Shown: piece after piece, positions 1 through 64,000 of the stretch | Layout of the letters: every line of letters begins with the position of its first letter | How positions within the stretch are numbered: the first letter of the stretch is position 1 | Assembly (NCBI RefSeq): GCF_001428605.1 | Contig: NZ_LMID01000001.1 | Coordinates: 62,001 to 126,000 of the forward strand | Length of the DNA: 64,000 nt | Origin: Sphingomonas sp. Root720 | GTDB taxonomy: Bacteria; Pseudomonadota; Alphaproteobacteria; Sphingomonadales; Sphingomonadaceae | Direction: 5' to 3' | The notes under the pieces: model-generated | Databases searched by the model: none | Told to the model about the DNA's origin: nothing | What the model saw: only the letters and a program-made list of their open reading frames with translations | Translations under genes and position numbers: made by a program

Positions 1-1325
<1,325 letters not shown>

Positions 1326-1410
1326 TGGCAACCCCGTTCCGGCCTTTTCGTTCTTACCGCCGTTCCAGCGAATGCCGGGGCCCCGCCTCCGTTGGCGGGA
1401 CGAAAAGACT

Positions 1411-3396
1411 ATGCGGCGCGAGACGATGACGAGCCTTCCGCCGCCCCGCTTCGGCGCGACTATCGTCCCGGGGGGCGTCGGCTTCGCGCTCTGGTCCGAG
1501 ACCGCCGAGGCGGCCTGGGTCTCGATCTTCGATGCAGACGGCGAAGCGGAAGTCGACCGGGTCTCCCTCGAAAGGGGCCCTGCCGACATCTTCCAGGCGA
1601 TCGTTCCCGGCATTGGCGAGGGAACCCGTTACGGCTTCCGCACCGACGGGCCCTATGATCCCGCCGCCGGTCGCTGGTTCGACCCCAGCAAGCTGCTGAC
1701 CGACCCCTATGCCGTCGCGATCGACCGGCCCTATGCCTATGATCCGAGGCTGGCGGCGCCGCGCTCGGCGGCACTCGACACCGCGCCGCTGATGCCCAAG
1801 GCGATCGTCACCGCCCTGCCCGCGCCGCTGCCGCACCGCGCGCCGCTTTTCGCCCCGGGCGGACTGGTCTACGAGGTCAATGTCCGCGGTTTCACGAAGC
1901 TCCATCCGGCCATTCCCGAGGCCGAGCGCGGTACGATCGGTGCCCTCGGACGACCGGAGATCATCGATCATCTGCGCCGGATCGGCGTTTCCGCGATCGA
2001 GCTGATGCCGATCACCGCCTGGATCGACGAGCGCCACCTCGGTCCGCTCGGCCTTGCCAACAGCTGGGGCTACAACCCGGTAGGCTATATGGCGCTCGAT
2101 CCGCGGCTGGCGCCCGGCGGGCTCGCCGAATTGCGCGACGCCGTGACGAGGCTCCACGATGCGGGGATCGCCGTTCTGCTCGACGTCGTCTTCAACCATA
2201 GCGGCGAAAGCGACGCTCAGGGACCAACCCTGTCGCTGCGCGGTATCGATAATCACGCCTATTTCCGCACCTTCCACGATGAGCCCGGCACCCTCGCCAA
2301 CGACAGCGGCTGCGGCAACACGCTCGACTGCGACCATCCCGCGACCCGGCGGCTGGTCCTCGACGCCATGCGGCACTTCGTCGAGCAGGCCGGAGTCGAC
2401 GGCTTCCGCTTCGATCTCGCGCCGATCCTCGGCCGGGCGCGCGACGGGTTCGAACCCGATGCCGCGCTGTTCCGCGAACTGCGCCGCGACCCCGTGCTGT
2501 CCGACCGGATCATGATCGCCGAGCCTTGGGACATCGGCCCGGGCGGCTATCAACTCGGCAATTTTCGCGAGCCCTTCCTGGAGTGGAACGACCGCTATCG
2601 CGACGACGTGCGGCGCTTCTGGCGCGGCGACCCGCACAGCGTCGGCGACCTCGCGACGCGGCTCGCCGGATCATCGGACATCTTCGGCCGCCACGGCCGC
2701 ATCCACAGCCGCAGCGTCAACTTCGTCGCCGCGCATGACGGCTTCAGCCTGGCCGATGTCACTGCCTATGCCGCCAAGCACAACGAGGCGAATGGCGAGA
2801 GGAATCGCGACGGCCACAACGACAATTACAGCTGGAACAACGGCGTCGAGGGCCCGACCGACGATGCTGGCATCAATGCCGCCCGCCGGCGCGACATCCG
2901 CGCGCTGCTGGCAACCCTGTTCGCCTCGCGCGGGACGATCATGATCACCGCCGGCGACGAGTTCGGCCGGAGCCAGCAGGGCAACAACAACGCCTATGCC
3001 CAGGACAATCCGATCAGTTGGCTCCACTGGGCCGGCCGCGACACCGATCTGGAGGCCTATGTCGCCGGGCTCGCCGCGATCCGCGCCGCGCATCCGGTGC
3101 TATCCGATCCGGTGCTGCTCGGCGGCGCCGACGTGGACTGGACGACCTTCGACGGCCGCGTCTTCGAGGACGAGGACTGGCACGATCCCAAGACCGCCGC
3201 GGTCGTGATGCTGCTCCACCTTCCCGAGCAGCCCGACCGCGTCGCCGTGGCGTTCAACCGCACCGACGGAGCGATCGAGCTTACCCTCGCCGCCAAGCCC
3301 GGCCATCATTGGCACAGGGTGGACAGCGACCAGGCAAAGCTCATAATCGGTCCACGCTCGGTCGGCTATCTTATTGAGAAGAAAGGCTTATCATGA
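1411..3396 (+). CDS. glgX: Glycogen debranching enzyme GlgX
   Basis: Isoamylase-type alpha-1,6-glucosidase that removes short branches from phosphorylase-limited glycogen. An N-terminal CBM48-like domain is followed by a GH13 barrel. The catalytic triad is visible: nucleophile Asp in GFRFDLA (codon 2413), acid Glu in IAEPWD (codon 2521) and Asp in AAHDGFS (codon 2737). The usual GlgX sequence AGDEFGRSQQGNNNAY follows. Frames also open at 1372 and 1426; 1411 or 1426 is favoured because the conserved part begins at TSLPPPRFG, but no start has a strong ribosome site. The stop overlaps the next start as ATGA, so the two are probably translationally coupled. Confidence 0.93.
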   Translation: MRRETMTSLPPPRFGATIVPGGVGFALWSETAEAAWVSIFDADGEAEVDRVSLERGPADIFQAIVPGIGEGTRYGFRTDGPYDPAAGRWFDPSKLLTDPYAVAIDRPYAYDPRLAAPRSAALDTAPLMPKAIVTALPAPLPHRAPLFAPGGLVYEVNVRGFTKLHPAIPEAERGTIGALGRPEIIDHLRRIGVSAIELMPITAWIDERHLGPLGLANSWGYNPVGYMALDPRLAPGGLAELRDAVTRLHDAGIAVLLDVVFNHSGESDAQGPTLSLRGIDNHAYFRTFHDEPGTLANDSGCGNTLDCDHPATRRLVLDAMRHFVEQAGVDGFRFDLAPILGRARDGFEPDAALFRELRRDPVLSDRIMIAEPWDIGPGGYQLGNFREPFLEWNDRYRDDVRRFWRGDPHSVGDLATRLAGSSDIFGRHGRIHSRSVNFVAAHDGFSLADVTAYAAKHNEANGERNRDGHNDNYSWNNGVEGPTDDAGINAARRRDIRALLATLFASRGTIMITAGDEFGRSQQGNNNAYAQDNPISWLHWAGRDTDLEAYVAGLAAIRAAHPVLSDPVLLGGADVDWTTFDGRVFEDEDWHDPKTAAVVMLLHLPEQPDRVAVAFNRTDGAIELTLAAKPGHHWHRVDSDQAKLIIGPRSVGYLIEKKGLS

Positions 3397-5024
3397 ACGG
3401 CATCGGCGATGGCGACTGGTGGCGCGGCGCCGTCATCTACCAGGTCTATCCCCGATCCTTCCAGGACAGCGACGGTGACGGCATCGGCGACCTCAGGGGC
3501 ATCACCGCGCGGCTCGATCACATCGCCTCGCTGGGCGTCGACGCCATCTGGGTCTCGCCCTTCTTCAAGTCGCCGATGGCCGACATGGGCTATGACGTGT
3601 CCGACTATCGCGCGGTCGATCCGATGTTCGGCACGATCGAGGATTTCGATGCGATGCTGGCGCGCGCGCACGAACTGGGCCTCAAGATCATCATCGACCA
3701 GGTGCTCAGCCACACCTCCGACCGGCATGCATGGTTCCAGGAGAGCCGCTCGAGCCGCGACAATCCGATGGCCGACCGCTATGTCTGGGCTGATACCAAG
3801 CCCGATGGCACCGCACCCAACAACTGGCTGTCGATCTTCGGCGGGCCCGCCTGGGAATGGGACGGGACGCGCATGCAATATTATATGCACAGCTTCCTCG
3901 CCTCGCAGCCCGACATCAACTTCCATTCGCCCGAGGCGCGCGACGCGCTGATCGAAGAGATGCGCTTCTGGCTCGATCGCGGCGTCGACGGCTTCCGGCT
4001 CGACGCCTGCAACCATTATTTCCACGACGCCAAGCTGCGCGACAACCCGCCCGCGAAGCGCGCCTCGGCCAACGATATCCCGGACACCAATCCCTATGGC
4101 TTCCAGGAACATAAATATGACAAGACCCAGCCCGAGAATATCGCCTTCCTGAAACGCATCCGTACGCTGCTGGAGGAATATCCGGGCACGGTCGCGGTCG
4201 GCGAAGTCGGCGATGGCGATCGCTCCCCGGCGACGGTGGGTCTCTACACATCGGGCGGCGACACGCTCCATTTCTGCTATACCTTCGACCTGTTCGGCGC
4301 CGAATTTTCCCCGGCCTTCTTCCGGTCGACGGTGACGAAGTTCATCGATGCGTCGAGCGATGGCTGGGTGTGCTGGGCGCTCTCGAACCACGACGTGATG
4401 CGCCATGTCAGCCGCTTCGCGCAGCCCGGCGACGATCTCAACCGGATCGGGCGGCTGGCGCTCGCTATCCTGGCCGCCCTGCGCGGCACGATCTGCATCT
4501 ATCAGGGCGAGGAACTGGCGCTGCCCGAGGCCGATATCGCCTTCGAGGACTTGCGCGATCCCTACGGCATCCGCTTCTGGCCGTCCTTCAAGGGACGCGA
4601 CGGCTGCCGCACGCCGATGCCCTGGTCGAGGGACAGCAGGAATGCGGGCTTTTCGGATGGCACGCCCTGGCTACCGATCCCCGCCGCGCACAAGGCGCGC
4701 GCCGTCGATCTGCAGGAAGCCGACCATCGCTCCCCGCTCCATTTCTACCGGGACATGCTCGCCTTCCGACGCGACAGCCTGCCGCTGCGCAGCGGCGACA
4801 TCCAGTTTCTCGACACCGAAGCGACGATCCTGGCCTTCACCCGGACCTGCGCGGGCAGGTCGCTATTATGTCTATACAATATGGGCCATGAGCCGACCGA
4901 CTGGCCTCTGCCTGAAGGCTACGCAACGGCATTGGTCGAGTCGGTGTCGGCACCAGGCATCACCCTCAACCGCAAGAAGGCACGCTTGCCTGCCTTGTCC
5001 TGGGCATTTCTCCGCGCCCGCTGA
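3393..5024 (+). CDS. GH13 alpha-glucosidase (oligo-1,6-glucosidase/maltodextrin type)
   Basis: Cytoplasmic exo-alpha-glucosidase that would release glucose from malto-oligosaccharides left by debranching. It opens with YQVYPRSFQDSDGDGIGDL, the classical start of the oligo-1,6-glucosidase group. Catalytic residues can be placed: Asp204 in GFRLDAC, Glu271 in VGEVGD and Asp334 in SNHDVMR. Length (543 aa) is normal. No signal peptide is seen. The start overlaps the glgX stop as ATGA. Exact bond preference (alpha-1,4 or alpha-1,6) cannot be decided from sequence alone. Confidence 0.9.
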   Translation: MNGIGDGDWWRGAVIYQVYPRSFQDSDGDGIGDLRGITARLDHIASLGVDAIWVSPFFKSPMADMGYDVSDYRAVDPMFGTIEDFDAMLARAHELGLKIIIDQVLSHTSDRHAWFQESRSSRDNPMADRYVWADTKPDGTAPNNWLSIFGGPAWEWDGTRMQYYMHSFLASQPDINFHSPEARDALIEEMRFWLDRGVDGFRLDACNHYFHDAKLRDNPPAKRASANDIPDTNPYGFQEHKYDKTQPENIAFLKRIRTLLEEYPGTVAVGEVGDGDRSPATVGLYTSGGDTLHFCYTFDLFGAEFSPAFFRSTVTKFIDASSDGWVCWALSNHDVMRHVSRFAQPGDDLNRIGRLALAILAALRGTICIYQGEELALPEADIAFEDLRDPYGIRFWPSFKGRDGCRTPMPWSRDSRNAGFSDGTPWLPIPAAHKARAVDLQEADHRSPLHFYRDMLAFRRDSLPLRSGDIQFLDTEATILAFTRTCAGRSLLCLYNMGHEPTDWPLPEGYATALVESVSAPGITLNRKKARLPALSWAFLRAR

Positions 5025-5062
5025 TCCCGGCGGACGACCTCTTTTCCTGCACTGCAACAACA

Positions 5063-5083
5063 CACTTGATATAACATTACATC
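5063..5083. promoter_or_regulatory. Possible Zur-type operator upstream of the TonB receptor
   Basis: The sequence TGATATAACATTAC (5067-5080) differs at one place from one strand of the alphaproteobacterial Zur-like palindrome as I remember it (core TGTTATAACA extended by TTAC). Positions 5068-5083 also form an imperfect 16-bp palindrome with 6 of 8 pairs matching. It lies about 45 bp before the start of a receptor that resembles ZnuD-like zinc receptors. The assignment is by memory of the consensus and is tentative. Confidence 0.4.
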
Positions 5084-5123
5084 GACGCTAACCCTGCCCT
5101 ACAAGGTAAGGGAATAGTATATC

Positions 5124-7223
5124 ATGTCATCAAAGGTCCGGCTTTCCGTCTCGATATCGATGCTCGCCCTTGCGGCAGCCCCAGCCCTCGCCGACGAGAC
5201 GGATTACCACCAGACCCAGTCTTCCGACATCATCGTCACCGCGCCGATCCAGCGCGACCGCATGGACGTGCTGGCGGGCACGTCGGTGCTGACCGGCGCG
5301 CAGCTGACGACCGCGCTGCGCCCGACGATCGGCGAGACGATCGAGCATACCCCCGGCGTATCGGCGACTTCCTTCGGTCCCAACGCCTCGCGCCCGATCC
5401 TGCGCGGCCTGCAGGGCGAGCGCGTCCGGATGCTGACCGACGGGATCGGCTCGGTCGACGTGTCGAACACCAGCGTCGACCATGCCGTCGCGATCAACCC
5501 GCTGCTCGCCGAGCGGATCGAGGTGCTGCGCGGTCCCGAGGCGCTGCTCTACGGATCGGCCGCGATCGGCGGCGTCGTCAACGTGATCGACAAGCGCATT
5601 CCCCGCGCGATCCCCGACGAGGCAGTCCATGTCGACGCGATCGCCACCTATGGCAGCGCCGCCAACGAACGCTCGGGCGGCGTCTCGATCGACGCGCCGA
5701 TCGCGGGCGGCTTCGTCGCGCATGTCGACGGCAGCTACCAGAAGACCGGCAACCTGCGGATCGGCGGCTATGCGCTGAGCCCCGAAGCCCGCGCCCGCGC
5801 GCTCGCCTCGGCCCAGCTTCCCGGCGATCCGGATGCCGGGGAGGAGATCGACTTCGCCGCCAATGCCGGGGTCAAGAACAAGCTGCCCAACAGCCAGTCG
5901 GAAACCTGGGTGGTCGGTGGAGGCCTGTCCTATATCGACGGGGCCAGCCATTACGGCATCGCCTACACCCATTATGACAGCCGCTACGGCGTACCGATCC
6001 GCTTCGCGACCGAGCCAGGCCAGGAGCAGGAGGCGCCGCGCATCGACCTCGTCCAGAACCGTTTCGACGCGCGCGCCGAGATCGTCACCGGCGGGTCCGT
6101 GATCCAGACGATCCGCGCGCGCCTCGCTTATGCCAAATACCGCCATTTCGAACTGGAGGAGGACGGTTCGGTCGGTACCGCCTTCTACAATAACGGGATG
6201 GAGGGCCGGATCGAGCTGGTTCAGGCCGATCGCGGCATCTGGCACGGCGCCACCGGCGCCCAGTTCTTCGTGCGCGACTTCGACGTCGTCGGCGACGAGG
6301 CGTTCCTGCCACGCAATCAGACCCAGCAGATCGGTCTCTTCACCCTCCAGCAGCTCGATTATGGCATTGTGAAGGTCGAGGGCGGGCTGCGCTACGAAAA
6401 GAGCTGGCTGTCGGCCAATCCCTTCGCCGTCCAGCCCCAGTTCTTCGATGGCGGCCGCACCTTCGACACCTTCTCGGGCTCGCTCGGCGCTTCCTACCGG
6501 GTGACCGACGACTGGCGGATCGGCGTGAACCTGTCGCGCACCCAGCGCGCGCCGGCGGCCGAGGAGCTCTTCGCCAACGGTCCGCACGCCGGCACCGAGG
6601 CATTCGAGATCGGCAATCCCGACTTCAAGGCCGAGCGCAGCTGGGGCCTGGAAGGCGTGCTGCACGGCAAGGGGCCGGGCTTCACCATCCACGCGTCGAT
6701 CTATCACAACTGGTTCGACAACTTCATCTACGACAGCCCGGACGGCACGCTCGAGGACGGCCTGCCCGTATTCCGCTACGCCCAGGCGAAGGCGCGCTTC
6801 TATGGCGCCGAACTGGAGGCGACCGCCGATCTCGCCCAGGTCGGCAGCTTCGCGATCAAGGCCGATGCGCTCGGCGACTTCGTCCATGCGAAGATCATCA
6901 CCTTCGGCCCCGCGCCGCGCATTCCCCCGCTGCGCCTGCTGGGCGGGCTCAGCGCCGAAAGCGCGAAGGTCGACGGCCGGATCGAGGTCGAGTGGACCGA
7001 CAAGGCCCGGAACCTCGCCGCCTTCGAGACACCGACCGATGGCTTTACGCTCGTCAACGCATCGCTGACCTTCCGGCCGTTCGACGACCACCCCGGAACC
7101 AGCATCGTCCTCGGCGCGCACAACATCTTCGACGTCAACGCGCGGCGCCATGCCAGCTACCTGAAGGACTTCGCCCCGCTCGCCGGTCGAGATTTCCGCA
7201 TCACGACACGGATCGGCTTCTAG
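5124..7223 (+). CDS. TonB-dependent outer-membrane receptor (ZnuD-like)
   Basis: Outer-membrane beta-barrel that imports a ligand using TonB energy. A signal peptide ends at ALA/DE (about residue 23), a TonB-box-like IIVTAP follows at about 35-40, then a plug domain with RPILRGLQGERVRMLTDG and ERIEVLRGPEALLYGS, and a long barrel ending in the typical aromatic residue (RIGF). Length 699 aa is normal. A good ribosome site (AAGGGAA) precedes the ATG. The plug wording resembles zinc/heme receptors of the ZnuD group, and a Zur-like site lies upstream, so zinc uptake is the leading guess; substrate is inferred. Confidence 0.85.
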   Translation: MSSKVRLSVSISMLALAAAPALADETDYHQTQSSDIIVTAPIQRDRMDVLAGTSVLTGAQLTTALRPTIGETIEHTPGVSATSFGPNASRPILRGLQGERVRMLTDGIGSVDVSNTSVDHAVAINPLLAERIEVLRGPEALLYGSAAIGGVVNVIDKRIPRAIPDEAVHVDAIATYGSAANERSGGVSIDAPIAGGFVAHVDGSYQKTGNLRIGGYALSPEARARALASAQLPGDPDAGEEIDFAANAGVKNKLPNSQSETWVVGGGLSYIDGASHYGIAYTHYDSRYGVPIRFATEPGQEQEAPRIDLVQNRFDARAEIVTGGSVIQTIRARLAYAKYRHFELEEDGSVGTAFYNNGMEGRIELVQADRGIWHGATGAQFFVRDFDVVGDEAFLPRNQTQQIGLFTLQQLDYGIVKVEGGLRYEKSWLSANPFAVQPQFFDGGRTFDTFSGSLGASYRVTDDWRIGVNLSRTQRAPAAEELFANGPHAGTEAFEIGNPDFKAERSWGLEGVLHGKGPGFTIHASIYHNWFDNFIYDSPDGTLEDGLPVFRYAQAKARFYGAELEATADLAQVGSFAIKADALGDFVHAKIITFGPAPRIPPLRLLGGLSAESAKVDGRIEVEWTDKARNLAAFETPTDGFTLVNASLTFRPFDDHPGTSIVLGAHNIFDVNARRHASYLKDFAPLAGRDFRITTRIGF

Positions 7224-7232
7224 TCATTCCCT

Positions 7233-7265
7233 ACCGTCATGCCGAAACCGGTTCGGCATGACGGT
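7233..7265. terminator. 14-bp stem hairpin after the TonB receptor gene
   Basis: Bases 7233-7246 pair perfectly with 7252-7265, leaving a five-base loop, starting ten bases after the receptor stop codon. There is no T run, so it is either a terminator working with help or an mRNA-end stabiliser. It separates the receptor from phoD. Confidence 0.55.
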
Positions 7266-7336
7266 GGAGAGGAGCGACTTGCGGCCATGCCGCACCGCGT
7301 CATAAACCTGCAACGCCGAGGTTGCAGGAGATGGTC

Positions 7337-8884
7337 ATGTTTTCACGTCGCCAGATTCTCGCCGGTGCCGGCGCGGGCTTGATCGCCGCACCCGCGATCC
7401 TCCGCGCCCAGCAGCTGTTCACCGCCTTCCCGTTCCGGCTCGGTATCGCCTCGGGCGATCCGAGCCATGACGGCTTCGTGATCTGGACTCGGCTCTGCCC
7501 CGATCCATTCGAGGAGCATGGCGGCATGCCGACCGGCCCGGTCGATGTCGACTGGTTCGTCTATAAGGACGAGGGCATGAAGCGGGTCGCGCAGAAGGGC
7601 GTCGCCACCGCCCGCCCCGAACTGGGTCATTCGGTCCATGTCGAGCTGGGCGGCCTCCAGCCCGACCGGCCCTATTGGTACCGCTTCGCGATCGGCCGCG
7701 ACAGGACGCAGCTCGGACGCGGACGCACCCTGCCCGTCCCCGGCGGCCCGCTCGGCCAACTGCGCTTCGCCGCCGCGGGATGCCAGAATTACGAGGATGG
7801 CCTGTATACCGCCTATGCCCATCTGGCGCGCGAGGACGTTGCCTTCGTCTGGCATTATGGCGACTATATCTACGAGGACCGGCCCCGGCAGGTGAACTAC
7901 GAACGCGACGGCAGCCCGCGCGTCCATGTCCGCGACCATATCGGCACCGACTGCTATACGATCGGCGACTACCGCCGTCGCTACGCGCAGTACAAGATGG
8001 ACCCGGACCTGCAGGCCGCGCACCGGATCGCGCCCTGGTTCACCACCTATGACGACCATGAGATCGCCGACAACTGGACCTCGACCGTCAGCCCCTACCA
8101 GCCCGATCCGGCGCTGTTCGCGATCCGACGCGCCGCGGCGATGCAGGCCTATTACGAGCATATGCCGCTGCGGAGGAGCTCGATGCCCGATGGCGGCGCG
8201 ATGCAGCTCTATCGCCGGGCACGCATCGGCGACCTGCTGACCACCCATTTCCTCGACACCCGCCAATATCGCAGCCCCCTGCCGTGCAAGGGCGGGTTCG
8301 AACCGGCCTGCCCCGACGTCGCCGATCCCAGGCGGACGGTGCTGGGCGGCGCGCAGGAACAGTGGCTCGATCGCGGCCTGCGCGACGGCGGCACCCGCTG
8401 GAACCTGATCGCGCAACAGGTGATGATGATGCCGCTCGACCGGCAGACCGAGGCGGGCGGCGGCGAGATCCGCAACCTCGACAGCTGGGCCGGCTACGAC
8501 GCCGCGCGCGAGCGGATGGCCGCGACCTTCGCGGGACGCGGCGACGTGATCGTCATGACCGGCGACGAGCATCAGAATTTCGCGGGCGAACTGCGCCGCC
8601 ATGGCGGCAAGGGCGATGTCGCCGCGCCGGAGTTCGTGGTCAGCTCGATCAGCTCGGGGGGCGATGGATGGGTCAAGCCCGAGATCCAAGCCCGCATGCG
8701 CGCCCATAATCCGACGCTCCAATATATGAGCGACAGGCGCGGCTATGCGCTGTGCGAAGTCACCCGCGACCGGTGGCAAACCCAGTTCCGAGGGGTCGAC
8801 CGGGTGACGACGCCTGGTGGCGACATCGCCACCCTCGCCACCGCGACCGTCGAGCGCAGCAATACGGCGATCAGCCTCTCCTGA
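7337..8884 (+). CDS. phoD: PhoD-family alkaline phosphatase, Tat-exported
   Basis: Secreted metallo-phosphoesterase for organic phosphate. The N-terminus carries SRRQILAGAGAG followed by a hydrophobic stretch, a twin-arginine signal. A PhoD N-terminal domain leads into the metallophosphatase domain with GDYIYED, TTYDDHEIADNW and TGDEHQNF, matching the family's metal-binding sites. Start chosen at 7337 because AGGAG (7326-7330) lies six bases upstream; a TTG at 7322 is open but unlikely. The 515-aa length is normal. The stop overlaps the convergent DUF1289 gene by 14 bases. Confidence 0.9.
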   Translation: MFSRRQILAGAGAGLIAAPAILRAQQLFTAFPFRLGIASGDPSHDGFVIWTRLCPDPFEEHGGMPTGPVDVDWFVYKDEGMKRVAQKGVATARPELGHSVHVELGGLQPDRPYWYRFAIGRDRTQLGRGRTLPVPGGPLGQLRFAAAGCQNYEDGLYTAYAHLAREDVAFVWHYGDYIYEDRPRQVNYERDGSPRVHVRDHIGTDCYTIGDYRRRYAQYKMDPDLQAAHRIAPWFTTYDDHEIADNWTSTVSPYQPDPALFAIRRAAAMQAYYEHMPLRRSSMPDGGAMQLYRRARIGDLLTTHFLDTRQYRSPLPCKGGFEPACPDVADPRRTVLGGAQEQWLDRGLRDGGTRWNLIAQQVMMMPLDRQTEAGGGEIRNLDSWAGYDAARERMAATFAGRGDVIVMTGDEHQNFAGELRRHGGKGDVAAPEFVVSSISSGGDGWVKPEIQARMRAHNPTLQYMSDRRGYALCEVTRDRWQTQFRGVDRVTTPGGDIATLATATVERSNTAISLS

Positions 8885-9041
8885 CGGAGCGGCGCTTCAG
8901 CCGGTCGAGCACGCCCCGTTTCCAGGCATCGTCGGCGGTCGGCCAGTCGATGATCTCCTCGATCGTGCGCAGGCATCCCCGGCAATAACCGCTCGCCGGA
9001 TCGATCTGGCAGACCTGGTTGCAGGGGGATTCAACCGCCAT
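8871..9041 (-). CDS. DUF1289 small cysteine-rich protein
   Basis: A 56-residue protein with four cysteines in the arrangement ESPCNQVCQID...GYCRGCLRT, the hallmark of DUF1289, followed by the conserved EI..W section. The cysteines probably bind a metal; function is not known. The frame stays open upstream to 9329 but the conserved domain begins at the second residue of this start, so the shorter form is chosen. It converges on and overlaps phoD by 14 bases. Confidence 0.85.
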   Translation of the reverse strand: MAVESPCNQVCQIDPASGYCRGCLRTIEEIIDWPTADDAWKRGVLDRLKRRSVRRG

Positions 9042-9186
9042 GGCAGTGCCATCGGCGATCTGCCAAGGTTGGACAAGCCCGACGCGATCGGCATCCCGAA
9101 ATTCACTTGCGTGGATCCGTCTCCCTGCGCTGGCATGACGACAATGTGCAGAGGTCCCGCGAGCACCGGAACAGCGAGGAAGCGAT

Positions 9187-11244
9187 TCAGGCGGCCAGCC
9201 CCCTAAGCAAGCCGGTCGACAGGACCTGCGGCAGCGTCTCCACCCGACCGTCGCGATGATAGAAGAGGTAGAGCGGCACGCCGGAACGGCCCTGCGCTTC
9301 CAGGAAACGGCCGATCGCCGGATCGCCATTGGTCCAGTCCCCGACCAGCACGGCGACCCCGCCCTCGGCGAAGGCCTCGCGCACCGCCGGCCGCTCGATC
9401 GCCGCCTTCTCGTTGACCTTGCAGGTCAGGCACCAGTCGGCGGTGAAATAGACGAACACCGGCTTGTGCTCGGCCTGGAGCGCGGCGAGACGGGCCTCGC
9501 TGAACGGCTCGCCCGCATCCTTGTCGGTTGCGGCCGCCATGGCCGGACTGCCCGCGGCAGGGGTCAGCAGCAGCACCGCGCCCGCCGCCGCCAGTGCCGG
9601 AAGTACCGGTATCCAGCTCAGCCGCTTGCCCTGTGCCTGCCGCATGCCGACCCACCAGAGCGTAAGGCCCAGGAGCAGCGCCACCCCGATCCCCTGCACG
9701 AGGCGATCGACCCCCGCCTGCTGCCCCAGGACCCAGGCGAGACCGAGCGCGGTGGCGAACATCGGCACCGACAGGATACGTCGCAGCCGGTCCATCCACG
9801 CCCCGGGTTTCGGCAGCAGACGGCGCAACCCCGGCACGAAGCCGATCAGCAGGAAAGGCAGCGCCAGCCCGAGCCCGAGGCCCGCGAACACCGCGATCGC
9901 GGCCGCGGGCGGCAGCAGCAGCGCAGCACCGACGGCGCCCGCCATGAACGGACCGCTGCACGGGGTCGCGATCAGCGCGGCCAGGACGCCAGTCCAGAAG
10001 GCCGGAACGGCGCCCCGCCCCTTGGTCATCGCCTCGCCGATCCCGACCACCCTGAGCTCGAACAGACCCGCGAGGTTGAGGCTGATCGCGGTGACGAGCA
10101 GCAACAGCGCGAACACCATCCGCGGGTCCTGTAGCTGGAAGCCCCAGCCCGCTGCGGCGCCGCCCGCGCGCAGCGCCAGCAGGGCAGCGCCCAGCGCCAT
10201 GCAGCTAAGGACGATCCCCACCGAATAGGCCACCGCCTCGATCCGCGCCTGCGCGTCGGTCTCGCCCGAGCGGGCGAGGCTGAGCGCCTTGAGGCTGAGG
10301 ATCGGGAAGACGCAGGGCATCGCGTTGAGGAGCAATCCGCCGAGCAGGGCCCCGCCCACCGCGAGCAGGAAGGTCCGCAGGCTTCCCCCACTCGACTCGT
10401 CGCCCGGTCCCGCGATCGGCACGCCGGCCGCCGGGACCTTGCCGGGCCGGGCAGTCAGCATCAGTCCCCGGTCGGGACCGATCGCGATCAGCCCCTCGAT
10501 CGCGGGCACCTGCTGCGGGCTCCGCGCCGCCTTGAGGTCGACGATCAGCCGGTCGCCGCGCCGGCTGATCGCCTGCGGCGCGGCATAGTCGATCACCCCG
10601 TCGGTGGCGGGATAGAAATAGGGATCGGCGATCGGGCGACTTTTCGGGAAGGGAATGGCGAGGCGAACCCTGCCCGCGCTCGCCTCGAAGCTCGCCGCCT
10701 GGCCGAGCGGCATCGGCAGCCTGGCGCGCCATCGGTCGAAACGCGCGCGCGATGCCGCCGTCACCGCGCCGTCGCCGACCGTCAGCTCGATCGCGACCGG
10801 CCCCTGCTCGGGGACACAGATCGTCGGCGAGCAGGCCAGCCAGCGCGCCTTGCCCGCGATGCGCAGCGGCGTGCCGGAAGGCAGCCCCTTCGGCACGGTC
10901 AGGGTCATCAGCAGCGCATAGGGCCGCTCATAGACATAGTTCATCAGCCCCGCGACGATCAGCCGCTGCGGCACCGGATAGCGCGGCGGCCCGACATCGG
11001 CCCCACGCGGCAGCGTCCAGGCGATATCGGCGGGCGCACCCGCATCCCCGGGGTTCTGCCAATAGCCGTGCCAGTCCTTCTCCGGCGCCATGCTGAGCGC
11101 CAGCGTGACCCGGCTGCCGGCCGCCGGGCGCAGGGTCTCCGCCTCCAGCGTGGCGCGAATATGCGCCGCCGGGGCGGCCGTCGCGCCGGCCGCGACCAGC
11201 AACAGGGCGATGCACAGATGAATCAGGCGGCCGATCGATGTCAT
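9187..11244 (-). CDS. DsbD-like thiol:disulfide interchange protein
   Basis: Inner-membrane protein passing reducing power from cytoplasmic thioredoxin to periplasmic targets. A signal peptide (ends near ATA/APA) precedes an N-terminal periplasmic domain containing ACSPTICVPEQG, as in the ScsB/DsbD_2 group. A membrane domain follows with MPCVFPILSLK and TPCSGPF, the two redox-active Cys-Pro elements, and a C-terminal thioredoxin domain with WCLTCK (Cys605 and Cys608). Start set at 11244, where the signal peptide begins, rather than the longer frame to 11283. Length 685 aa fits. The substrate is unknown. Confidence 0.87.
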   Translation of the reverse strand: MTSIGRLIHLCIALLLVAAGATAAPAAHIRATLEAETLRPAAGSRVTLALSMAPEKDWHGYWQNPGDAGAPADIAWTLPRGADVGPPRYPVPQRLIVAGLMNYVYERPYALLMTLTVPKGLPSGTPLRIAGKARWLACSPTICVPEQGPVAIELTVGDGAVTAASRARFDRWRARLPMPLGQAASFEASAGRVRLAIPFPKSRPIADPYFYPATDGVIDYAAPQAISRRGDRLIVDLKAARSPQQVPAIEGLIAIGPDRGLMLTARPGKVPAAGVPIAGPGDESSGGSLRTFLLAVGGALLGGLLLNAMPCVFPILSLKALSLARSGETDAQARIEAVAYSVGIVLSCMALGAALLALRAGGAAAGWGFQLQDPRMVFALLLLVTAISLNLAGLFELRVVGIGEAMTKGRGAVPAFWTGVLAALIATPCSGPFMAGAVGAALLLPPAAAIAVFAGLGLGLALPFLLIGFVPGLRRLLPKPGAWMDRLRRILSVPMFATALGLAWVLGQQAGVDRLVQGIGVALLLGLTLWWVGMRQAQGKRLSWIPVLPALAAAGAVLLLTPAAGSPAMAAATDKDAGEPFSEARLAALQAEHKPVFVYFTADWCLTCKVNEKAAIERPAVREAFAEGGVAVLVGDWTNGDPAIGRFLEAQGRSGVPLYLFYHRDGRVETLPQVLSTGLLRGLAA

Positions 11245-11285
11245 GCCCGGCTTATGGCCCCATCGGCGGCGCGCGGGAAGCACCG

Positions 11286-11990
11286 TCAGATCGAGCGTTC
11301 CTCCTCATAGGCATAGCCGTCGTCGACCCGCCGGAAGCCCTTCGCCTGCAGGATCTGCTCGACCCGCGGCATCGTCGGCCGAAGGAACAGGCGAACCTTG
11401 AACTTGCGCGGCGACAGGATCGTCACCTCCTCCTGCTCGCGCCCGCTGGGGCTCGCCAGGTCGAAGGCGAGCTTGCCGTCGCGGCACAATGCGGGACCGC
11501 TCATTTCGCTCGGCAGGCCGACCATCGGCAGCGCGCCCGACATATAGGCCCGAACCTGGCCACTCGCGTCTGCGCATTCGCCGCCCGGGAATCGCGCCTT
11601 GAGCCCGTCGGCAATCAGGGTGACGTTGCCGATGGGTTGCGGACCCGCGACCGCCGGCATGCCGATCGTGAAATCCTCGATCCCGGCGCCGCCGAGGCCG
11701 TAGCTGAACACGCCCTTGAGCCGCGACACCTCGTCGGTGCCGGCGATGTTCAGGCGGATGCGGCCCTTGCTGACATCCTCGAGCGACAGCTTGCTCGTCA
11801 TGTCGCCCAGCTCGATCTTGGCGAGCCGCGCGTCATAGAGCTGGCCCTCCCAGAGATTGCCTTCGACCTGCGCGGCTTCGAAGCCGACGCGATCGAGCTG
11901 GAGCAGCTCGACCGCGGTCTTGAGCGGAATGAACGGTATCGCCGCGACGACCGCCGCGATCGCCAGCAGAAACAGCAGAATCGTCTTCAT
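11286..11990 (-). CDS. gspN: Type II secretion system protein N (GspN-like)
   Basis: A 234-residue protein with one N-terminal membrane anchor (residues 3-20) and a periplasmic beta-rich part containing VEGNLWEGQL, a recognisable GspN feature. GspN is an accessory inner-membrane component of type II secretion. No other gsp gene is in the window, so here it is separate from the main cluster or the cluster lies elsewhere. It is followed by the DsbD-like gene 41 bases later in the same direction, probably one transcript. Confidence 0.75.
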   Translation of the reverse strand: MKTILLFLLAIAAVVAAIPFIPLKTAVELLQLDRVGFEAAQVEGNLWEGQLYDARLAKIELGDMTSKLSLEDVSKGRIRLNIAGTDEVSRLKGVFSYGLGGAGIEDFTIGMPAVAGPQPIGNVTLIADGLKARFPGGECADASGQVRAYMSGALPMVGLPSEMSGPALCRDGKLAFDLASPSGREQEEVTILSPRKFKVRLFLRPTMPRVEQILQAKGFRRVDDGYAYEEERSI

Positions 11991-12022
11991 GTGCCCCCTC
12001 CGTACCCCTTACGCCATGCCTG

Positions 12023-12409
12023 TCAGCGCCCGCCTGCGAAGCCGTGCATGCGCTTCGCCCATTGGAAGCCGATCACCGCCCCCTTGACCGGCTGGATCAT
12101 CGCCAGCGCCATGATCAGCGCCAGACCCGGCCAGAGGCTCATGTCGAGCCACATCGGCAGGTCGTAGCGCATGTTGACCGCGACCAGGATCGGCACGAGC
12201 ACATGGCCGAGGATCAGCACGACCAGATAGGCTGGCATGTCGTCGGCGCTGTGCAGCGTCCAGTCCTGCCCGCAGGCCGGACAATGCGAAACGGGTTTCA
12301 GGAAGCGGCCGAACAGCCTCGCCCCGCCGCAGGCCGGGCATTCGCCGCGCAGGCCGCGCAACAGCGCCGAACGCAGATCGCGCTCGCCGATCGAAGGTGA
12401 CTGGTTCAT
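12023..12409 (-). CDS. DUF983 membrane protein with zinc-ribbon motif
   Basis: 128 residues. Two CPAC pairs (ECPACGGARLFGRFL and HCPACGQDW) form a probable zinc ribbon, followed by two hydrophobic segments (about 65-90 and 95-115). This is the DUF983 arrangement common in alphaproteobacteria. In several species the gene sits near cytochrome oxidase genes, but none is seen here and the role is unknown. It is the last host protein gene before the tRNA. Confidence 0.85.
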   Translation of the reverse strand: MNQSPSIGERDLRSALLRGLRGECPACGGARLFGRFLKPVSHCPACGQDWTLHSADDMPAYLVVLILGHVLVPILVAVNMRYDLPMWLDMSLWPGLALIMALAMIQPVKGAVIGFQWAKRMHGFAGGR

Positions 12410-12520
12410 GCGGCCCCCATAGCAGATCGCCGCCCGGCGCGAAGCAGGAAGTCGCGGCCCTTACCGATGTTTAATGTCGTTGACCGGGACGCCGCCGCTG
12501 TGGCAATCGGCACGAACCGG

Positions 12521-12594
12521 GCGGGTGTAGCTCAATGGCAGAGCAGAAGCTTCCCAAGCTTACGACGAGGGTTCGATTCCCTTCACCCGCTCCA
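12521..12594 (+). tRNA. tRNA-Gly (anticodon CCC)
   Basis: A 74-base cloverleaf with 7-bp acceptor stem GCGGGTG/CACCCGC, D-arm, anticodon loop TTCCCAA giving CCC, T-loop TTCGATT and encoded CCA end. The outer anticodon-stem pair is weak. The prophage integrase lies 18 bases downstream in opposite orientation, so the 3' half of this tRNA is the likely attachment site. Confidence 0.95.
12560..12594. other. Candidate left attachment site (attL) in tRNA 3' end
   Basis: Tyrosine integrases placed next to a tRNA normally recombine within its T-arm/3' end and restore the gene. The matching direct repeat was not found further right in the window, so the core cannot be delimited. Confidence 0.45.
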
Positions 12595-12612
12595 GCGCTT
12601 TCGCCTTGATAA

Positions 12613-13848
12613 TCAGCCATTTTTTCCACCCTCCACGATAAGTAGCGCAGGGGCCTGCGCGGTAAAAGTGCGGTAGAACGCTCCGGGCGTCAGCTTCTCG
12701 ATCTCGTCTATGATCGATTCCGTCGCGGCCAATGCGAGGCCCAGATTCGCCGGATCGGGGATCGCGTAGATGTCGCTGATGCTGCTCTTCACATGGCCTA
12801 GCATCATCTCGCCCTGACGCCAGCGCTCCTCGCCGATGCGCCGACGGACGATCGTCGAGATCGATCGCCGGATCAGCTTGGGGCCGGCCTCGCGGTCGCC
12901 GGGAAGGCCTAACTCGGCGCGCATCGCTTCCCAGGTGGCTCGGATGGAATCGACCGCCATGTAGCGATCACCCATGGCGTCGAGAAACGGCGCGAACTGT
13001 TTCGCGACCGGGATGCGGCCGCGATACTTCCGGGTCTGCCGGCGCCCCGGCGGATTGAGATCGAGCACGCCCGCGGCGGAGACCCATTGCCCCTTGCCCA
13101 GGTCGAATATTTCCTCGGGTCGTGCCCACGTCGCCACCGCCGCGCGGAGATATGCCAGCAGGTTGGCGCGGTAGCCGATATACACTTCCCGTTCCTTGGG
13201 GCTCCGGATGTGCTTCCCGACCGGGTCGAGGCAGAAACGGAACATGGCCGCGATCGTGGCGACGTCGGCCCGATAGGTCGGCGAGGCGGCGACGTTCTTC
13301 GGCTGTTCGTTGGAGAACTGCGCGTCCTGGCCCGGCGTCGCGTTGATCGCCGCGGCGAGTTGCAGCACGCATCCCTCGATCGATCCGAGCGAGCGCGGGC
13401 GGGTGGTGCTCCCTTGAACGACCGGCTTGTCGGCCAGCCATTTGCGGAAGCCGTCGATCCAGCGTTGGTCGATCTGCGCGCAGGTGACGGTCGGGTTGGT
13501 CGCAATGGCATAGTCGACCGCGTGCGCGAGGCGGTTCCTCGTGGCCCTGTAGCCTACCTTCGCCTCGCTCAACAGCAGATAGTCCCCGATCGCAGCGACC
13601 AGCATGGGGCTGGTATCGCCATCGAAGGGACGGCCGCAGGTCTCGCAGAAGCGCTGGCCATTGTCCTTCAGGTAGAGCCGGTCGAGCTCTAATTTGGCCT
13701 GCCCAAGATCGACTGTACCCGCTGAAGCGCTTCGTTCGCGTCCTGCGGTGGCATCGTACCAGACGATTTCATGGTTTCGGCCAGGCCGGGCGTAGAGTTT
13801 GAAGTCTCCGCGTTGGTAGAGCGGCTTCGGGCGTTTCGTGCGCGGCAT
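12613..13848 (-). CDS. int: Tyrosine-type phage integrase
   Basis: Catalyses site-specific integration and excision. 411 residues; an N-terminal arm-binding part with CETCGRPF (possible metal-binding pair), then the catalytic domain. Candidate catalytic residues are Arg in ATWARPEE, the RRS segment of KLIRRSIST, His in MLGHVKSS and the nucleophile Tyr in SDIYAI, in the expected order and spacing. The gene ends 18 bases from tRNA-Gly. Its 5' end overlaps the next small gene by 160 bases in another frame. Confidence 0.92.
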   Translation of the reverse strand: MPRTKRPKPLYQRGDFKLYARPGRNHEIVWYDATAGRERSASAGTVDLGQAKLELDRLYLKDNGQRFCETCGRPFDGDTSPMLVAAIGDYLLLSEAKVGYRATRNRLAHAVDYAIATNPTVTCAQIDQRWIDGFRKWLADKPVVQGSTTRPRSLGSIEGCVLQLAAAINATPGQDAQFSNEQPKNVAASPTYRADVATIAAMFRFCLDPVGKHIRSPKEREVYIGYRANLLAYLRAAVATWARPEEIFDLGKGQWVSAAGVLDLNPPGRRQTRKYRGRIPVAKQFAPFLDAMGDRYMAVDSIRATWEAMRAELGLPGDREAGPKLIRRSISTIVRRRIGEERWRQGEMMLGHVKSSISDIYAIPDPANLGLALAATESIIDEIEKLTPGAFYRTFTAQAPALLIVEGGKNG

Positions 13849-14000
13849 TGGTCCCTCTGATATTCGGTGGCGCGTTCGGTGAGCACGGCATAAGCGCCGC
13901 TCTCGATGAGGAGGTCGATGTCTTCAGGTGTGAGTTGGATGCCGCTGCGCCGGTCGATCTTACGGCTGAGCCGGCGGACGAGATCGGGTAGCGAGGTCAA
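13689..14000 (-). CDS. Small phage protein of unknown function upstream of integrase
   Basis: 103 residues with a structured N-terminal half (DRRSGIQLTPEDIDLLIESG, predicted helical) and a Ser/Asn-rich tail. Similar small proteins precede integrases in alphaproteobacterial prophages as I recall, which suggests a partner in integration or excision, but this is inference. It overlaps the integrase start by 160 bases, and its own ATG overlaps the stop of the gene upstream. Confidence 0.65.
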   Translation of the reverse strand: MTSLPDLVRRLSRKIDRRSGIQLTPEDIDLLIESGAYAVLTERATEYQRDQCRARNARSRSTNAETSNSTPGLAETMKSSGTMPPQDANEALQRVQSILGRPN

Positions 14001-14200
14001 GATGCCCTCCCCTCATAGATGATCACAGCCTCTTCGTACCCGATGCCGGCGAGCGCCTGGTCGACCGCTTCGGCGACGCTGTCGGCCATGATGGGCCGGG
14101 CCGTCACGCCGAGCGAATAGCTGGCGCGGTCGCCGACGGAGCGGATATGGATGCGGCGGCGGGCGTCGGCGTGCGGGATGGTCAGGAGCGGGTTGCTCAC
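13997..14200 (-). CDS. Hypothetical phage protein
   Basis: 67 residues, no recognised domain; a beta-alpha pattern (RRIHIRSVGDRASYS, then an amphipathic helix). ATGA overlaps with both neighbours place it firmly in the left operon. Function unknown. Confidence 0.6.
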   Translation of the reverse strand: MSNPLLTIPHADARRRIHIRSVGDRASYSLGVTARPIMADSVAEAVDQALAGIGYEEAVIIYEGRAS

Positions 14201-14619
14201 CGCTCATCTCCTGCTGGTCCGAGGGCGGCGCGGGCTATCCCCACGCATTCCATGAAAAGGTCTCCGGAAGAGTAGCCCTTGCGCGAATACATTGTCGAAA
14301 TGCCCTCCAACGCCTCCCCCTGCCGCCGGATAGTCTCTTGGGCGGCGGTGAGGGCGGTCAGGAGCGTGGGGAGGTGCGTGCGTGCGGCTGCGACCAGGAG
14401 AGCGTTAGAGAATTCTGTTTCACAAAAATCGCCGGGCGCGCCGTTTTCAATGGTGGCGACCAGATACCCAACCTTTCCACGCATGGCAGAAATGCCACAG
14501 CGAAGCTCGTCAGATTCTACGATCCCCTTGAACGCCTCCCATGGTCCCGGCGTGCTCTTCTCCAGCAACGCGGTCAGCTCGGCACACAGGGCCGCGATGT
14601 CGGTGGTCATGGGGTTCAT
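14197..14619 (-). CDS. Ead/Ea22-like phage hypothetical protein
   Basis: 140 residues. It contains STPGPWEAF and a helical tail (TALTAAQETIRRQGEAL), a combination seen in accessory proteins of the lambda ea22/ead type. ATG at 14619 overlaps the upstream stop as ATGA; a longer frame to 14862 is only antisense read-through of the neighbour's coding region and was trimmed. Function unknown. Confidence 0.6.
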   Translation of the reverse strand: MNPMTTDIAALCAELTALLEKSTPGPWEAFKGIVESDELRCGISAMRGKVGYLVATIENGAPGDFCETEFSNALLVAAARTHLPTLLTALTAAQETIRRQGEALEGISTMYSRKGYSSGDLFMECVGIARAALGPAGDER

Positions 14620-15092
14620 GCTGCGATCTCCGAAAGCTGCGGCCATGCGCCCCAGCCATAGGCTTCCTTGTCCTCGGTAGGGTGCTTGTCGGTACGGGGG
14701 CGACCGGGCGTGTCCCAGCTGCGCCCCTTGACCGACCACAAGTGATACCAGCCTGCCGCACGCAGCGACGCGCCGTCTTCGCTCGATAGAATGTAGGTGA
14801 TCCCGCGTCGGTAGCCCTTGGCGATTGCAGCTCGCCGTGCCGCTGCGTAGAGCATCGAACACCCGTTCGGATGGCCATGCGTGCAGAGCCGCGTCACCTC
14901 CATTGTAAGCCCGTCGTCGAGCGCGCGGGCAACCGGCCGGCCGATCACTGCCACGCCTTGAACGTCCCCGGTCTCGTCATGCAGGCCATGCAGCCAGAGA
15001 AAGCCTACCGGCCAGCCATGGTGACGATGGTGTTCGCGGACATAGCTGCGCGCTTCGTCACGCGTGATTGGTCGAAGGTCGACAGCGCCCAT
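14616..15092 (-). CDS. XF1762-family protein
   Basis: 158 residues matching the XF1762 phage family: REHHRHHGWPVGFLWLHGL near the N-terminus, GRPVARALDDG in the middle and TYILSSEDGASLRAAGW later. The fold resembles an N-acetyltransferase, but its substrate and role are not known. It overlaps the next gene by ATGA. Confidence 0.8.
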   Translation of the reverse strand: MGAVDLRPITRDEARSYVREHHRHHGWPVGFLWLHGLHDETGDVQGVAVIGRPVARALDDGLTMEVTRLCTHGHPNGCSMLYAAARRAAIAKGYRRGITYILSSEDGASLRAAGWYHLWSVKGRSWDTPGRPRTDKHPTEDKEAYGWGAWPQLSEIAA

Positions 15093-15095
15093 CGC

Positions 15096-15833
15096 CTACG
15101 CCTCCTTGCCGGTTCGGGCGGGAGGGGCGGGTTGCCACGCCTCTGGCTGGAGGCTCATCGTCCCATCTTCGTTTGATTCCCAGCAGCATCCGCCTGACCA
15201 GCAAGGCGGGTGCTGACCTTCGACTGCGGCCTGCCATTGATCACATGACGTATCGAGGTCGCTCATCGAGGCGCCCGGCTCCAACCGAGCGAGGAACGTC
15301 ATGTCGCCGACGCGGACGCGAACAACGGTCTTGTAAGGCGCCGTCTCGATCGGCTGCCACACATCGGGATCGCTTGGAGGGGAGAGGGTGGCGAGGTTCT
15401 CGATCACGCTGTTGATCAGTCGATAGCAGCGGGTATCGGACATACCTTCCTTCCGCAGCACGTTCCAGATCGCGATGCGAAGCTGGCCTTCGTCCCCGCC
15501 CGTCGCGGCTGCTGGGGTGGGGTGGCCGGCAAGCTCCCGCCGAACATCATCGCCGCATGCGCAGTCGCAGATTGACCGCGTCGTCGTGACGTTCTCTCCG
15601 GTCCAGATACCGCCGCCGACACTCTCGATATAGCCGCTGTCGTCGCACTTTTCGCAGCTATCCCCCTCACCGGAGGAAGGGCCTTGCAGGGCGGCGAGAA
15701 CGATCGGCATCACCGCATCGACTTGCCACTCGGTCAGCGTCCGCTCACCCTTGTAGCCCTGTGTCGCACCCGGATCAGCTATCGCCGAACCGATCTGCTT
15801 TCGCAGATCCCGCGCCTTCTCTTCACCGGTCAT
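15096..15833 (-). CDS. Phage protein with DnaJ-type cysteine pairs and DUF551-like tail
   Basis: 245 residues. A central cysteine group (CEKCDDSGYIE ... CDCACG) looks like a DnaJ zinc-finger repeat. The C-terminal part begins WQPIETAPYKTVVRVR, the DUF551-like opening common in phage accessory proteins, and contains a second Cys cluster (CWSGGCCWE). The start at 15833 follows GGGGAAAAACC; a TTG at 15848 is possible. Function unknown. Confidence 0.65.
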   Translation of the reverse strand: MTGEEKARDLRKQIGSAIADPGATQGYKGERTLTEWQVDAVMPIVLAALQGPSSGEGDSCEKCDDSGYIESVGGGIWTGENVTTTRSICDCACGDDVRRELAGHPTPAAATGGDEGQLRIAIWNVLRKEGMSDTRCYRLINSVIENLATLSPPSDPDVWQPIETAPYKTVVRVRVGDMTFLARLEPGASMSDLDTSCDQWQAAVEGQHPPCWSGGCCWESNEDGTMSLQPEAWQPAPPARTGKEA

Positions 15834-15948
15834 GGTTTTTCCCCGCAATAGCCCGCAACCAAAAGATCAGGCGATGCCGCCAGCAGGGCCGGTAAGAGCC
15901 TCCATAAGGAGAGAACTGTCCGCATTGAGCGCATCTATAGCCGCCCAT
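15823..15948 (-). CDS. Tiny cysteine-containing protein, 41 aa
   Basis: Open frame with ATG at 15948-15946 joined to the upstream stop as TGATG, and a clear GGAGGG ribosome site seven bases before. The product starts MGGYRCAQCG and has another Cys near residue 22, then an aromatic, basic tail. A zinc-binding microprotein is possible. It overlaps the start of the next gene by 11 bases. Coding status rests on the ribosome site and coupling. Confidence 0.5.
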   Translation of the reverse strand: MGGYRCAQCGQFSPYGGSYRPCWRHRLIFWLRAIAGKNHDR

Positions 15949-16517
15949 CACCGACCCTCCCCAGCGCTCTGCCCCTGGCGGATGGCGGCGGCCTCTGCGG
16001 CAAGCTCCTGCGATGCGTGGAAGATGCCCATAAGGACGCTATCGGGATCGGGGTGATCGGTCGACATAGCGAGGCCAAGACACTTCCCGGCCGTCTCGCC
16101 TGCGAATATCTGATATTTCCTGAGAAGCTCCACCACCGCCTCCGCTACCGCTGGTTGTGGGGTGGGGGCGTTCGGCACGAACCGAGCGCCCATCCTCGCA
16201 GCTATGCGTTGAACTCGATCGTCAACGTCATCCCCCACCTTCGCCGCCTGGGTATCGATGCGGAGGTCGGCTTCGAAGCGGTCAAAGGCTTCGGCCACAT
16301 GCGATGATGCAAAGCGACCTATTCGCTCAAGCGCTCCTCTCAATGCCTTGTCGATGGCGTTTTCATCGTTCCGCTTCCATCCTTCGATGGCTGCCGCAGC
16401 CGCTTCAGCCATGGCATCAAGCGGTTCATCGCTATGGCAGATCAGGGCATAGAGGTTCGCCACTGCGGGCACGATCTCCGCAGCCTGAAGCGCGTTGTCT
16501 GAGGGGCGGTTAGTCAT
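15948..16517 (-). CDS. Hypothetical helical phage protein
   Basis: 189 residues, almost wholly helical, with an Ala-rich middle (DAMAEAAAAAIEGWKRND) and no recognised domain. ATG at 16517 overlaps the upstream stop as ATGA. The frame extends to 16892 but that part is antisense to the next coding region and was trimmed. Function unknown. Confidence 0.6.
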   Translation of the reverse strand: MTNRPSDNALQAAEIVPAVANLYALICHSDEPLDAMAEAAAAAIEGWKRNDENAIDKALRGALERIGRFASSHVAEAFDRFEADLRIDTQAAKVGDDVDDRVQRIAARMGARFVPNAPTPQPAVAEAVVELLRKYQIFAGETAGKCLGLAMSTDHPDPDSVLMGIFHASQELAAEAAAIRQGQSAGEGR

Positions 16518-17023
16518 GCTTCGGTCCTTCCCTGCATATGCCGCCGCGGTTCGATCGCCCGCGTCACGCCGCGCAGGATCTCGGCCGCCTCGCGCAGCTT
16601 GCCGCGCTGGGGAACGTGCGCTGCCATGGCCGCCGCGTCCGCCAGGTCCAGCGCCTCGGCGATCGCGTTGTTGAGCCGGTCGCAGCCGCGCGCGAGGACG
16701 ATGTTGTCGTCGACCGCCATGGTCTGTTCGTCGAGCGCGAGCTGCCGCTGCTGCGCGTCGAAGTCGCCGCCGCGCTGATATTCCTCCATCGCCCAGGCGA
16801 CGCACTCGGCATGGGTCGACTTCATCAGCAGCGCCTTCCTGTGCTCGGGCTTTTTCTCCCGGCGCGCGGCCTGTCGGGCGAGATCGGCCCAATGCAGAAT
16901 CGTCGGCGGGGTGAGGCTGTCGCCGCCCTGAAGGAGAAAGAACGGCTCGCCCGGCTTGAGCGTCTCGAACGCGTCATATTCGCCGGGGCGGTCCTTGGTG
17001 GAGAGGAGGGGTTCGTCGGTCAT
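16514..17023 (-). CDS. Hypothetical phage protein
   Basis: 169 residues with conserved-looking N-terminal part (ETLKPGEPFFLLQGGDSLTP) and helical C-terminus. FFLLQGGD-type segments occur in accessory proteins of alphaproteobacterial phages, function unknown. The start at 17023 overlaps the upstream stop as ATGA. Confidence 0.62.
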   Translation of the reverse strand: MTDEPLLSTKDRPGEYDAFETLKPGEPFFLLQGGDSLTPPTILHWADLARQAARREKKPEHRKALLMKSTHAECVAWAMEEYQRGGDFDAQQRQLALDEQTMAVDDNIVLARGCDRLNNAIAEALDLADAAAMAAHVPQRGKLREAAEILRGVTRAIEPRRHMQGRTEA

Positions 17024-17673
17024 GCTGCGATCCGATCGATGTTCTGGCGGACGACACGGAAGGTAAGGGCAAGGATTTCTGGGTTGTCCTGCCAGCGCTC
17101 GCCATCGGCCGGGTGGAGGCTGTCCCACAGCTCGCGATAACTGGTGACGGGCGATCGGTTCGGCACGGACGCATGCGGATGCGGCTTGCCGTCCGCATAG
17201 GTCTCATAGCTTTTCCAAGCTCGCTCGCCGTGCACGTCGACCGGCTCGATGCCTTCGGCGATCGCGTCGACCTGGTCTATGTCATGCAGCCGCTGGAAGC
17301 GAACCTCCTCGATGATCAGCGTCAGGCGCGAGGCCCAGCGGGGCATATGAATGGAGGGGCGATAGCGGCTGGGGAGGAAATCCCAATCACGATCATCGTG
17401 CTTCGTGAACGCGGCAGCTTCGACCGCTTGGAATGATGGCGCGACCACCTGCGCGGATCCGCCGGCCTGAAAGTCGATCCAACCGAGCATGTCGGCCTCG
17501 TCCCAACCTTGAGCCGCTTCTGGCGATACGCGCCAACTCTCCCGCACATAGAGCCGATCGCCGACCTCGCACCGACGAAGCGGCGACGACGCGAGCCGGC
17601 GCGTCTGCGTCTTCCGGCCGTCGAGAAGCGCGCGGACCATCGGGCCCGAGAAGATGATGGGGCGGTCCGTCAT
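17020..17673 (-). CDS. ASCH/PUA-like phage protein
   Basis: 217 residues. The N-terminus IIFSGPMVRALLDGRKTQT followed by RR is the signature of a phage family with an ASCH-like (PUA-fold) domain; VGDRLYVRESW follows as expected. ASCH domains bind RNA or modified bases; the role here is unknown. It is coupled (ATGA) to the DUF5131 gene upstream, an arrangement that often recurs in phages as I recall. Confidence 0.78.
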   Translation of the reverse strand: MTDRPIIFSGPMVRALLDGRKTQTRRLASSPLRRCEVGDRLYVRESWRVSPEAAQGWDEADMLGWIDFQAGGSAQVVAPSFQAVEAAAFTKHDDRDWDFLPSRYRPSIHMPRWASRLTLIIEEVRFQRLHDIDQVDAIAEGIEPVDVHGERAWKSYETYADGKPHPHASVPNRSPVTSYRELWDSLHPADGERWQDNPEILALTFRVVRQNIDRIAA

Positions 17674-18716
17674 GCCGGGATCCCGTCGTGCTGGACGCCA
17701 TCGAGCAGGCGGCCGGCGCGCTTCTTGCCGATCTGATACATCCATTGGTACCCCACCGGCGCCGCATCTGGATCGTCCAAGGTGGCGTGGAACGCGGCGA
17801 GGGCCTCACGATCGACCTCAATCGCTCGCGAGTTATGCGCTTGGCGGCTTGCCACGCGGCGGGCGTGTTCAGCGACGCTGAAATCCTCCATGCAAATGCG
17901 CCCGTCTGCGAGTAGGCCGAGGCCGCGCGACCGGGGGAATTGGCGCTCCCGCTTTTCCGGTCCATGGCGGTAAATATCTACCGATCCGGTCGGCGCCCAT
18001 TCGCCCCATTGCTTGAACAGGAACGGCACCCCCGCCGCCGCGCACTGGTCGCGCAGGCTCCGCGCCCAATCCGGATGCATCGGCCGCGCGCCGGGACCGC
18101 TCTCGCCTCCGACGATGACCCAGTCCAAGGCTGAAAGCCATTCGTCGCGCAGCACGACCCTGCCCAGGAGCGGCTCCATCGACAGGCCTATCCATGGGAT
18201 GCCCAGTTTGCGCTTGAGCTCGATCAGGCGCGGAATGTCGCGATCGGCCTCGTCCTGGTTCACGACGGAAATCATCAGGCCGGCATGCTTCGGCCACGCG
18301 CCGGCGCCGATCGCCGCCAAGCGCTTCTCGACGACCGATATCCGCTTCGTCACGATCTGGATGGCAAGCCTGTCGCAAGCGACGATATGGCCCCACGCCT
18401 CGGCAAACCAGTCGATCGGAACTTCGGTGTCGAACAGGTCCGACATGGACTGGATGAAGACGCGACGGCGCGGCGTCACATTGAACCCGCCGATATGGTG
18501 ATCGGCAGCCCACCACGAATAGCCGTTGTGCAGCTTGTAGAGGAGCTTCACCGCACCCTTGATCTTCCGGCGCACGGCCCCGAGGCCCCACGCCAGGCCA
18601 GTGCGCTTGGCCCACGCCTCGGCATAGCAGTGATCGCAGCCGGGACCGACCTTGGTGCAGCCCCACCAAAAATTGACGGTGGCGTCGGTCCATTCGATCT
18701 TGCTGTTCTCACCCAT
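17670..18716 (-). CDS. DUF5131 protein (phage Gp37/Gp68 family)
   Basis: 348 residues starting SKIEWTDATVNFWWGC, then VGPGCDHCYAE. Cys20, Cys27 and Cys30 form the conserved CX6CX2C set of DUF5131, whose spacing and TIM-barrel-like profile suggest a radical-SAM-like or metal-binding enzyme. The reaction is not known. It precedes the ASCH-like gene with an ATGA overlap, so the two may act together on a nucleic acid or nucleotide; that is inference. Confidence 0.85.
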   Translation of the reverse strand: MGENSKIEWTDATVNFWWGCTKVGPGCDHCYAEAWAKRTGLAWGLGAVRRKIKGAVKLLYKLHNGYSWWAADHHIGGFNVTPRRRVFIQSMSDLFDTEVPIDWFAEAWGHIVACDRLAIQIVTKRISVVEKRLAAIGAGAWPKHAGLMISVVNQDEADRDIPRLIELKRKLGIPWIGLSMEPLLGRVVLRDEWLSALDWVIVGGESGPGARPMHPDWARSLRDQCAAAGVPFLFKQWGEWAPTGSVDIYRHGPEKRERQFPRSRGLGLLADGRICMEDFSVAEHARRVASRQAHNSRAIEVDREALAAFHATLDDPDAAPVGYQWMYQIGKKRAGRLLDGVQHDGIPA

Positions 18717-18864
18717 GCTTCATCTCCCGATATTTCTGCGCCGCCACCCCAAGCAGCCCGATCCAGCGCCAGTGCATCACCGAGCACTCGTCGATCGCCG
18801 GGGGCGGCGTCAGCAGGTCGCGGGCGCGGTAGGCGATCGGGAGCGGGGGGCGGCGATTACGCAC
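18709..18864 (-). CDS. Small phage protein, 51 aa, GTG start
   Basis: GTG at 18864 has a strong GGGAGGG ribosome site seven bases upstream. The product contains RRPPLPIAYRARDLLTPPP and ends HWRWIGLLGVAAQKYREMKHG (split here by the Met before His). Its stop overlaps the DUF5131 start by eight bases and its start overlaps the J-domain gene's end. It fills an otherwise empty gap. Function unknown. Confidence 0.6.
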   Translation of the reverse strand: MRNRRPPLPIAYRARDLLTPPPAIDECSVMHWRWIGLLGVAAQKYREMKHG

Positions 18865-19420
18865 GAGCCACCCTCCCCGCGTCCCGCGCTGCGTTGAGGC
18901 GGGCCATCGCCGCGTCGCTGCCGCCCCTATCGGGATGGAAGGATGGAGCGAGCCGCCGATAGGCCAACTCGATCGCTTCGAGATCGGCGTCGGCCGTCAA
19001 GCCCAGCACCTGCCACCACTGTTCCGGCGCCGGGAGCGCCTCGAATCCGGTGAAGGCCCGATCGAGCATGTCGGAGGCGCCCCAGCGCTCGATCCCACGC
19101 ATCGCCTCGATCGTCTTGCCGATGGCGCGCATGTTGTCGTGCAGCTGGTAGAACTGGTCGCAGGCGAGCACGACGGGCTTGCCCTTACGTTTGAAATAGA
19201 CCGCGACGCCCGGATCGCCCCAACGTCGGGTCATCGACGGAGAGCCGTCTCGGTTCAGCGGCTGATCGGTCGACACGATGACCTCGCGGGCGCCGAGCCG
19301 GGACAACTCGTCCATCATCTCCAGCTTCGCCTGGACCGGCGTGACCTTGAAAGCCGCGTCACGGCGCGAGCGGGCGCGCGGCCAGCCTGCCGGCCAGTGA
19401 AGGGGATAGGCTTGGGTCAT
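18857..19420 (-). CDS. J-domain protein next to RecT
   Basis: 187 residues. The C-terminal third is a J domain with helix II, the HPDRGG motif and helix III, so it should stimulate an Hsp70 (DnaK). The N-terminal two thirds contain no zinc finger or G/F linker and do not match a known family; they include VIVSTDQPLNRDGSP. The gene is coupled by ATGA to recT. A role in recruiting host DnaK to phage recombination or replication is inferred. Confidence 0.8.
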   Translation of the reverse strand: MTQAYPLHWPAGWPRARSRRDAAFKVTPVQAKLEMMDELSRLGAREVIVSTDQPLNRDGSPSMTRRWGDPGVAVYFKRKGKPVVLACDQFYQLHDNMRAIGKTIEAMRGIERWGASDMLDRAFTGFEALPAPEQWWQVLGLTADADLEAIELAYRRLAPSFHPDRGGSDAAMARLNAARDAGRVARA

Positions 19421-20571
19421 TTCCCCTTCCGCAGCGCCGCCGACCGCCGGTCCGCAGCCTCTTCCACCCGCGCGGCCTGGTCGTCGTCGAGCAACGCAAG
19501 GTCGGTGTCGCGCATGAAGGCGTCGAGGTCGGCGAGCAGCTCCTTGCTGTTGATCTCCGCGATCAGGTCGTCGGCGGCGTCGACGGTGGTGTGCGCTTCG
19601 CCGCGCTGGTCGTCGGCGGGGCCCTGCTGGACCTGGTCGTCGTCTTCATCGGTCGGAAGCTCGCCGGTCTGCGGGTCGGCACCGGCTTCGGCCGCATCGA
19701 TCTCCTGCTGCGTCGGGCCGGCGAGTTGCGGCGCATCGGGCTGGACGCTGAGAACATGCGCCGCCGATCGGGCCGCGATGCTCTCGTCGGTCGCCTCGAC
19801 GTCGATCAGATCGCCCGACATCGGAAGCGTCTTCGAATGGCGACGCATCACCGTCTTGCGGGCCATTTCACCGAACCAATCGACCCAAGGCCCCTTCGGC
19901 GGGATAGCCTTGCCATCGCGCGTGGTCTTGTTGACCGCGCCCGTCTGGCTGGCCTGCCGGACCTTGTTGATCTCGCTTCGGCGCATGACCTCGAACGACT
20001 TCGTGCCGTCCTTCATGGTCGCGACCGAATAGGCGGCGACGATGTTCTCGTCGGCGAGGTCCTCGTCCGAAAGCTCGAGCATCGGCCTATGCCGCAGCAT
20101 CGCCTCGGTACCGGCTTCGAAGATGAAGGCCCCCTCCTCCGCCTCGCGCCGATAGACGACGTTGGTTTCGAGGGAGCTGATCTCGCCCGATTGCAGGATC
20201 TTCTTCCGCAGGCCGAACGCCATCGGCATGTATTGCGCCTGGACGACGGTGATCCATTGGCCGCCCGGATCCTTTTTCCGGGTGTTGAACGTGACGATCG
20301 CGGCCTCGCGGCCATCGGGAAGCAAGCCGTCCTGCGCCGCCTTCATGCAGCTGGTGATCAGGCTGCCGCGATCGGCCTTGAGCAGGTCGGGATTCGACTG
20401 CGCCGCGGTCATGATGGTGCGCTGGAACTTCTCGGGAGTGATATGCGCCGGCAGCGCCATCTTGAAGTCGTCGGTCCGGTTGGTGAGCGATCGGCGCAGG
20501 ACGTCATATTCGTTGGGCATGCGCTGCGGCGCGACGGCGCCGGGCTGCTGGCGGGTGGCAAGCTGGTTCAT
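19417..20571 (-). CDS. recT: RecT-family single-strand annealing protein
   Basis: Anneals complementary single strands and promotes strand invasion. The core matches RecT: KFQRTIMTAAQSNPDLLKAD, SCMKAAQDGLLPDGREAA, QAQYMPMAFGLRKKI and a DWFGEMARKTVMRRH segment. The C-terminal 130 residues are acidic and low-complexity, as is usual. 384 aa is somewhat longer than typical. No exonuclease partner (RecE/YqaJ type) is recognisable among the neighbours. Confidence 0.93.
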   Translation of the reverse strand: MNQLATRQQPGAVAPQRMPNEYDVLRRSLTNRTDDFKMALPAHITPEKFQRTIMTAAQSNPDLLKADRGSLITSCMKAAQDGLLPDGREAAIVTFNTRKKDPGGQWITVVQAQYMPMAFGLRKKILQSGEISSLETNVVYRREAEEGAFIFEAGTEAMLRHRPMLELSDEDLADENIVAAYSVATMKDGTKSFEVMRRSEINKVRQASQTGAVNKTTRDGKAIPPKGPWVDWFGEMARKTVMRRHSKTLPMSGDLIDVEATDESIAARSAAHVLSVQPDAPQLAGPTQQEIDAAEAGADPQTGELPTDEDDDQVQQGPADDQRGEAHTTVDAADDLIAEINSKELLADLDAFMRDTDLALLDDDQAARVEEAADRRSAALRKGK

Positions 20572-20585
20572 GGATATCTCCGGGG

Positions 20586-20870
20586 TCAGTACGGGATGGC
20601 GTCGGTGTCGACGCTGGTGCTCGCCGCCGCGTCGCCGAGCGCGCCGAGGTCGGCCGGATCGGCGACATCCTCGACGCGGCCGATGATCGGCTTGCAGGCG
20701 AAGGGCGGCGCTTCGTCGCTCACCGAGACGACGGTGACGCGCTTCCAGCCATCCGAGCGATTATCGGGCACCTTCACGCGATCGCCGGGGAACAGGTCGG
20801 GCCCGTCCCACGAATAGGTATAGGACCGGGTGTCGGTGTCCTTGAACTTGACGGCTACGAACTTGGTCAT
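20586..20870 (-). CDS. Hypothetical phage protein
   Basis: 94 residues; beta-rich start (KFVAVKFKDTDTRSYTYSW) with VKVPDNRSDGWKRVTVVSV, reminiscent of small phage proteins with an SH3-like barrel. No family assigned. Start joined to the upstream stop as TGATG. Confidence 0.65.
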   Translation of the reverse strand: MTKFVAVKFKDTDTRSYTYSWDGPDLFPGDRVKVPDNRSDGWKRVTVVSVSDEAPPFACKPIIGRVEDVADPADLGALGDAAASTSVDTDAIPY

Positions 20871-21211
20871 CAGTCGATCCTCGCGATTGAATGGGAGCCA
20901 TCGGGCTGGATCACGGCGACCCAAGCCCCGTTGAAAATGATGATGCGCTCTTCGCGCAGGCTGGCTTCGGCGATCGCAGGAATGGCGGGGTCGCCGGGAT
21001 AGGTGATCGTCATCTTGTCGAGATCGACCGCGAAGCCCTTGAACTCACGCCAGCCACCGCCATGCTGATACCAGCGATCGATCTGAGCCGCGGCGCCCAA
21101 CGGACTGTGCTCAGACAGCCACGCCGGAATGTCGCCGAGCAGGTCATGATCGGAGCAGCCGATGCGGACCTTGTGGTTTGCCGCGACGGGGGTGAGGCTA
21201 AAGTTGACCAT
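20870..21211 (-). CDS. Hypothetical phage protein
   Basis: 113 residues with no recognised domain. It is coupled by TGATG to genes on both sides, in the block that precedes recT. Function unknown. Confidence 0.6.
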   Translation of the reverse strand: MVNFSLTPVAANHKVRIGCSDHDLLGDIPAWLSEHSPLGAAAQIDRWYQHGGGWREFKGFAVDLDKMTITYPGDPAIPAIAEASLREERIIIFNGAWVAVIQPDGSHSIARID

Positions 21212-22014
21212 CAGCGATTGCTCGCCTTGATGTCCGACCAGACGCGGACGCCCTCGATCTCGCGGACGCCGCCGCGCACCTGGTTGGCGACGGCCTTGTC
21301 GATCGCCTCGCGGACCTTCTCGTTCTTGGCGAGGCCGGCGGCGATGAACGCAACCTCGTAATCCGTGACCTGGCTAAGCCATACCTTGGTGCCCGACACG
21401 GCCGCGCCGAAGTCGCCACGGATGATTTCGCGCTCGGGCTCTATGGCTGGCGGCGGAGGGGGCGCAGGCTCGAACGGCGTGACGCTTACGGCCTCGGTCT
21501 CGGTGCTGGATGCTTCGGCGGCCGCTTTCTGCCGCTCCCATTCCTCGCGGCGGCGCGCCTCTTCCGCCTCGCGCGCCCGGCGAGCCTCAGCCTGCCGGCG
21601 CCGGTCCTCCTCTCGCAGAAACGCGGCCTGCTTTGCTTCGACCTTCGCCTTGGCAGCGCTGAGGGGGCCGGCCTGCTCGTTCTTCGCGGCGTCCACCGCG
21701 CGGCCGGCGGCGAGGTACGGAGCCTTCGTCGTCGTGTGCGCGTCGTCGACCACCTTCTGCGCGGCGCGGATCTGCTTCACGAGGTCGCCGCACTTGCCGG
21801 CGGTCACCTCGTCGGTGGCGACGGCGCGATCGCTGGCGGCGATCAGGTTCTTGACCCGGTCGCGGAAGCCGTCGCGCTGATCGAGCACCTCGTCGAAGGC
21901 TGCGCGCGCCTCGATATCGAGCGGCGGGCGGTTGTGACCCTGGACGCTGCCGGCGGCCTGCGGGGCGGCGGGCTTCGTCGGCCAGGGCTTCACATCATCG
22001 AACTTCGTGGCCAT
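21211..22014 (-). CDS. Coiled-coil phage protein upstream of RecT block
   Basis: 267 residues. An N-terminal GHNRPPLD motif, a helical region, a charged coiled coil (about 85-175, rich in EEARRREEWERQ), a Pro stretch and a C-terminal globular piece (VWLSQVTDYEVAFIAAGLA). The layout resembles proteins found next to recombination genes in phages of alphaproteobacteria. Function unknown; a recombination accessory role is guessed from position. Confidence 0.68.
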   Translation of the reverse strand: MATKFDDVKPWPTKPAAPQAAGSVQGHNRPPLDIEARAAFDEVLDQRDGFRDRVKNLIAASDRAVATDEVTAGKCGDLVKQIRAAQKVVDDAHTTTKAPYLAAGRAVDAAKNEQAGPLSAAKAKVEAKQAAFLREEDRRRQAEARRAREAEEARRREEWERQKAAAEASSTETEAVSVTPFEPAPPPPPAIEPEREIIRGDFGAAVSGTKVWLSQVTDYEVAFIAAGLAKNEKVREAIDKAVANQVRGGVREIEGVRVWSDIKASNR

Positions 22015-22358
22015 CAGATTGACTCCTCTGCGCTAACGGGGGTCGGAAGGGTGTCGTCGCCATCGGGCGCAGCGGCGGGCGCGACATATTCGTCGACCTC
22101 GGCGAACTCAGGCGGCTCGGGCTGCGCGATCATCGGCAGGGGCTTGAACTCGCCTGCGATCACCACGTCGGTATCGACGACGGCGAGCATGATGGCGGCG
22201 CGAGCGATCGCCATTTCGACGACCTCGCGGGTCGCCTCAGGCGTCAGCTTCACCGTGACGTTGTTGTACGACAGGTCACCGATCTGGAACGTGACGGAGC
22301 ATTCATAGCCTTCGCCGTATTTCTCGGTGCCGATGGCGACGTTCTTCACTTTGAGCAT
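22014..22358 (-). CDS. Hypothetical phage protein
   Basis: 114 residues, beta-strand-rich N-terminal half (YECSVTFQIGDLSYNNVTV) and acidic Pro-rich tail. No family recognised. TGATG coupling to the next gene. Confidence 0.62.
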   Translation of the reverse strand: MLKVKNVAIGTEKYGEGYECSVTFQIGDLSYNNVTVKLTPEATREVVEMAIARAAIMLAVVDTDVVIAGEFKPLPMIAQPEPPEFAEVDEYVAPAAAPDGDDTLPTPVSAEESI

Positions 22359-22369
22359 CGTGGCTCTCC

Positions 22370-22774
22370 TCAGAATGGGATCGGGGTGTGGTTGGGATCG
22401 GCGCGACGGGTCGGATCGGCGACCACGTCGTGGCCCTCCGCCGCGCCCCAGCGCTGCAACTCCACAAGGCGGCGCGCCTCGGCTTTGTCGATCGGATCAT
22501 CGGCGCACTGTGGCCAGACGCGATCGAGCGGGATGATCTCGCCGTTCGCGGTTGCCTGCCAGCGGTGGGACCGATCGAGGACTCGCGCCGTCGTCGGATC
22601 GTCCGCATGCTCGTGGTTGAGCGGCGGGCCGAACCAGACCCGAATAGCCACCCAGACCGCGCCCGATCGCAAGCGCATGCGGTAATAGCCGGCGATCGGC
22701 ATGTCCGGATCGAAGCCGGCGACGGGCGCGGCGGGCGCGACGGGCGCGGCGTAGATCAGGTCGGGGCGGCTCAC
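22370..22774 (-). CDS. Hypothetical phage protein, GTG start
   Basis: 134 residues starting at a GTG that overlaps the upstream stop (GTGA). The middle contains GYYRMRLRSGAVWVAIRVWFG and a charged section that names residues typical of small phage ea-like proteins. The upstream extension to 22906 is antisense-like and was trimmed. Function unknown. Confidence 0.6.
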   Translation of the reverse strand: MSRPDLIYAAPVAPAAPVAGFDPDMPIAGYYRMRLRSGAVWVAIRVWFGPPLNHEHADDPTTARVLDRSHRWQATANGEIIPLDRVWPQCADDPIDKAEARRLVELQRWGAAEGHDVVADPTRRADPNHTPIPF

Positions 22775-22959
22775 CGGCCCTGCGCCCCGTTGGCGTCGTC
22801 GCGCTCCGAAGCGACGACGCTGGGGGTTTTCGGCTTGATCGGAGCGGCCGGCGGGGAAGTTCGCGCCCGGTGGTCGCGCAAGGTGATCTGCACCGCCCAC
22901 AGACACAGCGAGATGATGCCGAGCGAGACGAGCAGGCTGGGGAGTTGGGCGAGCGTCAC
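22771..22959 (-). CDS. Small single-span membrane protein
   Basis: 62 residues from a GTG overlapping the upstream stop as GTGA. One hydrophobic segment (residues 3-25) is followed by a basic, Pro-rich cytoplasmic or periplasmic tail. Could influence superinfection or simply be an accessory protein; nothing in the sequence decides. Confidence 0.55.
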   Translation of the reverse strand: MTLAQLPSLLVSLGIISLCLWAVQITLRDHRARTSPPAAPIKPKTPSVVASERDDANGAQGR

Positions 22960-23198
22960 AGCCCGCACGCCTTCGCGATCAGGTCCAGCGACTTGCCGGT
23001 CAACTCGCGCTCCTCGGCGAGGACGATCGCCTGCGCTTCGAGGATCGAGTTTTCCAGCGCCGCGCCGCGGTAGCCGTGCGGATCGTTCGCGGTCGTGCAG
23101 GACAGCAGCTCGCGGTCCATCCGCGCGATGTCGGCGATGTGGGCCGCGAGGTTGAGCCGGGCGCGCTCGGTCTCGGTGAGGGCGAAGGGCGCGTTCAT
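22956..23198 (-). CDS. Hypothetical helical phage protein
   Basis: 80 residues, helical throughout (ERARLNLAAHIADIARMDRE), no known domain. Overlaps the upstream stop as ATGA. Confidence 0.6.
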   Translation of the reverse strand: MNAPFALTETERARLNLAAHIADIARMDRELLSCTTANDPHGYRGAALENSILEAQAIVLAEERELTGKSLDLIAKACGL

Positions 23199-23461
23199 GC
23201 CGCTACCCTCCCCGGCCCCATGTCGACGACGTCGGTCAGCGGGACGTCATAGCGATACGCCACGATCGTGTTGCGCGGCCGCCCGGCGCTATCGAGACCG
23301 GGCGTCCAGAACTGCGCCCTCCATCCGGCGGCGTAGGGGTGCTGGGGCTCGGAACCGTCGGCGAACCGGACCCAGACCATGGTCGACCACGGCTCGGGGC
23401 ACGGGCCGCCATGGTGGGCGATCCAGCCATCGGCGGCGATCAGTTTGGTTTGGGCGTTCAT
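23195..23461 (-). CDS. Hypothetical phage protein, DUF551-like
   Basis: 88 residues. The section GWIAHHGGPCPEPWSTMVWV, followed by RFADGSE, resembles the short DUF551-type phage proteins that begin with W(I/Q)...P and a V.VR/VRF strand. Function unknown. Confidence 0.6.
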   Translation of the reverse strand: MNAQTKLIAADGWIAHHGGPCPEPWSTMVWVRFADGSEPQHPYAAGWRAQFWTPGLDSAGRPRNTIVAYRYDVPLTDVVDMGPGRVAA

Positions 23462-23463
23462 GA

Positions 23464-24237
23464 TCAGGCCACCTTCTCGGCAGCGTGTTCGGACTCATCC
23501 TCGACCGGCGCATAATCCTTCAGCGCCTCGGTCGAACGAAGCTCGATGAACTGGATCAGCAGGCGATATTGCTGGCCATCGGGGCTGTCGCCGTGCCGAT
23601 CCTGTACCGCAGCACCGAACTGTTCGAGCGAGCCCGAGAAGCAGCCGCGCGAGACCATGACGGTCCGGTCCTTCTGGAGAAACCAGCAGAGTGTGCCGTT
23701 CTCGCTGCCGACGCAGGAGAACCATCCGAGATGGTTGCAACGGTAGACCCACGCGTCGCCGTAGACCCGCGCGTCGCCGTCGACCCACGCGTTGCCGTCG
23801 ACCCACGCGTTGCCGTAGACCCACGCGTTGCCGTCGACCCACGCGTCGCCGTAGACCCGCGCGTCGCCGTAGACCCGCGCGTCGCCGTCGACCCGCGCGT
23901 TGCCGTAGACCCGCGCGTTGCCGTAGACCCACGCGTTGCCGGAGACCTGCGCATTGCCGTCGACCCACGCGTCGCCGTAGACCCGCGCGTCGCCGTCGAC
24001 CCACGCGTTGCCGTAGACCCGCGCGTTGCCGTAGACCCACGCGTTGCCGGAGACCTGCGAAAGGTTCTCCTCCTTCTCGACATAGCCGCCGGTGTCGCCG
24101 GCAGCGATACCGAGCGCGGTGATCGCCACCAGTGCGCGGATGCGGAACAGCGTGCGACCGTCCCATGTCTTGACGGTGTCGTCCTTGACGAGCTCGTAGC
24201 GCTTTGTCGGGGCGGCGGTCTTCGGAGTGTGGGCCAT
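23464..24237 (-). CDS. Hexapeptide-repeat (left-handed beta-helix) phage protein
   Basis: 257 residues, first gene of the leftward operon. An N-terminal domain (about 1-60) leads into 17 near-perfect hexapeptides of the form V-Y/D/S-G-N/D-A-W/R/Q (residues 62-163), a pattern that folds as a left-handed parallel beta-helix. A C-terminal domain (VYRCNHLGWFSC onward) has several Cys and a helical end. Proteins of this type occur in phages with no settled function. The repeats are also near-identical as DNA, so copy number can change easily. Confidence 0.78.
   Translation of the reverse strand: MAHTPKTAAPTKRYELVKDDTVKTWDGRTLFRIRALVAITALGIAAGDTGGYVEKEENLSQVSGNAWVYGNARVYGNAWVDGDARVYGDAWVDGNAQVSGNAWVYGNARVYGNARVDGDARVYGDARVYGDAWVDGNAWVYGNAWVDGNAWVDGDARVYGDAWVYRCNHLGWFSCVGSENGTLCWFLQKDRTVMVSRGCFSGSLEQFGAAVQDRHGDSPDGQQYRLLIQFIELRSTEALKDYAPVEDESEHAAEKVA
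23749..24054. repeat. In-frame 18-bp tandem repeat, 17 units
   Basis: Units of 18 bp alternate between a few variants (for example GCGTTGCCGTAGACCCAC and GCGTCGCCGTCGACCCGC, plus strand). Each encodes one hexapeptide of the protein above. Variation is almost limited to three sites (Y/D/S, N/D, W/R/Q). The array looks like a minisatellite and would allow in-frame gain or loss. Confidence 0.92.
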
Positions 24238-24338
24238 CTCTCATCCTCGATGCGGCGCCGCGACCCGAGGGGGCATGGGTCGCGGCGCCTGGAGCGCCGG
24301 TCGATCCCAAGGGGTTGGATCGATCGGCGTTGAGGATG

Positions 24339-24366
24339 AAAATAGCTATGTTTCGTAGCGCGTCAA
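24339..24366 (-). promoter_or_regulatory. Leftward early promoter (PL-like)
   Basis: On the minus strand TTGACG (24366-24361), a 16-bp spacer and TATTTT (24344-24339). The spacer is almost exactly filled by the operator palindrome, so repressor binding would exclude polymerase. The first gene of the left operon starts about 100 bp further on. Confidence 0.72.
24345..24359. promoter_or_regulatory. Left operator, 15-bp palindrome
   Basis: GCTATGTTTCGTAGC. Inverted halves GCTAYG/CRTAGC around a TTT centre. Differs by three bases from the operator on the other side of the repressor gene (25605-25619). Confidence 0.72.
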
Positions 24367-24482
24367 CAACAAATGTAGCGTGGCGCTATATTTTGTACCA
24401 TCCCTTCATGGGGCGCGGCAGCGCGCAGAGCGCGGACTGCGCTGGATGAGCCAGCTTCACGATTGGATTGGTGGTTGAGCCG

Positions 24483-24502
24483 AAAAGCCGGCGATGGCTT
24501 TT
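24483..24502. terminator. Terminator-like hairpin after the secreted-protein gene
   Basis: AAAAGCC pairs with GGCTTTT over a six-base loop; T runs follow on both strands (five T's on plus, four on minus). It lies 47 bp past the end of the leftward repressor/secreted-protein genes and would stop that transcript before the left promoter. Confidence 0.55.
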
Positions 24503-24548
24503 TCGTGACTGTTCAGGATATTTTGGAATGGCAGTAGACCGGTGCCAA

Positions 24549-24878
24549 CTACTTTCTATAGCAGTTAAGCGAAATCTCTCCGTAATCTGCCGCCTCTTCG
24601 TCAAGAAGAGAGCCGTCACCATAAACAAAAGTTTGGAATCCGACGTAGCCTCCAAACCGATTTTTAGCGTTATACTCTCCGCATACGAGAGGCCCGATCT
24701 GACTACGGTGGACACCAACGTTGCGATATTGGGCTGAGCTTGGATCTAGAAGAGTTTCAGCTAAAGCGGCCTTAGCTTCCGCAATGATCGCCATATTGGG
24801 ATTGGCACGCGGCTTAGGTTTAGCAAACGCCTCTGAACACAAAAGCGCCGCTATAACTATAAATCCCTTGCGAACCAT
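24549..24878 (-). CDS. Small secreted protein beside the repressor (possible lysogenic gene)
   Basis: 109 residues with a clear signal peptide (IVIAALLCSEAFA/K). The mature part contains ETLLDPSSAQYRNV and VCGEYNAKNRFGGYVGF, a pattern I recognise from short secreted proteins of proteobacteria of unknown function; two Cys could form a disulfide. It follows the repressor in the same direction with a 22-base overlap, so it should be made in the lysogen. Its composition is more AT-rich than the neighbours, suggesting separate acquisition. Confidence 0.72.
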   Translation of the reverse strand: MVRKGFIVIAALLCSEAFAKPKPRANPNMAIIAEAKAALAETLLDPSSAQYRNVGVHRSQIGPLVCGEYNAKNRFGGYVGFQTFVYGDGSLLDEEAADYGEISLNCYRK

Positions 24879-25555
24879 ATTGCCCTGCCCTCAATCGTGA
24901 TGTCTTCGGCATCTACTTCAATCGGTGTGTCGTTCGGATTCTCCGATATCACAAGCACCCTATCGCGGCCGGCGGGCCGCAATTTCTTGAGCCCGTGAGC
25001 ACCATATAGCGTAATCCAATAGTAGCCGTCGATGCGGCTTAATGTTCGGTCCGTGGTGTCGACCAAGATGCGGTCGCCAGTATAGAACTTCGGCTCCATG
25101 CTACTGCCGATGCCCCGAACCATCCGGAGCCGATGATATGGGGCGCGAGTGATCGAGCGGAGAAGTCCTATATCGAATTCGACCGGCTCGCTTTCGACGA
25201 AGTCCTCGATTGGCGTACCTGGCCCCATAGCCAGCGAGAGATCGAGAGAGGTTATGGGGGCAGTTTCTCCTTGTGAAGCATTGATCATTGCAGGGAGGTC
25301 TGGTTCCCGGCCACCCTTCCGCTTCGGAACAGTCGGTGCGACGCCACCCCTCAATAACCAGTCGGTAGGGATGCCCAAGAGCCCAGCAAAATGCGAGGCA
25401 TGCTTGGCGAAACCGTTCTGGTTGTTCTCATATGCACGGTAGGTCACCCGCTTGATTTTCGCGACATCCGCGAAATCTCCGGCGTCTTCATAGCCGGCCT
25501 GCAAGCGAGCCCACCGAAGACGAGACCCCGCCGATTCGAATTCGTTGATCCTCAT
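24857..25555 (-). CDS. S24/LexA-type phage repressor
   Basis: 232 residues. An N-terminal HTH (RLRWARLQAGYEDAGDFADV, then a recognition helix and YRAYENNQNGF) is followed by an S24 peptidase domain with the Ser in GIGSSMEPKFYTGD and the general-base Lys in HGLKKLRPAGRD. Such repressors are inactivated by RecA-stimulated self-cleavage. The frame is open to 25855, but the HTH begins at this ATG. It is divergent from the Cro-like gene, with the operators on either side. Confidence 0.9.
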   Translation of the reverse strand: MRINEFESAGSRLRWARLQAGYEDAGDFADVAKIKRVTYRAYENNQNGFAKHASHFAGLLGIPTDWLLRGGVAPTVPKRKGGREPDLPAMINASQGETAPITSLDLSLAMGPGTPIEDFVESEPVEFDIGLLRSITRAPYHRLRMVRGIGSSMEPKFYTGDRILVDTTDRTLSRIDGYYWITLYGAHGLKKLRPAGRDRVLVISENPNDTPIEVDAEDITIEGRAIWFARDL

Positions 25556-25586
25556 GTGCAGGACATCGCACGAAGCCGCGCTACAA

Positions 25587-25592
25587 ATCATA
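25587..25592 (-). promoter_or_regulatory. Candidate minus-10 of the repressor promoter
   Basis: TATGAT on the minus strand, 32 bp before the repressor ATG. The minus-35 region would overlap the right operator and is a poor match, which would suit autoregulation. Confidence 0.4.
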
Positions 25593-25604
25593 TTGCTATG
25601 GCGT

Positions 25605-25632
25605 GCTACGTTTGATAGCGTATCGGCGCTAT
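25605..25632. promoter_or_regulatory. Right operator region
   Basis: GCTACGTTTGATAGC (25605-25619) matches 12 of 15 bases of the left operator. A second inverted repeat, ATAGCG-N6-CGCTAT (25615-25632), overlaps it and includes the first bases of the Cro-like gene's ATG. Further half sites GCTAT (25595) and GCTAC (25580) lie upstream. Confidence 0.7.
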
Positions 25633-25870
25633 GGACACTTCCAACATCATTCATGAGCTTGGTGGCGCGAAATGCGTTGCCGAAGCCATGCGCGCCCGCT
25701 CGGTTGATGTCGCCGATGTCACCGTTCGATCCTGGACCCTTAGGGGCCGATCCATCCCGGCGAAATATTGGGTGCATATCGCCGCCATCGCCTCTGAGCA
25801 GGGCAAGTCGATCTCTTTCGAACGCCTTGCGCAGAACGCGGCCGCACCCGCCCAAGGCGCGGCGGCATGA
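25631..25870 (+). CDS. Cro-like HTH protein
   Basis: 79 residues with a helix-turn-helix (GGAKCVAEAMRARSVDV then VRSWTLRGRSIPAKYW), the form of Cro/YdaS-like early regulators. It is the first gene of the rightward early operon and diverges from the S24 repressor. Its ATG is inside the operator region, so the leader is very short. Probably antagonises the repressor. Confidence 0.75.
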   Translation: MDTSNIIHELGGAKCVAEAMRARSVDVADVTVRSWTLRGRSIPAKYWVHIAAIASEQGKSISFERLAQNAAAPAQGAAA

Positions 25871-26211
25871 GCGTGCACCCGATCCTCCGCCAGCAGCCGG
25901 GGCTCGCGCGGCTTCCGCGCCATGTCGGCCGTCGGTCGTGGCGCGAGCTGATCAACAGCAAGGGGGTGCGCCTGGAGCTCACCCCGCGCGACACTCCCGC
26001 CGAGCTCATCGCGCTCGACATCACTGAAAACGGTGTGGGCGTGGCGAAGGTCGACGCCAGCGGGCGTCATTCCGCATTGGCTATCCACGGCGCCCGTATG
26101 GCCCAAGAACTGGCCGGCGTGATCACGGACTATGCGCGCGACCACGTAGACAACCTCAAGCGAACAGCTTTTCCGCTTCATCAATCGCGGTCTGGAGAAC
26201 CTGATGAATGA
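25867..26211 (+). CDS. Hypothetical early phage protein
   Basis: 114 residues, ATGA-coupled to the Cro-like gene. Basic N-terminus (RHVGRRSWRELINSKG) then a beta-alpha part; no domain recognised. Confidence 0.6.
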   Translation: MSVHPILRQQPGLARLPRHVGRRSWRELINSKGVRLELTPRDTPAELIALDITENGVGVAKVDASGRHSALAIHGARMAQELAGVITDYARDHVDNLKRTAFPLHQSRSGEPDE

Positions 26212-26389
26212 GGTCGTTGGTTCTTCGGTCGGAATAGACCTTTTCGATGCTGTCACACACGATAGATCGCATCTCAGCTCGACTATTCTTGTTCCTGACC
26301 AGATGGGACACAAGCGCGCGGATCGCGACGCCGTGTGCGAGGGCAAGCCCCTCGACGCGTGCCATTCGTTGTTCCAGTGGCGCAGCCAT
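26156..26389 (-). CDS. Hypothetical protein, opposite to the early operon
   Basis: 77 residues, helical (RMARVEGLALAHGVAIRALVS). The ATG at 26389 has AAAGGA at a good distance. Its codon use and amino-acid pattern look more protein-like than the plus-strand frame 26204-26482 covering the same place. It converges on the end of the previous gene by 56 bases. If real it would make antisense RNA to the early operon. Confidence 0.5.
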   Translation of the reverse strand: MAAPLEQRMARVEGLALAHGVAIRALVSHLVRNKNSRAEMRSIVCDSIEKVYSDRRTNDLIHQVLQTAIDEAEKLFA

Positions 26390-26478
26390 GTCCATTCCTT
26401 TCGTGTCGGAGTCGCAACCAACACGATAGCCGAACCGGCGGCGGGTTCCAGTTCCCGCCGCCGGCGAGGGCTGTCCGC

Positions 26479-26646
26479 ATGACCACCCTCGCCTGGATCT
26501 TCGTTGCCGCCTTCGCGCTCGCCACCATCCTCGGTGCCGCATGCTGCTGGCTGCTGAACTTCGCCACCGAGCTGCACTTCGACGACGCCGATGGCCTGTC
26601 CGACGCCGAGGCGGCCGAGCTTCACCATGTTCGACAGGAGGATTGA
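26479..26646 (+). CDS. Small membrane protein
   Basis: 55 residues: one hydrophobic span (residues 3-28, with ILGAACCWLL) and an acidic tail (LHFDDADGLSDAEAAEL). The stop is followed directly by the next start (TGAATG). Unknown function. Confidence 0.6.
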   Translation: MTTLAWIFVAAFALATILGAACCWLLNFATELHFDDADGLSDAEAAELHHVRQED

Positions 26647-27024
26647 ATGACCCGGCGTCAACGCGAGCTGCTGGTCTTCGTCGCCGGCTATCAGGAACGA
26701 AATGGCGGGATATCGCCGAGCTGCAGCGAGATGGCTGCCGCCTTGGGCCTGGTCGCGAAGAGCAATGCCATTCGCTTGCTTGACGCCCTTGAGGAGCGCG
26801 GCTTCATCCGCCGTGTAAAGAACCGGGCTCGCAGCATTGAAGTCCTCCGCCCGGCGCCTGCACTGCCCAGCGCCACCGTCGCGCCGCCCACGGAAGCCGA
26901 GCGCGTCATCCCGATCTACGCGCTGGACGCCCGGCCGACCGCCGCCACGGACCGCTATCCGTTTCTGTCGCACCGGACCTGCGCGGAATGGGGTGATCGT
27001 TCGCTTCATGGGCAGGCTGCCTAA
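26647..27024 (+). CDS. LexA-type winged-helix regulator without peptidase domain
   Basis: 125 residues. The first 65 match the LexA DNA-binding domain (TRRQRELLVFVAGYQERNGG, PSCSEMAAALGL, NAIRLLDALEERGFIRR). The serine peptidase domain is missing; instead there is a short Pro/Ala-rich tail. It may bind host or phage SOS-type sites without being cleavable. Second regulator of the early operon. Confidence 0.78.
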   Translation: MTRRQRELLVFVAGYQERNGGISPSCSEMAAALGLVAKSNAIRLLDALEERGFIRRVKNRARSIEVLRPAPALPSATVAPPTEAERVIPIYALDARPTAATDRYPFLSHRTCAEWGDRSLHGQAA

Positions 27025-27027
27025 GCC

Positions 27028-27498
27028 ATGGCCACACCGGACATCCACCCCCGTTACCGCAGCGTTTCCGGATCTAAGCTGATCGAGACGATCGGCAAAT
27101 CGCTCAAGGCGATCAAGGCCGCCGATGGCCTGACCTATGCCGAGCTCGGCGAGGAACTGGGCAAGAGCGGCGACATGGCGGAAGCCTATCGCCACGGTAC
27201 GTCCGAAATGTCGATGACCACCTTCCTGCGCGGCTGCCAGCGCTGGAATGGCCGCTTCGCCAACGCCACCTTCGCGATGCTCGGGCTCAAGCTGGTCCCC
27301 CTCGACGGTGAGCATCTCTGCGACCGCAAGGCCATGACGATCGTCATGCGCGCGCAGGTCGCGATGGCCGAAAATCTCGAGGACGGCGTGCTCGAGGACC
27401 ACGAGCTGGTCGAGGACCGGGAATGGATCGAGGCCGCTGGCGCGGTCTTCGACGGATGGCGCCAACGCCTGGCGCAGATCGACGGGAGGCACATGTGA
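27028..27498 (+). CDS. HTH-domain early regulator
   Basis: 156 residues. An N-terminal XRE-like helix-turn-helix (IGKSLKAIKAADGLTYAELGE ... MAEAYRHGTSEMSMTTFLRG) is followed by a helical acidic C-terminal part. Probably a transcription regulator of the early region; target not predictable. Confidence 0.65.
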   Translation: MATPDIHPRYRSVSGSKLIETIGKSLKAIKAADGLTYAELGEELGKSGDMAEAYRHGTSEMSMTTFLRGCQRWNGRFANATFAMLGLKLVPLDGEHLCDRKAMTIVMRAQVAMAENLEDGVLEDHELVEDREWIEAAGAVFDGWRQRLAQIDGRHM

Positions 27499-27713
27499 CC
27501 CACCACATCGACCACCACCGCAGCGGCCCCATCGTCCGCCACGAGCCCACCCACCGCCGCGAGCGCGACGGATCGTGGAGCTTCACCGACGGCGCCGTCC
27601 GCGACATCCGGGAGCAGGCTGCCGAGAAGCGGCGCGAGGGATGGTCGACGCGGCGATCGCGCGCTGCCGCGGCCGCGCGGTCGCTGCGTCCGGAATTGGG
27701 GTTGCCGGCGTGA
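27495..27713 (+). CDS. Hypothetical basic phage protein, GTG start
   Basis: 72 residues rich in His and Arg, GTGA-coupled to genes on both sides. No domain. Confidence 0.55.
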   Translation: MTHHIDHHRSGPIVRHEPTHRRERDGSWSFTDGAVRDIREQAAEKRREGWSTRRSRAAAAARSLRPELGLPA

Positions 27714-28255
27714 CGCCTGACAATCCTCGCCCCCACTGCCAGAACGTCGACGCCTGCGTCGCGAAGAAGCCGACCACGCATTGCCGGCGCTGTTCGATCA
27801 TGCGGATCGCCAACGACCCGGCGATGGAGCAGCGCCGCCTCGATCGCGTCCGCGCGCTGTACGAAGACCCTGAATATCGCGCGGCGCATATCGCGCGGCT
27901 TTGCGAGGTCAACAGGCGGCCGGAGATCCGGGCGAGCCGGGTCGAGCATGGCAAGCATATCCACGCGACGGTTCTCAGCCGGCCCGACGTCCGCGCCAAG
28001 AGCCAGTCGCCGGAAGCTCGCGCCCGCGCGGGTCGCACGCGCAGCGAAACTGTCCTTTCATGGTGCCCGCCCGAGAAGCGCGCCGAGTACATGCGCCTCG
28101 TCAAATGGAAACATATCCCCGCGGCCGAAGCGCGGCGGATGATCGAGGCCGAGCTCGGCATCTTCACGCCCGAAGAAGAGGGGCGCCGGATCGTCGATCG
28201 CATCACGATCGAGATGCACATGCGCGATGCGCGCCGGAAAGTGCAGGCGTACTGA
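27710..28255 (+). CDS. Hypothetical phage protein with Cys motif
   Basis: 181 residues from a GTG overlapping the upstream stop. An N-terminal HCQNVDAC...HCRRC cluster may bind zinc. The middle contains DPEYRAAHIARLCEVNRRPE and RPDVRAKSQSPEARARAG, repeats of a kind found in phage DNA-binding (NUMOD-like) proteins. The earlier frame start is out of coding context and was trimmed. Role unknown. Confidence 0.65.
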   Translation: MTPDNPRPHCQNVDACVAKKPTTHCRRCSIMRIANDPAMEQRRLDRVRALYEDPEYRAAHIARLCEVNRRPEIRASRVEHGKHIHATVLSRPDVRAKSQSPEARARAGRTRSETVLSWCPPEKRAEYMRLVKWKHIPAAEARRMIEAELGIFTPEEEGRRIVDRITIEMHMRDARRKVQAY

Positions 28256-28887
28256 TGAGCCAGAACCGCTCCTCCGCCGTGATGCAGCAGCGCCACGAGG
28301 CGCACGACTCGCTCGACGACTTCCCCACTCCGCCGTGGGCAACGCGCGCGCTACTCACGTTCCTCGACGAGCAGGGATTTGACCTCTCCGGGATGACCTG
28401 CCGCGAGCCGGCGGCGAACCGGGGGCATATGGTGGCGCCGCTGCGAGAAGTGTTCGGCCATGTCGAAGCGGCCGACGTCCACGACTATGGCGTAGGGTTT
28501 CCGGTCGAAGATTATCTCTTCCCCGGTGCGGATGCCTTCCCGGTCGACTGGACTATCACCAATCCGCCGTTCCGGTTGGCCGAACAGTTCATCGAGTGCG
28601 CCTGCGCAACAAGCCTAGTCGGAGTTGCGGTCATCGTCCGCGCCGCCTTCCTGGAGTCGGTCGGCCGCTATGAGGCGCTGTTCTCGAAGAACCCGCCAAG
28701 CTTCGTGCTGCAGTTCAGTGAGCGCGTCGTCATGCACAAGGGACGGCTCGCGCCTGAGGGATCGACCGCGACCGCCTATGCTTGGCTGGTCTGGATCGAG
28801 GGCGAAGACGACACGCGGCTGAGATGGATAGCGCCATGCCGGAAGCGCCTCGAGCGCGATGGCGATTATCCGGAGGTAGCCGCTTGA
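28255..28887 (+). CDS. DNA N6-adenine methyltransferase-like protein
   Basis: 210 residues. DFPTPPWATRALLTFL at the N-terminus, a SAM-binding region CREPAANRGHM and motif IV TNPPF are the marks of phage adenine methyltransferases of the Dam/DpnM-like superfamily. No matching restriction endonuclease is nearby, so it is probably an orphan protecting phage DNA or marking it; specificity unknown. Joined to neighbours by TGATG on both sides. Confidence 0.8.
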   Translation: MSQNRSSAVMQQRHEAHDSLDDFPTPPWATRALLTFLDEQGFDLSGMTCREPAANRGHMVAPLREVFGHVEAADVHDYGVGFPVEDYLFPGADAFPVDWTITNPPFRLAEQFIECACATSLVGVAVIVRAAFLESVGRYEALFSKNPPSFVLQFSERVVMHKGRLAPEGSTATAYAWLVWIEGEDDTRLRWIAPCRKRLERDGDYPEVAA

Positions 28888-29120
28888 TGACTGGCATCTC
28901 ACCTCACGAGGGGTTCGAACTCCATATCCTCAAGCGCCTGGCGCGCGGCCCGGACTGGTCGCAACGGTTCCCGCGTCTCAAGCCGGTGATCGATCGGTTG
29001 CAGGACCAGGGCCATGTCGAGCGCTATCCCGCGCCCGGCGCCAAGGTGCCGCTGATGATCAGGATCACGGCATCCGGTGAGGGCCGGCTCGCCGCCCTGC
29101 GCCGAAAGGCTGCCGCATGA
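28887..29120 (+). CDS. Small winged-helix-like protein
   Basis: 77 residues. ELHILKRLARGPDW...RLKPVIDRLQDQGHVERY then a strand with KVPLMIRIT looks like a winged-helix DNA-binding domain. Target unknown. Confidence 0.6.
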   Translation: MTGISPHEGFELHILKRLARGPDWSQRFPRLKPVIDRLQDQGHVERYPAPGAKVPLMIRITASGEGRLAALRRKAAA

Positions 29121-29986
29121 TCGGCGGCTCCGTCCAATTGAGATCCTACCGGCGCGCGCGCCGCGACGGCCTCGCGACCGAGGAAGCCGCGACCCTCGCC
29201 GGCATCTCGATCGGCGAGGCGCGGCTGCACGACCAGGATGACGCGAAGAACCCGCCGCCGCCTGAGGCCTACGAACCGATACCCGCGCCGGCCGGGACCG
29301 CCGGCACCATCACAGAGGAGCCAGAAATGGCGAGACCGAAGAAGCAGAGCGGAACGGTGAATGGCGAAGTGCCCAAGCCCGATCCCGCGCTCGCGGTGAA
29401 GATCTACCGCGAGGACATCAAGCCGGCGCAGGCCCGTGTGGGCGAATATGCGCAGGAGCAATCGACCGCCTACAAGGCGATCAAGAAGCAGGCGCATATC
29501 CAGCCCCAGGCGGCCAAGCTCGCGTTCAAGCTCGACGGCATGGAAGAGAGCAAGCGCGACGACTATCTGCGCTGCCTGCGCGGCCTCCTGACCGAGCTCA
29601 AGATCTTCATGCCGTCAGACCTGGTCGACGCGGCGGAGGGCAAGAGCACCGGCGGCGACGTCATCCCGACCGGCGAGCGGCCGCGCCCGAAGCTGGCGAC
29701 CGTCGGCGGCACTGCGCACCCGATCGACGATTCCGACCTCGCCGGTGGCGACGAGCCCAAGGCCAGCGCCGACGAAGACGAAGCCTGGGTCGTGTTCGAT
29801 CCCGAGGCGCAGCTCTACATCGACCAGACCGGCAAGGACTGGTCCGCCTTCGCGGATTGCGGCCGGTTCACCAAGGCCCGCGCCCAGGAGATCATCGACA
29901 GCTTCGGTGACGACGCCGACGGGCTGCAGATCGTCGATTCCGCCGGCCCGCTGCCTGGTCCCCTCGTGTCCGAGGCGGCTGAATAG
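29117..29986 (+). CDS. Hypothetical phage protein
   Basis: 289 residues; N-terminal part may begin with an HTH (EEAATLAGISIGEARL), a Pro-rich linker to about residue 68, then MARPKKQSG and a helical part (YREDIKPAQARVGEYAQEQS) resembling GapR/DUF2312-type coiled coils. The C-terminal 100 residues are acidic. A start at the internal Met (29327) is possible if the upstream part is not translated. Role unknown. Confidence 0.6.
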   Translation: MIGGSVQLRSYRRARRDGLATEEAATLAGISIGEARLHDQDDAKNPPPPEAYEPIPAPAGTAGTITEEPEMARPKKQSGTVNGEVPKPDPALAVKIYREDIKPAQARVGEYAQEQSTAYKAIKKQAHIQPQAAKLAFKLDGMEESKRDDYLRCLRGLLTELKIFMPSDLVDAAEGKSTGGDVIPTGERPRPKLATVGGTAHPIDDSDLAGGDEPKASADEDEAWVVFDPEAQLYIDQTGKDWSAFADCGRFTKARAQEIIDSFGDDADGLQIVDSAGPLPGPLVSEAAE

Positions 29987-29989
29987 CCC

Positions 29990-30547
29990 ATGCGGACCAT
30001 CTTCCTCGATCTGTCCAAGCGCTCGGCAGGGTACGCGTGCTGGGGCCCGGGTGATCCCCGGTGCGTCTCCGGCGCGTGGATCCTGGGCAGTGAATTCACC
30101 TCCGACGGGCTCGTCTATTGCAAGCTGCACGAGAACCTCTCGGACCTGCACGCGCTTGGGCGGATCGAGGCCATTTTCTGGGAAGAGCCGCTCGACGCGC
30201 GCGTGCTTAGCGGCCACACCAATATCGATAGCCTGCGCGTGCTGAACGGCCTCGCCGCGCATGCCGCGAGTTGGGGCGAGGCGATGGGCTGCCGGATCGT
30301 CAAGGCGGTCAACATGACCGTCTGGCGCCGCTTCTTCATCGGCGCGATGCCGCGGGCGACGAAGTCGGCCGACCTCAAGCTGATGTCGATGCAGCGCTGC
30401 CGCCAGCTCGGGTTCAAGCCGGCCACGCATGACGAAGCCGAAGCGATCGGCGGGCTCTCCTATGCCTGCGATCAGCTCAACCTCTCGCCGCCGTGGCGCG
30501 ACGCGCATCTCTTCGGCGGGCGGACCGTGCGCGAGGGGCGGTTGTGA
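29990..30547 (+). CDS. RuvC-like Holliday-junction resolvase
   Basis: 185 residues with an RNase H-like fold pattern: Asp7 in FLDLSKRSAGY, Glu65/Glu66 in FWEEPL and Asp148/Glu149 in THDEAEAIGGL are in place of the acidic catalytic residues of RuvC. Phage forms trim branched replication or recombination intermediates before packaging. It lies between replication genes and is GTGA-coupled to the next gene. Confidence 0.82.
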   Translation: MRTIFLDLSKRSAGYACWGPGDPRCVSGAWILGSEFTSDGLVYCKLHENLSDLHALGRIEAIFWEEPLDARVLSGHTNIDSLRVLNGLAAHAASWGEAMGCRIVKAVNMTVWRRFFIGAMPRATKSADLKLMSMQRCRQLGFKPATHDEAEAIGGLSYACDQLNLSPPWRDAHLFGGRTVREGRL

Positions 30548-30726
30548 GCCGCGTGGCCCTCTTCCCCTCCACCGATCCCGACCGGCTTTGGGAGCGCTAC
30601 GCCGTGCTCGCGCGCGCCATCATGTCCGACCAGACCAAGCTGATCGACCGCGATCATATGCAGGCGATGGCCCGCGCCCATGATGAATGGCGCGCCGCCT
30701 TCCTGGCCAGCGAGAGGCGCGCATGA
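30544..30726 (+). CDS. Small helical phage protein
   Basis: 60 residues, GTG start, overlapping resolvase and dnaB genes by four bases each. Helical, including WERYAVLARAIMSDQTKLID. Position just before a replicative helicase suggests a loader or inhibitor, but this is only position. Confidence 0.6.
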   Translation: MSRVALFPSTDPDRLWERYAVLARAIMSDQTKLIDRDHMQAMARAHDEWRAAFLASERRA

Positions 30727-32177
30727 GGAACCTGCAGGCCGTGCCGTCGAACGACGGCGAACCCTATCCCGAGACGCTGTACAGCTACGACACCGAGGCG
30801 GCGCTCCTCGGCGCTGTGATGCTCGAGGCGCGCATGGCCGACATGATCGGTGAGATGGTGGCCCCGGCCGACTTCTATTACCCGTTGCACGGCAGGATCT
30901 TCGCCGCCGTGCTGAACGAGGTCGCCAACGGCCGCCAGCCGTCACCGATTCTGCTGCGCAACCAGTTCGTCGACGACCCCGAGATCGCAGGCTATGGCGG
31001 CCCCGGCTACCTCACCAACCTGACAGGATCCGGCGCGGCGATCGTCGGTGCGAAGGACTTCGCCCGCTGCATCGCCGACCTGGCCAAGCGCCGCCGCCTG
31101 ATCGACCAGATGCGCCTCCTGTCCGACGACGTCATGACGCAGGTCGACAAGCCGGTTGAGGAGCTCATCGACGGGCTCGACGGTGCCATGGCAGACGCCC
31201 TGCAAAAGAACGAGAGCGCCACGGCCGCGTCGATCGCCGAGGCATGGGACGCCACGATGCGCGAGATCGAGGACGAGGCCGCCGGCCGCGCGCCGCGAGG
31301 CATCGAGATCCAGCGCCTCCCCGACTGGAACGACGTCGTCGGCCCGATGCGCGGCGGAGAGGTCACTATCCTCGCCGGCCGCCCCAGCATGGGCAAGACG
31401 GCCGTATCGCTCGCCGTGACGCTAGGAGCCGGCCAGGCATCCGCGGGAGCCCTCTTCATCAGCCTGGAAATGGAAAAGAAGGAGTTGATGAAGCGGGCGA
31501 TCACCGACCTGATCTACAAGCACGGCGAATCCGCCAGCTTCGACCATGTCCAGAAGGGCAAGTTCAACGCCTTCGACCGGCAGCGCATCGCCGATGCCCG
31601 CGCCGCGATCGATAACTGGCCCGTGCAATTCTACGACCCGTCGACGCTACGCATCGGGCGCCTCGCGATGACGATCCGCCGCTATCAGCGCCGCATGGCC
31701 GGCAAAGGCCAGCAGCTCAAGGTGGTCGTGATCGATTATCTCGGCTTGATCCAGCCCGATAATCCCAAGGCGAGCCGCTACGAACAGGTCTCGGTGATCA
31801 GCCGCACGGTGAAGCAGATCGCAAAGGAATGCGGCGTTCACATCGTGATGCTTGCCCAGCTGAACCGGCAGGTCGAGCAGCGCGAGGACAAGCGGCCGAT
31901 GCTGTCGGACCTGCGCGACGCCGGCGATATCGAACAGGACGCCGACAACGTCATCTTCCTCTACCGCGAGCAATATTATCTCGAGCGCGCCGAGCCGGAC
32001 CCGTCCGACATGAAGAAGCATCCGGCCTGGGAAACATCCATGGATGCGGCGCGCGACCGCGTGGAGCTTATCTCCGCCAAGCGCCGCAACGGCAGCATCG
32101 GCAGGCGGACATGCTGGTATTTCGCCGCTCATCAGGCGGTGCGTGGTTCGCGTTTCTATCAGGACATGAATGTATGA
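30723..32177 (+). CDS. dnaB: Replicative DNA helicase DnaB
   Basis: 484 residues, normal for DnaB. N-terminal helical domain (TEAALLGAVML), then the RecA-like motor with Walker A GRPSMGKT at 219-226, SLEMEKKEL, Walker B VVVIDYLGLI and QLNRQVEQREDKRP with SDLRDAGDIEQDAD. The phage thus carries its own helicase. ATGA overlaps with the gene before and with the DUF1376 gene after. Confidence 0.95.
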   Translation: MRNLQAVPSNDGEPYPETLYSYDTEAALLGAVMLEARMADMIGEMVAPADFYYPLHGRIFAAVLNEVANGRQPSPILLRNQFVDDPEIAGYGGPGYLTNLTGSGAAIVGAKDFARCIADLAKRRRLIDQMRLLSDDVMTQVDKPVEELIDGLDGAMADALQKNESATAASIAEAWDATMREIEDEAAGRAPRGIEIQRLPDWNDVVGPMRGGEVTILAGRPSMGKTAVSLAVTLGAGQASAGALFISLEMEKKELMKRAITDLIYKHGESASFDHVQKGKFNAFDRQRIADARAAIDNWPVQFYDPSTLRIGRLAMTIRRYQRRMAGKGQQLKVVVIDYLGLIQPDNPKASRYEQVSVISRTVKQIAKECGVHIVMLAQLNRQVEQREDKRPMLSDLRDAGDIEQDADNVIFLYREQYYLERAEPDPSDMKKHPAWETSMDAARDRVELISAKRRNGSIGRRTCWYFAAHQAVRGSRFYQDMNV

Positions 32178-33154
32178 CGGATCTCCCCGCGCCCTTGACA
32201 CCGCCCGACTGCGACCTGCGCGGGCTCAAGTTCATGCCGCTCGACGTCCAAATGGTGCGCGACAGCTCGCTCACCGCCAAGGCCCCGACGGAAGCATTTC
32301 GCGCGGCTGTGATCCTGTGGTGCGCCGCCTGGCAGCAGGTGCCCGCGGCCAGTCTTCCGGACGATGACGAGGAACTTGCGCACCTTTGCGGTTATGGTTT
32401 CGCGCAAAAAGAGTGGAAAAAAATCCGAACATGGGCGCTGCACAAGTTCGTGAAGTGCAGCGACGGCCGACTATATCATCCCGTCATCGCGGAAAAAGCC
32501 ATCGAAGCCGGCGGCCGCCGCGGCGAATGGAACGAGAAGAACGACACGCGCGCGGAACGCCAGAAACGCTGGCGCGCCCGGCAAAAGGAGCTTTCCGAAC
32601 TGCTCCGCGAGCGCGGCGTAACGCCTCCCAAGGGCGCCTCGCTTGAGACGCTTGAGCGTCTACTTGGAGACGCACATGTAGACAGCGATGTAGACGCCAA
32701 GCCGTCTACATGCCCGTCTACCGTAGACACGGGAGAGATGCGTAAGACAGGGACAGGGACAGGGACAATACCCCCTACCCCCGTGAAAGCCCCGTCTACG
32801 CCACCGATCACCGATCGCCTTCACCGGGTGATGGAGGAGGGCCGGTTCACATCCCCGCCCAATGACGGGAAGCTCATCGACGAATGGCTCGCGGCCGGTG
32901 CCGACTTCGACCGGGATGTGATCCCGATCGTCCGCACCGTCTCGCAGCGGATGATCGACGCTGGCCGGGGACCGTTCAAGCTCAAGGCATTCGACGCCGC
33001 GATCCGCGAGAAGCTGGCCAACGACGATGCCGAGGTCCAGCGGTTGAACCGGACCGCGGAACGCTTGCGGCGGGATGCGGCGGCACAGGCGGCTGCGGAT
33101 GCGGCGCAAGCTGCCGATGAAGCGCGGTGGGCGCAGCAGGCGGGGGGACGATAG
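32174..33154 (+). CDS. DUF1376 replication protein (initiator candidate)
   Basis: 326 residues. The DUF1376/YdaU domain spans about 18-100 (FMPLDVQMVRDSS, FRAAVILWCAAWQQVPAASL, KFVKCSDGRLYHPVIAE), followed by a basic linker (TRAERQKRWRARQKEL), a low-complexity section coded by repeated DNA, and a C-terminal helical domain. DUF1376 proteins sit next to helicases and probably initiate replication. The repeated section overlaps a cluster of GTAGAC sites, as in the lambda O gene. Confidence 0.82.
   Translation: MTDLPAPLTPPDCDLRGLKFMPLDVQMVRDSSLTAKAPTEAFRAAVILWCAAWQQVPAASLPDDDEELAHLCGYGFAQKEWKKIRTWALHKFVKCSDGRLYHPVIAEKAIEAGGRRGEWNEKNDTRAERQKRWRARQKELSELLRERGVTPPKGASLETLERLLGDAHVDSDVDAKPSTCPSTVDTGEMRKTGTGTGTIPPTPVKAPSTPPITDRLHRVMEEGRFTSPPNDGKLIDEWLAAGADFDRDVIPIVRTVSQRMIDAGRGPFKLKAFDAAIREKLANDDAEVQRLNRTAERLRRDAAAQAAADAAQAADEARWAQQAGGR
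32658..32799. other. Candidate replication origin: seven GTAGAC/GTCTAC sites
   Basis: The hexamer or its complement is at 32658, 32678, 32690, 32704, 32716, 32723 and 32794; chance would give well under one in this length. The group lies in the middle of the initiator-like gene and includes a 9-bp stem inverted repeat (32688-32711). A triple GGACAG run lies between the last two sites. Confidence 0.6.
32688..32711. repeat. Inverted repeat inside the iteron cluster
   Basis: ATGTAGACG pairs with CGTCTACAT over a six-base spacer (CCAAGC). Confidence 0.8.
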
Positions 33155-33161
33155 GGTTTTC

Positions 33162-33620
33162 ATGGGCAAGCATCTCCCGTTCAACCGATCGCCGGTCCGG
33201 CCGCACCAGGTCCGGGTCTGCCCGATCGATTTCGCCGACGTGTTCATCCGCGGTGGATGGGCAGCGGTTCGTGCCGAGTTCGGCCTGCATTGGCAGACCG
33301 AGCGCCGCTGCGTCGAAGAGGCTGGCGGCGAAATGCTAAAGCGGAAGCGCAGGGCCTACCTCGCCCAGGTCCGCAAGCTGCGCAAATCGGTCCAACCACG
33401 ACACGAGAAGGTCGAACCAATCCAGGAGACGAGCGCCGCCGTTCGCGCAGCGATCGAGTTCATGCGGGGCCCGAAAGGTGGAGCGTGGCTGATCACTGCG
33501 ACTGGCACCGGGGATTTCTTCTTCGGCGCTACCCGGCTGACCGGCGCCGAGATCGTCGAGAAAGCCAAGCGCAAGGGGTTCACTCACGGCGTTGCCGCGC
33601 ACCTGATCGCGGCGGAATAG
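33162..33620 (+). CDS. Hypothetical phage protein
   Basis: 152 residues. Contains VRVCPIDFADVFIRGGW and a basic middle, ending with DFFFGATRLTGAEIVEKAKR. It looks like two small domains; neither is recognised. Follows the initiator by seven bases. Confidence 0.62.
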   Translation: MGKHLPFNRSPVRPHQVRVCPIDFADVFIRGGWAAVRAEFGLHWQTERRCVEEAGGEMLKRKRRAYLAQVRKLRKSVQPRHEKVEPIQETSAAVRAAIEFMRGPKGGAWLITATGTGDFFFGATRLTGAEIVEKAKRKGFTHGVAAHLIAAE

Positions 33621-33622
33621 CC

Positions 33623-33853
33623 ATGGCGACCAACCCCATCCACGTTACCGATCACGCGATCGTCCGCTACATGGAGCGGGTCTATGGGATCGACATCGAG
33701 CGGATTCGTGCCGAGCTGTCCTCGCCGACGGCGGCGCTCGCGGACCGCATCGGCGCGCCATTCGTGATCCTCAGTTCGGGGCATCGGGCGGCAGTTCGCG
33801 ACGGATGCGTCGTCACCGTTCTGTCGAAGCGGGAACGGAGGCGGTTGTTGTGA
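33623..33853 (+). CDS. Small phage protein (DUF4258-like)
   Basis: 76 residues. ITVTDHAIVRYMERV-like start (HVTDHAIVRYMERVYG) and a C-terminal VVTVLSKRERRRL suggest the BrnT/DUF4258 type of small toxin-like or RNA-binding fold, but no antitoxin is adjacent. Function unknown. Confidence 0.58.
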   Translation: MATNPIHVTDHAIVRYMERVYGIDIERIRAELSSPTAALADRIGAPFVILSSGHRAAVRDGCVVTVLSKRERRRLL

Positions 33854-34335
33854 GGCCGATCTCGCTCGACATACACATAAATCAGGTGATGTGCCGCAAG
33901 TATAACGCCATGCGCATGATTTGCCGCCATGTCGGTATGTTGCCAATCACCCCCGAAAAAGCGGCTGCGCACCGCGCGAAATTATCTGATCTGCAAGTCC
34001 TATGGGCCATCCAGGTAATCCTATCAGGCGCACCGCCGTGGAAGCGATCAGCAGCAATCCTTATCCTCGACCTAATTTCAGTCGATTGGCGTGAGACCGT
34101 TGGCGAGGAAATCTTAGGGTTTGTCGTTGATCGCGATGACCCGTCAGTGCGTCGGTGGCGCGCGTCGGTACTATCGAGAGATGAGTACCAATGTCGAAAT
34201 TGCGGGAAGGCAGACGACCTGCAGGCCCATCATATAATCCGCTGGGTTGATGATCCAGCGCAGCGATTGAACGTCGATAACGGCATCACGCTCTGCCGCC
34301 CGTGTCACATGGAAGAGCATAGGCATTATGGCTAG
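33850..34335 (+). CDS. HNH endonuclease
   Basis: 161 residues, GTG start, GTGA-coupled to the gene before. A C-terminal HNH domain is clear: CRNCGKADDLQAHHII, then NVDNGITLCRPCHMEEH. HNH nucleases placed just before terminase genes help DNA packaging in HK97-like phages. The gene is clearly lower in GC than its neighbours, suggesting recent acquisition; a selfish origin is the alternative. Confidence 0.85.
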   Translation: MRPISLDIHINQVMCRKYNAMRMICRHVGMLPITPEKAAAHRAKLSDLQVLWAIQVILSGAPPWKRSAAILILDLISVDWRETVGEEILGFVVDRDDPSVRRWRASVLSRDEYQCRNCGKADDLQAHHIIRWVDDPAQRLNVDNGITLCRPCHMEEHRHYG

Positions 34336-34711
34336 TCGCCGCACATCCCGCACAAATCGCGCGCGCGAAACATTCCTCCAAGTGCTCGAGGAAACCTGCA
34401 ACGTTTCCGAGGCAGCGCGACAGGCTGGAATCGGCCGCCGAACCGCTTACGATTGGCGTGGCGCCGATCCGAAGTTTGCCGCCAGATGGGAAGACGCCGA
34501 GGAGATCGCGGCTGATAATCTTGAGCAGGTTGCCCGCCAGAGAGCCATAGCTGGTTCCGATCGGCTCATGGAGATATTGCTTAAGGCGCACCGGCCAGAA
34601 AAGTTTGTGGAGCGACTTCGCGCCGACCTCACCTCGTCCGACGGCAGCATGACGCCGCCGTCCCTCGCCGACTTCTACCGCGGCGCGCCCGCGAAGGCCG
34701 ATGGCGACTGA
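34328..34711 (+). CDS. terS: Terminase small subunit
   Basis: 127 residues. An N-terminal HTH (FLQVLEETCNVSEAARQAGI, RRTAYDWRGADPKFAARW) and a helical oligomerisation part match small terminases that recognise the pac/cos site. Immediately upstream of, and overlapping, the large subunit. Confidence 0.83.
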   Translation: MASRRTSRTNRARETFLQVLEETCNVSEAARQAGIGRRTAYDWRGADPKFAARWEDAEEIAADNLEQVARQRAIAGSDRLMEILLKAHRPEKFVERLRADLTSSDGSMTPPSLADFYRGAPAKADGD

Positions 34712-36137
34712 GGCGATCGCCGGAATAGGCCACAACGGCGGGCCGACGCTCAATCCGATCCTGCAGGATTTCTGGCTTACCCCGGTCAACGACAACCAGG
34801 AGCCGGTCCGAAACCGCGTGCTCTATGGTGGCCGCGCCTCGTCGAAGTCCTGGGACGCCGCCGGGTTCGCGGTCTTCCTGGCCTGCAACGTCAAGATCAA
34901 GGTGCTCTGCGCCCGCCAGTTCCAGAACAAGATCGAGGAATCGGTCTATTCGCTGCTGGTCACCCAGATCGAGCGGTTCGGGCTGCGCCGGCAGTTCCGG
35001 ATCCTCGACAACAAGATCATCCACAAGCGGACCGGGTCGGAGTTCATCTTCTACGGCCTGTGGCGGCACATATCCGAAATCAAGTCGCTCGAAGGCATCG
35101 ACATATGCTGGCTCGAGGAGGCGCACGCGCTGACCGAGGAACAATGGAAGGTGCTCGAGCCGACGATCCGCAAGCAGGGGTCGCAGTTCTGGATCATCTT
35201 CAACCCGATCCTGTCGACCGACTTCGCCTGGCGCCGCTTCGTCCTCAATCCGCCGCCCGGGACGCTCGCCCGCCAGATCAACTATCTCGAAAACCCGTTC
35301 CTCTCCGACACGATGCTGCGCGTGATCGAGGCGGCTTGGGAGGAGGACGAGGCCGAATATCAGCATATCTATCTCGGCATCCCGCGCGACGACGATGACA
35401 GCGTGGTCATCAAGCGGTCCTGGGTGATGGCCGCGATCGACGCGCATATCGGGCTGGGTATCGATCCGAGCGGTTCCAGGCGGGTCGGCTTCGACGTCGC
35501 GGACAGCGGCGCCGACAAGAACGCGCTCGTGGCCGCGACCGGGTCGCTCGCCACCTGGACCGACATGTGGAAGGCGGGCGAGGACGAGCTGCTGAAATCC
35601 GCGACCCGCGCCCGTGACGCCGCGGTCCAGCGCGAGGCCGAGTTGGTCTATGACAGCATCGGCGTCGGCGCCGGGGTGGGCGCCAAGGTCAACGAGTTGA
35701 ACGAGGATGGCATCCATATCCGCCATATCGGCTTCAATGCCGGCGGCGCGGTCGCCAATCCCGACGCGATCTACGCCCGGTCGCACCCTGCGAAAACCAA
35801 CAAGGATATGTTCGCCAACGCCAAGGCGCAGGCGTGGTGGAACATCGCCGACCGGTTCCGCAACACCTTCAACGCGGTGGAGCGCGGCGTAGAGTTCGAT
35901 CCCGCCGATCTCATCTTCATATCTTCCGAGATCGACAATCTCGCCCTGCTCATCGACGAACTGTGCACGCCCAAGCGCGATTTCGACAATGCGGGCAAGG
36001 TCAAGGTCGAGAGCAAGAAGGATCTCGCCCGGGCCAATCGCAAGGGCGGCGCGAAGCCATCGCCGAATCTGGCCGACGCCTTCGTGATGGCGATGGGCAC
36101 GGTCTCCAGGAAGCTCACCGCCTTCGACGTCCTGTGA
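34701..36137 (+). CDS. terL: Terminase large subunit (PBSX family)
   Basis: 478 residues. Translocating ATPase with P-loop-like GGRASSKS (43-50), motif with IDICWLEEAH as Walker B plus catalytic Glu, and IIFNPILSTDF. The C-terminal nuclease has Asp in RVGFDVADSG and in the NLADAFVMAMG end. Standard length. The first copy of the late-region intergenic motif follows its stop. Confidence 0.93.
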   Translation: MATEAIAGIGHNGGPTLNPILQDFWLTPVNDNQEPVRNRVLYGGRASSKSWDAAGFAVFLACNVKIKVLCARQFQNKIEESVYSLLVTQIERFGLRRQFRILDNKIIHKRTGSEFIFYGLWRHISEIKSLEGIDICWLEEAHALTEEQWKVLEPTIRKQGSQFWIIFNPILSTDFAWRRFVLNPPPGTLARQINYLENPFLSDTMLRVIEAAWEEDEAEYQHIYLGIPRDDDDSVVIKRSWVMAAIDAHIGLGIDPSGSRRVGFDVADSGADKNALVAATGSLATWTDMWKAGEDELLKSATRARDAAVQREAELVYDSIGVGAGVGAKVNELNEDGIHIRHIGFNAGGAVANPDAIYARSHPAKTNKDMFANAKAQAWWNIADRFRNTFNAVERGVEFDPADLIFISSEIDNLALLIDELCTPKRDFDNAGKVKVESKKDLARANRKGGAKPSPNLADAFVMAMGTVSRKLTAFDVL

Positions 36138-36153
36138 ACTGGCGTCCGTAGCC
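36138..36153 (+). repeat. Late intergenic motif, copy 1
   Basis: ACTGGCGTCCGTAGCC directly after the terminase stop. From the end of the core (TGGCGTCCGTAG) to the portal ATG there are 33 nt and no ribosome site. Confidence 0.85.
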
Positions 36154-36184
36154 GCCATCGGCCGTGCGGCACAGGTTCGCTCCC

Positions 36185-38137
36185 ATGTCAGGCCGCATCG
36201 CAAACGTCCGCCCGAAGCCCGGCTTCATGTTCGATGGCCAGTCCATCGTCCCCGCCCCACCCAACGTCATCCCGCTGCGCGACGGCCTGGGCAATGTGCT
36301 CACCGGCCGGGGCACGTCGATCGACCGGACGGTGCGCAATTTCTGGTACCGCCGGTTCCAGGACGTCCAACAGGTCTCATTCGCCTATCTCGGCTCGTGG
36401 CTGCACCGCAAGATCGTCGACATCCCCGCCGAGGACATGACCCGCGCCGGGCGCGACTGGGACGCGACCGATGACGAGATCGCGAAGATCGAGGCGGAGG
36501 AAAAGCGGCTCGGCTATTGGGAGAAGTTGTTCGAAGCGCTGCTCCTCGGTCGTCTCGGCGGTGGTGCCATCCTGATCGGGCTGGGCGACAACCCGGCGAA
36601 CCCGCTCCCCGTCACGATCCGGCCGGGCCAGATCCGCTATCTCACGGTGCTGTCGCGCTGGGAACTGAATCTCGGCGAAGAGGACCGCGACCCCGAGAGC
36701 GACACGTTCAAGCAGCCGAAGTTCTATCGCCTGCCCGGTACGTCGCGCCAGGTCGATATACACCCATCGCGCGTGGTCTGCTTTCGCGGCCTGCCCATTC
36801 CGGCCTTCCCGGGCATGACCTGGGAAGACCGATTCTGGGGCATGTCGGTGGTGGAGGCGGTCGACGAGGCGGTGCAGCAGGCCACCACCGCATGCGCGGG
36901 CTTCGCCGCCCTGATCGACGAGGCGAAGATCGACGTGTTCCGGTTGGCTGGCATGGCTGAACAGCTCCTGCAACCCGGCGGCGAAGACAGGCTGCTGCAG
37001 CGCGTGGAGATGACCAACACCGGCAAGTCGGTCCACCGCGCCGTCGTCCTCGACAAGGAAGACGAGTGGGAGCAGCGGCAGCTCGCGCTTACCGGGGTGC
37101 GCGACGTGATCGTCACCTATGACGCCCGCGTGGCCGGCGCCGCGGACATTCCCGCGACCCGCCTGTTCGGGAAGTCGCCCGACGGCATGAACGCGACCGG
37201 CGACAGCGACCTGACCAACTATTTCCAGTCGGTCGGGTCGAAGCAGGAGAAGCAGTTGCGCCCGATGATGGAGCGGATCGATGCGGTTATGCTGCCGTCG
37301 GCCGGGCTCAAGGCGGACCTGACGTGGTCGTTCTCACCGCTGATGGTGCTGTCCGAGAAGGACCAGGCCGAGGTCGAGAACAAGGAAGCCGACACCGTCA
37401 CGAAATACGCCAATGCCGGGCTGGTGCCGGAATCGGCGCTGGCAAAGGCGGTACAGAACAGGATGATCGAAAGCCAGCGCTGGCCCGGGCTCCAGGATGC
37501 GATCGACGAAGCGGATGCGGCGGGCGAAGGCCTGTCGGGCGAGGTCGATCCCGCCGAACTCGGCGTCGTGCCGGTGCCGGGCGCCAACCCGAACGCCCCG
37601 GGCGCCAACCCGCCTGCCCGCGCGCGCCGCGCTGCCAACGATGCGGCCATGTTCTTCGCCGATGCGAAGCCGCGCCCGCTCTATGTCCAGCGCAAGTTGC
37701 TCAACGCAGCCGATCTGATCGCCTGGGCAAAGTCGGCCGGCTTCACCTCGACGCTCCCGGCCGGCGACATGCACGTCACCGTCCTCTATTCGCGCACCGC
37801 GGTCGATCCGATGAAAATGGGCGAAAGCTGGGCTGGCGACGACAAGGGCCAGATCACCGTCAAGCCGGGCGGGCCGCGCGCCGTCGAGCGCCTCGGCGAG
37901 AGTGCCGTCGTGCTGCTGTTCTCGTCCTATGAGATCGAATCGCGCCATCGGGATATGGTCGCGGCGGGCGGGAGCCACGATTTCGAGGATTTTCATCCGC
38001 ACGTGACGCTGTCGTATGAGGTGCCGGCCGGACTGGACCTCGACACGGTCAAGCCGTTCACGGGGCGGCTGCTGTTCGGGCCGGAGTTGTTCGAGCCGCT
38101 TGATCTGGAGTGGAAGCGGAAGATCACCGAGGCATAG
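36185..38137 (+). CDS. Portal protein (DUF1073) with C-terminal Acb1-like 2H phosphoesterase domain
   Basis: 650 residues from the ATG that is 33 nt past the late motif (a GTG at 36164 is the alternative). Residues about 30-430 are a DUF1073 portal (FWYRRFQDVQQVSFAYLGSW, IPATRLFGKSPDGMNATGD). After a Pro/Asn/Ala linker (about 461-485), the C-terminal domain has two H-x-T motifs, HVTVLYS (His530, Thr532) and HPHVTLSYE (His606, Thr608), 76 residues apart, the arrangement of 2H phosphoesterases and of anti-CBASS Acb1. It could degrade cyclic nucleotide signals; whether it does so while in the virion is unknown. Confidence 0.88.
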   Translation: MSGRIANVRPKPGFMFDGQSIVPAPPNVIPLRDGLGNVLTGRGTSIDRTVRNFWYRRFQDVQQVSFAYLGSWLHRKIVDIPAEDMTRAGRDWDATDDEIAKIEAEEKRLGYWEKLFEALLLGRLGGGAILIGLGDNPANPLPVTIRPGQIRYLTVLSRWELNLGEEDRDPESDTFKQPKFYRLPGTSRQVDIHPSRVVCFRGLPIPAFPGMTWEDRFWGMSVVEAVDEAVQQATTACAGFAALIDEAKIDVFRLAGMAEQLLQPGGEDRLLQRVEMTNTGKSVHRAVVLDKEDEWEQRQLALTGVRDVIVTYDARVAGAADIPATRLFGKSPDGMNATGDSDLTNYFQSVGSKQEKQLRPMMERIDAVMLPSAGLKADLTWSFSPLMVLSEKDQAEVENKEADTVTKYANAGLVPESALAKAVQNRMIESQRWPGLQDAIDEADAAGEGLSGEVDPAELGVVPVPGANPNAPGANPPARARRAANDAAMFFADAKPRPLYVQRKLLNAADLIAWAKSAGFTSTLPAGDMHVTVLYSRTAVDPMKMGESWAGDDKGQITVKPGGPRAVERLGESAVVLLFSSYEIESRHRDMVAAGGSHDFEDFHPHVTLSYEVPAGLDLDTVKPFTGRLLFGPELFEPLDLEWKRKITEA

Positions 38138-38139
38138 CG

Positions 38140-38976
38140 GTGGCCTTCAATCTCCCCCTCATTGCCCGCGGGCAGGGTCTGCGCCGCGCCGTCACCCTCC
38201 GCCCGATCGTCCCGACGCAAGCGATGGCGACCGACCTCGCGGCCGTCTACGCGCCGGCATGGCAGGTGTGGCGCGATCACTCTGCGGCGATCATGGCGGC
38301 CTATGATCCGACGCCGCTTGCCATGGATGGCGCCCCGCTAACCATGGATGCCACCATCCATGACAGCCCAGACCAGGCCGCCAGCGAGATCGAAAGCACC
38401 GCCCGCGACTTCCTCTCCCGCCTGATCGTCGAGATCACACCCGCGCTGCGGCGCTGGGCTGTGCGAGCCGAACAGATCCACCGCGAGAAATGGGCCGCCG
38501 CGATAGAGGCCGGGACTGGCGTCGATCTCTCCACCGTATTGCTCGCGGGCGAGACGCGGGAGACCGTCGAGGCCTTCGTCGCTCGCAATGTCGCGCTCGT
38601 CCGCAACGTCTCCGACCAGGCGCAGTCGCGGATCTCCGATGCGGTGTTTCGGGGGTATCAGAACCGGACGCCCGCACGCGAGGTGGCGAAGGAGGTCCGC
38701 GAGGCGACCGGGATGGGCCGGGCTCGAGCCGTGAGAATCGCCGGGGATCAGAACGCCAAGCTCTCAGCCGCGCTCGACCTGCAGCGTCAGGCGGAGGCGG
38801 GCCTTGACCAATATCGGTGGCGGCACAGCCACAAGGCCCACCCGCGAGCCGTGCACAAGGCGCGGGACGGGAAGCTATTCAAGCTGGGGGAGCCGGCGGG
38901 GGATACGCCTGGGCAGGCGCCGTTCTGCGGGTGCCGCGCGCAGGCTTGGATTCCGCTGCTGGATGAGATCGATTGA
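38140..38976 (+). CDS. Minor head protein (SPP1 gp7-like)
   Basis: 278 residues from a GTG two bases after the portal stop. The C-terminal region has RWRHSHKAHPRAVHKARDGK and GQAPFCGCRAQ, the SPP1 gp7/Mu F signature. It is thought to help assemble or eject DNA through the portal. A long helical part makes up the first two thirds. Confidence 0.83.
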   Translation: MAFNLPLIARGQGLRRAVTLRPIVPTQAMATDLAAVYAPAWQVWRDHSAAIMAAYDPTPLAMDGAPLTMDATIHDSPDQAASEIESTARDFLSRLIVEITPALRRWAVRAEQIHREKWAAAIEAGTGVDLSTVLLAGETRETVEAFVARNVALVRNVSDQAQSRISDAVFRGYQNRTPAREVAKEVREATGMGRARAVRIAGDQNAKLSAALDLQRQAEAGLDQYRWRHSHKAHPRAVHKARDGKLFKLGEPAGDTPGQAPFCGCRAQAWIPLLDEID

Positions 38977-38980
38977 AAAT

Positions 38981-38993
38981 CTGGCGTCCGTAG
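38981..38993 (+). repeat. Late intergenic motif, copy 2
   Basis: CTGGCGTCCGTAG, five bases after the minor-head stop; again exactly 33 nt to the next ATG (39027), with no ribosome site. Confidence 0.85.
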
Positions 38994-39026
38994 AGCGCCT
39001 AACCAGCATCGGGGCATCCATCCCCC

Positions 39027-40178
39027 ATGCTGTTCACCGATCGCCTCACGCTCGATGCGCCGAAGAAAGTCCAGGGTGGCTTCCTTGCCGTGCGCGCCAA
39101 GGCGGCCCGGACTGGGGTCTATCAGTACACCGGCCGGGAAGTGGACCCCGACAACAAGCACGGTCTGCGCGATACCGCGGTGGTCAATGTCCTGCGCGAT
39201 GAAGCGACGGTTTTCGACACAGCGGCGGTTCAGAGCTTCATCGGCAAGCCGGTTACCGACGACCATCCCCACGAGAGCGTGACGTCGTCCAATTGGCGCG
39301 ACCACGCGCGCGGTACCATCATGGGCGCTATGCGGGATGGCGAATATCTCGCGTTCGATCTGCTCCTGATGGACCAGTCGACCATCGACAAGGTCAACGC
39401 CGGGAAGCGTGAGCTTTCGAACGGCTATGTGGCCGATATCGAGTTCGGCGATTTCAAGGCCGCAGACGGCACCGCTTGTCAGGCCCGCCAGTCCCGCATC
39501 ACCGACGGCAACCATGTCGCCCTGGTCAAATACGGCCGGGCCGGCGGCGACTGCGCCATCAAGGATGGTTTCGCGCTGTGCGACGCCCTGCCCTCCCATT
39601 TCCTCGACGGTCTTACCAAGGAGAAGCTCGTGAAGACCATGCTCATCGACGGTCTCACCGTCGACATCTCCAATGCCGATACGGCGGAGAAGACCATCAC
39701 CACCATCTTGGCCGCGCGCGACGCAGCGAACGTCAAGGTCACCGATCTCGAAACCAAGGTCGCCACCCTCACCACCGAGGGCGCCACCAAGGACGCGCAG
39801 ATCCAGACGCTCGAGCAGCAGGCGAAGGACGCGAAGCCGACCGCCGCCCAACTGCGCGACGCTGCAAAGGCCTATGCGCTGGTCTGCGACAAGGCGAAGG
39901 CGCTCGGCGTCCAGTTCGCCGAGGACGCCGACGCCGACGCGATCATGAAGGCGGTCGTCGACGCCAAGATGGGCGACGCTGCCAAGGATTGGTCCGCCGA
40001 CCAGGTCGCCGCCTCGTTCGCGGTCCTGTCGAAGGACGCCGCGCCGGCCGACCCGCTGCGCGAGGTGTTCCGCGACGGCATCCGGCAGCCCGCCAACGGC
40101 GCCAAGGCGGTCGACTCGCAGCGCCGCCGCTGGCTCGCCGACAAGGCGAACGCCCACCGCATCCAGCCCCGCGCCTAA
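39027..40178 (+). CDS. DUF2213 protein, probable prohead protease plus scaffold
   Basis: 383 residues. The N-terminal 190 residues are DUF2213 (GVYQYTGREVDPDN, GKPVTDDHPHESV, ELSNGYVADIEF), thought to be the head maturation protease; His80 of DDHPHE and Ser of ELSNGY are candidate catalytic residues. After that a coiled coil (about 225-270) and an Asp/Ala/Lys-rich tail act as the scaffold. Encoded just before the decoration and major capsid genes. Confidence 0.8.
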   Translation: MLFTDRLTLDAPKKVQGGFLAVRAKAARTGVYQYTGREVDPDNKHGLRDTAVVNVLRDEATVFDTAAVQSFIGKPVTDDHPHESVTSSNWRDHARGTIMGAMRDGEYLAFDLLLMDQSTIDKVNAGKRELSNGYVADIEFGDFKAADGTACQARQSRITDGNHVALVKYGRAGGDCAIKDGFALCDALPSHFLDGLTKEKLVKTMLIDGLTVDISNADTAEKTITTILAARDAANVKVTDLETKVATLTTEGATKDAQIQTLEQQAKDAKPTAAQLRDAAKAYALVCDKAKALGVQFAEDADADAIMKAVVDAKMGDAAKDWSADQVAASFAVLSKDAAPADPLREVFRDGIRQPANGAKAVDSQRRRWLADKANAHRIQPRA

Positions 40179-40190
40179 GGAGATCCCGAC

Positions 40191-40643
40191 ATGGCCGTAC
40201 TTCAGAACAGCTTCAGCGAGGACATTCCCTACGGCTATGCCGGTATGGAAGCCGATGGCGAGCTGAGCAACATCATCACCCGCACGCTCGAAGGCGACAC
40301 CGCCTGCGCGTTCGGCCGCCCGGTCTACCGGGGCACGGCGGACAAGGGCGTGACCCTGACGGTTTCGGCCGCGCTGATGGGCTTCGCGATCGCCCGCAAG
40401 GGCCTGCCGGTCACGTCCGGCCGCGCCGCCGACACCTTCGCGCCGGGCGACAACGTTCCGATCAAGGAACGCGGCAAGATCTGGGTGACGTCGGCCGCCA
40501 CCACGACCGATGGTGCGCAGGTCTATGTCACCAGCGCTGGCGCCGTCACCAGCTCCTCGGGCGGCAACACCGCCGCGACGGGCTGGTTCTTCGAGGACAC
40601 CCTGGCCAGCGCGCCGGGCCTCGTCCGCATCGTCCGCCGCTAA
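40191..40643 (+). CDS. Capsid decoration/cement protein (DUF2190-like)
   Basis: 150 residues, beta-rich, with VYRGTADKGVTLTVSAALMG and IWVTSAA; matches the structural cement proteins that precede DUF2184 capsid proteins. It would bind outside the shell at the three-fold sites. A good ribosome site (AAGGAG) precedes the start. Confidence 0.8.
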   Translation: MAVLQNSFSEDIPYGYAGMEADGELSNIITRTLEGDTACAFGRPVYRGTADKGVTLTVSAALMGFAIARKGLPVTSGRAADTFAPGDNVPIKERGKIWVTSAATTTDGAQVYVTSAGAVTSSSGGNTAATGWFFEDTLASAPGLVRIVRR

Positions 40644-40658
40644 CAGGGGGCCATTTCC

Positions 40659-41711
40659 ATGACCAAGCATATCACCCGCGACCAGATGGCTATCCTCGAA
40701 GACGGCTCGGTGGCCGTGTTCTTCGACTCGGTCGTCGCCGCCGTCGCGCATCTCGAGGCGAACGACCATGGCATGGCCTGGCTCGACGCCGTTCGTGGCG
40801 TCGATTTCGGCGATGCCCAGCAGACCATGGCCTTCCTCGCCCCGCAGCTCCTGCGCGTCGAGCAGGGCGTCTACATGGTCAAGTACCCGACCGCCGACTA
40901 TGCCGACTTCATGCCGGTCGACACCGCCGGCTCGGTCTGGACGGCGGGTTCGCTGTTCTACTCGGGCGACATCGCCGGCAAGCCGGAATGGTTCGACGTG
41001 GCGGCGGACGACATGCCCTATGCGGATGTCAGCCGGACCCAGTTCCTGCAGGAAAACCACATCGCCGGCATCGGCTACAAGTGGAACCGTGGCGACCTGG
41101 AGCGAGGCCAGCAGCTCGGCATCAACGTGATCGCTGACAAGGCGGACGCGGCGACCAAGACGGCCGAGCGCTTCATCCACAAGACCGGCATGACCGGCGA
41201 CGGCCTCAAGTTCGCGACCGGCTTCATCAACGACCCGCTGATGACGACCACGACCGGCCTGATGATCACCGCCTCGTCCGACCCGGACGATGACGTCGCG
41301 GTCATCAACGACGCGCTGACCTCGGTCGAGACCAACACGCTGGAGACCTATCGGGCCGACACGCTCGCGCTGCCGACCTCGATCTGGAACATCCTGGCGT
41401 CGAAGCGGGTGACCGACACCGGCGTCTCGGTGCTGCGTTATCTCGCCGACAACTCGGTCCTCGGCCCCGTCACGCTCAAGCGGACGCGGCACCTCGAGAC
41501 GGCCGGTGCCGGCGGCTCCAAGCGCATCATCGCCTATGCCAACACGATGGAGGTTCACCGCTTCCACCTGCCCGGCGGCGGTCACCAGTTCTTCCCGGCG
41601 TGGCAGAAAGGCCCGTTCTCGTGGGAAGTTCCGGGGATCATGGCGATCGGCGGCTACGAGATCCGCATCCCCAAGGCGAAGACCGCGGTCGACCTGACCG
41701 ACGCGTCGTAA
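40659..41711 (+). CDS. Major capsid protein (DUF2184, HK97-like fold)
   Basis: 350 residues. LAPQLLRVEQGVYMVKYPT, ADVSRTQFLQENHIAGIGY and DTLALPTSIWNILASKRV are features of DUF2184 capsid proteins; the C-terminus includes GIMAIGGYEIRIP. The gene order decoration protein, capsid protein is the usual one. SD GGGGG-like sequence before the start; GC3 is very high, as expected for a strongly expressed gene. Confidence 0.9.
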   Translation: MTKHITRDQMAILEDGSVAVFFDSVVAAVAHLEANDHGMAWLDAVRGVDFGDAQQTMAFLAPQLLRVEQGVYMVKYPTADYADFMPVDTAGSVWTAGSLFYSGDIAGKPEWFDVAADDMPYADVSRTQFLQENHIAGIGYKWNRGDLERGQQLGINVIADKADAATKTAERFIHKTGMTGDGLKFATGFINDPLMTTTTGLMITASSDPDDDVAVINDALTSVETNTLETYRADTLALPTSIWNILASKRVTDTGVSVLRYLADNSVLGPVTLKRTRHLETAGAGGSKRIIAYANTMEVHRFHLPGGGHQFFPAWQKGPFSWEVPGIMAIGGYEIRIPKAKTAVDLTDAS

Positions 41712-41726
41712 GCCGGAGAGACGGAC

Positions 41727-42080
41727 ATGGCCTTCTATCGCAACGATGCGCCTGGCGCTCGGATGATCCGGCTTATCGACCGGAGCTATGTTCTGGTCGA
41801 CGCTGGAAAGACCGCCCAGGCGCAGCGATCGAAGGTCGCCAGCATCCCGGCCGGGGTGATGGAGGTCGACGACGAGGGGAATGTCGTCGACCTCCCCGAG
41901 GCCCCGAAGGACCTCCCGCAGCTCGATCATGACAAGGACGGCGAGCCGGGCGGCTCCACGTCGCCCTCCGCGTCCGACGAGCTGAAAGCGGTCCGGGCCG
42001 AATACAAGGCCAAGATGGGCAAGAACTTCTTTCCGGCCTGGGATGTTGCCGAACTCAGGCGCCGGATGGGTGATGCGTGA
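41727..42080 (+). CDS. Hypothetical virion-region protein
   Basis: 117 residues: a short ordered start, a very acidic middle (EVDDEGNVVDLPEAPKD) and a C-terminal helix. Follows the major capsid gene. Possibly structural; unknown. Confidence 0.65.
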   Translation: MAFYRNDAPGARMIRLIDRSYVLVDAGKTAQAQRSKVASIPAGVMEVDDEGNVVDLPEAPKDLPQLDHDKDGEPGGSTSPSASDELKAVRAEYKAKMGKNFFPAWDVAELRRRMGDA

Positions 42081-42616
42081 GGCGACTGGAGATCGGGCCG
42101 GGTAGGCAGCGTCTGCCCGGCTATGAGACGCTCAACCTGATCCGCACGCCCTCCACCGACCATATCGGCGATTGCCGCCGTCCCCCCTTCCCCGACGCGA
42201 CCTTCGACGAGGTCTATTCCTCGCACTGCATCGAACATGTCGAATGGTTCGAGGTCGAGGCGACGATCGTCGAATGGGCGCGGATCCTGCGCCCCGGTGG
42301 CATCCTCGAAATCCATACCGTCGATGGCGAGCGCATGATGCGCGCCATGCTCGGCGAGATCGAGGTCCATCCCGGCGAATGGAAGCGCGACCTCCACCTC
42401 GGCGACCCGTACAAATGGGCCGCCGGCCGGCTGCTCAACTACGCCAAGCGCGGCGAGGCCGGATCATCCTGGATGCACCGCGCCATCCTCACCCCCGCCT
42501 ATCTGCGCGGCTGCCTCGACGCCGCCGGCATCGTCGATATCGAATCGGTCGAGGAGCCCAAGGGAGAGAAAAGGCACCGCGGCATCAACATGGGGCTCCG
42601 GGGCCGCCGCGCGTGA
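42077..42616 (+). CDS. SAM-dependent methyltransferase
   Basis: 179 residues, GTG start with GTGA coupling. Class I methyltransferase: LEIGPGRQRLPGYETLNL (motif I), CRRPPFPDATFDEVYSSHC and EWARILRPGGILEIHT. The residues resemble those in polysaccharide or glycan methyltransferases that lie beside glycosyltransferases. Part of a four-gene cassette inserted between capsid and connector genes. Confidence 0.8.
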   Translation: MRRLEIGPGRQRLPGYETLNLIRTPSTDHIGDCRRPPFPDATFDEVYSSHCIEHVEWFEVEATIVEWARILRPGGILEIHTVDGERMMRAMLGEIEVHPGEWKRDLHLGDPYKWAAGRLLNYAKRGEAGSSWMHRAILTPAYLRGCLDAAGIVDIESVEEPKGEKRHRGINMGLRGRRA

Positions 42617-43452
42617 TCAATATCCGCACCGTCGGCGACATGGCCGCTACGATCGCCCGCAACCTTCACCGAATCGACCGGTCCGCCTTCGACGTCGTCG
42701 TGGGATTGCCTCGATCGGGCATGCTGCCGGCGTCGATCATCGCCACCCACCTGCAAATGCCGCTCGCGGATCCTGCGGGCTATGCCGCCGGCATCGTCCA
42801 TGGGCGCAGCGGCGCACCGGTCGCGCGCGGCGATCGCGTCCTGCTGGTCGACGACAGCTGCAACAAGGGCCGCGCCTTCGCTCGTGCCGTCCAGCTGCTT
42901 CCCCGTGGAACCAAGGTCATCCGCCTCGCCATCTTCGGGCCCTATCAGGTCGATCCGGCCACGGTGTGCGATATCTGGTTCGAACAGGTCGGAGGCCCGC
43001 GCGTCTTCGCCTGGAACTGGACCAAGCATATCCGGCTGCCGCGCTGGGGCTTCGACTTCGACGGAGTGCTGTGCCGCGACAATCTCAAGGTCGAGAATGA
43101 CGACGGGCCGCGCTATCTCGACTTCCTCGCCAATGCCGAGCCGCTGTTCCTGCCGACGCGCGCGATCGGGCATATCGTCACCGGCCGCCTGGAACGCTAT
43201 CGGCCCCAGACCGAGGCATGGCTGCGGCGTCACGGCGTCCAGTACGAGAGCCTGACGATGATGCCCTATGCCACCAAGGCGGAACGCATGGCGGCCGGCA
43301 ACCGCGGCGGGTGGAAGGCGGAACAGGCGCGCCGGCTCGGCGTCGAGATGTTCATCGAAAGCAGCGCGAAGCAGGGCGCCGCGATCGCGCGCGAGGCCGG
43401 CATCCCCGTCTTCTGCACCGACACCCAGGAGGCCATTCGATGCTTAGCCTGA
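42613..43452 (+). CDS. Phosphoribosyltransferase-HAD hydrolase fusion
   Basis: 279 residues, GTG start, GTGA-coupled. The first half is a PRTase (VVVGLPRSGMLPASII, PRPP loop VLLVDDSCNKGRA). The second half is HAD-like: DFDGVLC for motif I, IVTGR for motif II, and WKAEQARRLGVEMFIESS for motifs III/IV, where the usual DD is ES. Such pairings can make or handle phosphorylated sugar donors. The exact substrate is unknown. Confidence 0.78.
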   Translation: MINIRTVGDMAATIARNLHRIDRSAFDVVVGLPRSGMLPASIIATHLQMPLADPAGYAAGIVHGRSGAPVARGDRVLLVDDSCNKGRAFARAVQLLPRGTKVIRLAIFGPYQVDPATVCDIWFEQVGGPRVFAWNWTKHIRLPRWGFDFDGVLCRDNLKVENDDGPRYLDFLANAEPLFLPTRAIGHIVTGRLERYRPQTEAWLRRHGVQYESLTMMPYATKAERMAAGNRGGWKAEQARRLGVEMFIESSAKQGAAIAREAGIPVFCTDTQEAIRCLA

Positions 43453-44171
43453 TCATGCCCTATTACCGCAATCCCGGGCAGCTCGCGCTCCACTATGCGA
43501 CATGGGCCGCATGGGGTCCGGAGATGAAGGCGCAGACCGAGATCGTCATCGTCGACGACGGCTCCCCCGAGCCCGCGGCCGACGTCGCCCGCCCGGCCGG
43601 CCTGCCGCCCCTGTCGATCTACCGCGTCACCGAGGACCGGCCCTGGCATCAGCATGCCGCGCGCAACCTCGGCGCGCATGTCGCGAAAGAGCCATGGCTG
43701 CTGCTGACCGACATGGATCATGTGCTCACCGCCGACGCCGCGCACGCGCTGTTCCGCCGCATGCACCGGCTCGAGGCGGGCACCGCCTATTTCCTCAACC
43801 GGATCGATGCGGACACCGGAACCCCGACGCTGGGGCGAGACGGGCAGCCCAAGCCTCACCCGAACAGCTTCGTCATGACGCGAGACCTCTATTGGCGCGT
43901 CGGCGGCTATGACGAGGATTTCTGCGGCATTTACGGCACCGATGGCCTGTTCAAGAGCCGCCTGTTCGACACGGCCGGGCGCGGCTTCCTCAAGCATGTC
44001 GCCCTGGTCCGCTATTCGCGCGACGTGATGCCCGATGCATCGACGTCGACCCTGCCGCGCAAGGACGGCCGGATGCCGGGCGCGAAGCGGGCCGTGCTCG
44101 CGGCGAAGGCGGCGCGGGGCGCAGCCGGCACGATCACCGTCCTCGACTTCCCGTGGGAGCGCGTGCTGTGA
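43440..44171 (+). CDS. Glycosyltransferase family 2-like protein
   Basis: 243 residues. N-terminal LIMPYYRNPGQL, EIVIVDDGSPEP and LLLTDMDHVL give the nucleotide-sugar fold and a DxD motif. The C-terminal RVGGYDEDFCGIYGTDG is the galactosyltransferase-type acceptor motif. It overlaps the previous gene by 13 bases and the next by four. Confidence 0.82.
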   Translation: MLSLIMPYYRNPGQLALHYATWAAWGPEMKAQTEIVIVDDGSPEPAADVARPAGLPPLSIYRVTEDRPWHQHAARNLGAHVAKEPWLLLTDMDHVLTADAAHALFRRMHRLEAGTAYFLNRIDADTGTPTLGRDGQPKPHPNSFVMTRDLYWRVGGYDEDFCGIYGTDGLFKSRLFDTAGRGFLKHVALVRYSRDVMPDASTSTLPRKDGRMPGAKRAVLAAKAARGAAGTITVLDFPWERVL

Positions 44172-45064
44172 AGCTGACAATCCTGACCTGGCTGTGGCGG
44201 CAGCCGCAGAGCCGGACCAGCTTTACCGCCATGCATGTCAATATATGGGCGGCGATGGTGCGCCGGCATTGTACGCTCGACATCGAGATCGCGTGCGTCA
44301 CCGACATGCCCGACGGTATCGATCCCTCGATCCGCATCATCACACCGCCCGGCGAGTTCGTCGGGCTGCAGACGCGGCGTTGGCGCGGGCAGCGGCCGAA
44401 CTGCTACCGCCGCCTCGCCATGTTCCGCAGCGACGCGGCCGGCATCTTCGGCGAGCGCTTCGTGTGCATGGACCTCGACGTCGTGATCGCTGGCAACATC
44501 GATGCCATCCTCGACAGGCCCGAGGACCTCGTGATCTGCGGCCCATCCCAGGAGGGACCGCGCTGGCGCTACAACGGTTCGATGCTGCTGATGACCGCGG
44601 GCGCCCGGCCGCACGTCTATGACGATTTCAGCCTGGCCGGAGCCGAGGAGGCGAGCCGCCTGTTCGTGGGCTCGGATCAGGCGTGGCTCGGCTATGCGCT
44701 CGGTCCTGGCGAGGCGACATGGTCGATCGCCGATGGCGTCACGCGCGCCAGCGATAGCGAGATGGGCCGGATCCGCTTCTACCCTGGTCATGTGAAGCCG
44801 TGGGACGAACTCGCCGATGCCTGGGTCAGCGAGCATTACCGCATGACCGGTGGCCGGCACGGTCTCGTCCTGGGGCAAAAGCGCGCGGTGTGGGACGAGG
44901 CGCGCGAGGCCATGGCGCGCGACCGATTCGACGGCGTGATCGCCTATCCCGCCGCCGCCGAGAAATGGCACGGCCCGGTCGATGCGATCGTCGAGAGCAA
45001 GGCCGAAGTCGCGACCTTCGCGCGGATGCTGGGCTTCGACAGGCTGACCGTCTGCGGCGGCTGA
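44168..45064 (+). CDS. Glycosyltransferase (GT8-like)
   Basis: 298 residues from GTG (GTGA). Contains RFVCMDLDVVIAGNIDAIL, a GT8-type DxD motif, an acceptor part RWRYNGSMLLM and SDQAWLGYALGPGE. Together with the GT2 it could add two sugars in order to a virion protein or host glycan. The second-to-last 60 residues look unlike GT8 and may be a separate domain. Confidence 0.78.
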   Translation: MKLTILTWLWRQPQSRTSFTAMHVNIWAAMVRRHCTLDIEIACVTDMPDGIDPSIRIITPPGEFVGLQTRRWRGQRPNCYRRLAMFRSDAAGIFGERFVCMDLDVVIAGNIDAILDRPEDLVICGPSQEGPRWRYNGSMLLMTAGARPHVYDDFSLAGAEEASRLFVGSDQAWLGYALGPGEATWSIADGVTRASDSEMGRIRFYPGHVKPWDELADAWVSEHYRMTGGRHGLVLGQKRAVWDEAREAMARDRFDGVIAYPAAAEKWHGPVDAIVESKAEVATFARMLGFDRLTVCGG

Positions 45065-45066
45065 CG

Positions 45067-45078
45067 TGGCGTCCGTAG
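45067..45078 (+). repeat. Late intergenic motif, copy 3
   Basis: TGGCGTCCGTAG, three bases past the glycosyltransferase stop; 57 nt to the next ATG (45136). Confidence 0.82.
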
Positions 45079-45135
45079 CGACCGGGCGGCGCCGGGCGGA
45101 ATGGTCATGCCGACCCCCGGTAGCAGGATCATGCC

Positions 45136-45396
45136 ATGTCAAGGAGCTTCCCCCTCAAGCGCGCCAGCGACATAACCGCCTTCGGGTCGGATGTGATCGA
45201 ATGGACCCCGGCCGACACCGACCTGCCCAGCGGGACGCGCGGCTTCTTCCTCGACGCGGACGGCACCGTGACGTTCAAGAATAAAGCCCTGGTCACGCGG
45301 ACCGCCGTTCCGGTCAAGGGTGTGTTCTGCCCGCCATTCGTGCCGCGTCGCATCACCGCGATCGGGACCGCGACCAAGGTCTATCTGATCGTCTGA
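45136..45396 (+). CDS. Hypothetical structural protein
   Basis: 86 residues, beta-rich (GTRGFFLDADGTVTFKNKAL, VYLIV end). The location between capsid and connector genes suggests a small virion part. Joined to the next gene by TGATG. Confidence 0.68.
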   Translation: MSRSFPLKRASDITAFGSDVIEWTPADTDLPSGTRGFFLDADGTVTFKNKALVTRTAVPVKGVFCPPFVPRRITAIGTATKVYLIV

Positions 45397-45839
45397 TGGC
45401 CTATACCGTCCCCGACAAGGCCACCTTCACGGGCCTCTTTCCCGCCTTCGCCGCGGTGACGACCGATCAATATGCGTTCTGGTCGGCGCGCGCCGGGCGC
45501 ATCGTCGATCCTATTCAGGCGTGCCTTGCCGACGACGCCGATCTCGCCTGCATGCTGCTGACCGCCCATTACCTGACGCAGCAGGGTATCGGCACAGGCG
45601 CCGATGCGGTGGCGTCCGCGCAGGGGGCGAGCGGCTTCAAGCGGATCAAGTCCGGGTCGATCGACCTAGAGCGCGACGATTCGAGCGCCGACGCGGCCAT
45701 GGGCGAATATGGCGCGACCAGCTACGGCAAGCGGGTCTACCCGATGCTCAAGAGCTGCCTCGGCGGCCCGCGCGTCACCGGCACCGGCGTCCCGGTCTGC
45801 GGGACCTGGCCATACGGTTATGAAGGTCCGATCAGGTGA
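45396..45839 (+). CDS. Head-tail connector (DUF4054)
   Basis: 147 residues: FTGLFPAFAAVTTDQYAFW at the start and SYGKRVYPMLKSCLGG later match DUF4054 connector adaptors under the portal. Position is standard. Confidence 0.82.
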   Translation: MAYTVPDKATFTGLFPAFAAVTTDQYAFWSARAGRIVDPIQACLADDADLACMLLTAHYLTQQGIGTGADAVASAQGASGFKRIKSGSIDLERDDSSADAAMGEYGATSYGKRVYPMLKSCLGGPRVTGTGVPVCGTWPYGYEGPIR

Positions 45840-46198
45840 GCCTGCTCGGCGGAGGCATCGCGGCGATCTTCGGCGCGGCGCTGGGCGGGCTTTATCTCGA
45901 CGGGCAGCTCGTTCGCAGCAGCGCCGGGCCCATATACGACGGGGAAGGCAACATCACCGGCTATGCCGGCGGCGACCCGATCGCGATCAAATGCCAGATC
46001 GATGCCGCGAGCTGGGCGATGCGCCAATCGGAAGGGTTCGTCGACGGCGACATGCGGATCATCGTGCTCACCGCCGGCCTCGCGAGCACCATCACCACCG
46101 AGCAGCGGATAACCGTCAGCGGCGCGACCTGGCTGATCCAGAGCGTCGAACTGGACGCGGCGGCAAGCCATTATGTGCTGCGCGGGCGGAAAGCCTGA
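45836..46198 (+). CDS. Head-closure/stopper-type protein
   Basis: 120 residues, GTGA-coupled. A membrane-like start (GGGIAAIFGAALGGLYLDG) is followed by a beta domain (IKCQIDAASWAMRQSEGF). Order implies a stopper or head-closure protein; family not certain. Confidence 0.68.
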   Translation: MSLLGGGIAAIFGAALGGLYLDGQLVRSSAGPIYDGEGNITGYAGGDPIAIKCQIDAASWAMRQSEGFVDGDMRIIVLTAGLASTITTEQRITVSGATWLIQSVELDAAASHYVLRGRKA

Positions 46199-46614
46199 TG
46201 GCCCGGGTGGTGGGCGCCAAGGCACACGCGGCCCGGCTCAAGCGGTTGCGCAGTCCCGCCATGGTCCGCGAGGTCGGCAAGGCGATCTATGTCGCGGCCG
46301 ACATCCTCACCGTCGATGCTGCGATTTCGATCACGACCGGCGCGGTATCAGGCAAGAATCACGTCCCAAGCGCCCCCGGGGAGCCCCCGAACGCCGACAC
46401 GCATGTTCTGGACCGAAGCGTCCACACCGAGCGCGAAGGGCCGCTCAAGGCGTTGAGCGTGGCCGACGCACCCTATGCTGTCGCCCTTGAGGCTGGCACG
46501 TCGAAGATGGCCGCCCGGCCCTTCATGGCGCCGGCCGCGCAGCGCACCCGGCCGAAGGCGCGCCGCCTCGTCGCCGAAGCTGTGAAACGCGTCGTCAGAG
46601 GAGGTGCGCTATGA
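46198..46614 (+). CDS. HK97 gp10-like tail-joining protein
   Basis: 138 residues. The C-terminus MAARPFMAPAAQRTRPKARR is characteristic of HK97 gp10-type proteins at the head-tail joint. TGATG coupling with the gene before. Confidence 0.78.
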   Translation: MARVVGAKAHAARLKRLRSPAMVREVGKAIYVAADILTVDAAISITTGAVSGKNHVPSAPGEPPNADTHVLDRSVHTEREGPLKALSVADAPYAVALEAGTSKMAARPFMAPAAQRTRPKARRLVAEAVKRVVRGGAL

Positions 46615-46934
46615 AGATCCGCTTCACTGCCGACTACGACCACCGATGGCCATCCCGCGCCATGACGGCGTTCAAGGCTGGCTGGTCCGGCCGGGTCAAG
46701 CGCGAGGTCTGGGAAGGGGCGAAAGCCAAAGGCCGGGCGACATTGATCGCCGACGATGATAGCGATGTGTCCGATGCGAGCGGACATTCTGAACGGACTG
46801 GAGATATGGGCGGACCGCATCAGCGACCTGCTGCTGTTCGACGTCCCCGAGCACCTCGAGGAAGCCGTCGCCGAGACGCTGCTGGTCATGATCCTGCCGG
46901 CGCTGGCGATCAGTCCGTGGGCGATGCTGCATGA
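46611..46934 (+). CDS. Small phage protein (N-terminal half conserved-looking)
   Basis: 107 residues if read to the stop. The first 50 residues (KIRFTADYDHRW, FKAGWSGRVKREVWEGAKAKG) resemble a known short phage family of about 55 aa and use GC-rich third positions. From about 46770 the third-position bias moves to the plus-one frame, so the rest of the protein is probably unselected. Its stop overlaps the DUF3168 start as ATGA. Confidence 0.6.
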   Translation: MKIRFTADYDHRWPSRAMTAFKAGWSGRVKREVWEGAKAKGRATLIADDDSDVSDASGHSERTGDMGGPHQRPAAVRRPRAPRGSRRRDAAGHDPAGAGDQSVGDAA

Positions 46935-46971
46935 CAACGATGCTGGACCCGATACTGCCGGTCCGCCGTAA
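46774..46971 (+). CDS. Small hydrophobic protein overlapping the previous gene
   Basis: 65 residues with RADILNGLEIWADRISDLLL and an apolar AETLLVMILPALAISPWAML. Third codon positions here are strongly GC-rich in this frame, showing true coding. Alternative starts are 46756 and 46765. It overlaps the frame before by 161 bases and DUF3168 gene by 41. Role unknown. Confidence 0.58.
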   Translation: MRADILNGLEIWADRISDLLLFDVPEHLEEAVAETLLVMILPALAISPWAMLHDNDAGPDTAGPP

Positions 46972-47362
46972 GCTGATCGCGGCGCTCAAGGGCGACGCGC
47001 CGCTTGTCGCGATCGTCGGCGCCAGGATCTACCCGGCCAAGGAGCCAGATCCGGTGACGTGGCCGTTCATGCGGCTCGACGGCGCCAGCTCCTCGCCCTT
47101 CCGCGCCGATGGCGGGGCCGGCGGCGAAGTGACCGGCCTGATCCACTGCTTCGTCAAGGGCGGCGGCTCGATCCTCGATCCCGAGGCGACCTGCGCCACG
47201 ATCAACAGCCATGTCGTCCGGATCATCGAAGCGATGGATGCCGTCGCGCTCACCGGGGATACGGATCTCGCCGTCCACGCCCGGCTGTCCCAGGTCATTC
47301 CCGACCCGGCCGAGGCGGACGCCTTCCACGGCGTCGTGCGCTACGAGGCGCTGGCGCTCTAG
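46931..47362 (+). CDS. Tail completion protein (DUF3168)
   Basis: 143 residues. PVRRKLIAALKGDAPLVAIV and RIYPAKEPDPVTWPFMRL match DUF3168, the tail-terminator-type protein that ends the tail tube at the head joint. The stop is next to motif copy 4. Confidence 0.83.
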   Translation: MTTMLDPILPVRRKLIAALKGDAPLVAIVGARIYPAKEPDPVTWPFMRLDGASSSPFRADGGAGGEVTGLIHCFVKGGGSILDPEATCATINSHVVRIIEAMDAVALTGDTDLAVHARLSQVIPDPAEADAFHGVVRYEALAL

Positions 47363-47375
47363 CTGGCGTCCGTAG
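47363..47375 (+). repeat. Late intergenic motif, copy 4
   Basis: CTGGCGTCCGTAG starting immediately after the DUF3168 stop. Followed 54 nt later by a tail-tube ATG that, unlike copies 1, 2 and 5, has a strong AAGGAGG ribosome site. Confidence 0.85.
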
Positions 47376-47429
47376 AGCACCCAAGGTCGCCGCCATAGCG
47401 TGCCCGAAATCGAAGGAGGTTTCCGGGCA

Positions 47430-47885
47430 ATGGCATATACCACGTCGAAGCTGAAAAGCACCCGCGTCTATCTCGCGATGGGCGACGGCGCCGATCCCGA
47501 GGTCTTCTCCGCGCTGTGCGGCATCACGACCAAGGGTTTCCAGCAGACCCGCGCCACCAACGACACGACCGACTGGGACTGCGCCGATCCCGACGCCTCG
47601 CCGATCACCATCCGCGACATGGGCGCGAAGGATTGGTCGATGACCGGATCGGGCCTCCTGGCGCGCAGCCTGCTCGCCGACGTGCAGGCCGCATTCGATG
47701 CCGGCAACCCGACCAATTTCCGCTTCGTGTTCGATGAACCCGCCTCCGACGAGATCGTGGACGGCTATTATCAGGGCCCGGGCATCATCACCGACTTCAA
47801 CGTCACCGGCGAGAATGGCCAGTTCGTCCAGATCTCGATCACCATCTCGGGCGCCGACGCGGTGCAGTTCATCTCCGGCAGCTGA
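47430..47885 (+). CDS. Major tail tube protein
   Basis: 151 residues. TTKGFQQTRATNDTTDWD and SMTGSGLLARSLLADVQ are typical of TP901-1/lambda V-type tail tube proteins. The ATG at 47430 has AAGGAGG 11 bases upstream; a GTG at 47400 is open but less likely. Strong GC3 and ribosome site suit high expression. Confidence 0.87.
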   Translation: MAYTTSKLKSTRVYLAMGDGADPEVFSALCGITTKGFQQTRATNDTTDWDCADPDASPITIRDMGAKDWSMTGSGLLARSLLADVQAAFDAGNPTNFRFVFDEPASDEIVDGYYQGPGIITDFNVTGENGQFVQISITISGADAVQFISGS

Positions 47886-47896
47886 TCAGGCACGTC

Positions 47897-48331
47897 ATGC
47901 AAATCAGCATCCCCCTCCCGTTCGCCGACGGTGAATATGTCTTCGCCCTGCCGATCAAGCAGATCGTGGCGCTCGAAGCCAAGGCGGGCCCGATCGACCT
48001 GGTCAAGCACCGGCTGATCAACGGCGGATGGTCGGTGCTCGACGTCGTAGAGACGATCCGCCATGGCCTGATCGGCGGCGGCCGGGGGATGGTCAACAAG
48101 GTCGACGTCTCGATCAGCGACCTCAAGGCGAACCTCCTCGTCGACACCTATATCGACGGCAAGCCGCTCGCACCGCACGCGATCACCGCGAAGGCCGTGC
48201 TCATGGCGCTCTACGTTGGCTACGAGCCCGTCGAGGGTCAAAAAAAAAGCCCGGTGACGGAGGAGGATCAGGAGAGCTCCAGCGAATCGACTGGGGCCTC
48301 GTCCTCCACAACTGCGTCACCATCGGACTGA
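47897..48331 (+). CDS. Tail assembly chaperone, zero-frame product (GTA TAC family)
   Basis: 144 residues; the first 115 match the GTA-type tail assembly chaperone (FADGEYVFALPIKQIVALEA, GWSVLDVVETIRHGLIGGG). The tail after the A9 run is Ser/Thr-rich and probably not conserved. This is the shorter, G-like product of a frameshifting pair. Confidence 0.85.
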   Translation: MQISIPLPFADGEYVFALPIKQIVALEAKAGPIDLVKHRLINGGWSVLDVVETIRHGLIGGGRGMVNKVDVSISDLKANLLVDTYIDGKPLAPHAITAKAVLMALYVGYEPVEGQKKSPVTEEDQESSSESTGASSSTTASPSD

Positions 48332-48495
48332 CGCTGGCCGACGCCGAGCGGCTCACCATGCCCGAATATCTGGCGCTCATCCATCACCACGAACTGGCCG
48401 CCAGCGCCGACGACGATGGCCCGCCGCCGGACATCGATGAGGTCAACGCCGCGTTCGCCCGCATGGAGCGCGCCGGCATCGCAAGGGTGCACTGA
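47897..48495 (+). CDS. Tail assembly chaperone, minus-one frameshift fusion (G-T like)
   Basis: About 199 residues, made by reading 47897-48247 and continuing in the minus-one frame at 48247. The second frame codes WGLVLHNCVTIGLTLADAER and MPEYLALIHHHELAA, a protein-like T domain whose stop joins the tape-measure ATG (TGATG). The T part has no start of its own and no ribosome site. Without slippage this domain would not be made. Confidence 0.85.
48240..48249 (+). other. Programmed minus-one frameshift site (A9 run)
   Basis: Zero-frame codons are CAA AAA AAA AGC, giving the heptamer A-AAA-AAA at 48241-48247. After a one-base slip the next codon is AAG, entering the T frame. Slippery A runs are standard in G/GT tail chaperones. 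Confidence 0.85.
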
Positions 48496-50921
48496 TGGTA
48501 GACGTCGTAACCGATCGCGTCATCGTCGAGCTCGAGGCGAAGCTCGGCGCCTACAACGCGAACGTCGCCAATGCCGAGCGCAAGTTCGACAGCGCCATGT
48601 CCAACATCCAAAAGAGCGCGGGCCGGACCGAGGCGTTCGTGTCGCGCTCGGTCAAGGTCATGGCCGGCGCGCTGGCTGGCATCTCGGCGATCGCCGCCGC
48701 GCGGGCATTTCTGGAGATCGCAGACGAGGCGAAGAACCTCGACGCGCAGCTCAAGCTCGCCACCCAGTCGTCGGGCTCGTTCGCGCAGGCGACCGATGAC
48801 GTTCGCCGCATCGCCGACGATACGCGGAGCGGGCTTGAAGAGACGAGCCGGCTCTACGGCAATTTCCAGCGGAATGCCCGACAGCTCGGCATCACCCAGG
48901 ATCAGGTAGCCCGGGCCACCGAAACGGTATCGAAGACCTTCAAGATCAGCGGCGCCTCAACCGCGGAAGCATCTGGCGCCACCCGCCAGCTCGTCCAGGC
49001 GCTGCAATCCGGCGTGCTGCGCGGTGACGAGTTCAATTCGGTCATGGAAGCGGCGCCCCGTCTGTCGCGCCTGCTTGCCGATAGCCTCGGGGTGCCGGTC
49101 GGTCAGCTGCGCAAGATGGCCGAAGCGGGCGAGCTCACGGCGCAGACGCTGACCAAGGCGTTCACCGATACGCGCTTCACGGCGCAGATCGACTCCGAGT
49201 TCAAGCAGCTTCCCGTCACCTTCGACCAGGCGATGACCCGCGTCCGGAATGCCGCGGTGATCACGTTCGGCGCGTTCGATCGTGGCGGCGAGTTCTCGAC
49301 GGCGCTGGCGAACTTCGTGGGCGATGGCGCAGACGGGTTCGCCGACCTCGAGCGCAAGGCGGAAGATTTCGGCATCAGCGTGCGCGGCACCATCGAAGGC
49401 CTGGCCGATGCCTTCGAACCGATGTTCGATACGGCCTCCTCGCTTTTCGAAGCGCTGGGCATCAAGTTCAGCGATATCTTCAGTGACGGTCGCGCGCAGA
49501 TTCGCGACCTGCTGCTGACGATCGACCAGGCTTCGGGATGGCTGGCGAAGCAGGGCGCGCTCGGCGCCGCGGTTACCGGCAATTTCGACAACTACCTGAA
49601 CGACAAGCCGCGCACCGGGACCGACCTTCTCGGCCGCTTCAATTCCCGCGTCGCCTCCGCCGACATGGAGCGGCAGTTCAACCGACAGATCCGCATCCTT
49701 GAGGGTGCGCAGAACCGTGGCGATGGCGGCGGCGGTGGCGGCTCCACGAGCCCGACGGGGAAGCCCAAGAAGGCGAAGAAGTCGCCGCTCGATCCGGATG
49801 CGTTCGCGCGCGAGGAGGCGGCCCTCAACGATCAGATCCTTCGCCTCAAGGGCGATGAGGTCGTCGACGCCGAGGCGCGCGCGCAGATCGAGCGCGACCG
49901 AATCGAACAGGCGCGCGCCGCAACGGTCGCCGACGTCCAGGGCGAGAAGCGGTACACCGGAGCCCAGAAAGCCATCATCATCGCCCTGGTCGATCAGGCT
50001 GCCGCGCTCGAACAGGCCAAGGTCATCCGCGACCGCGACATCCAGCTCGCGAAGGAAGCAGTCGACGCTCGCGTTGCCACGCTCAAGAACGATCAGGACC
50101 TGCTCAAGGCGCAGGGCGACATCGCCGGCACGCGCGAGGAGCGCCATGCGATCGAACGCCGTCTGCTGGATCTCGCCTTTGAGGAGGAGCGGGCCTCGCT
50201 TGCCGCCATCACCGCGAAGAACGGCTATACTAAGGCGGATGAACAGCGGGCCCGTGACCGTCTCGCGATGCTCGATCGCATTCAGACGGCAGAGCAGCAG
50301 GGCATCGACCAGCGCTACGAATCACCATTGCAGCGCTATCGCCGCGACCTGTCGAATCCCGACCGCGCCAACGATGCGGTAGAGGAAGCCGTCATCGGCG
50401 AACTGGAATCTGTGCGCGACACCATTTCGTCGGCGGCGCAGAAGGCGCTCGGCATCAAGAACCCCATCCTCGCGGCCATCATCAATTCCTTCATCGAACA
50501 GCAGCTGATCGCGCCGTTGCTGAATGCCTTCATGGGGGCAGCCGGTGGTGGCGTCGGCGGTTCCATTATCGGCGCGATCGGGGGTATTTTCGGCTTCGCA
50601 TCGGGCGGATCGATGATGTTGGGTGGCCGGGGTGGCACGGACCGCAACACGCTGTCGCTCAACGGGCGACCGATCGCGAACGTGAGCCGCGGCGAAAGTC
50701 TCAATATCGGATCGAAGACGCTGGGGCGGCCGGGCGGCGGCTCCACGGTCGTGCAGCAGATCACCATTGACGCGCGCAACAGCGTCACCCCCGAGGGTTT
50801 TGCGCGCGACATCCTCGAGCTGTCCGGGCAGCAGGCCGTGCAGGCTTCCGGCCAAATGGGCCAGGCCGTCATCAAGGGCGTGCCTTCGCGCATCCTCCAA
50901 TATCAGCGCGACGGCGTCTGA
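48495..50921 (+). CDS. Tape measure protein
   Basis: 808 residues. The N-terminal half has ADEAKNLDAQLKLATQSSGS, RQLVQALQSGVLRGDEFNSV and PRLSRLLADSLGVPVGQLRK, which are classic tape-measure domain sequences. The middle is a long coiled coil (about 430-620), and a hydrophobic Gly/Ala-rich section near 660-720 (AAGGGVGGSIIGAIGGIFGF) could enter the host membrane. It predicts a tail roughly 120 nm long at 1.5 angstrom per residue. Confidence 0.93.
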   Translation: MVDVVTDRVIVELEAKLGAYNANVANAERKFDSAMSNIQKSAGRTEAFVSRSVKVMAGALAGISAIAAARAFLEIADEAKNLDAQLKLATQSSGSFAQATDDVRRIADDTRSGLEETSRLYGNFQRNARQLGITQDQVARATETVSKTFKISGASTAEASGATRQLVQALQSGVLRGDEFNSVMEAAPRLSRLLADSLGVPVGQLRKMAEAGELTAQTLTKAFTDTRFTAQIDSEFKQLPVTFDQAMTRVRNAAVITFGAFDRGGEFSTALANFVGDGADGFADLERKAEDFGISVRGTIEGLADAFEPMFDTASSLFEALGIKFSDIFSDGRAQIRDLLLTIDQASGWLAKQGALGAAVTGNFDNYLNDKPRTGTDLLGRFNSRVASADMERQFNRQIRILEGAQNRGDGGGGGGSTSPTGKPKKAKKSPLDPDAFAREEAALNDQILRLKGDEVVDAEARAQIERDRIEQARAATVADVQGEKRYTGAQKAIIIALVDQAAALEQAKVIRDRDIQLAKEAVDARVATLKNDQDLLKAQGDIAGTREERHAIERRLLDLAFEEERASLAAITAKNGYTKADEQRARDRLAMLDRIQTAEQQGIDQRYESPLQRYRRDLSNPDRANDAVEEAVIGELESVRDTISSAAQKALGIKNPILAAIINSFIEQQLIAPLLNAFMGAAGGGVGGSIIGAIGGIFGFASGGSMMLGGRGGTDRNTLSLNGRPIANVSRGESLNIGSKTLGRPGGGSTVVQQITIDARNSVTPEGFARDILELSGQQAVQASGQMGQAVIKGVPSRILQYQRDGV

Positions 50922-51481
50922 TGACGATCTACCGCGAAAGCGTCGTCGTCCGGATCGATTGCGATCCGCCCGCGCTGCTGTGGTCGGGGCTCGGGCCGCT
51001 TGCCGTTCCGGCCGATGCCATCATCCCGGCGCCAGCTATCGCGCTGGGTGGCGGGCAGCTGATCAGCGTTCCGGATTTCCAGCAACTCATCGGCGGGACG
51101 GCGGAGCGCCTCGATTTCGTCGTGTCGGGCGTCGACGACGATACGGTCCGGCTCGCCTTGGAAGACGCACCCAGCGTTCGCGGCGCCAGGGTCGATGTCG
51201 GCACGGTCCAGTTCGACCAGGACTGGCAGCTCGACGCGATCGAATGGGAGAATGTGTTCGAAGCCCGCTCGCTATCGATCAGCCGGCCCCGGTCGCAGAA
51301 CGGAAAGACGACGCGCTCGATTACCCTGACGATCGTCCAGGGATCGACCCGCCGGGCGCGCGCCACTCTCGCTTTCTTCACCGACGCCGACCAGCGCCGC
51401 CGATCGGCCGACGATGCGATTTTCAGCAACGTCGCCGGCATCACGGCGGGCACGTCGCGTCGTTTCGGGCCGAACGACTGA
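50921..51481 (+). CDS. Distal tail/hub protein
   Basis: 186 residues, beta-rich with ALLWSGLGPLAVPADAII and WENVFEARSLSISRPRS. Place after the tape measure suggests distal tail or hub role. Joined on both sides by TGATG. Confidence 0.7.
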   Translation: MTIYRESVVVRIDCDPPALLWSGLGPLAVPADAIIPAPAIALGGGQLISVPDFQQLIGGTAERLDFVVSGVDDDTVRLALEDAPSVRGARVDVGTVQFDQDWQLDAIEWENVFEARSLSISRPRSQNGKTTRSITLTIVQGSTRRARATLAFFTDADQRRRSADDAIFSNVAGITAGTSRRFGPND

Positions 51482-51876
51482 TGGCGGACCTTGGCGAATG
51501 GCTTTCCGAACAGGGCGCGCGCCGCCGCGAGCCGGGCATCTGGGACTGCTGCGCCATGCCGGCCGAATGGGCGGTAGCATGTGGCCGCCCTGATCCCATG
51601 GCGCGCTGGCGCGGCACCTATGGAACCGATGCCGAAGCCGAGGAGCGCATCACCGAAGCCGGCGGCCTCACGGCTCTCTTCGCCATGGGCATGGAGGATG
51701 CCGGCATCCGCGAAGTGAGCGACCCCCAGGCCGGCGATATCGGTGTGATCATGATCGGCGGTGAGGAGGCCGGGGCGGTCTTCACCGGGCGGCGGTGGGC
51801 CTTCGTGCCGGGCGGGCGCGGGCTCGCGATAGGTTCCGTCGATCCGGCGTCCATCATTCGGATTTGGAGGCCCTGA
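51481..51876 (+). CDS. DUF6950-like tail-tip protein (possible peptidase)
   Basis: 131 residues. IWDCCAMPAEWAVACGRPDP with RWRGTYGT resembles DUF6950, in which a Cys near the N-terminus and a later acid/His may work as in NlpC/P60 peptidases. Here Cys24/Cys25 are present but a convincing His partner is not clear. In the tail tip it would help pass peptidoglycan. Confidence 0.72.
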   Translation: MADLGEWLSEQGARRREPGIWDCCAMPAEWAVACGRPDPMARWRGTYGTDAEAEERITEAGGLTALFAMGMEDAGIREVSDPQAGDIGVIMIGGEEAGAVFTGRRWAFVPGGRGLAIGSVDPASIIRIWRP

Positions 51877-53708
51877 TGGGTAGGACGGTAGGCGTCATCA
51901 TCGCGATCGGGGCAGCTGTCGGATTGACCATTCTCAGCGGCGGTCTTGCAACGGCTGCCGCTGCCGGCGCGACCATCGGGGGGACAACGCTCGCTGCCAC
52001 GAGCGCTCTCGCATTGGCCGCAACCGCTTATGCCGTGCAGGCGACCGCCACGGCTCTTGGCCTCGGACCATCGGCTCCGAAGCCAGACACGACAACAACA
52101 ACCGTCAAACTCCCCCGACCACCCCGGATCAGCGGCTATGGCATCAGCCGCCTGTACGGCGCGATCATCCTCTACGAGACGGCCTATGACGGCACGGCGA
52201 TCGACGTGCACGCCGTTCACGACGGCGAGATCGACCAGATCGTGCAGCGTTATCTCGGCGACGACGCGATCACCTTGACCGGGAACGTCGTGAACGAGGG
52301 CACCGACGGGCGCTACAAGGACGGTGCGATCAGCTTCTACGAGACGATGGGCGTGTCGCCCGGAACCCCTTTCGCCGCCGTCATAGCCGCTCTCCCGACC
52401 ATCTGGACCAGCGACCACCGGGGGGATGGCGTCGCCCTGATCGCGCTGCTGTCGTCGCCGGTGAAGTCGAAGAACTTCCTCGACGTCTACCCGAACAACA
52501 TCCCCTCCCCTTCGATCGCGGCGCAGTGGCAGAAATGTCCCGACCCCTATGCCGAGGATCCGACCGACGAAAGCGGGTGGACCTGGACGTACAATCCGAT
52601 CCGCCAGCTGATGCATTACAAGCTGGTCCGCGAGGGCGAGGATTTCGCGACCAAGTTCGCGCCGACGATCGCATTCTGGCAGGCTGCGGCCGATATCTGC
52701 GAGGAGGCGGTCGACCTCAAGGCCGGCGGCACCGAAGATCGCTACCGGTCCTCCGTCGCCCACAAGCACACCGACGCGCATGCGCAGGTCGTCGCGGGCC
52801 TGCTGTCGACCTGCGACGGGTGGATAGCACCGCGCAGCGATGGTGCCCTGATCGTCTACGCCGGGAAATATTACGAACCGACCGTGTCGATCGGGCCCGA
52901 GCATATCGTCGCCTATGACTGGCAGGGCGTTGGCGTCGACGACGACCAGGCCGTCAACGAGATAATCTGTTCCTACATATCGGCCGACCATGACTACAAC
53001 ACGGTCGAATGCGACGCATGGCGCGACGAAGAGGATATCGTCGACCGGGGTCAGGTGCTTTCCGACAGCCTCGACCCCCAGGTGCCGTCATGGGGCCAGG
53101 TACGGCGCCTCGCCAAGCGCAAGATGTCGCGGGTCAATGCGCTCTACCGCGGCACGGTCACGACCAACGTCGCCGGCCGCATCGTGCGGGGCCAGCGCTT
53201 CATCAACCTCGACCTGACCGAGGCGGGGACGACCTTCTATTCGGGCCCGGCAGAGATCACGGCGGTGACGCGCAACATGGCGACCGGCGGCGTCACCTTC
53301 ACCTGGGCAGCGGCCGATCCGAACATCGATGCGTGGAATGCCGCGACCGAGGAAGGTGAGCCGGCCGCGAAGGGCGACCGCGTCGCGCTTGAGCCGCTCG
53401 AGGCCCCGGAGATCACGTCGGCGAGCCCAGCCCTCACCGGGGACGGCCTGTCGGCACAGATCCTTGTCGCGATCGCCGCTCCCGACCGACCCGACCTGAC
53501 ATGGTATGCGCGGTGGAAGAAGTCGACCGACGCGATCTGGAACGAGGCGAGCTATAGCGATATCGACGCGAGCACGAGCGTCGAACTGCTCGTGGGCCTG
53601 GTCCCCGTCGATTCGATGGTCAACGTGCAGGCTTCGTTCGGGACCGGCGGCGGGCAGATATCGCCATGGTCGGCGACGGTGACGGTCGACACGACCTATA
53701 TCACCTGA
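51876..53708 (+). CDS. Tail tip / host-specificity protein (J-like)
   Basis: 610 residues. The first 60 are hydrophobic and Ala/Gly-rich (VGLTILSGGLATAAAAG), usual for GTA/J-type tail-tip proteins; then ISGYGISRLYGAIILYET and a long beta-rich part, with a C-terminal fibronectin-III-like module (about 520-605, LTWYARWKKSTD). It forms the central hub contacting the host. Confidence 0.82.
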   Translation: MGRTVGVIIAIGAAVGLTILSGGLATAAAAGATIGGTTLAATSALALAATAYAVQATATALGLGPSAPKPDTTTTTVKLPRPPRISGYGISRLYGAIILYETAYDGTAIDVHAVHDGEIDQIVQRYLGDDAITLTGNVVNEGTDGRYKDGAISFYETMGVSPGTPFAAVIAALPTIWTSDHRGDGVALIALLSSPVKSKNFLDVYPNNIPSPSIAAQWQKCPDPYAEDPTDESGWTWTYNPIRQLMHYKLVREGEDFATKFAPTIAFWQAAADICEEAVDLKAGGTEDRYRSSVAHKHTDAHAQVVAGLLSTCDGWIAPRSDGALIVYAGKYYEPTVSIGPEHIVAYDWQGVGVDDDQAVNEIICSYISADHDYNTVECDAWRDEEDIVDRGQVLSDSLDPQVPSWGQVRRLAKRKMSRVNALYRGTVTTNVAGRIVRGQRFINLDLTEAGTTFYSGPAEITAVTRNMATGGVTFTWAAADPNIDAWNAATEEGEPAAKGDRVALEPLEAPEITSASPALTGDGLSAQILVAIAAPDRPDLTWYARWKKSTDAIWNEASYSDIDASTSVELLVGLVPVDSMVNVQASFGTGGGQISPWSATVTVDTTYIT

Positions 53709-53712
53709 CGAA

Positions 53713-53725
53713 CTGGCGTCCGTAG
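53713..53725 (+). repeat. Late intergenic motif, copy 5
   Basis: CTGGCGTCCGTAG, four bases past the tip-protein stop; exactly 33 nt to the next ATG (53759). Confidence 0.85.
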
Positions 53726-53758
53726 CCTTCCGGGGGGCCTGCGCAGCATCGTCCGCCC

Positions 53759-54436
53759 ATGCTGGTCTTCCCCACATGGCGCTTCCCGTTCAAGTCGAAG
53801 GACTTCGACATCGACCTGTCGACGATCTCCGGCGGGGTGGCGCTCAACGGGTCCGAGGACATGATCGCGACCGACGGCGGCGGCAGCTGGTCGGCCGATC
53901 TCGGCAGCGCCGATCTCTACACGCGCGATCGCGTGATGCTGTGGCGGGCCTTCAAGTCGGCGCTGCACGGCGGGATCGATCCGTTCGTCTTCCCGGCCTG
54001 CGATGCCCGGCATCAGCCGCGCGCCCCGTCTGTGTTGGTCCCGCATAGCGATGGCAGCCCTTTTTCCGACGCAACGCTCTATTCGGGCGCGGACGGAGCG
54101 CTGACGGCCGGCGCCGCGTTGCGCGCGACCCAGATCGCGATCAGCCACAGCCTTGCCGAGCCGCTGATCGGGGGCGAGCGCTTCACCATCGTCCACGCCA
54201 CGATGAAGGATCGCTGCTACCAGATCGGGCGCATCCTCGCGCAGGATTCTACATCCGCCACCATCCAGTTCCACCCGCCGCTGCGGGAAGCGACCGAGGC
54301 GGACACGTCGATCGATTTCACCAATCCCCGCTGCGTCATGCACCTCGACGGAGCGATGCGCGCGCCGCTCGCCGGGCCGCGCTGGGCAACGGGTTCCGTT
54401 CGGTTCGTCGAGGATTTTTCAGGGAGTTACGTCTGA
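53759..54436 (+). CDS. Tail protein of unknown family
   Basis: 225 residues, FPTWRFPFKSKDFDIDLSTI then beta-rich; CVMHLDGAMRAP near the end. Similar proteins follow the J-like gene in related siphoviruses, as I recall. Probably part of the tip or fibre base. Confidence 0.68.
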   Translation: MLVFPTWRFPFKSKDFDIDLSTISGGVALNGSEDMIATDGGGSWSADLGSADLYTRDRVMLWRAFKSALHGGIDPFVFPACDARHQPRAPSVLVPHSDGSPFSDATLYSGADGALTAGAALRATQIAISHSLAEPLIGGERFTIVHATMKDRCYQIGRILAQDSTSATIQFHPPLREATEADTSIDFTNPRCVMHLDGAMRAPLAGPRWATGSVRFVEDFSGSYV

Positions 54437-57177
54437 TGAGCGCCAGCCAGATTCGGGCTGCTGTGGAAGCGGCGTTCCGCGATTTCACCGTGGACGGCGT
54501 ACCATCCAGCGGCGCGCATGATCCGATCAAGGTCGAGATCCGCTATGCGCTAGGTCAGCTGCTCGAGACGGCCTTGTCGTCGATCAGCTCCGGGCTGCTG
54601 CGGTACGCCACCGTTTCGGCCATGGAGGCTGTCACCGACAAGGACGATGGCCAACTCGCCTATGTCTATGCGAACAACGCCGACCCGGCCGACAGCGAAA
54701 ATGGCGTGTACCAGTGGGACGACGGCGGCAGCGAATGGGTCGTGGCCGACTGGTATTACGCCGCGGTCGTCGCCGCGGTGCAGGCGCAGATCCCGCCCGA
54801 CGACGTGGTGGTGACCGTCCTGCCGTACAAGGAGCTTCCGCCGAGCGGCTCCAACCTGCTGCGCGTCCACAGCATCAAGCTGTTGCCCTCGATCACGCTG
54901 CCGACCGACCCGCTCTACGTCCGCTACCTCTTCCGCGACCATGGTGGCGCTGGCGGCGCCGAGCGGACCCAGTTCATCATCTCCAAGTGGACCGGGTCTG
55001 CGGTCGACCTGATCGGTCTCGCGGGGTCCGGCGCCAACGTCAACACCGGCGGTTCTACCGGCCTGGTCGAGATGGACCTGAAAGCCGCCAGCGGCACGGC
55101 CTTCGCCGGGGTCGCGAACGACCAGAAAATCGGCACGCTGACGATCGACTTCAAGGACGGTGCCGACTTCACCGCCGGAACGCTCTCGGTAGCGACCAGC
55201 GAGCTCGAACCGCTGCGGTTGCAGATGCCGGCGGGTGACCAGGATGCCGTGGAGGAAAAGGTGAGCGATGCACTCGACGATCTGTCGCTGTCGAAGGTCC
55301 CCTTTGCCCAGGAGGTGACCGCCATTCCGATCCGGAAGCTGGTCAAGTCGATGTGGCTCTACGGCGCGGACCCGACGCACGACTATGCGATCTCGGTCCT
55401 GACGGTCGAGACCTTCACCACGCCATCTACCCGCCTTCGGATCACGGTTCGCGACCTGACGGACGGGGTCGACGTCTGTTCGGTGCTTAAGGGCGTCGCT
55501 TCACAGCCCGGCTTCGCCACCTTCGTCGCCACCCTGCCCGACATCGTCAAGGTCATGGGCGACGGCGCGACGCCGAAAACCCGGCTGTATTGCCTGATGG
55601 AGTTCGACTGGACCGCGGTGTCCGACTTCTTCAGCTATGGCTCCGCCACGATGGCCGGGGCGGGCATCAGCCCGGAGCGCCTGGTATCGGACGAGATGAT
55701 CGCGGATTATCTCGACAGCGATCATTGGCACGAGGTGATCCGCGTCGGCGATGGCGAGACCTACGAGACGCTGCGCGACGCCGTGGAAAGCACCTATTCT
55801 GCCATCTATGTCGGCTCCGACATCAACGGGGCACCGATCTGCGATCGGGCACATTATCACCACCGCATCCTGATCGACGTGGTCGACGACGCGACCTTCG
55901 ACGCGACCTTTCTCAAGCTGCCGAGCTTCGTCGATCTGCGCTGCAATGGCATCGACCGGACCCTGATTGTCCGGGAAAACACCGATCCGGATGCGATGAT
56001 CGAGGCTCACAAGAACCATAAGATCCGGGACTGCACCATCTACAGCGAGACGGCGGGCGAATATTGCATTCACTCGGATGACGCCAATCGTGACGTGCTC
56101 GACGGAACCGGGCAGTACATCCGCCTGCGCCAGTCGTTCAAGCGCGTGAAGCTCCAGGGCGCGATCGGCCATAACGGACCGCTGTTCGGATCGGGGATCT
56201 CGTCTGGCGAGGAGATCCGGTTCGAGGATTGCATCGGCGAGCATCTCGATCCGACCGCGACGCAGGCGGCCTTCTTCTTCCACAACAATGGCCCTACCAG
56301 CACGGCGCCGACGGTGGAGGTCGGGACGAAGCCCGCGCAGGTGACGATGCGCGGGACATCTTCCCCCGACCAGCTCGGGGTGATCCTTCAAACGATCGAT
56401 CCATCGGCGATATGCTCCCTGACCTTGATCGGTTGCGAGTTCCGGCTGATCCGGCTCGACATCGCGACCGGCGGCGAGGTGCGCACCGATCTTGTGTCCG
56501 ACCGCAACGCCTGGCGGATCGGCGGGCGTCATGACGGAGCGTTCCAGATGTTCGACCCGGTCGGCGCGACCGTGCTCAAGACGACGGCGGGCGAGGAGCC
56601 GAGCGGCGATGCGGCAGCGCTGATCTTCGGCGCGGTCGACGAACTCGGCCGGGGCGAGAAGTGGATCGGCGACGGCGATTTCACCTTGGGCAAGCGCCTG
56701 GGGGATTGCTCGTCGGTCACGAAGACGCTGACAATCGACGGGCAGGACTGCGTTTTCTCGACTGACCTGACCAACGCCAGCAACGCGACGATCGTCTCGG
56801 CGATCAACGCAGCGATCACGAGCAACCCCGTGTCGATCGTCGATATCGCGCTGGAATGGGTTCCCGACGCCGCGCCGAAACGGCGGGTGCGCAACAGTAG
56901 CGGCGCGACGATCGCCAAGGGCCGGTTCGTGCGGTTCAGCGGGGCATCGACCATCGTCGCCTGTGCGGCCGGCGAGCGCCCTGATGGCTGGACGCACCGC
57001 GACATGCTGGACGGCAGCGACGGCTATGTGATCCTGACGAAGCGCGTGCATCAGGATTATATCCCCGGCGCATCGGCCGGCACGGGCGAATGGGGCGTCA
57101 GTGCCGGCGGCGTGATCGATTACGCCGCCGCGACCAAGCTGGGCAGGACCATGGGAAGCATCGTCACCGTCTATTGA
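54436..57177 (+). CDS. Tail fibre/spike with beta-helix domain
   Basis: 913 residues, TGATG-coupled to the gene before. The N-terminus (SASQIRAAVEAAFRDFTVDG) is a phage-fibre attachment region. Around 430-690 it has a pectate-lyase-like right-handed helix (GDGETYETLRDAVES, DCTIYSETAGEYCIHSDDA, RFEDCIGEHLD). The C-terminus has a globular part ending near KLGRTMGSIV. It likely binds or cuts surface polysaccharide. Catalytic residues cannot be named. Confidence 0.8.
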   Translation: MSASQIRAAVEAAFRDFTVDGVPSSGAHDPIKVEIRYALGQLLETALSSISSGLLRYATVSAMEAVTDKDDGQLAYVYANNADPADSENGVYQWDDGGSEWVVADWYYAAVVAAVQAQIPPDDVVVTVLPYKELPPSGSNLLRVHSIKLLPSITLPTDPLYVRYLFRDHGGAGGAERTQFIISKWTGSAVDLIGLAGSGANVNTGGSTGLVEMDLKAASGTAFAGVANDQKIGTLTIDFKDGADFTAGTLSVATSELEPLRLQMPAGDQDAVEEKVSDALDDLSLSKVPFAQEVTAIPIRKLVKSMWLYGADPTHDYAISVLTVETFTTPSTRLRITVRDLTDGVDVCSVLKGVASQPGFATFVATLPDIVKVMGDGATPKTRLYCLMEFDWTAVSDFFSYGSATMAGAGISPERLVSDEMIADYLDSDHWHEVIRVGDGETYETLRDAVESTYSAIYVGSDINGAPICDRAHYHHRILIDVVDDATFDATFLKLPSFVDLRCNGIDRTLIVRENTDPDAMIEAHKNHKIRDCTIYSETAGEYCIHSDDANRDVLDGTGQYIRLRQSFKRVKLQGAIGHNGPLFGSGISSGEEIRFEDCIGEHLDPTATQAAFFFHNNGPTSTAPTVEVGTKPAQVTMRGTSSPDQLGVILQTIDPSAICSLTLIGCEFRLIRLDIATGGEVRTDLVSDRNAWRIGGRHDGAFQMFDPVGATVLKTTAGEEPSGDAAALIFGAVDELGRGEKWIGDGDFTLGKRLGDCSSVTKTLTIDGQDCVFSTDLTNASNATIVSAINAAITSNPVSIVDIALEWVPDAAPKRRVRNSSGATIAKGRFVRFSGASTIVACAAGERPDGWTHRDMLDGSDGYVILTKRVHQDYIPGASAGTGEWGVSAGGVIDYAAATKLGRTMGSIVTVY

Positions 57178-57238
57178 TGTCGGCGCGGATCAGCAGTTAC
57201 CCGAAGTCGACACGGGCGAAACGACCTCCTATCAGTGC

Positions 57239-58444
57239 ATGATGCAGGGTCGACATCAGCGCACAGGCGCTCCGGATCGCTTCGTCGTTCTGGATAGCTT
57301 CCGGGGATTGTTCGCCTGCATCGTGGCTCTGTTCCACCTGGGGACGACATCGTACATCGGCAGCCTGTCCATCATTAAGAATGGCTGGCTTTTCGTCGAT
57401 TTCTTCTTCGTTTTGAGCGGTTTCGTGATTGCCGCCGGCTACGGCAGTCGCCTCCGCGAAGGATATCCCCCGAGCCACTTCCTGCTGCTTCGGCTTGGTC
57501 GCATCTACCCTCTCCATATCGTGGTGCTGGCCGCGTTCGTCGCCCTCGAATGTCTCGCGTTGATCGTCCCCAGCCTCGTCGGGGCGCGGCATGCGTTCAC
57601 CGGCGTTCGGACGCCCGGCACCATCATCTCGAATATCTTTCTGATGCAGCCTTTCGCCGATGGATTGAGCTGGAACCAGCCGAGCTGGAGCATAGCGACG
57701 GAGTTCTGGACCTATGTCGCGTTCGCGCTGATCTGCTGCTTTGCCGCGCGCTGGTACGCCCTTATATTCGTCGCGATCATCATCATCGCTCCGATCTCGC
57801 TCGCCCTCGAGCCTCGCCACCTGTTCCAGATCGTGGGCTGGCAGGCGCAGGTTCGGTGCCTGTATGGATTCGCCGCAGGCTGCCTGGGCTATCTGATATT
57901 CCAGCATGTCCGCGTCCCGCGCGGAGCGCTTGCGACCCTCCTGGAAACGGCGATGGTGATCGGGATCGTGGCGTTCGTCTCTCTCGCTGGTGATGGAGCA
58001 TGGAGCTTGGCAGCACAGCCCATATTCCTCGGCGCCGTGCTGATCTTCGCCCATCAAGGCGGCGCCGTCAGCGCGTTGCTGCTCAAGCCGGCCTTTCGGA
58101 CCATCGGGCTGCTTTCCTACTCGATCTACATGATCCATATCTTCGTCGAAGCTCGCTTTCTGGACGTGCTGATCTTCATCCAGCGACCGCTTGGAATGGA
58201 GCTTGTCAGCGTGGAGCGGACGGCGACGTCGGCGACCAAGATGCTGGTTGGACCGGGGGTCGTGGGAGAAATCAGCGTGCTCCTGACCCTGGCTGCCATC
58301 ATCGCCTGTGCGGCGATCAGCTATCGCTACATCGAGAAACCTTGTCGCGATTGGTCGCGGCGGTTCGTTGCCCATCTCCAGCGCGGCCGCACCAATAATC
58401 GCGTGTCCGCTGCCGTGCGTGTTGAGCGGCGGCGGAAACCTTAA
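57239..58444 (+). CDS. Acyltransferase-3 (OafA-like) membrane protein
   Basis: 401 residues, about ten membrane spans. It starts VVLDSFRGLFACIVALFHLG, the acyltransferase-3 signature with catalytic His, and has FFFVLSGFVIAAGYGSR and SWSIATEFWTY. Phage-borne members acetylate O-antigen or other surface sugars and can block superinfection. It lies directly after the fibre gene, in the same direction. A possible lysogenic-conversion gene; its sequence is lower in GC. Confidence 0.88.
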   Translation: MMQGRHQRTGAPDRFVVLDSFRGLFACIVALFHLGTTSYIGSLSIIKNGWLFVDFFFVLSGFVIAAGYGSRLREGYPPSHFLLLRLGRIYPLHIVVLAAFVALECLALIVPSLVGARHAFTGVRTPGTIISNIFLMQPFADGLSWNQPSWSIATEFWTYVAFALICCFAARWYALIFVAIIIIAPISLALEPRHLFQIVGWQAQVRCLYGFAAGCLGYLIFQHVRVPRGALATLLETAMVIGIVAFVSLAGDGAWSLAAQPIFLGAVLIFAHQGGAVSALLLKPAFRTIGLLSYSIYMIHIFVEARFLDVLIFIQRPLGMELVSVERTATSATKMLVGPGVVGEISVLLTLAAIIACAAISYRYIEKPCRDWSRRFVAHLQRGRTNNRVSAAVRVERRRKP

Positions 58445-58465
58445 GCGCCCCCATTCTGGTCCCCA

Positions 58466-58478
58466 CTGGCGTCCGTAG
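58466..58478 (+). repeat. Late intergenic motif, copy 6
   Basis: CTGGCGTCCGTAG, 21 bases after the acyltransferase stop. The next plausible ATG is 58565 (mini-frame) or 58603. Confidence 0.85.
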
Positions 58479-58602
58479 CCCGCCCACTCCTCAAGGGTAG
58501 TTTGACGGCGGTAATCGGAATGGGCGCAGCGTCATAGCGTCCTGGGAAATCCTCGGGGATCGCCATGCTCAACAATTGCCATCACACCTCAGGCTGGGCC
58601 GC

Positions 58603-59097
58603 ATGAATGCCGGCACTCTCTCTCTCGGGCGGCCGCCGGTGAGCCCCTGGCTGGAAACCGCCTTCATCAAATATGGCTGGATCTGGATCGGCCTGTCGTT
58701 CGGGCTGGCGGCGAAATATGCGCTGCTGATCAAGCGCGGCGTTCCGATCCGGGGGCCGCTGGTCGTGGCCGACCTGCTGTTGCTGCCGATGGTCGCGCTG
58801 ATCGCCTATTCGATCACGTCGCGGCTCGGCGCCAATGGCGAGGCCGCCGCGCTGTTGAGCGCGCTCGCGACCGTCGGCGCCGATCGCCTGGTCAAGCTCT
58901 ACACCGAGCGGTTCCTCGACCGGGTGGATTCCGAGCTGCAAGCGATCGCCGCCCGCCAGCGCGCTGACATCCGCAACGAGGTCCAGGCCGAAATGTCGGC
59001 GCATGAAGTGATCGCCGACCAGATCACGGGCAAGGCGCCGGTTGACTATCACGCGCTGCGGCGTCCGCCGGTCGATCTCGGGAAGCCCGGCGCATGA
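58603..59097 (+). CDS. Holin-like membrane protein
   Basis: 164 residues. Two clear spans (KYGWIWIGLSFGLAAKYALL and VVADLLLLPMVALIAYSIT), a weaker third, then a charged helical cytoplasmic tail. This fits a phage holin just upstream of the endolysin, overlapping by ATGA. A 13-codon frame (58565-58606) overlaps its start. Confidence 0.65.
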   Translation: MNAGTLSLGRPPVSPWLETAFIKYGWIWIGLSFGLAAKYALLIKRGVPIRGPLVVADLLLLPMVALIAYSITSRLGANGEAAALLSALATVGADRLVKLYTERFLDRVDSELQAIAARQRADIRNEVQAEMSAHEVIADQITGKAPVDYHALRRPPVDLGKPGA

Positions 59098-59777
59098 TCG
59101 ATTGGAAGCCCGTCCAGCGCAACGTCGGGGTCACGGTCGATGGGATCGGCGGACCGAACACGATGCGCGCCCTGCTGCGCCGCGTGTCGGCGCTGGCCGG
59201 CGCCACGCCCGATCAGAGCGTCATCAACTCGCTCGCGACCTCGTCCCTCGTCCATCTCCCGGCATATGGCGTGACGGACAGTCGCGAGCGTATGGCATGG
59301 CTGTTCGCCGAGACCGCGAACGAGACCGGCGGCTATCAGCGCTTCGAGGAAAACCTCAACTATTCCGCCGAGGCGCTCGTCCGCACCTGGCCGAGCCGCT
59401 TCACGGCCGCCAGCGCCCCTGCCTATGCCCGCAAGCCGGAACTGATCGCCAACAAGGTCTATGGCGGCCGGATGGGCAACGACCAGCCCGGCGACGGGTG
59501 GGCCTACCGCGGCCGGGGGATGCTGCAGCTCACGGGCAAGGCCAATTACCTGCTGTTCGACAAGCGCCTGGGCATCGGGCTCGACACGCATCCCGAGATC
59601 GCCGCGGTGCCGGCCCTGTCCCTCCTGATCGCCTGCGAGTTCTACCGCGCCAACGGCGTCGTCGCGAAGATCGATGCGGGCGACCTGGCGGGCGCGCGGC
59701 GGATCACGAACGGCGGGTCGATCGGGCTCGACCATGTGAAGGCGCTCTTCACGAAGATCATGGGCCTGCTATCATGA
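59094..59777 (+). CDS. GH19 endolysin
   Basis: 227 residues. Chitinase-19/lysozyme domain with ERMAWLFAETANETGGYQRF (catalytic Glu pair), ENLNYSAEALVRTWPSRF, GRGMLQLTGKANY and the later ITNGGSIGLDH. Cuts peptidoglycan at lysis. The first 25 residues are too short for a binding domain and there is no signal peptide, so it needs a holin for release. Confidence 0.92.
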   Translation: MIDWKPVQRNVGVTVDGIGGPNTMRALLRRVSALAGATPDQSVINSLATSSLVHLPAYGVTDSRERMAWLFAETANETGGYQRFEENLNYSAEALVRTWPSRFTAASAPAYARKPELIANKVYGGRMGNDQPGDGWAYRGRGMLQLTGKANYLLFDKRLGIGLDTHPEIAAVPALSLLIACEFYRANGVVAKIDAGDLAGARRITNGGSIGLDHVKALFTKIMGLLS

Positions 59778-60031
59778 AGTCGACCATCCCCCATCTCCGC
59801 ATCGTCGTGGCGGTCTCCGCGTTCGTGCTGGCCTGCTTCGCGGCGGTCAGCTTCCATGTGCTGGTCTTTTCGACCGATGACGTCACCAAGGGCAACATCA
59901 TCGGCACGTGGCAGAACTTCGCCCTCCTCGCCGTCGGCTTCTGGCTCGGATCGAGTTCGGGCGGAAAGGCGAAGGATGATCCCGCCGGCACGGTCGCCGA
60001 CCCCGTCAATGTAAAGGACGTAGACGCATGA
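59774..60031 (+). CDS. Small two-span membrane protein (lysis cassette)
   Basis: 85 residues: spans at about 10-32 (VAVSAFVLACFAAVSFHVLV) and 42-60 (GTWQNFALLAVGFWLGSS). Likely a second holin, antiholin or part of a spanin. ATGA-coupled to endolysin. Confidence 0.65.
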   Translation: MKSTIPHLRIVVAVSAFVLACFAAVSFHVLVFSTDDVTKGNIIGTWQNFALLAVGFWLGSSSGGKAKDDPAGTVADPVNVKDVDA

Positions 60032-60387
60032 AGCGCATGATCATCATCGCCGCGCTGGCGCTGGCCGCCTGCACGCCGCACCCCGCCGCCCCCGGCGACA
60101 CGCCGGTCCAGCAGGTCGTCGACACCGTCGTCATCGAAGGCACCCGCGCCCTGATCCTCGCCGAGCTCGGCTATGAGAGCGCCGCCAACGTCGCGCTCGA
60201 GCTGATAAATGCCGGCGTGATCAAGGGCGAGGCCGCGGCCAGGGTGCAGGCCGCGAACGCCACGATCACCGGCTTGCTCGTCAAGGCGAAGGCCACGACC
60301 GACGCCGCCGCGCGCGCCGCGCTGGTCGCCCGCGCGCTGGACGAGACGTTCAAGCTCCAGACCCTGACGATGGGAGCCCGGCCATGA
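60028..60387 (+). CDS. Phage lipoprotein
   Basis: 119 residues with a lipobox (LALAAC, Cys15) after a short signal sequence. The mature part is helical with Ala/Val. As a small outer-membrane lipoprotein in a lysis cassette it may be the o-spanin, although it is longer than usual and not Pro-rich. Confidence 0.65.
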   Translation: MKRMIIIAALALAACTPHPAAPGDTPVQQVVDTVVIEGTRALILAELGYESAANVALELINAGVIKGEAAARVQAANATITGLLVKAKATTDAAARAALVARALDETFKLQTLTMGARP

Positions 60388-60647
60388 ACTTCGACGACCT
60401 GCTTAGCTTGGCGCAGAGTGCCGCCAAGATCGTCACCGCCTCGGGCCTCATCCCCGGAGCCGCGCCGATCGTCGATGCCGTGAACGAGATCGTCGACGTC
60501 GTCCGGCGGAATGTCGAGCAAGGCAAGGACGTGCTGGCGGCCGATCAGATCGAACAGTTGAACACCATTCTCGATCAGGTGCACGCGCGGGTGCTGTCGG
60601 TGTCCGACCGGCTCGACAAGGCGGCTGAAGCAGCCAGTAAGCGCTAA
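60384..60647 (+). CDS. Hypothetical helical protein, lysis region
   Basis: 87 residues, amphipathic helices (ADQIEQLNTILDQVHARVLS), no span. ATGA-coupled to the lipoprotein gene. Unknown. Confidence 0.62.
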   Translation: MNFDDLLSLAQSAAKIVTASGLIPGAAPIVDAVNEIVDVVRRNVEQGKDVLAADQIEQLNTILDQVHARVLSVSDRLDKAAEAASKR

Positions 60648-60653
60648 GCAGCG

Positions 60654-62075
60654 ATGATCCCCATCGATCCCGTCTATCGCCGCGCGCGCTGGCTGTGCGG
60701 TACGTCCATGAGCCTGAGGCTTGCCATGGACCTGTGGCAGGGCGGCGCGGCGGCGTTTGGGCCCTCCTACGACTATTATGTCGACGGGGTGAATGGCAGC
60801 GATTCGAACGACGGGACGTCATTGGCGCAGGCGTGGAAATCGCTGAAGAAGATCGGCGCCATCTCACTTCCGGCGGCAGCTGTCCGGAGCGTGTTGGTGA
60901 AGGCCGGCACCCCCTACGACACGGCAGACGACTGGGTGGAGCGCAGCAACACTACCGCCGGCGGCAATGTCGGCGCTGGATCCATTCTCGATATAACGTT
61001 CGAGCCTGGCTGCGTCATGGACGGCTCCGTCGCCAACACCTCCGCCGCGGCCAACGCCTTTGAGTTCGCCAGCACCGACGAAGCGACGACAAGGATTTTC
61101 GGCAACGGCCTGACGATCCAGCATTACAACTACGATGTCGGTGGCGCCTCGCCGAACGGGATCGGCAATCGGGGCAAGAGCATCGTCCGCGCCTATGACG
61201 TGCATGTGGTCGACTGCGTCGATGGCTATTCCGCGCATGGCAATGCCAAGATGTTCGTCGACCGCGTCACGGCCTCAGGCTGCGCTAAGTCAGCGTACGG
61301 ACACGTCGAGAACGCGCACTTCGAGGCGCGGCGCAGCACCTTCACCGCCAAGGCCGGGGCCATCCTGGGCATCGGCGCGGTGGCGAGCGCGACGTCGACC
61401 GCGATCGTCGAGGACTGCATTCTCATCCCCGCGACGAGTGGTCAGACCCTCGGCGTGGACGGCACGGTCTTTACCCGCTGCCAGATCGGCACGCCTTCGC
61501 TCGGGGTCACGCTGACGAGCGGCTATGGCGTCGGCGGCACGATCAATCAGAGTTTCGTCAACGCCTACATAGACGGCCACCAGAAGGCCACGCTCTACCA
61601 GTGCTACGGAAAGTTCTCGACCCGCGTGCGGAGCGGGGGCGCCGTGCATGTGACCCGCTCCGTCATATCGGGGCCGGCGACGGGCGCGCCGGTGGCCTCC
61701 ATCATCTTCTCCAATTTCTCCGGCGGATCCTCCAAGCTGATCTTCAACGACAACATCGTCGAGACGGCCACCGCCGCCGCTTTTATGGACGTCAATTCCA
61801 CGGCTGCCGCAGCCCTTGTCTCCGCAGCGAGCGAGATCCACAACAACGTCCTGTCGGGCTCGGCGGCCTTCGATGCTGATCTCATCACGGCCGACAGCGG
61901 CAACACGGTCCGCACCGGCAGTTTCCGAGCCGATGCACTGATCGGCGCCGCGAACACGCTCGACCCGGACGATTACGGCTACGGGCCAGGGTCGCCGGCG
62001 ATCGGGGCAGCGACGGATGGCGGCAACTGCGGCTTCGCGATCGGCGCTGTCCCGCCCGTCGCGGAAGCAGCGTAG
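60654..62075 (+). CDS. Right-handed beta-helix protein (second spike-like)
   Basis: 473 residues. YYVDGVNGSDSNDGTSLAQAW followed by repeated strands (VHVVDCVDGYSAHGNAKMFV, FEARRSTFTAKAGAILGIG) is the parallel beta-helix arrangement of tailspikes and polysaccharide lyases. The end (GYGPGSPAIGAATDGGNC) is the conserved closing turn of many such proteins. It may be a depolymerase or second receptor-binding protein; no clear attachment domain. Confidence 0.78.
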   Translation: MIPIDPVYRRARWLCGTSMSLRLAMDLWQGGAAAFGPSYDYYVDGVNGSDSNDGTSLAQAWKSLKKIGAISLPAAAVRSVLVKAGTPYDTADDWVERSNTTAGGNVGAGSILDITFEPGCVMDGSVANTSAAANAFEFASTDEATTRIFGNGLTIQHYNYDVGGASPNGIGNRGKSIVRAYDVHVVDCVDGYSAHGNAKMFVDRVTASGCAKSAYGHVENAHFEARRSTFTAKAGAILGIGAVASATSTAIVEDCILIPATSGQTLGVDGTVFTRCQIGTPSLGVTLTSGYGVGGTINQSFVNAYIDGHQKATLYQCYGKFSTRVRSGGAVHVTRSVISGPATGAPVASIIFSNFSGGSSKLIFNDNIVETATAAAFMDVNSTAAAALVSAASEIHNNVLSGSAAFDADLITADSGNTVRTGSFRADALIGAANTLDPDDYGYGPGSPAIGAATDGGNCGFAIGAVPPVAEAA

Positions 62076-62263
62076 GGCGCGGCGTCAACGTCAGCCCACG
62101 CGACCACCCCGAGCAACTGCCCGCCCGTCACGACCTCGCACCATTCCCCGCTGCGCGCGAAGAACCGGGCGAGATACTCCCGACCAGAGCTCGTCTTGAT
62201 CCGCATCTCGCGCCCGTCGCGCCGATCGGGAGGGATGGTCTCGATAGGCCGGAACTCGCTCAA
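61979..62263 (-). CDS. Small phage protein, TTG start
   Basis: 94 residues (SEFRPIETIPPDRRDGREMR, VVTGGQLLGVVAWADVD). The TTG overlaps the upstream stop (TTGA), and the alternative upstream frame is implausible. Related to DUF551-like proteins by the PIETIPP section. It overlaps the end of the beta-helix gene by 97 bases on the opposite strand. Confidence 0.58.
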   Translation of the reverse strand: MSEFRPIETIPPDRRDGREMRIKTSSGREYLARFFARSGEWCEVVTGGQLLGVVAWADVDAAPYAASATGGTAPIAKPQLPPSVAAPIAGDPGP

Positions 62264-62511
62264 GGCTTGCCCGGCGGCGGCGTATCCCGCGCGTCCTCGA
62301 AAAGCTTCCGCGTGCCGGCGTAGGGAGGATAGGGCTCGTCCTCGCCCCACCGGCCCGGCCGCGACGCGAAGTTGCCCATGGACCGGTGCGCTTCCCTCAC
62401 GTCGTCGGGGCGGACGATCAGCGCGCCATGCTTCTCCAGCCACCGCTTGAGATAGGCGAAGTGGGCGGGCTCCATCATATATTGGAGGTCGTCGAGGTGG
62501 AGGCGGTGCAT
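62260..62511 (-). CDS. Small hypothetical phage protein
   Basis: 83 residues; LDDLQYMMEPAHFAYLKRWL suggests a helical domain, followed by a basic and Pro-rich tail. TTGA overlap at the end. Unknown function. Confidence 0.58.
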   Translation of the reverse strand: MHRLHLDDLQYMMEPAHFAYLKRWLEKHGALIVRPDDVREAHRSMGNFASRPGRWGEDEPYPPYAGTRKLFEDARDTPPPGKP

Positions 62512-62544
62512 CGGAACGAATGTTGAACATCGCGTGCGAGTCGG

Positions 62545-62730
62545 TCAATCCGCCTCCGCCGCCGCCATGATATCGAAGTCCCACCCGCGATGGCGCCAGA
62601 CGTAGAGCCCCGCGCGCCGCGGCTCACCGGGCTCATACCCGCACCGGAAGCGCAGCCAGACCATCGCGTTCGGGTCCTTGGGGCGGTCGCTGGTACCGGG
62701 GTTCGGGCGCCAGTTACGGTCGGTGGTCAA
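62545..62730 (-). CDS. Small hypothetical phage protein
   Basis: 61 residues, many aromatic and Arg (AMVWLRFRCGYEPGEPRRAG). ATGA overlap with the gene upstream. Unknown function. Confidence 0.55.
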   Translation of the reverse strand: MTTDRNWRPNPGTSDRPKDPNAMVWLRFRCGYEPGEPRRAGLYVWRHRGWDFDIMAAAEAD

Positions 62731-62987
62731 AGGTGAACGGCCTCATCGCGCAGCATCTCGGCGACGCGCTTCAAATAGGCGAGGTGCGCGCCGTCGCGTC
62801 CGTCGGGGATCAGCCTCTCGATCATCCGGGCAGCAACGAGATGCGGCGGCGAAGCAAAGCAGTCGCCATCGCGCATGCACCGGCCATTGTGCGAGCAATC
62901 GGGCCCGAACCCCTCACAGGCCAGCATCGCAGATCCGAACCTCGCTGGATCGGCGTCATGACGCAGATCGCGCTCGCTAACCCTCAC
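62727..62987 (-). CDS. Small Cys-containing phage protein
   Basis: 86 residues from GTG (GTGA overlap). Four Cys in CEGFGPDCSHNGRCMRDGDC might bind metal; then a helical C-terminus. Function unknown. Confidence 0.58.
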   Translation of the reverse strand: MRVSERDLRHDADPARFGSAMLACEGFGPDCSHNGRCMRDGDCFASPPHLVAARMIERLIPDGRDGAHLAYLKRVAEMLRDEAVHL

Positions 62988-63142
62988 CGCGCCCTCTCCC
63001 GCCGCGCCGGCCGATACGGGAACAGCGCGAGCTGGAACCCCTCCGCCGGATAGCGCGCGTCCAGCAGCAGGCAGACCGGGCAGCGGCAGCGCAGGAGCTC
63101 GAACCGGTCGGCCTGGATGACGATGGCGGGGGCGGGGTTCAT
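62984..63142 (-). CDS. Small phage protein
   Basis: 52 residues. FELLRCRCPVCLLLDARYPA has a CxCxxC set and a hydrophobic part. ATGA- and GTGA-coupled to neighbours. Confidence 0.58.
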   Translation of the reverse strand: MNPAPAIVIQADRFELLRCRCPVCLLLDARYPAEGFQLALFPYRPARRERAR

Positions 63143-63705
63143 GCAGAGCGCCACATGATCGGCTGCTGATCGCGGGCAATTCGGTGCCTCCCCCGCGCCA
63201 TCGGGTGGATCGGCGCACCGGATTTCGTCGTTCCCCAACACCACAGGTCCGGATACGGCTCAACGCCGGTCGCGATCTGCTCAACGACATGGTCGACCCA
63301 AAAGTCGTCCCACGCGATGTTGCCCCAGCAGACGAACACCTGATCGGCGGCCTTGGCGAGCGCGACGATATGTTCGACGTTCGCCAGCAGTGCGTCGCGA
63401 TCGTGCCACTCGCCGCTGAACGCCGCCTCGACGCGCCGCCGACATTCGCGCGGGTGTGGAGACACGAAGGGGTAGAGGTTCGCAGCGTCGTAGGCGCCGA
63501 AGCCGAAAAGCTGAAACCAAGCGTTCCACCACAGCGAAGTCGGGTCGTCTCGGTCGACGCCCGCATCCGATGGGTTGCAACCGATGACCAGCGCGCGCGG
63601 TCCCGGCCCCCACTTGCGGGAAAGGATGCGGCGGATGGTCGGGGTAACGAATTCGGCGCTGCGGAGCATCACCGGCGCGCCGAAGAGATCGAGGGGCTCC
63701 GTCAT
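63139..63705 (-). CDS. DUF1643 protein
   Basis: 188 residues. RALVIGCNPSDAGVDRDDPT, followed by NLYPFVSPHP and VFVCWGNIAW, is a clear DUF1643 sequence. The family is widespread in phages and plasmids, with a nucleotide- or nucleic-acid-related fold; function unknown. Start set at 63705, ATGA-linked to the upstream gene. Confidence 0.85.
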   Translation of the reverse strand: MTEPLDLFGAPVMLRSAEFVTPTIRRILSRKWGPGPRALVIGCNPSDAGVDRDDPTSLWWNAWFQLFGFGAYDAANLYPFVSPHPRECRRRVEAAFSGEWHDRDALLANVEHIVALAKAADQVFVCWGNIAWDDFWVDHVVEQIATGVEPYPDLWCWGTTKSGAPIHPMARGRHRIARDQQPIMWRSA

Positions 63706-63935
63706 GCGAACATATCCCACTGCACGGGCCGCGCGTCGATCGCAGCCGCCCTCCGCCGGGCATTCGCCGCCCATATCCGGAGCGTCGCCGCAAAGGCCGG
63801 ACTGCGAGCCCGGCGGGCCCGTGCCTCGCGGAGATAGACCCGCGCGCAATGAAGGTTGATCTCGCGCTCCTCGGCCGGCGTGGCGGGGCGCTCGACGACG
63901 GAGCCGCTGGCGGTGATGGTGAAGCGGGCGGTCAT
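63702..63935 (-). CDS. Hypothetical phage protein
   Basis: 77 residues, mostly a basic helix (LREARARRARSPAFAATLRI). ATGA overlap on both sides. Function unknown. Confidence 0.58.
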   Translation of the reverse strand: MTARFTITASGSVVERPATPAEEREINLHCARVYLREARARRARSPAFAATLRIWAANARRRAAAIDARPVQWDMFA

Positions 63936-64000
63936 AACGCCCACGCCGCCTGATCGGTGTCGACCGCCAGCGCCACGCGCAGCGGCGCGACCCAGATTGC
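63932..64000 (-). CDS. Phage gene, C-terminal part only
   Basis: The last 22 codons of a gene running off the right edge; the end reads IWVAPLRVALAVDTDQAAWA and Leu, then stop joined to the next start as ATGA. Shows the leftward operon continues beyond the window. Confidence 0.5.
   Translation of the reverse strand, partial: AIWVAPLRVALAVDTDQAAWAL

Follow-up and report, generated by a model that had tools for sequence, protein, structure and literature searches.

A repeated intergenic 12-mer as a probable recognition element of leaderless late promoters in a Sphingomonas prophage

The late region of a prophage in Sphingomonas sp. Root720 carries several copies of the 12-mer TGGCGTCCGTAG in the short gaps between its virion genes, which raises the question of whether the repeats mark a set of late promoters and, if so, where the RNAs begin and which protein reads the element. 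The window, that is the whole stretch of 64,000 nucleotides that was analysed, was compared with the rest of the host genome and with related phages. Taken as a whole, the analysis indicates that the 12-mer is probably the upstream recognition element of late promoters with leaderless starts, and that the product of a small gene, gene X, is the likeliest protein to bind it.

Copies of the 12-mer in the prophage

An exact search of the window found TGGCGTCCGTAG six times, all on the coding strand, with the coordinates and sequence given in the original prediction. The expected number was 0.02 and none of 100 shuffles reached six, in agreement with the claim that the 12-mer should not occur even once by chance. 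The gap following the preceding stop codon was short, as claimed, but measured from the ORF ends it was 2, 5, 2, 1, 5 and 22 nt for copies 1 to 6, a range of 1-22 nt rather than 0-21 nt. The count of six was right for TGGCGTCCGTAG and overlooked a seventh element of a second spelling. The features of the region are:

33162-33620, + strand: gene X, candidate late activator, 152 amino acids, before the terminase
34701-36137, + strand: large subunit of the terminase, next to copy 1 on its upstream side
36140-36151, + strand: copy 1 (type A) ahead of the portal gene; CAGGTT 36172-36177 as -10-like hexamer; ATG 36185, predicted RNA start
36185-38137, + strand: portal gene, taking as its start the ATG 33 nt past copy 1
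38982-38993, + strand: copy 2 (type A) ahead of the DUF2213/protease gene; CATCCA 39015-39020 as weak -10; ATG 39027, predicted RNA start
39027-40178, + strand: head maturation protease
45067-45078, + strand: copy 3 (type A) ahead of structural/connector genes; AATGGT 45100-45105 as weak -10; predicted RNA start ~45112; ATG 45136
47364-47375, + strand: copy 4 (type A) ahead of the gene for the major tail protein; TAGCGT 47396-47401 as -10-like hexamer; predicted RNA start ~47409; Shine-Dalgarno GAAGGAGG 47412-47419; ATG 47430
47430-47885, + strand: major tail protein
53714-53725, + strand: copy 5 (type A) ahead of a tail gene; CATCGT 53747-53752 as -10-like hexamer; ATG 53759, predicted RNA start
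53759-54436, + strand: tail protein
58467-58478, + strand: copy 6 (type A) ahead of the genes that end the cluster (presumed lysis module); TAGTTT 58498-58503 as -10-like hexamer
58503-58514, + strand: type B element (TGACGGCGGTAA), the seventh, arranged in tandem with copy 6; TAGCGT 58535-58540 as -10-like hexamer; predicted RNA start ~58548

The whole genome (5,588,032 bases in 17 contigs) contained TGGCGTCCGTAG exactly six times, all in the prophage window, and the reversed control pattern once. Numerous copies throughout the host chromosome, which had been named as a finding that would speak against the motif, were thus not encountered; the count beyond the prophage was zero in the 5.59-Mb genome. 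The type B sequence GACGGCGGTAA occurred four times in the whole genome. A search of 98 genomes, the host's own included, found TGGCGTCCGTAG in 11, never in more than two copies once the host's own genome was set aside. When a profile was trained with the window's own contig left out, it recovered copies 1 to 6 and the seventh, type B element with scores of at least 18, and gave one further match of at least 10.5, scoring 12.2.

One explanation for such repeats is that they are repressor sites like the stoperators of mycobacteriophage L5, which would halt late transcription in the prophage. In the excerpted account of PMC9283540, cluster A stoperators are asymmetric 13-bp sites that are bound by the immunity repressor, also serve as operators in promoter regions and provide an example of an asymmetric site read by a monomer. 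The repeats in the window resemble them in being short, asymmetric, aligned with transcription in a single orientation and confined to short intergenic gaps. However, no copy of TGGCGTCCGTAG lies 5' of 36140 in the window, neither in the early region nor around the repressor gene (24857-25855), and the promoter geometry described below, with its coupling to a -10-like hexamer and an ATG, would have no role in such a site. We regard this explanation as highly improbable.

Geometry of the putative promoters

Copies 1, 2 and 5 are followed by an ATG exactly 33 nt downstream (36185, 39027 and 53759), and a search for a Shine-Dalgarno-like site at these three starts found none, both as originally reported. 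Copy 4 is followed by the Shine-Dalgarno sequence GAAGGAGG and only then by the ATG at 47430. The same layout is common to dozens of related phages, in which the search proposed with the motif found the element retained between late genes in two main spellings, type A, GTCCGTAG, and type B, [GA]GCGGTAA. Spacing was measured in 65 loci (8 + 1 + 56 from separate searches), of which L019, L078, L107 and L131 are the window's own phage, contributing 3 of the 45 near type A rows, 3 of the 31 far type A rows and 1 of the 41 far type B rows. Type A elements were on the sense strand at 76 of 83 places, with an ATG at 31-34 nt in 45 of the 76 and at exactly 33 nt in 26. Type B elements were on the sense strand at 85 of 114 places, 44 of which had an ATG at 31-34 nt. 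Permuted and reversed control patterns gave no peak at 31-34 nt, their largest count being 4, at 8 nt, and twelve host control stretches contained no element on either strand.

A hexamer resembling a -10 box, YANNNT, was found 19-21 nt past the element whether the ATG was near or far, at 93 of 161 sense-strand places versus 8.4 expected. It was present at 21/45 near type A (2.0 expected), 16/31 far type A (1.4), 37/44 near type B (2.4) and 19/41 far type B places (2.6), where every sense-strand place that is not near counts as far (31 A, 41 B). When the window's own phage was left out and near-copies were thinned, the count was 64/122 versus 6.3 expected (near A 17/36 versus 1.6, far A 11/24 versus 1.0, near B 27/34 versus 2.0, far B 9/28 versus 1.7). 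The near hexamers were 6-7 nt from the ATG in 56 of 58 cases. About half of the near type A places (24/45) had no YANNNT at this distance, and copies 2 and 3 in the window have poor -10s. Shine-Dalgarno-like sites were found at 2 of 89 near starts and at 17 of 42 far starts, far here meaning an ATG or GTG 44-72 nt away (22 A, 20 B); the far type B starts accounted for 4 of 20.

These distances are a property of the DNA; what they suggest about transcription is set out here. A repeated site that overlaps the -35 region, at -45 to -34 if the A of the ATG is +1, and a host-type -10 at a fixed distance from it are the features of a class II activator promoter, and the lack of a Shine-Dalgarno site at near starts is that of a leaderless mRNA. 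The 12-mer very probably belongs to late promoters, in which it would replace the normal -35 box, with the YANNNT hexamer 19-21 nt further on and the RNA start another 6-7 nt downstream. At a virion gene without a leader the predicted RNA start is the A of its ATG, a placement that we consider likely, and the mRNA would therefore be leaderless; where the start codon is farther down, the leader would often bear a Shine-Dalgarno-like site. The original proposal of a set of late promoters with mRNAs starting at or near the ATG, and with the motif near -40 in the position of a class II activator, is supported at the level of sequence by four observations: the 31-34 nt spacing, the hexamer that follows the motif even at far starts, its 6-7 nt distance from the ATG and the missing ribosome site at near starts. 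Dependence on an activator is likewise what we infer from this arrangement.

The same proposal had allowed for an RNA-processing or translation signal, in which case the 12-mer would lie inside a leader of ~45 nt. The fixed 33 nt to the ATG without a ribosome site at three copies in the window is what such a signal predicts, and inverted repeats occur beside start codons in the relatives: stems of at least 6 were found at 9/25 protease-like near starts versus 0.58 expected, a group selected with an approximate pattern for the N-terminal residues that takes in at least one portal start (L081) and misses at least one protease start (L018), and at 7/64 other near starts versus 1.33 expected. However, the stem is absent from 73 of the 89 near starts, and where the start codon is far, its distance from the element varies while the -10-like hexamer keeps a constant distance. 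The fixed link is to the -10 and not to the start codon, which makes an RNA-level signal very improbable.

A recombination linker retained at module borders would fit the position of the element at gene borders of mosaic phages, in which the capsid gene tree requires 10 changes of element type. It would not account for the fixed spacing to the -10 and the ATG, and since there are only six exact copies in the window, most gene borders are without the element; this explanation is scarcely credible.

The element could also be the -35 box of a dedicated sigma factor, either X or another phage protein, with no activator site involved. The element is asymmetric and placed like a long -35 box, and X is small and predicted to be helical. 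The first T, the A and the final T are the most conserved positions of ordinary -10 boxes, and the usual promoter spacer is shorter than 19-21 nt. The hexamer here retains T/C, then A, and the final T, which is what recognition by the main sigma factor of the host would predict; the gap of 19-21 nt is longer than that spacer, and X had no match among the sigma families of Pfam and PHROG. A dedicated sigma factor is thus improbable. Separately, TGGC...GC was considered as a sigma-54 promoter and rejected by eye because its spacing is too short, the sigma-54 consensus spacing being longer.

Gene X as candidate activator

If the 12-mer is the upstream element of activated late promoters, the protein reading it would most likely be that of gene X, which is small, rich in Lys and Arg, predicted to be helical and encoded just before the terminase genes. 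Its first ~75 residues are common to a family of proteins mostly 65-80 residues long. Searches of Pfam and PHROG gave single weak rows and nothing beyond; PDB sequences gave six rows, all with E >1; and PDB folds gave no match at E <=0.001, nor did a second look at two chains. No conserved cysteines were present in alignment A2 of the family. Of 14 genome matches to X, 4 had a stop codon inside the aligned stretch.

Among 28 hand-chosen related contigs X was found in 27 and the next most frequent, TerL, in 26. When 516 seed ORFs from five contigs were compared, X was the only family upstream of the portal gene in 27 of the 28, and it was present even where TerL was just ~30-34% alike among the matches listed. 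In two further hand-chosen lists, for which variant spellings had been defined with some of these contigs already known and from which L185 and L196 were left out, 44 loci with X had 159 sense versus 19 antisense elements and at least two elements in 40, whereas 18 loci without X, in which no X match was found even at E 10, had 9 sense versus 6 antisense elements and at least two in one. An unguided count of 8-mers at -46 to -38 of the ATG gave a mean of 3.0 versus 2.4 in the control window for the loci with X and 2.4 versus 2.2 for those without, and was too noisy to be used as evidence.

Moreover, 14 of 18 contigs with new names, fetched by X alone, bear elements, although some may be near-copies of earlier ones and L103 and L188 look like the same prophage. 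All 8 with an A-side X had type A elements only (19 elements). Six of the 10 with a B-side X had type B elements, 10 in all, each with an ATG and a -10; the other four had no element, and one had a stray A match. Control patterns under the same either/or rule gave 0 (A) and 5 (B) matches.

The association of X with the element is confounded with lineage. The A/B split required one change on the X tree, with weak support (58/71, few columns), and three on a larger quick X tree; since the portal and head-morphogenesis trees, with full support, and the TerL tree (10 rows) also required one change each, element type did not follow X separably better than other genes, and the portal and morphogenesis trees were cleaner. 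The promoters may therefore be as proposed while the element is read by another phage or host factor, X being conserved beside the terminase for some other function. In favour of another reader, the portal and morphogenesis genes follow element type no less closely than X does, and A-side X proteins occur alongside type B elements in several phages (L106 and L096; in the quick tree the X proteins of L187, L189 and L194 fall among those of the A side). Some prophages with X lack the element as well: X-bearing chromosomal regions had at least two clear elements in 7 of 13, and L022-L025 and L045, with weaker X-like matches, had neither A nor B elements. Against it stand the constancy of X upstream of the portal gene, the absence of elements from loci without X and the lack of any copy of the 12-mer in the host genome beyond the prophage. 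Another reader is unlikely, though by no means negligible, and on balance co-occurrence slightly favours X as the candidate late activator.

Comparison with known systems

In the excerpted text of PMC3931495, the P2 late promoters carry TGT-N12-ACA and need the C4 zinc-finger protein Ogr, with the motif CX2CX22CX4C. The arrangement proposed here resembles that system, so far as it is described there, in that a small phage protein would activate several late operons via a repeated short site upstream of their promoters. It differs in the site, an asymmetric 12-mer at -45 to -34, in the absence of the cysteine motif from X and in the predicted transcripts, which appear leaderless. The SAS of cluster K mycobacteriophages, GGGATAGGAGCCC, contains AGGAG (PMC3203893, in excerpt); SAS/ESAS are likewise short, asymmetric, mostly in one orientation and associated with gene starts in a range of related phages, and some of them have inverted repeats, whereas the element here has another sequence, lies 33 nt upstream and is coupled to a -10-like hexamer. 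Leaderless mRNAs are known from alphaproteobacteria and number 375 in Caulobacter (PMC4117421) and 171 in S. meliloti (PMC3616915), according to the excerpts of these reports; those are host genes, in contrast to the virion genes of one phage group with one promoter type and starts predicted from sequence.

A literature search by titles and the beginnings of abstracts found no description of the element, and none of the papers listed by an exact-string search contained either 12-mer. For the prophage group this reading offers a testable late-gene switch, complete with a candidate for the regulator and, within a single genome, seven RNA starts that are predicted. If correct, it would supply leaderless promoters in large natural numbers, their start sites legible in the sequence, and a pair of regulator and site in which the evolution of specificity may be traced across many related phages. 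We suggest tentatively, at slightly less than even confidence, that X is the founder of a new family of very small late activators whose asymmetric site is respelled among phages (GTCCGTAG, GACGGCGGTAA, GACGACGGTAA, TGAGGGGTATAA, CAGCCGTAAT) and that these phages express many of their virion operons as leaderless mRNAs.

The searches made of 50,697 named phage records found no close relative of this prophage group; the single record to match two of three X queries was MT836812, and an 8.7-kb piece of it (L215) contained two X-like stretches.

The intergenic element in the prophage and its relatives

An exact search of the window for TGGCGTCCGTAG gave six matches, all on the + strand (0.02 expected), which bore out the original observation of six copies confined to the coding strand. 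A search of the whole 5.59-Mb genome returned these six and no others. Among the 98 genomes of the relatives search, the 12-mer was found in 11, its own included, and only its own had more than two copies. A stop codon had also been noted shortly before each copy; this held for all six, with a measured gap of 1-22 nt rather than 0-21 bases. Copies 1 to 6 mark six gene borders, before the portal, the protease, structural/connector genes, the major tail protein, a tail gene and the end-of-cluster genes. The prophage has a siphovirus-like gene set, with a DnaB-like helicase, portal, head morphogenesis, protease, major head protein, tail and further genes. Features located in the window were:

24857-25855, repressor with an S24 peptidase domain
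33162-33620, gene X, before the terminase genes
34328-34711, terminase small subunit (TerS)
34701-36137, terminase large subunit (TerL)
39011-39025, inverted repeat at the protease start
47396 TAGCGT, 47412 Shine-Dalgarno (SD) site, 47430 ATG, major tail gene
57239-58444, acetyltransferase
58503-58514, seventh element, of another spelling (type B), TGACGGCGGTAA, directly after copy 6

Searches of viral contigs yielded 38 loci with TerL, 24 with the portal, 29 with the protease and 3 with tail proteins, and a genome-contig search with the portal yielded one locus; a Novosphingobium prophage (L056) was among the relatives, which make a sphingomonad host likely. In L018 and L020, both closely related, the identical 12-mer follows TerL and also precedes the protease. 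Others carry one of two cores, type A, GTCCGTAG, or type B, [GA]GCGGTAA, in most cases at intergenic positions. In 65 of these loci, including four from the window's own phage, 83 places matched type A. Of these, 76 were on the sense strand, and an ATG lay 31-34 nt downstream in 45 of the 76 (exactly 33 nt in 26). Type B occurred at 114 places, 85 on the sense strand, with an ATG at that distance in 44. Reversed or permuted control cores gave no peak at 31-34 nt in the same loci, and 12 stretches taken from other parts of these host genomes had no element on either strand. Private spellings occupied the same place in three loci, TGAGGGGTATAA (L090), GACGACGGTAA (L103) and CAGCCGTAATC (L105). 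The literature searched, at the level of titles and abstracts, held no description of the element.

More distant TerL relatives (L049, L035, L037, L038, L039 and L025) have intergenic CTCC[CG]TA[GT]CAT-like sequences, several with an ATG 6-7 nt later (three of the five sense copies in L049), which may represent a further kind of leaderless promoter whose -10 lies inside the motif.

Promoter geometry and predicted leaderless starts

A -10-like hexamer, YANNNT, began 19-21 nt past the core at 21/45 type A and 37/44 type B places with the ATG 31-34 nt downstream (near places; 2.0 and 2.4 expected from shuffled spacers). The excess was also present where no ATG lay at that distance (A 16/31, 1.4 expected; B 19/41, 2.6 expected), indicating that the hexamer distance is fixed to the element and not to the start codon. 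It persisted when the own phage was removed and near-copies thinned, both at near places (A 17/36, 1.6 expected; B 27/34, 2.0) and at far places (A 11/24, 1.0; B 9/28, 1.7). At near places the hexamer was 6-7 nt from the ATG in 56 of 58, and the base preceding the ATG was C or T in 44/45 (A) and 36/44 (B). An SD-like site preceded only 2/89 near starts versus 17/42 far starts (A 13/22, B 4/20); the window's major tail gene is an example of the far form. A two-part profile, trained with the window's own contig left out, gave scores of 18 or more to all six copies and to the type B element; the sole further match of at least 10.5 scored 12.2. Against this, 24 of the 45 near type A places lack YANNNT at 19-21 nt, and copies 2 and 3 have poor -10-like hexamers.

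The element is very probably a real, conserved late-promoter element. Transcription would start about 33 nt after it, since the element spacing, the hexamer and the SD distribution match that expectation, and the first base of the RNA would be the A of the ATG where a gene begins there; such leaderless starts are likely. The hexamer spacing, ATG distance and scarcity of SD sites thus support the original suggestion of late promoters with mRNAs starting at or near the ATG. Leaderless mRNAs are attested in alphaproteobacteria (PMC4117421 and PMC3616915).

In its mode of working, the element is nearest to the activator-dependent late promoters of P2, as outlined in PMC3931495. However, X lacks the zinc-finger motif and the site is unlike that of P2, so the system is not a member of the P2 kind. 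L5 stoperators (as outlined in PMC9283540) and the start-associated sequences of cluster K (as outlined in PMC3203893) are likewise asymmetric, oriented and intergenic; identity with either was ruled out by the location and sequence of the element.

Many relatives have an inverted repeat that adjoins or overlaps the ATG of the protease gene (L018, L020, L021/L093, L056, L098, L115 and L117; by eye, L082 and L103), with arms that differ in sequence yet still pair. Stems of at least 6 bp occurred at 9/25 protease-like starts (0.58 expected from shuffles) and 7/64 other starts (1.33 expected); that of the window has only 4 bp. The repeat might silence read-through mRNA and leave the leaderless mRNA free.

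Gene family X as a candidate regulator

Profile searches with 516 seed ORFs taken from the region preceding the portal gene, in 28 chosen contigs, found X in 27 (12/12 type A, 12/12 type B), next to 26 for TerL. The sole contig without X, L128, has neither A nor B elements. Across 44 loci with X there were 159 sense and 19 antisense elements, with two or more in 40 loci; 18 loci in which the profile search confirmed the absence of X (L102 among them has just 3 kb upstream) had 9 sense and 6 antisense, with two in one locus. X was present in 14/396 genomes of the order Sphingomonadales, and at least two clear elements were seen in 7 of the 13 X-bearing regions besides our own (L184, L186, L187, L188, L189, L194 and L196, the spelling in L188 being private), the other six having one or two weak elements at most.

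As a further, separate test, X alone was used to fetch 18 contigs whose names were new to the analysis. All eight with A-type X had A elements only (19 elements), and six of the ten with B-type X had B elements (10, every one with ATG and -10), with a stray A match in one of the six. Under the same looser rule, the control patterns gave 0 matches for A and 5 for B. Of the four B-type contigs without an element, three have less than 5 kb past X and L159 carries a variant.

On the X tree a single, weakly supported change accounts for the A/B label; a larger quick tree of X needs three. The pairing of X and element could be due to lineage alone, since the portal and head-morphogenesis trees also need one change each, with full support. 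A-side X is paired with B elements in L096 and L106 and, on the quick tree, in L187, L189 and L194. Weaker X-like matches are found in L022-L025 and L045, loci with neither element. Given the lineage confounding and the mismatched pairings, X, a so far unnamed family, is a promising candidate for the regulator reading this conserved late-promoter element and not a demonstrated partner.

X proteins are mostly 65-80 residues long, and Lys/Arg outnumber Asp/Glu in the four counted. The predicted structure of one member has four helices (pLDDT 82), and that of the window has three confident helices and an extra, less certain C-terminal part. We read X as a putative helix-turn-helix protein; Pfam, PHROG, PDB sequence and PDB fold searches gave no match for or against this. 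Beside X lies a small protein of PHROG 8252 (33623-33853), present in 16/28 contigs and frequent with both element types.

Other prophage genes

At 12521-13848, a tRNA-Gly adjoins a 411-residue reverse-strand ORF with no Pfam match at 0.01; this ORF is possibly the integrase and the region a prophage end. The C-terminal residues 507-652 of the portal protein (36164-38137) match PHROG 755, 'RNA ligase', and this stretch has two HVT motifs, a pair that we take to recall 2H phosphoesterases. Between the head and connector genes (42077-45064) are methyltransferase-like and glycosyltransferase-like genes, separated by at least one gene with no PHROG match; among the 41 compared loci, the genes of this region had tblastn matches only in L020 and L079/L111. 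The acetyltransferase gene that directly precedes the last promoters encodes an O-acetyltransferase resembling O-antigen acetylase, and may change the host surface.
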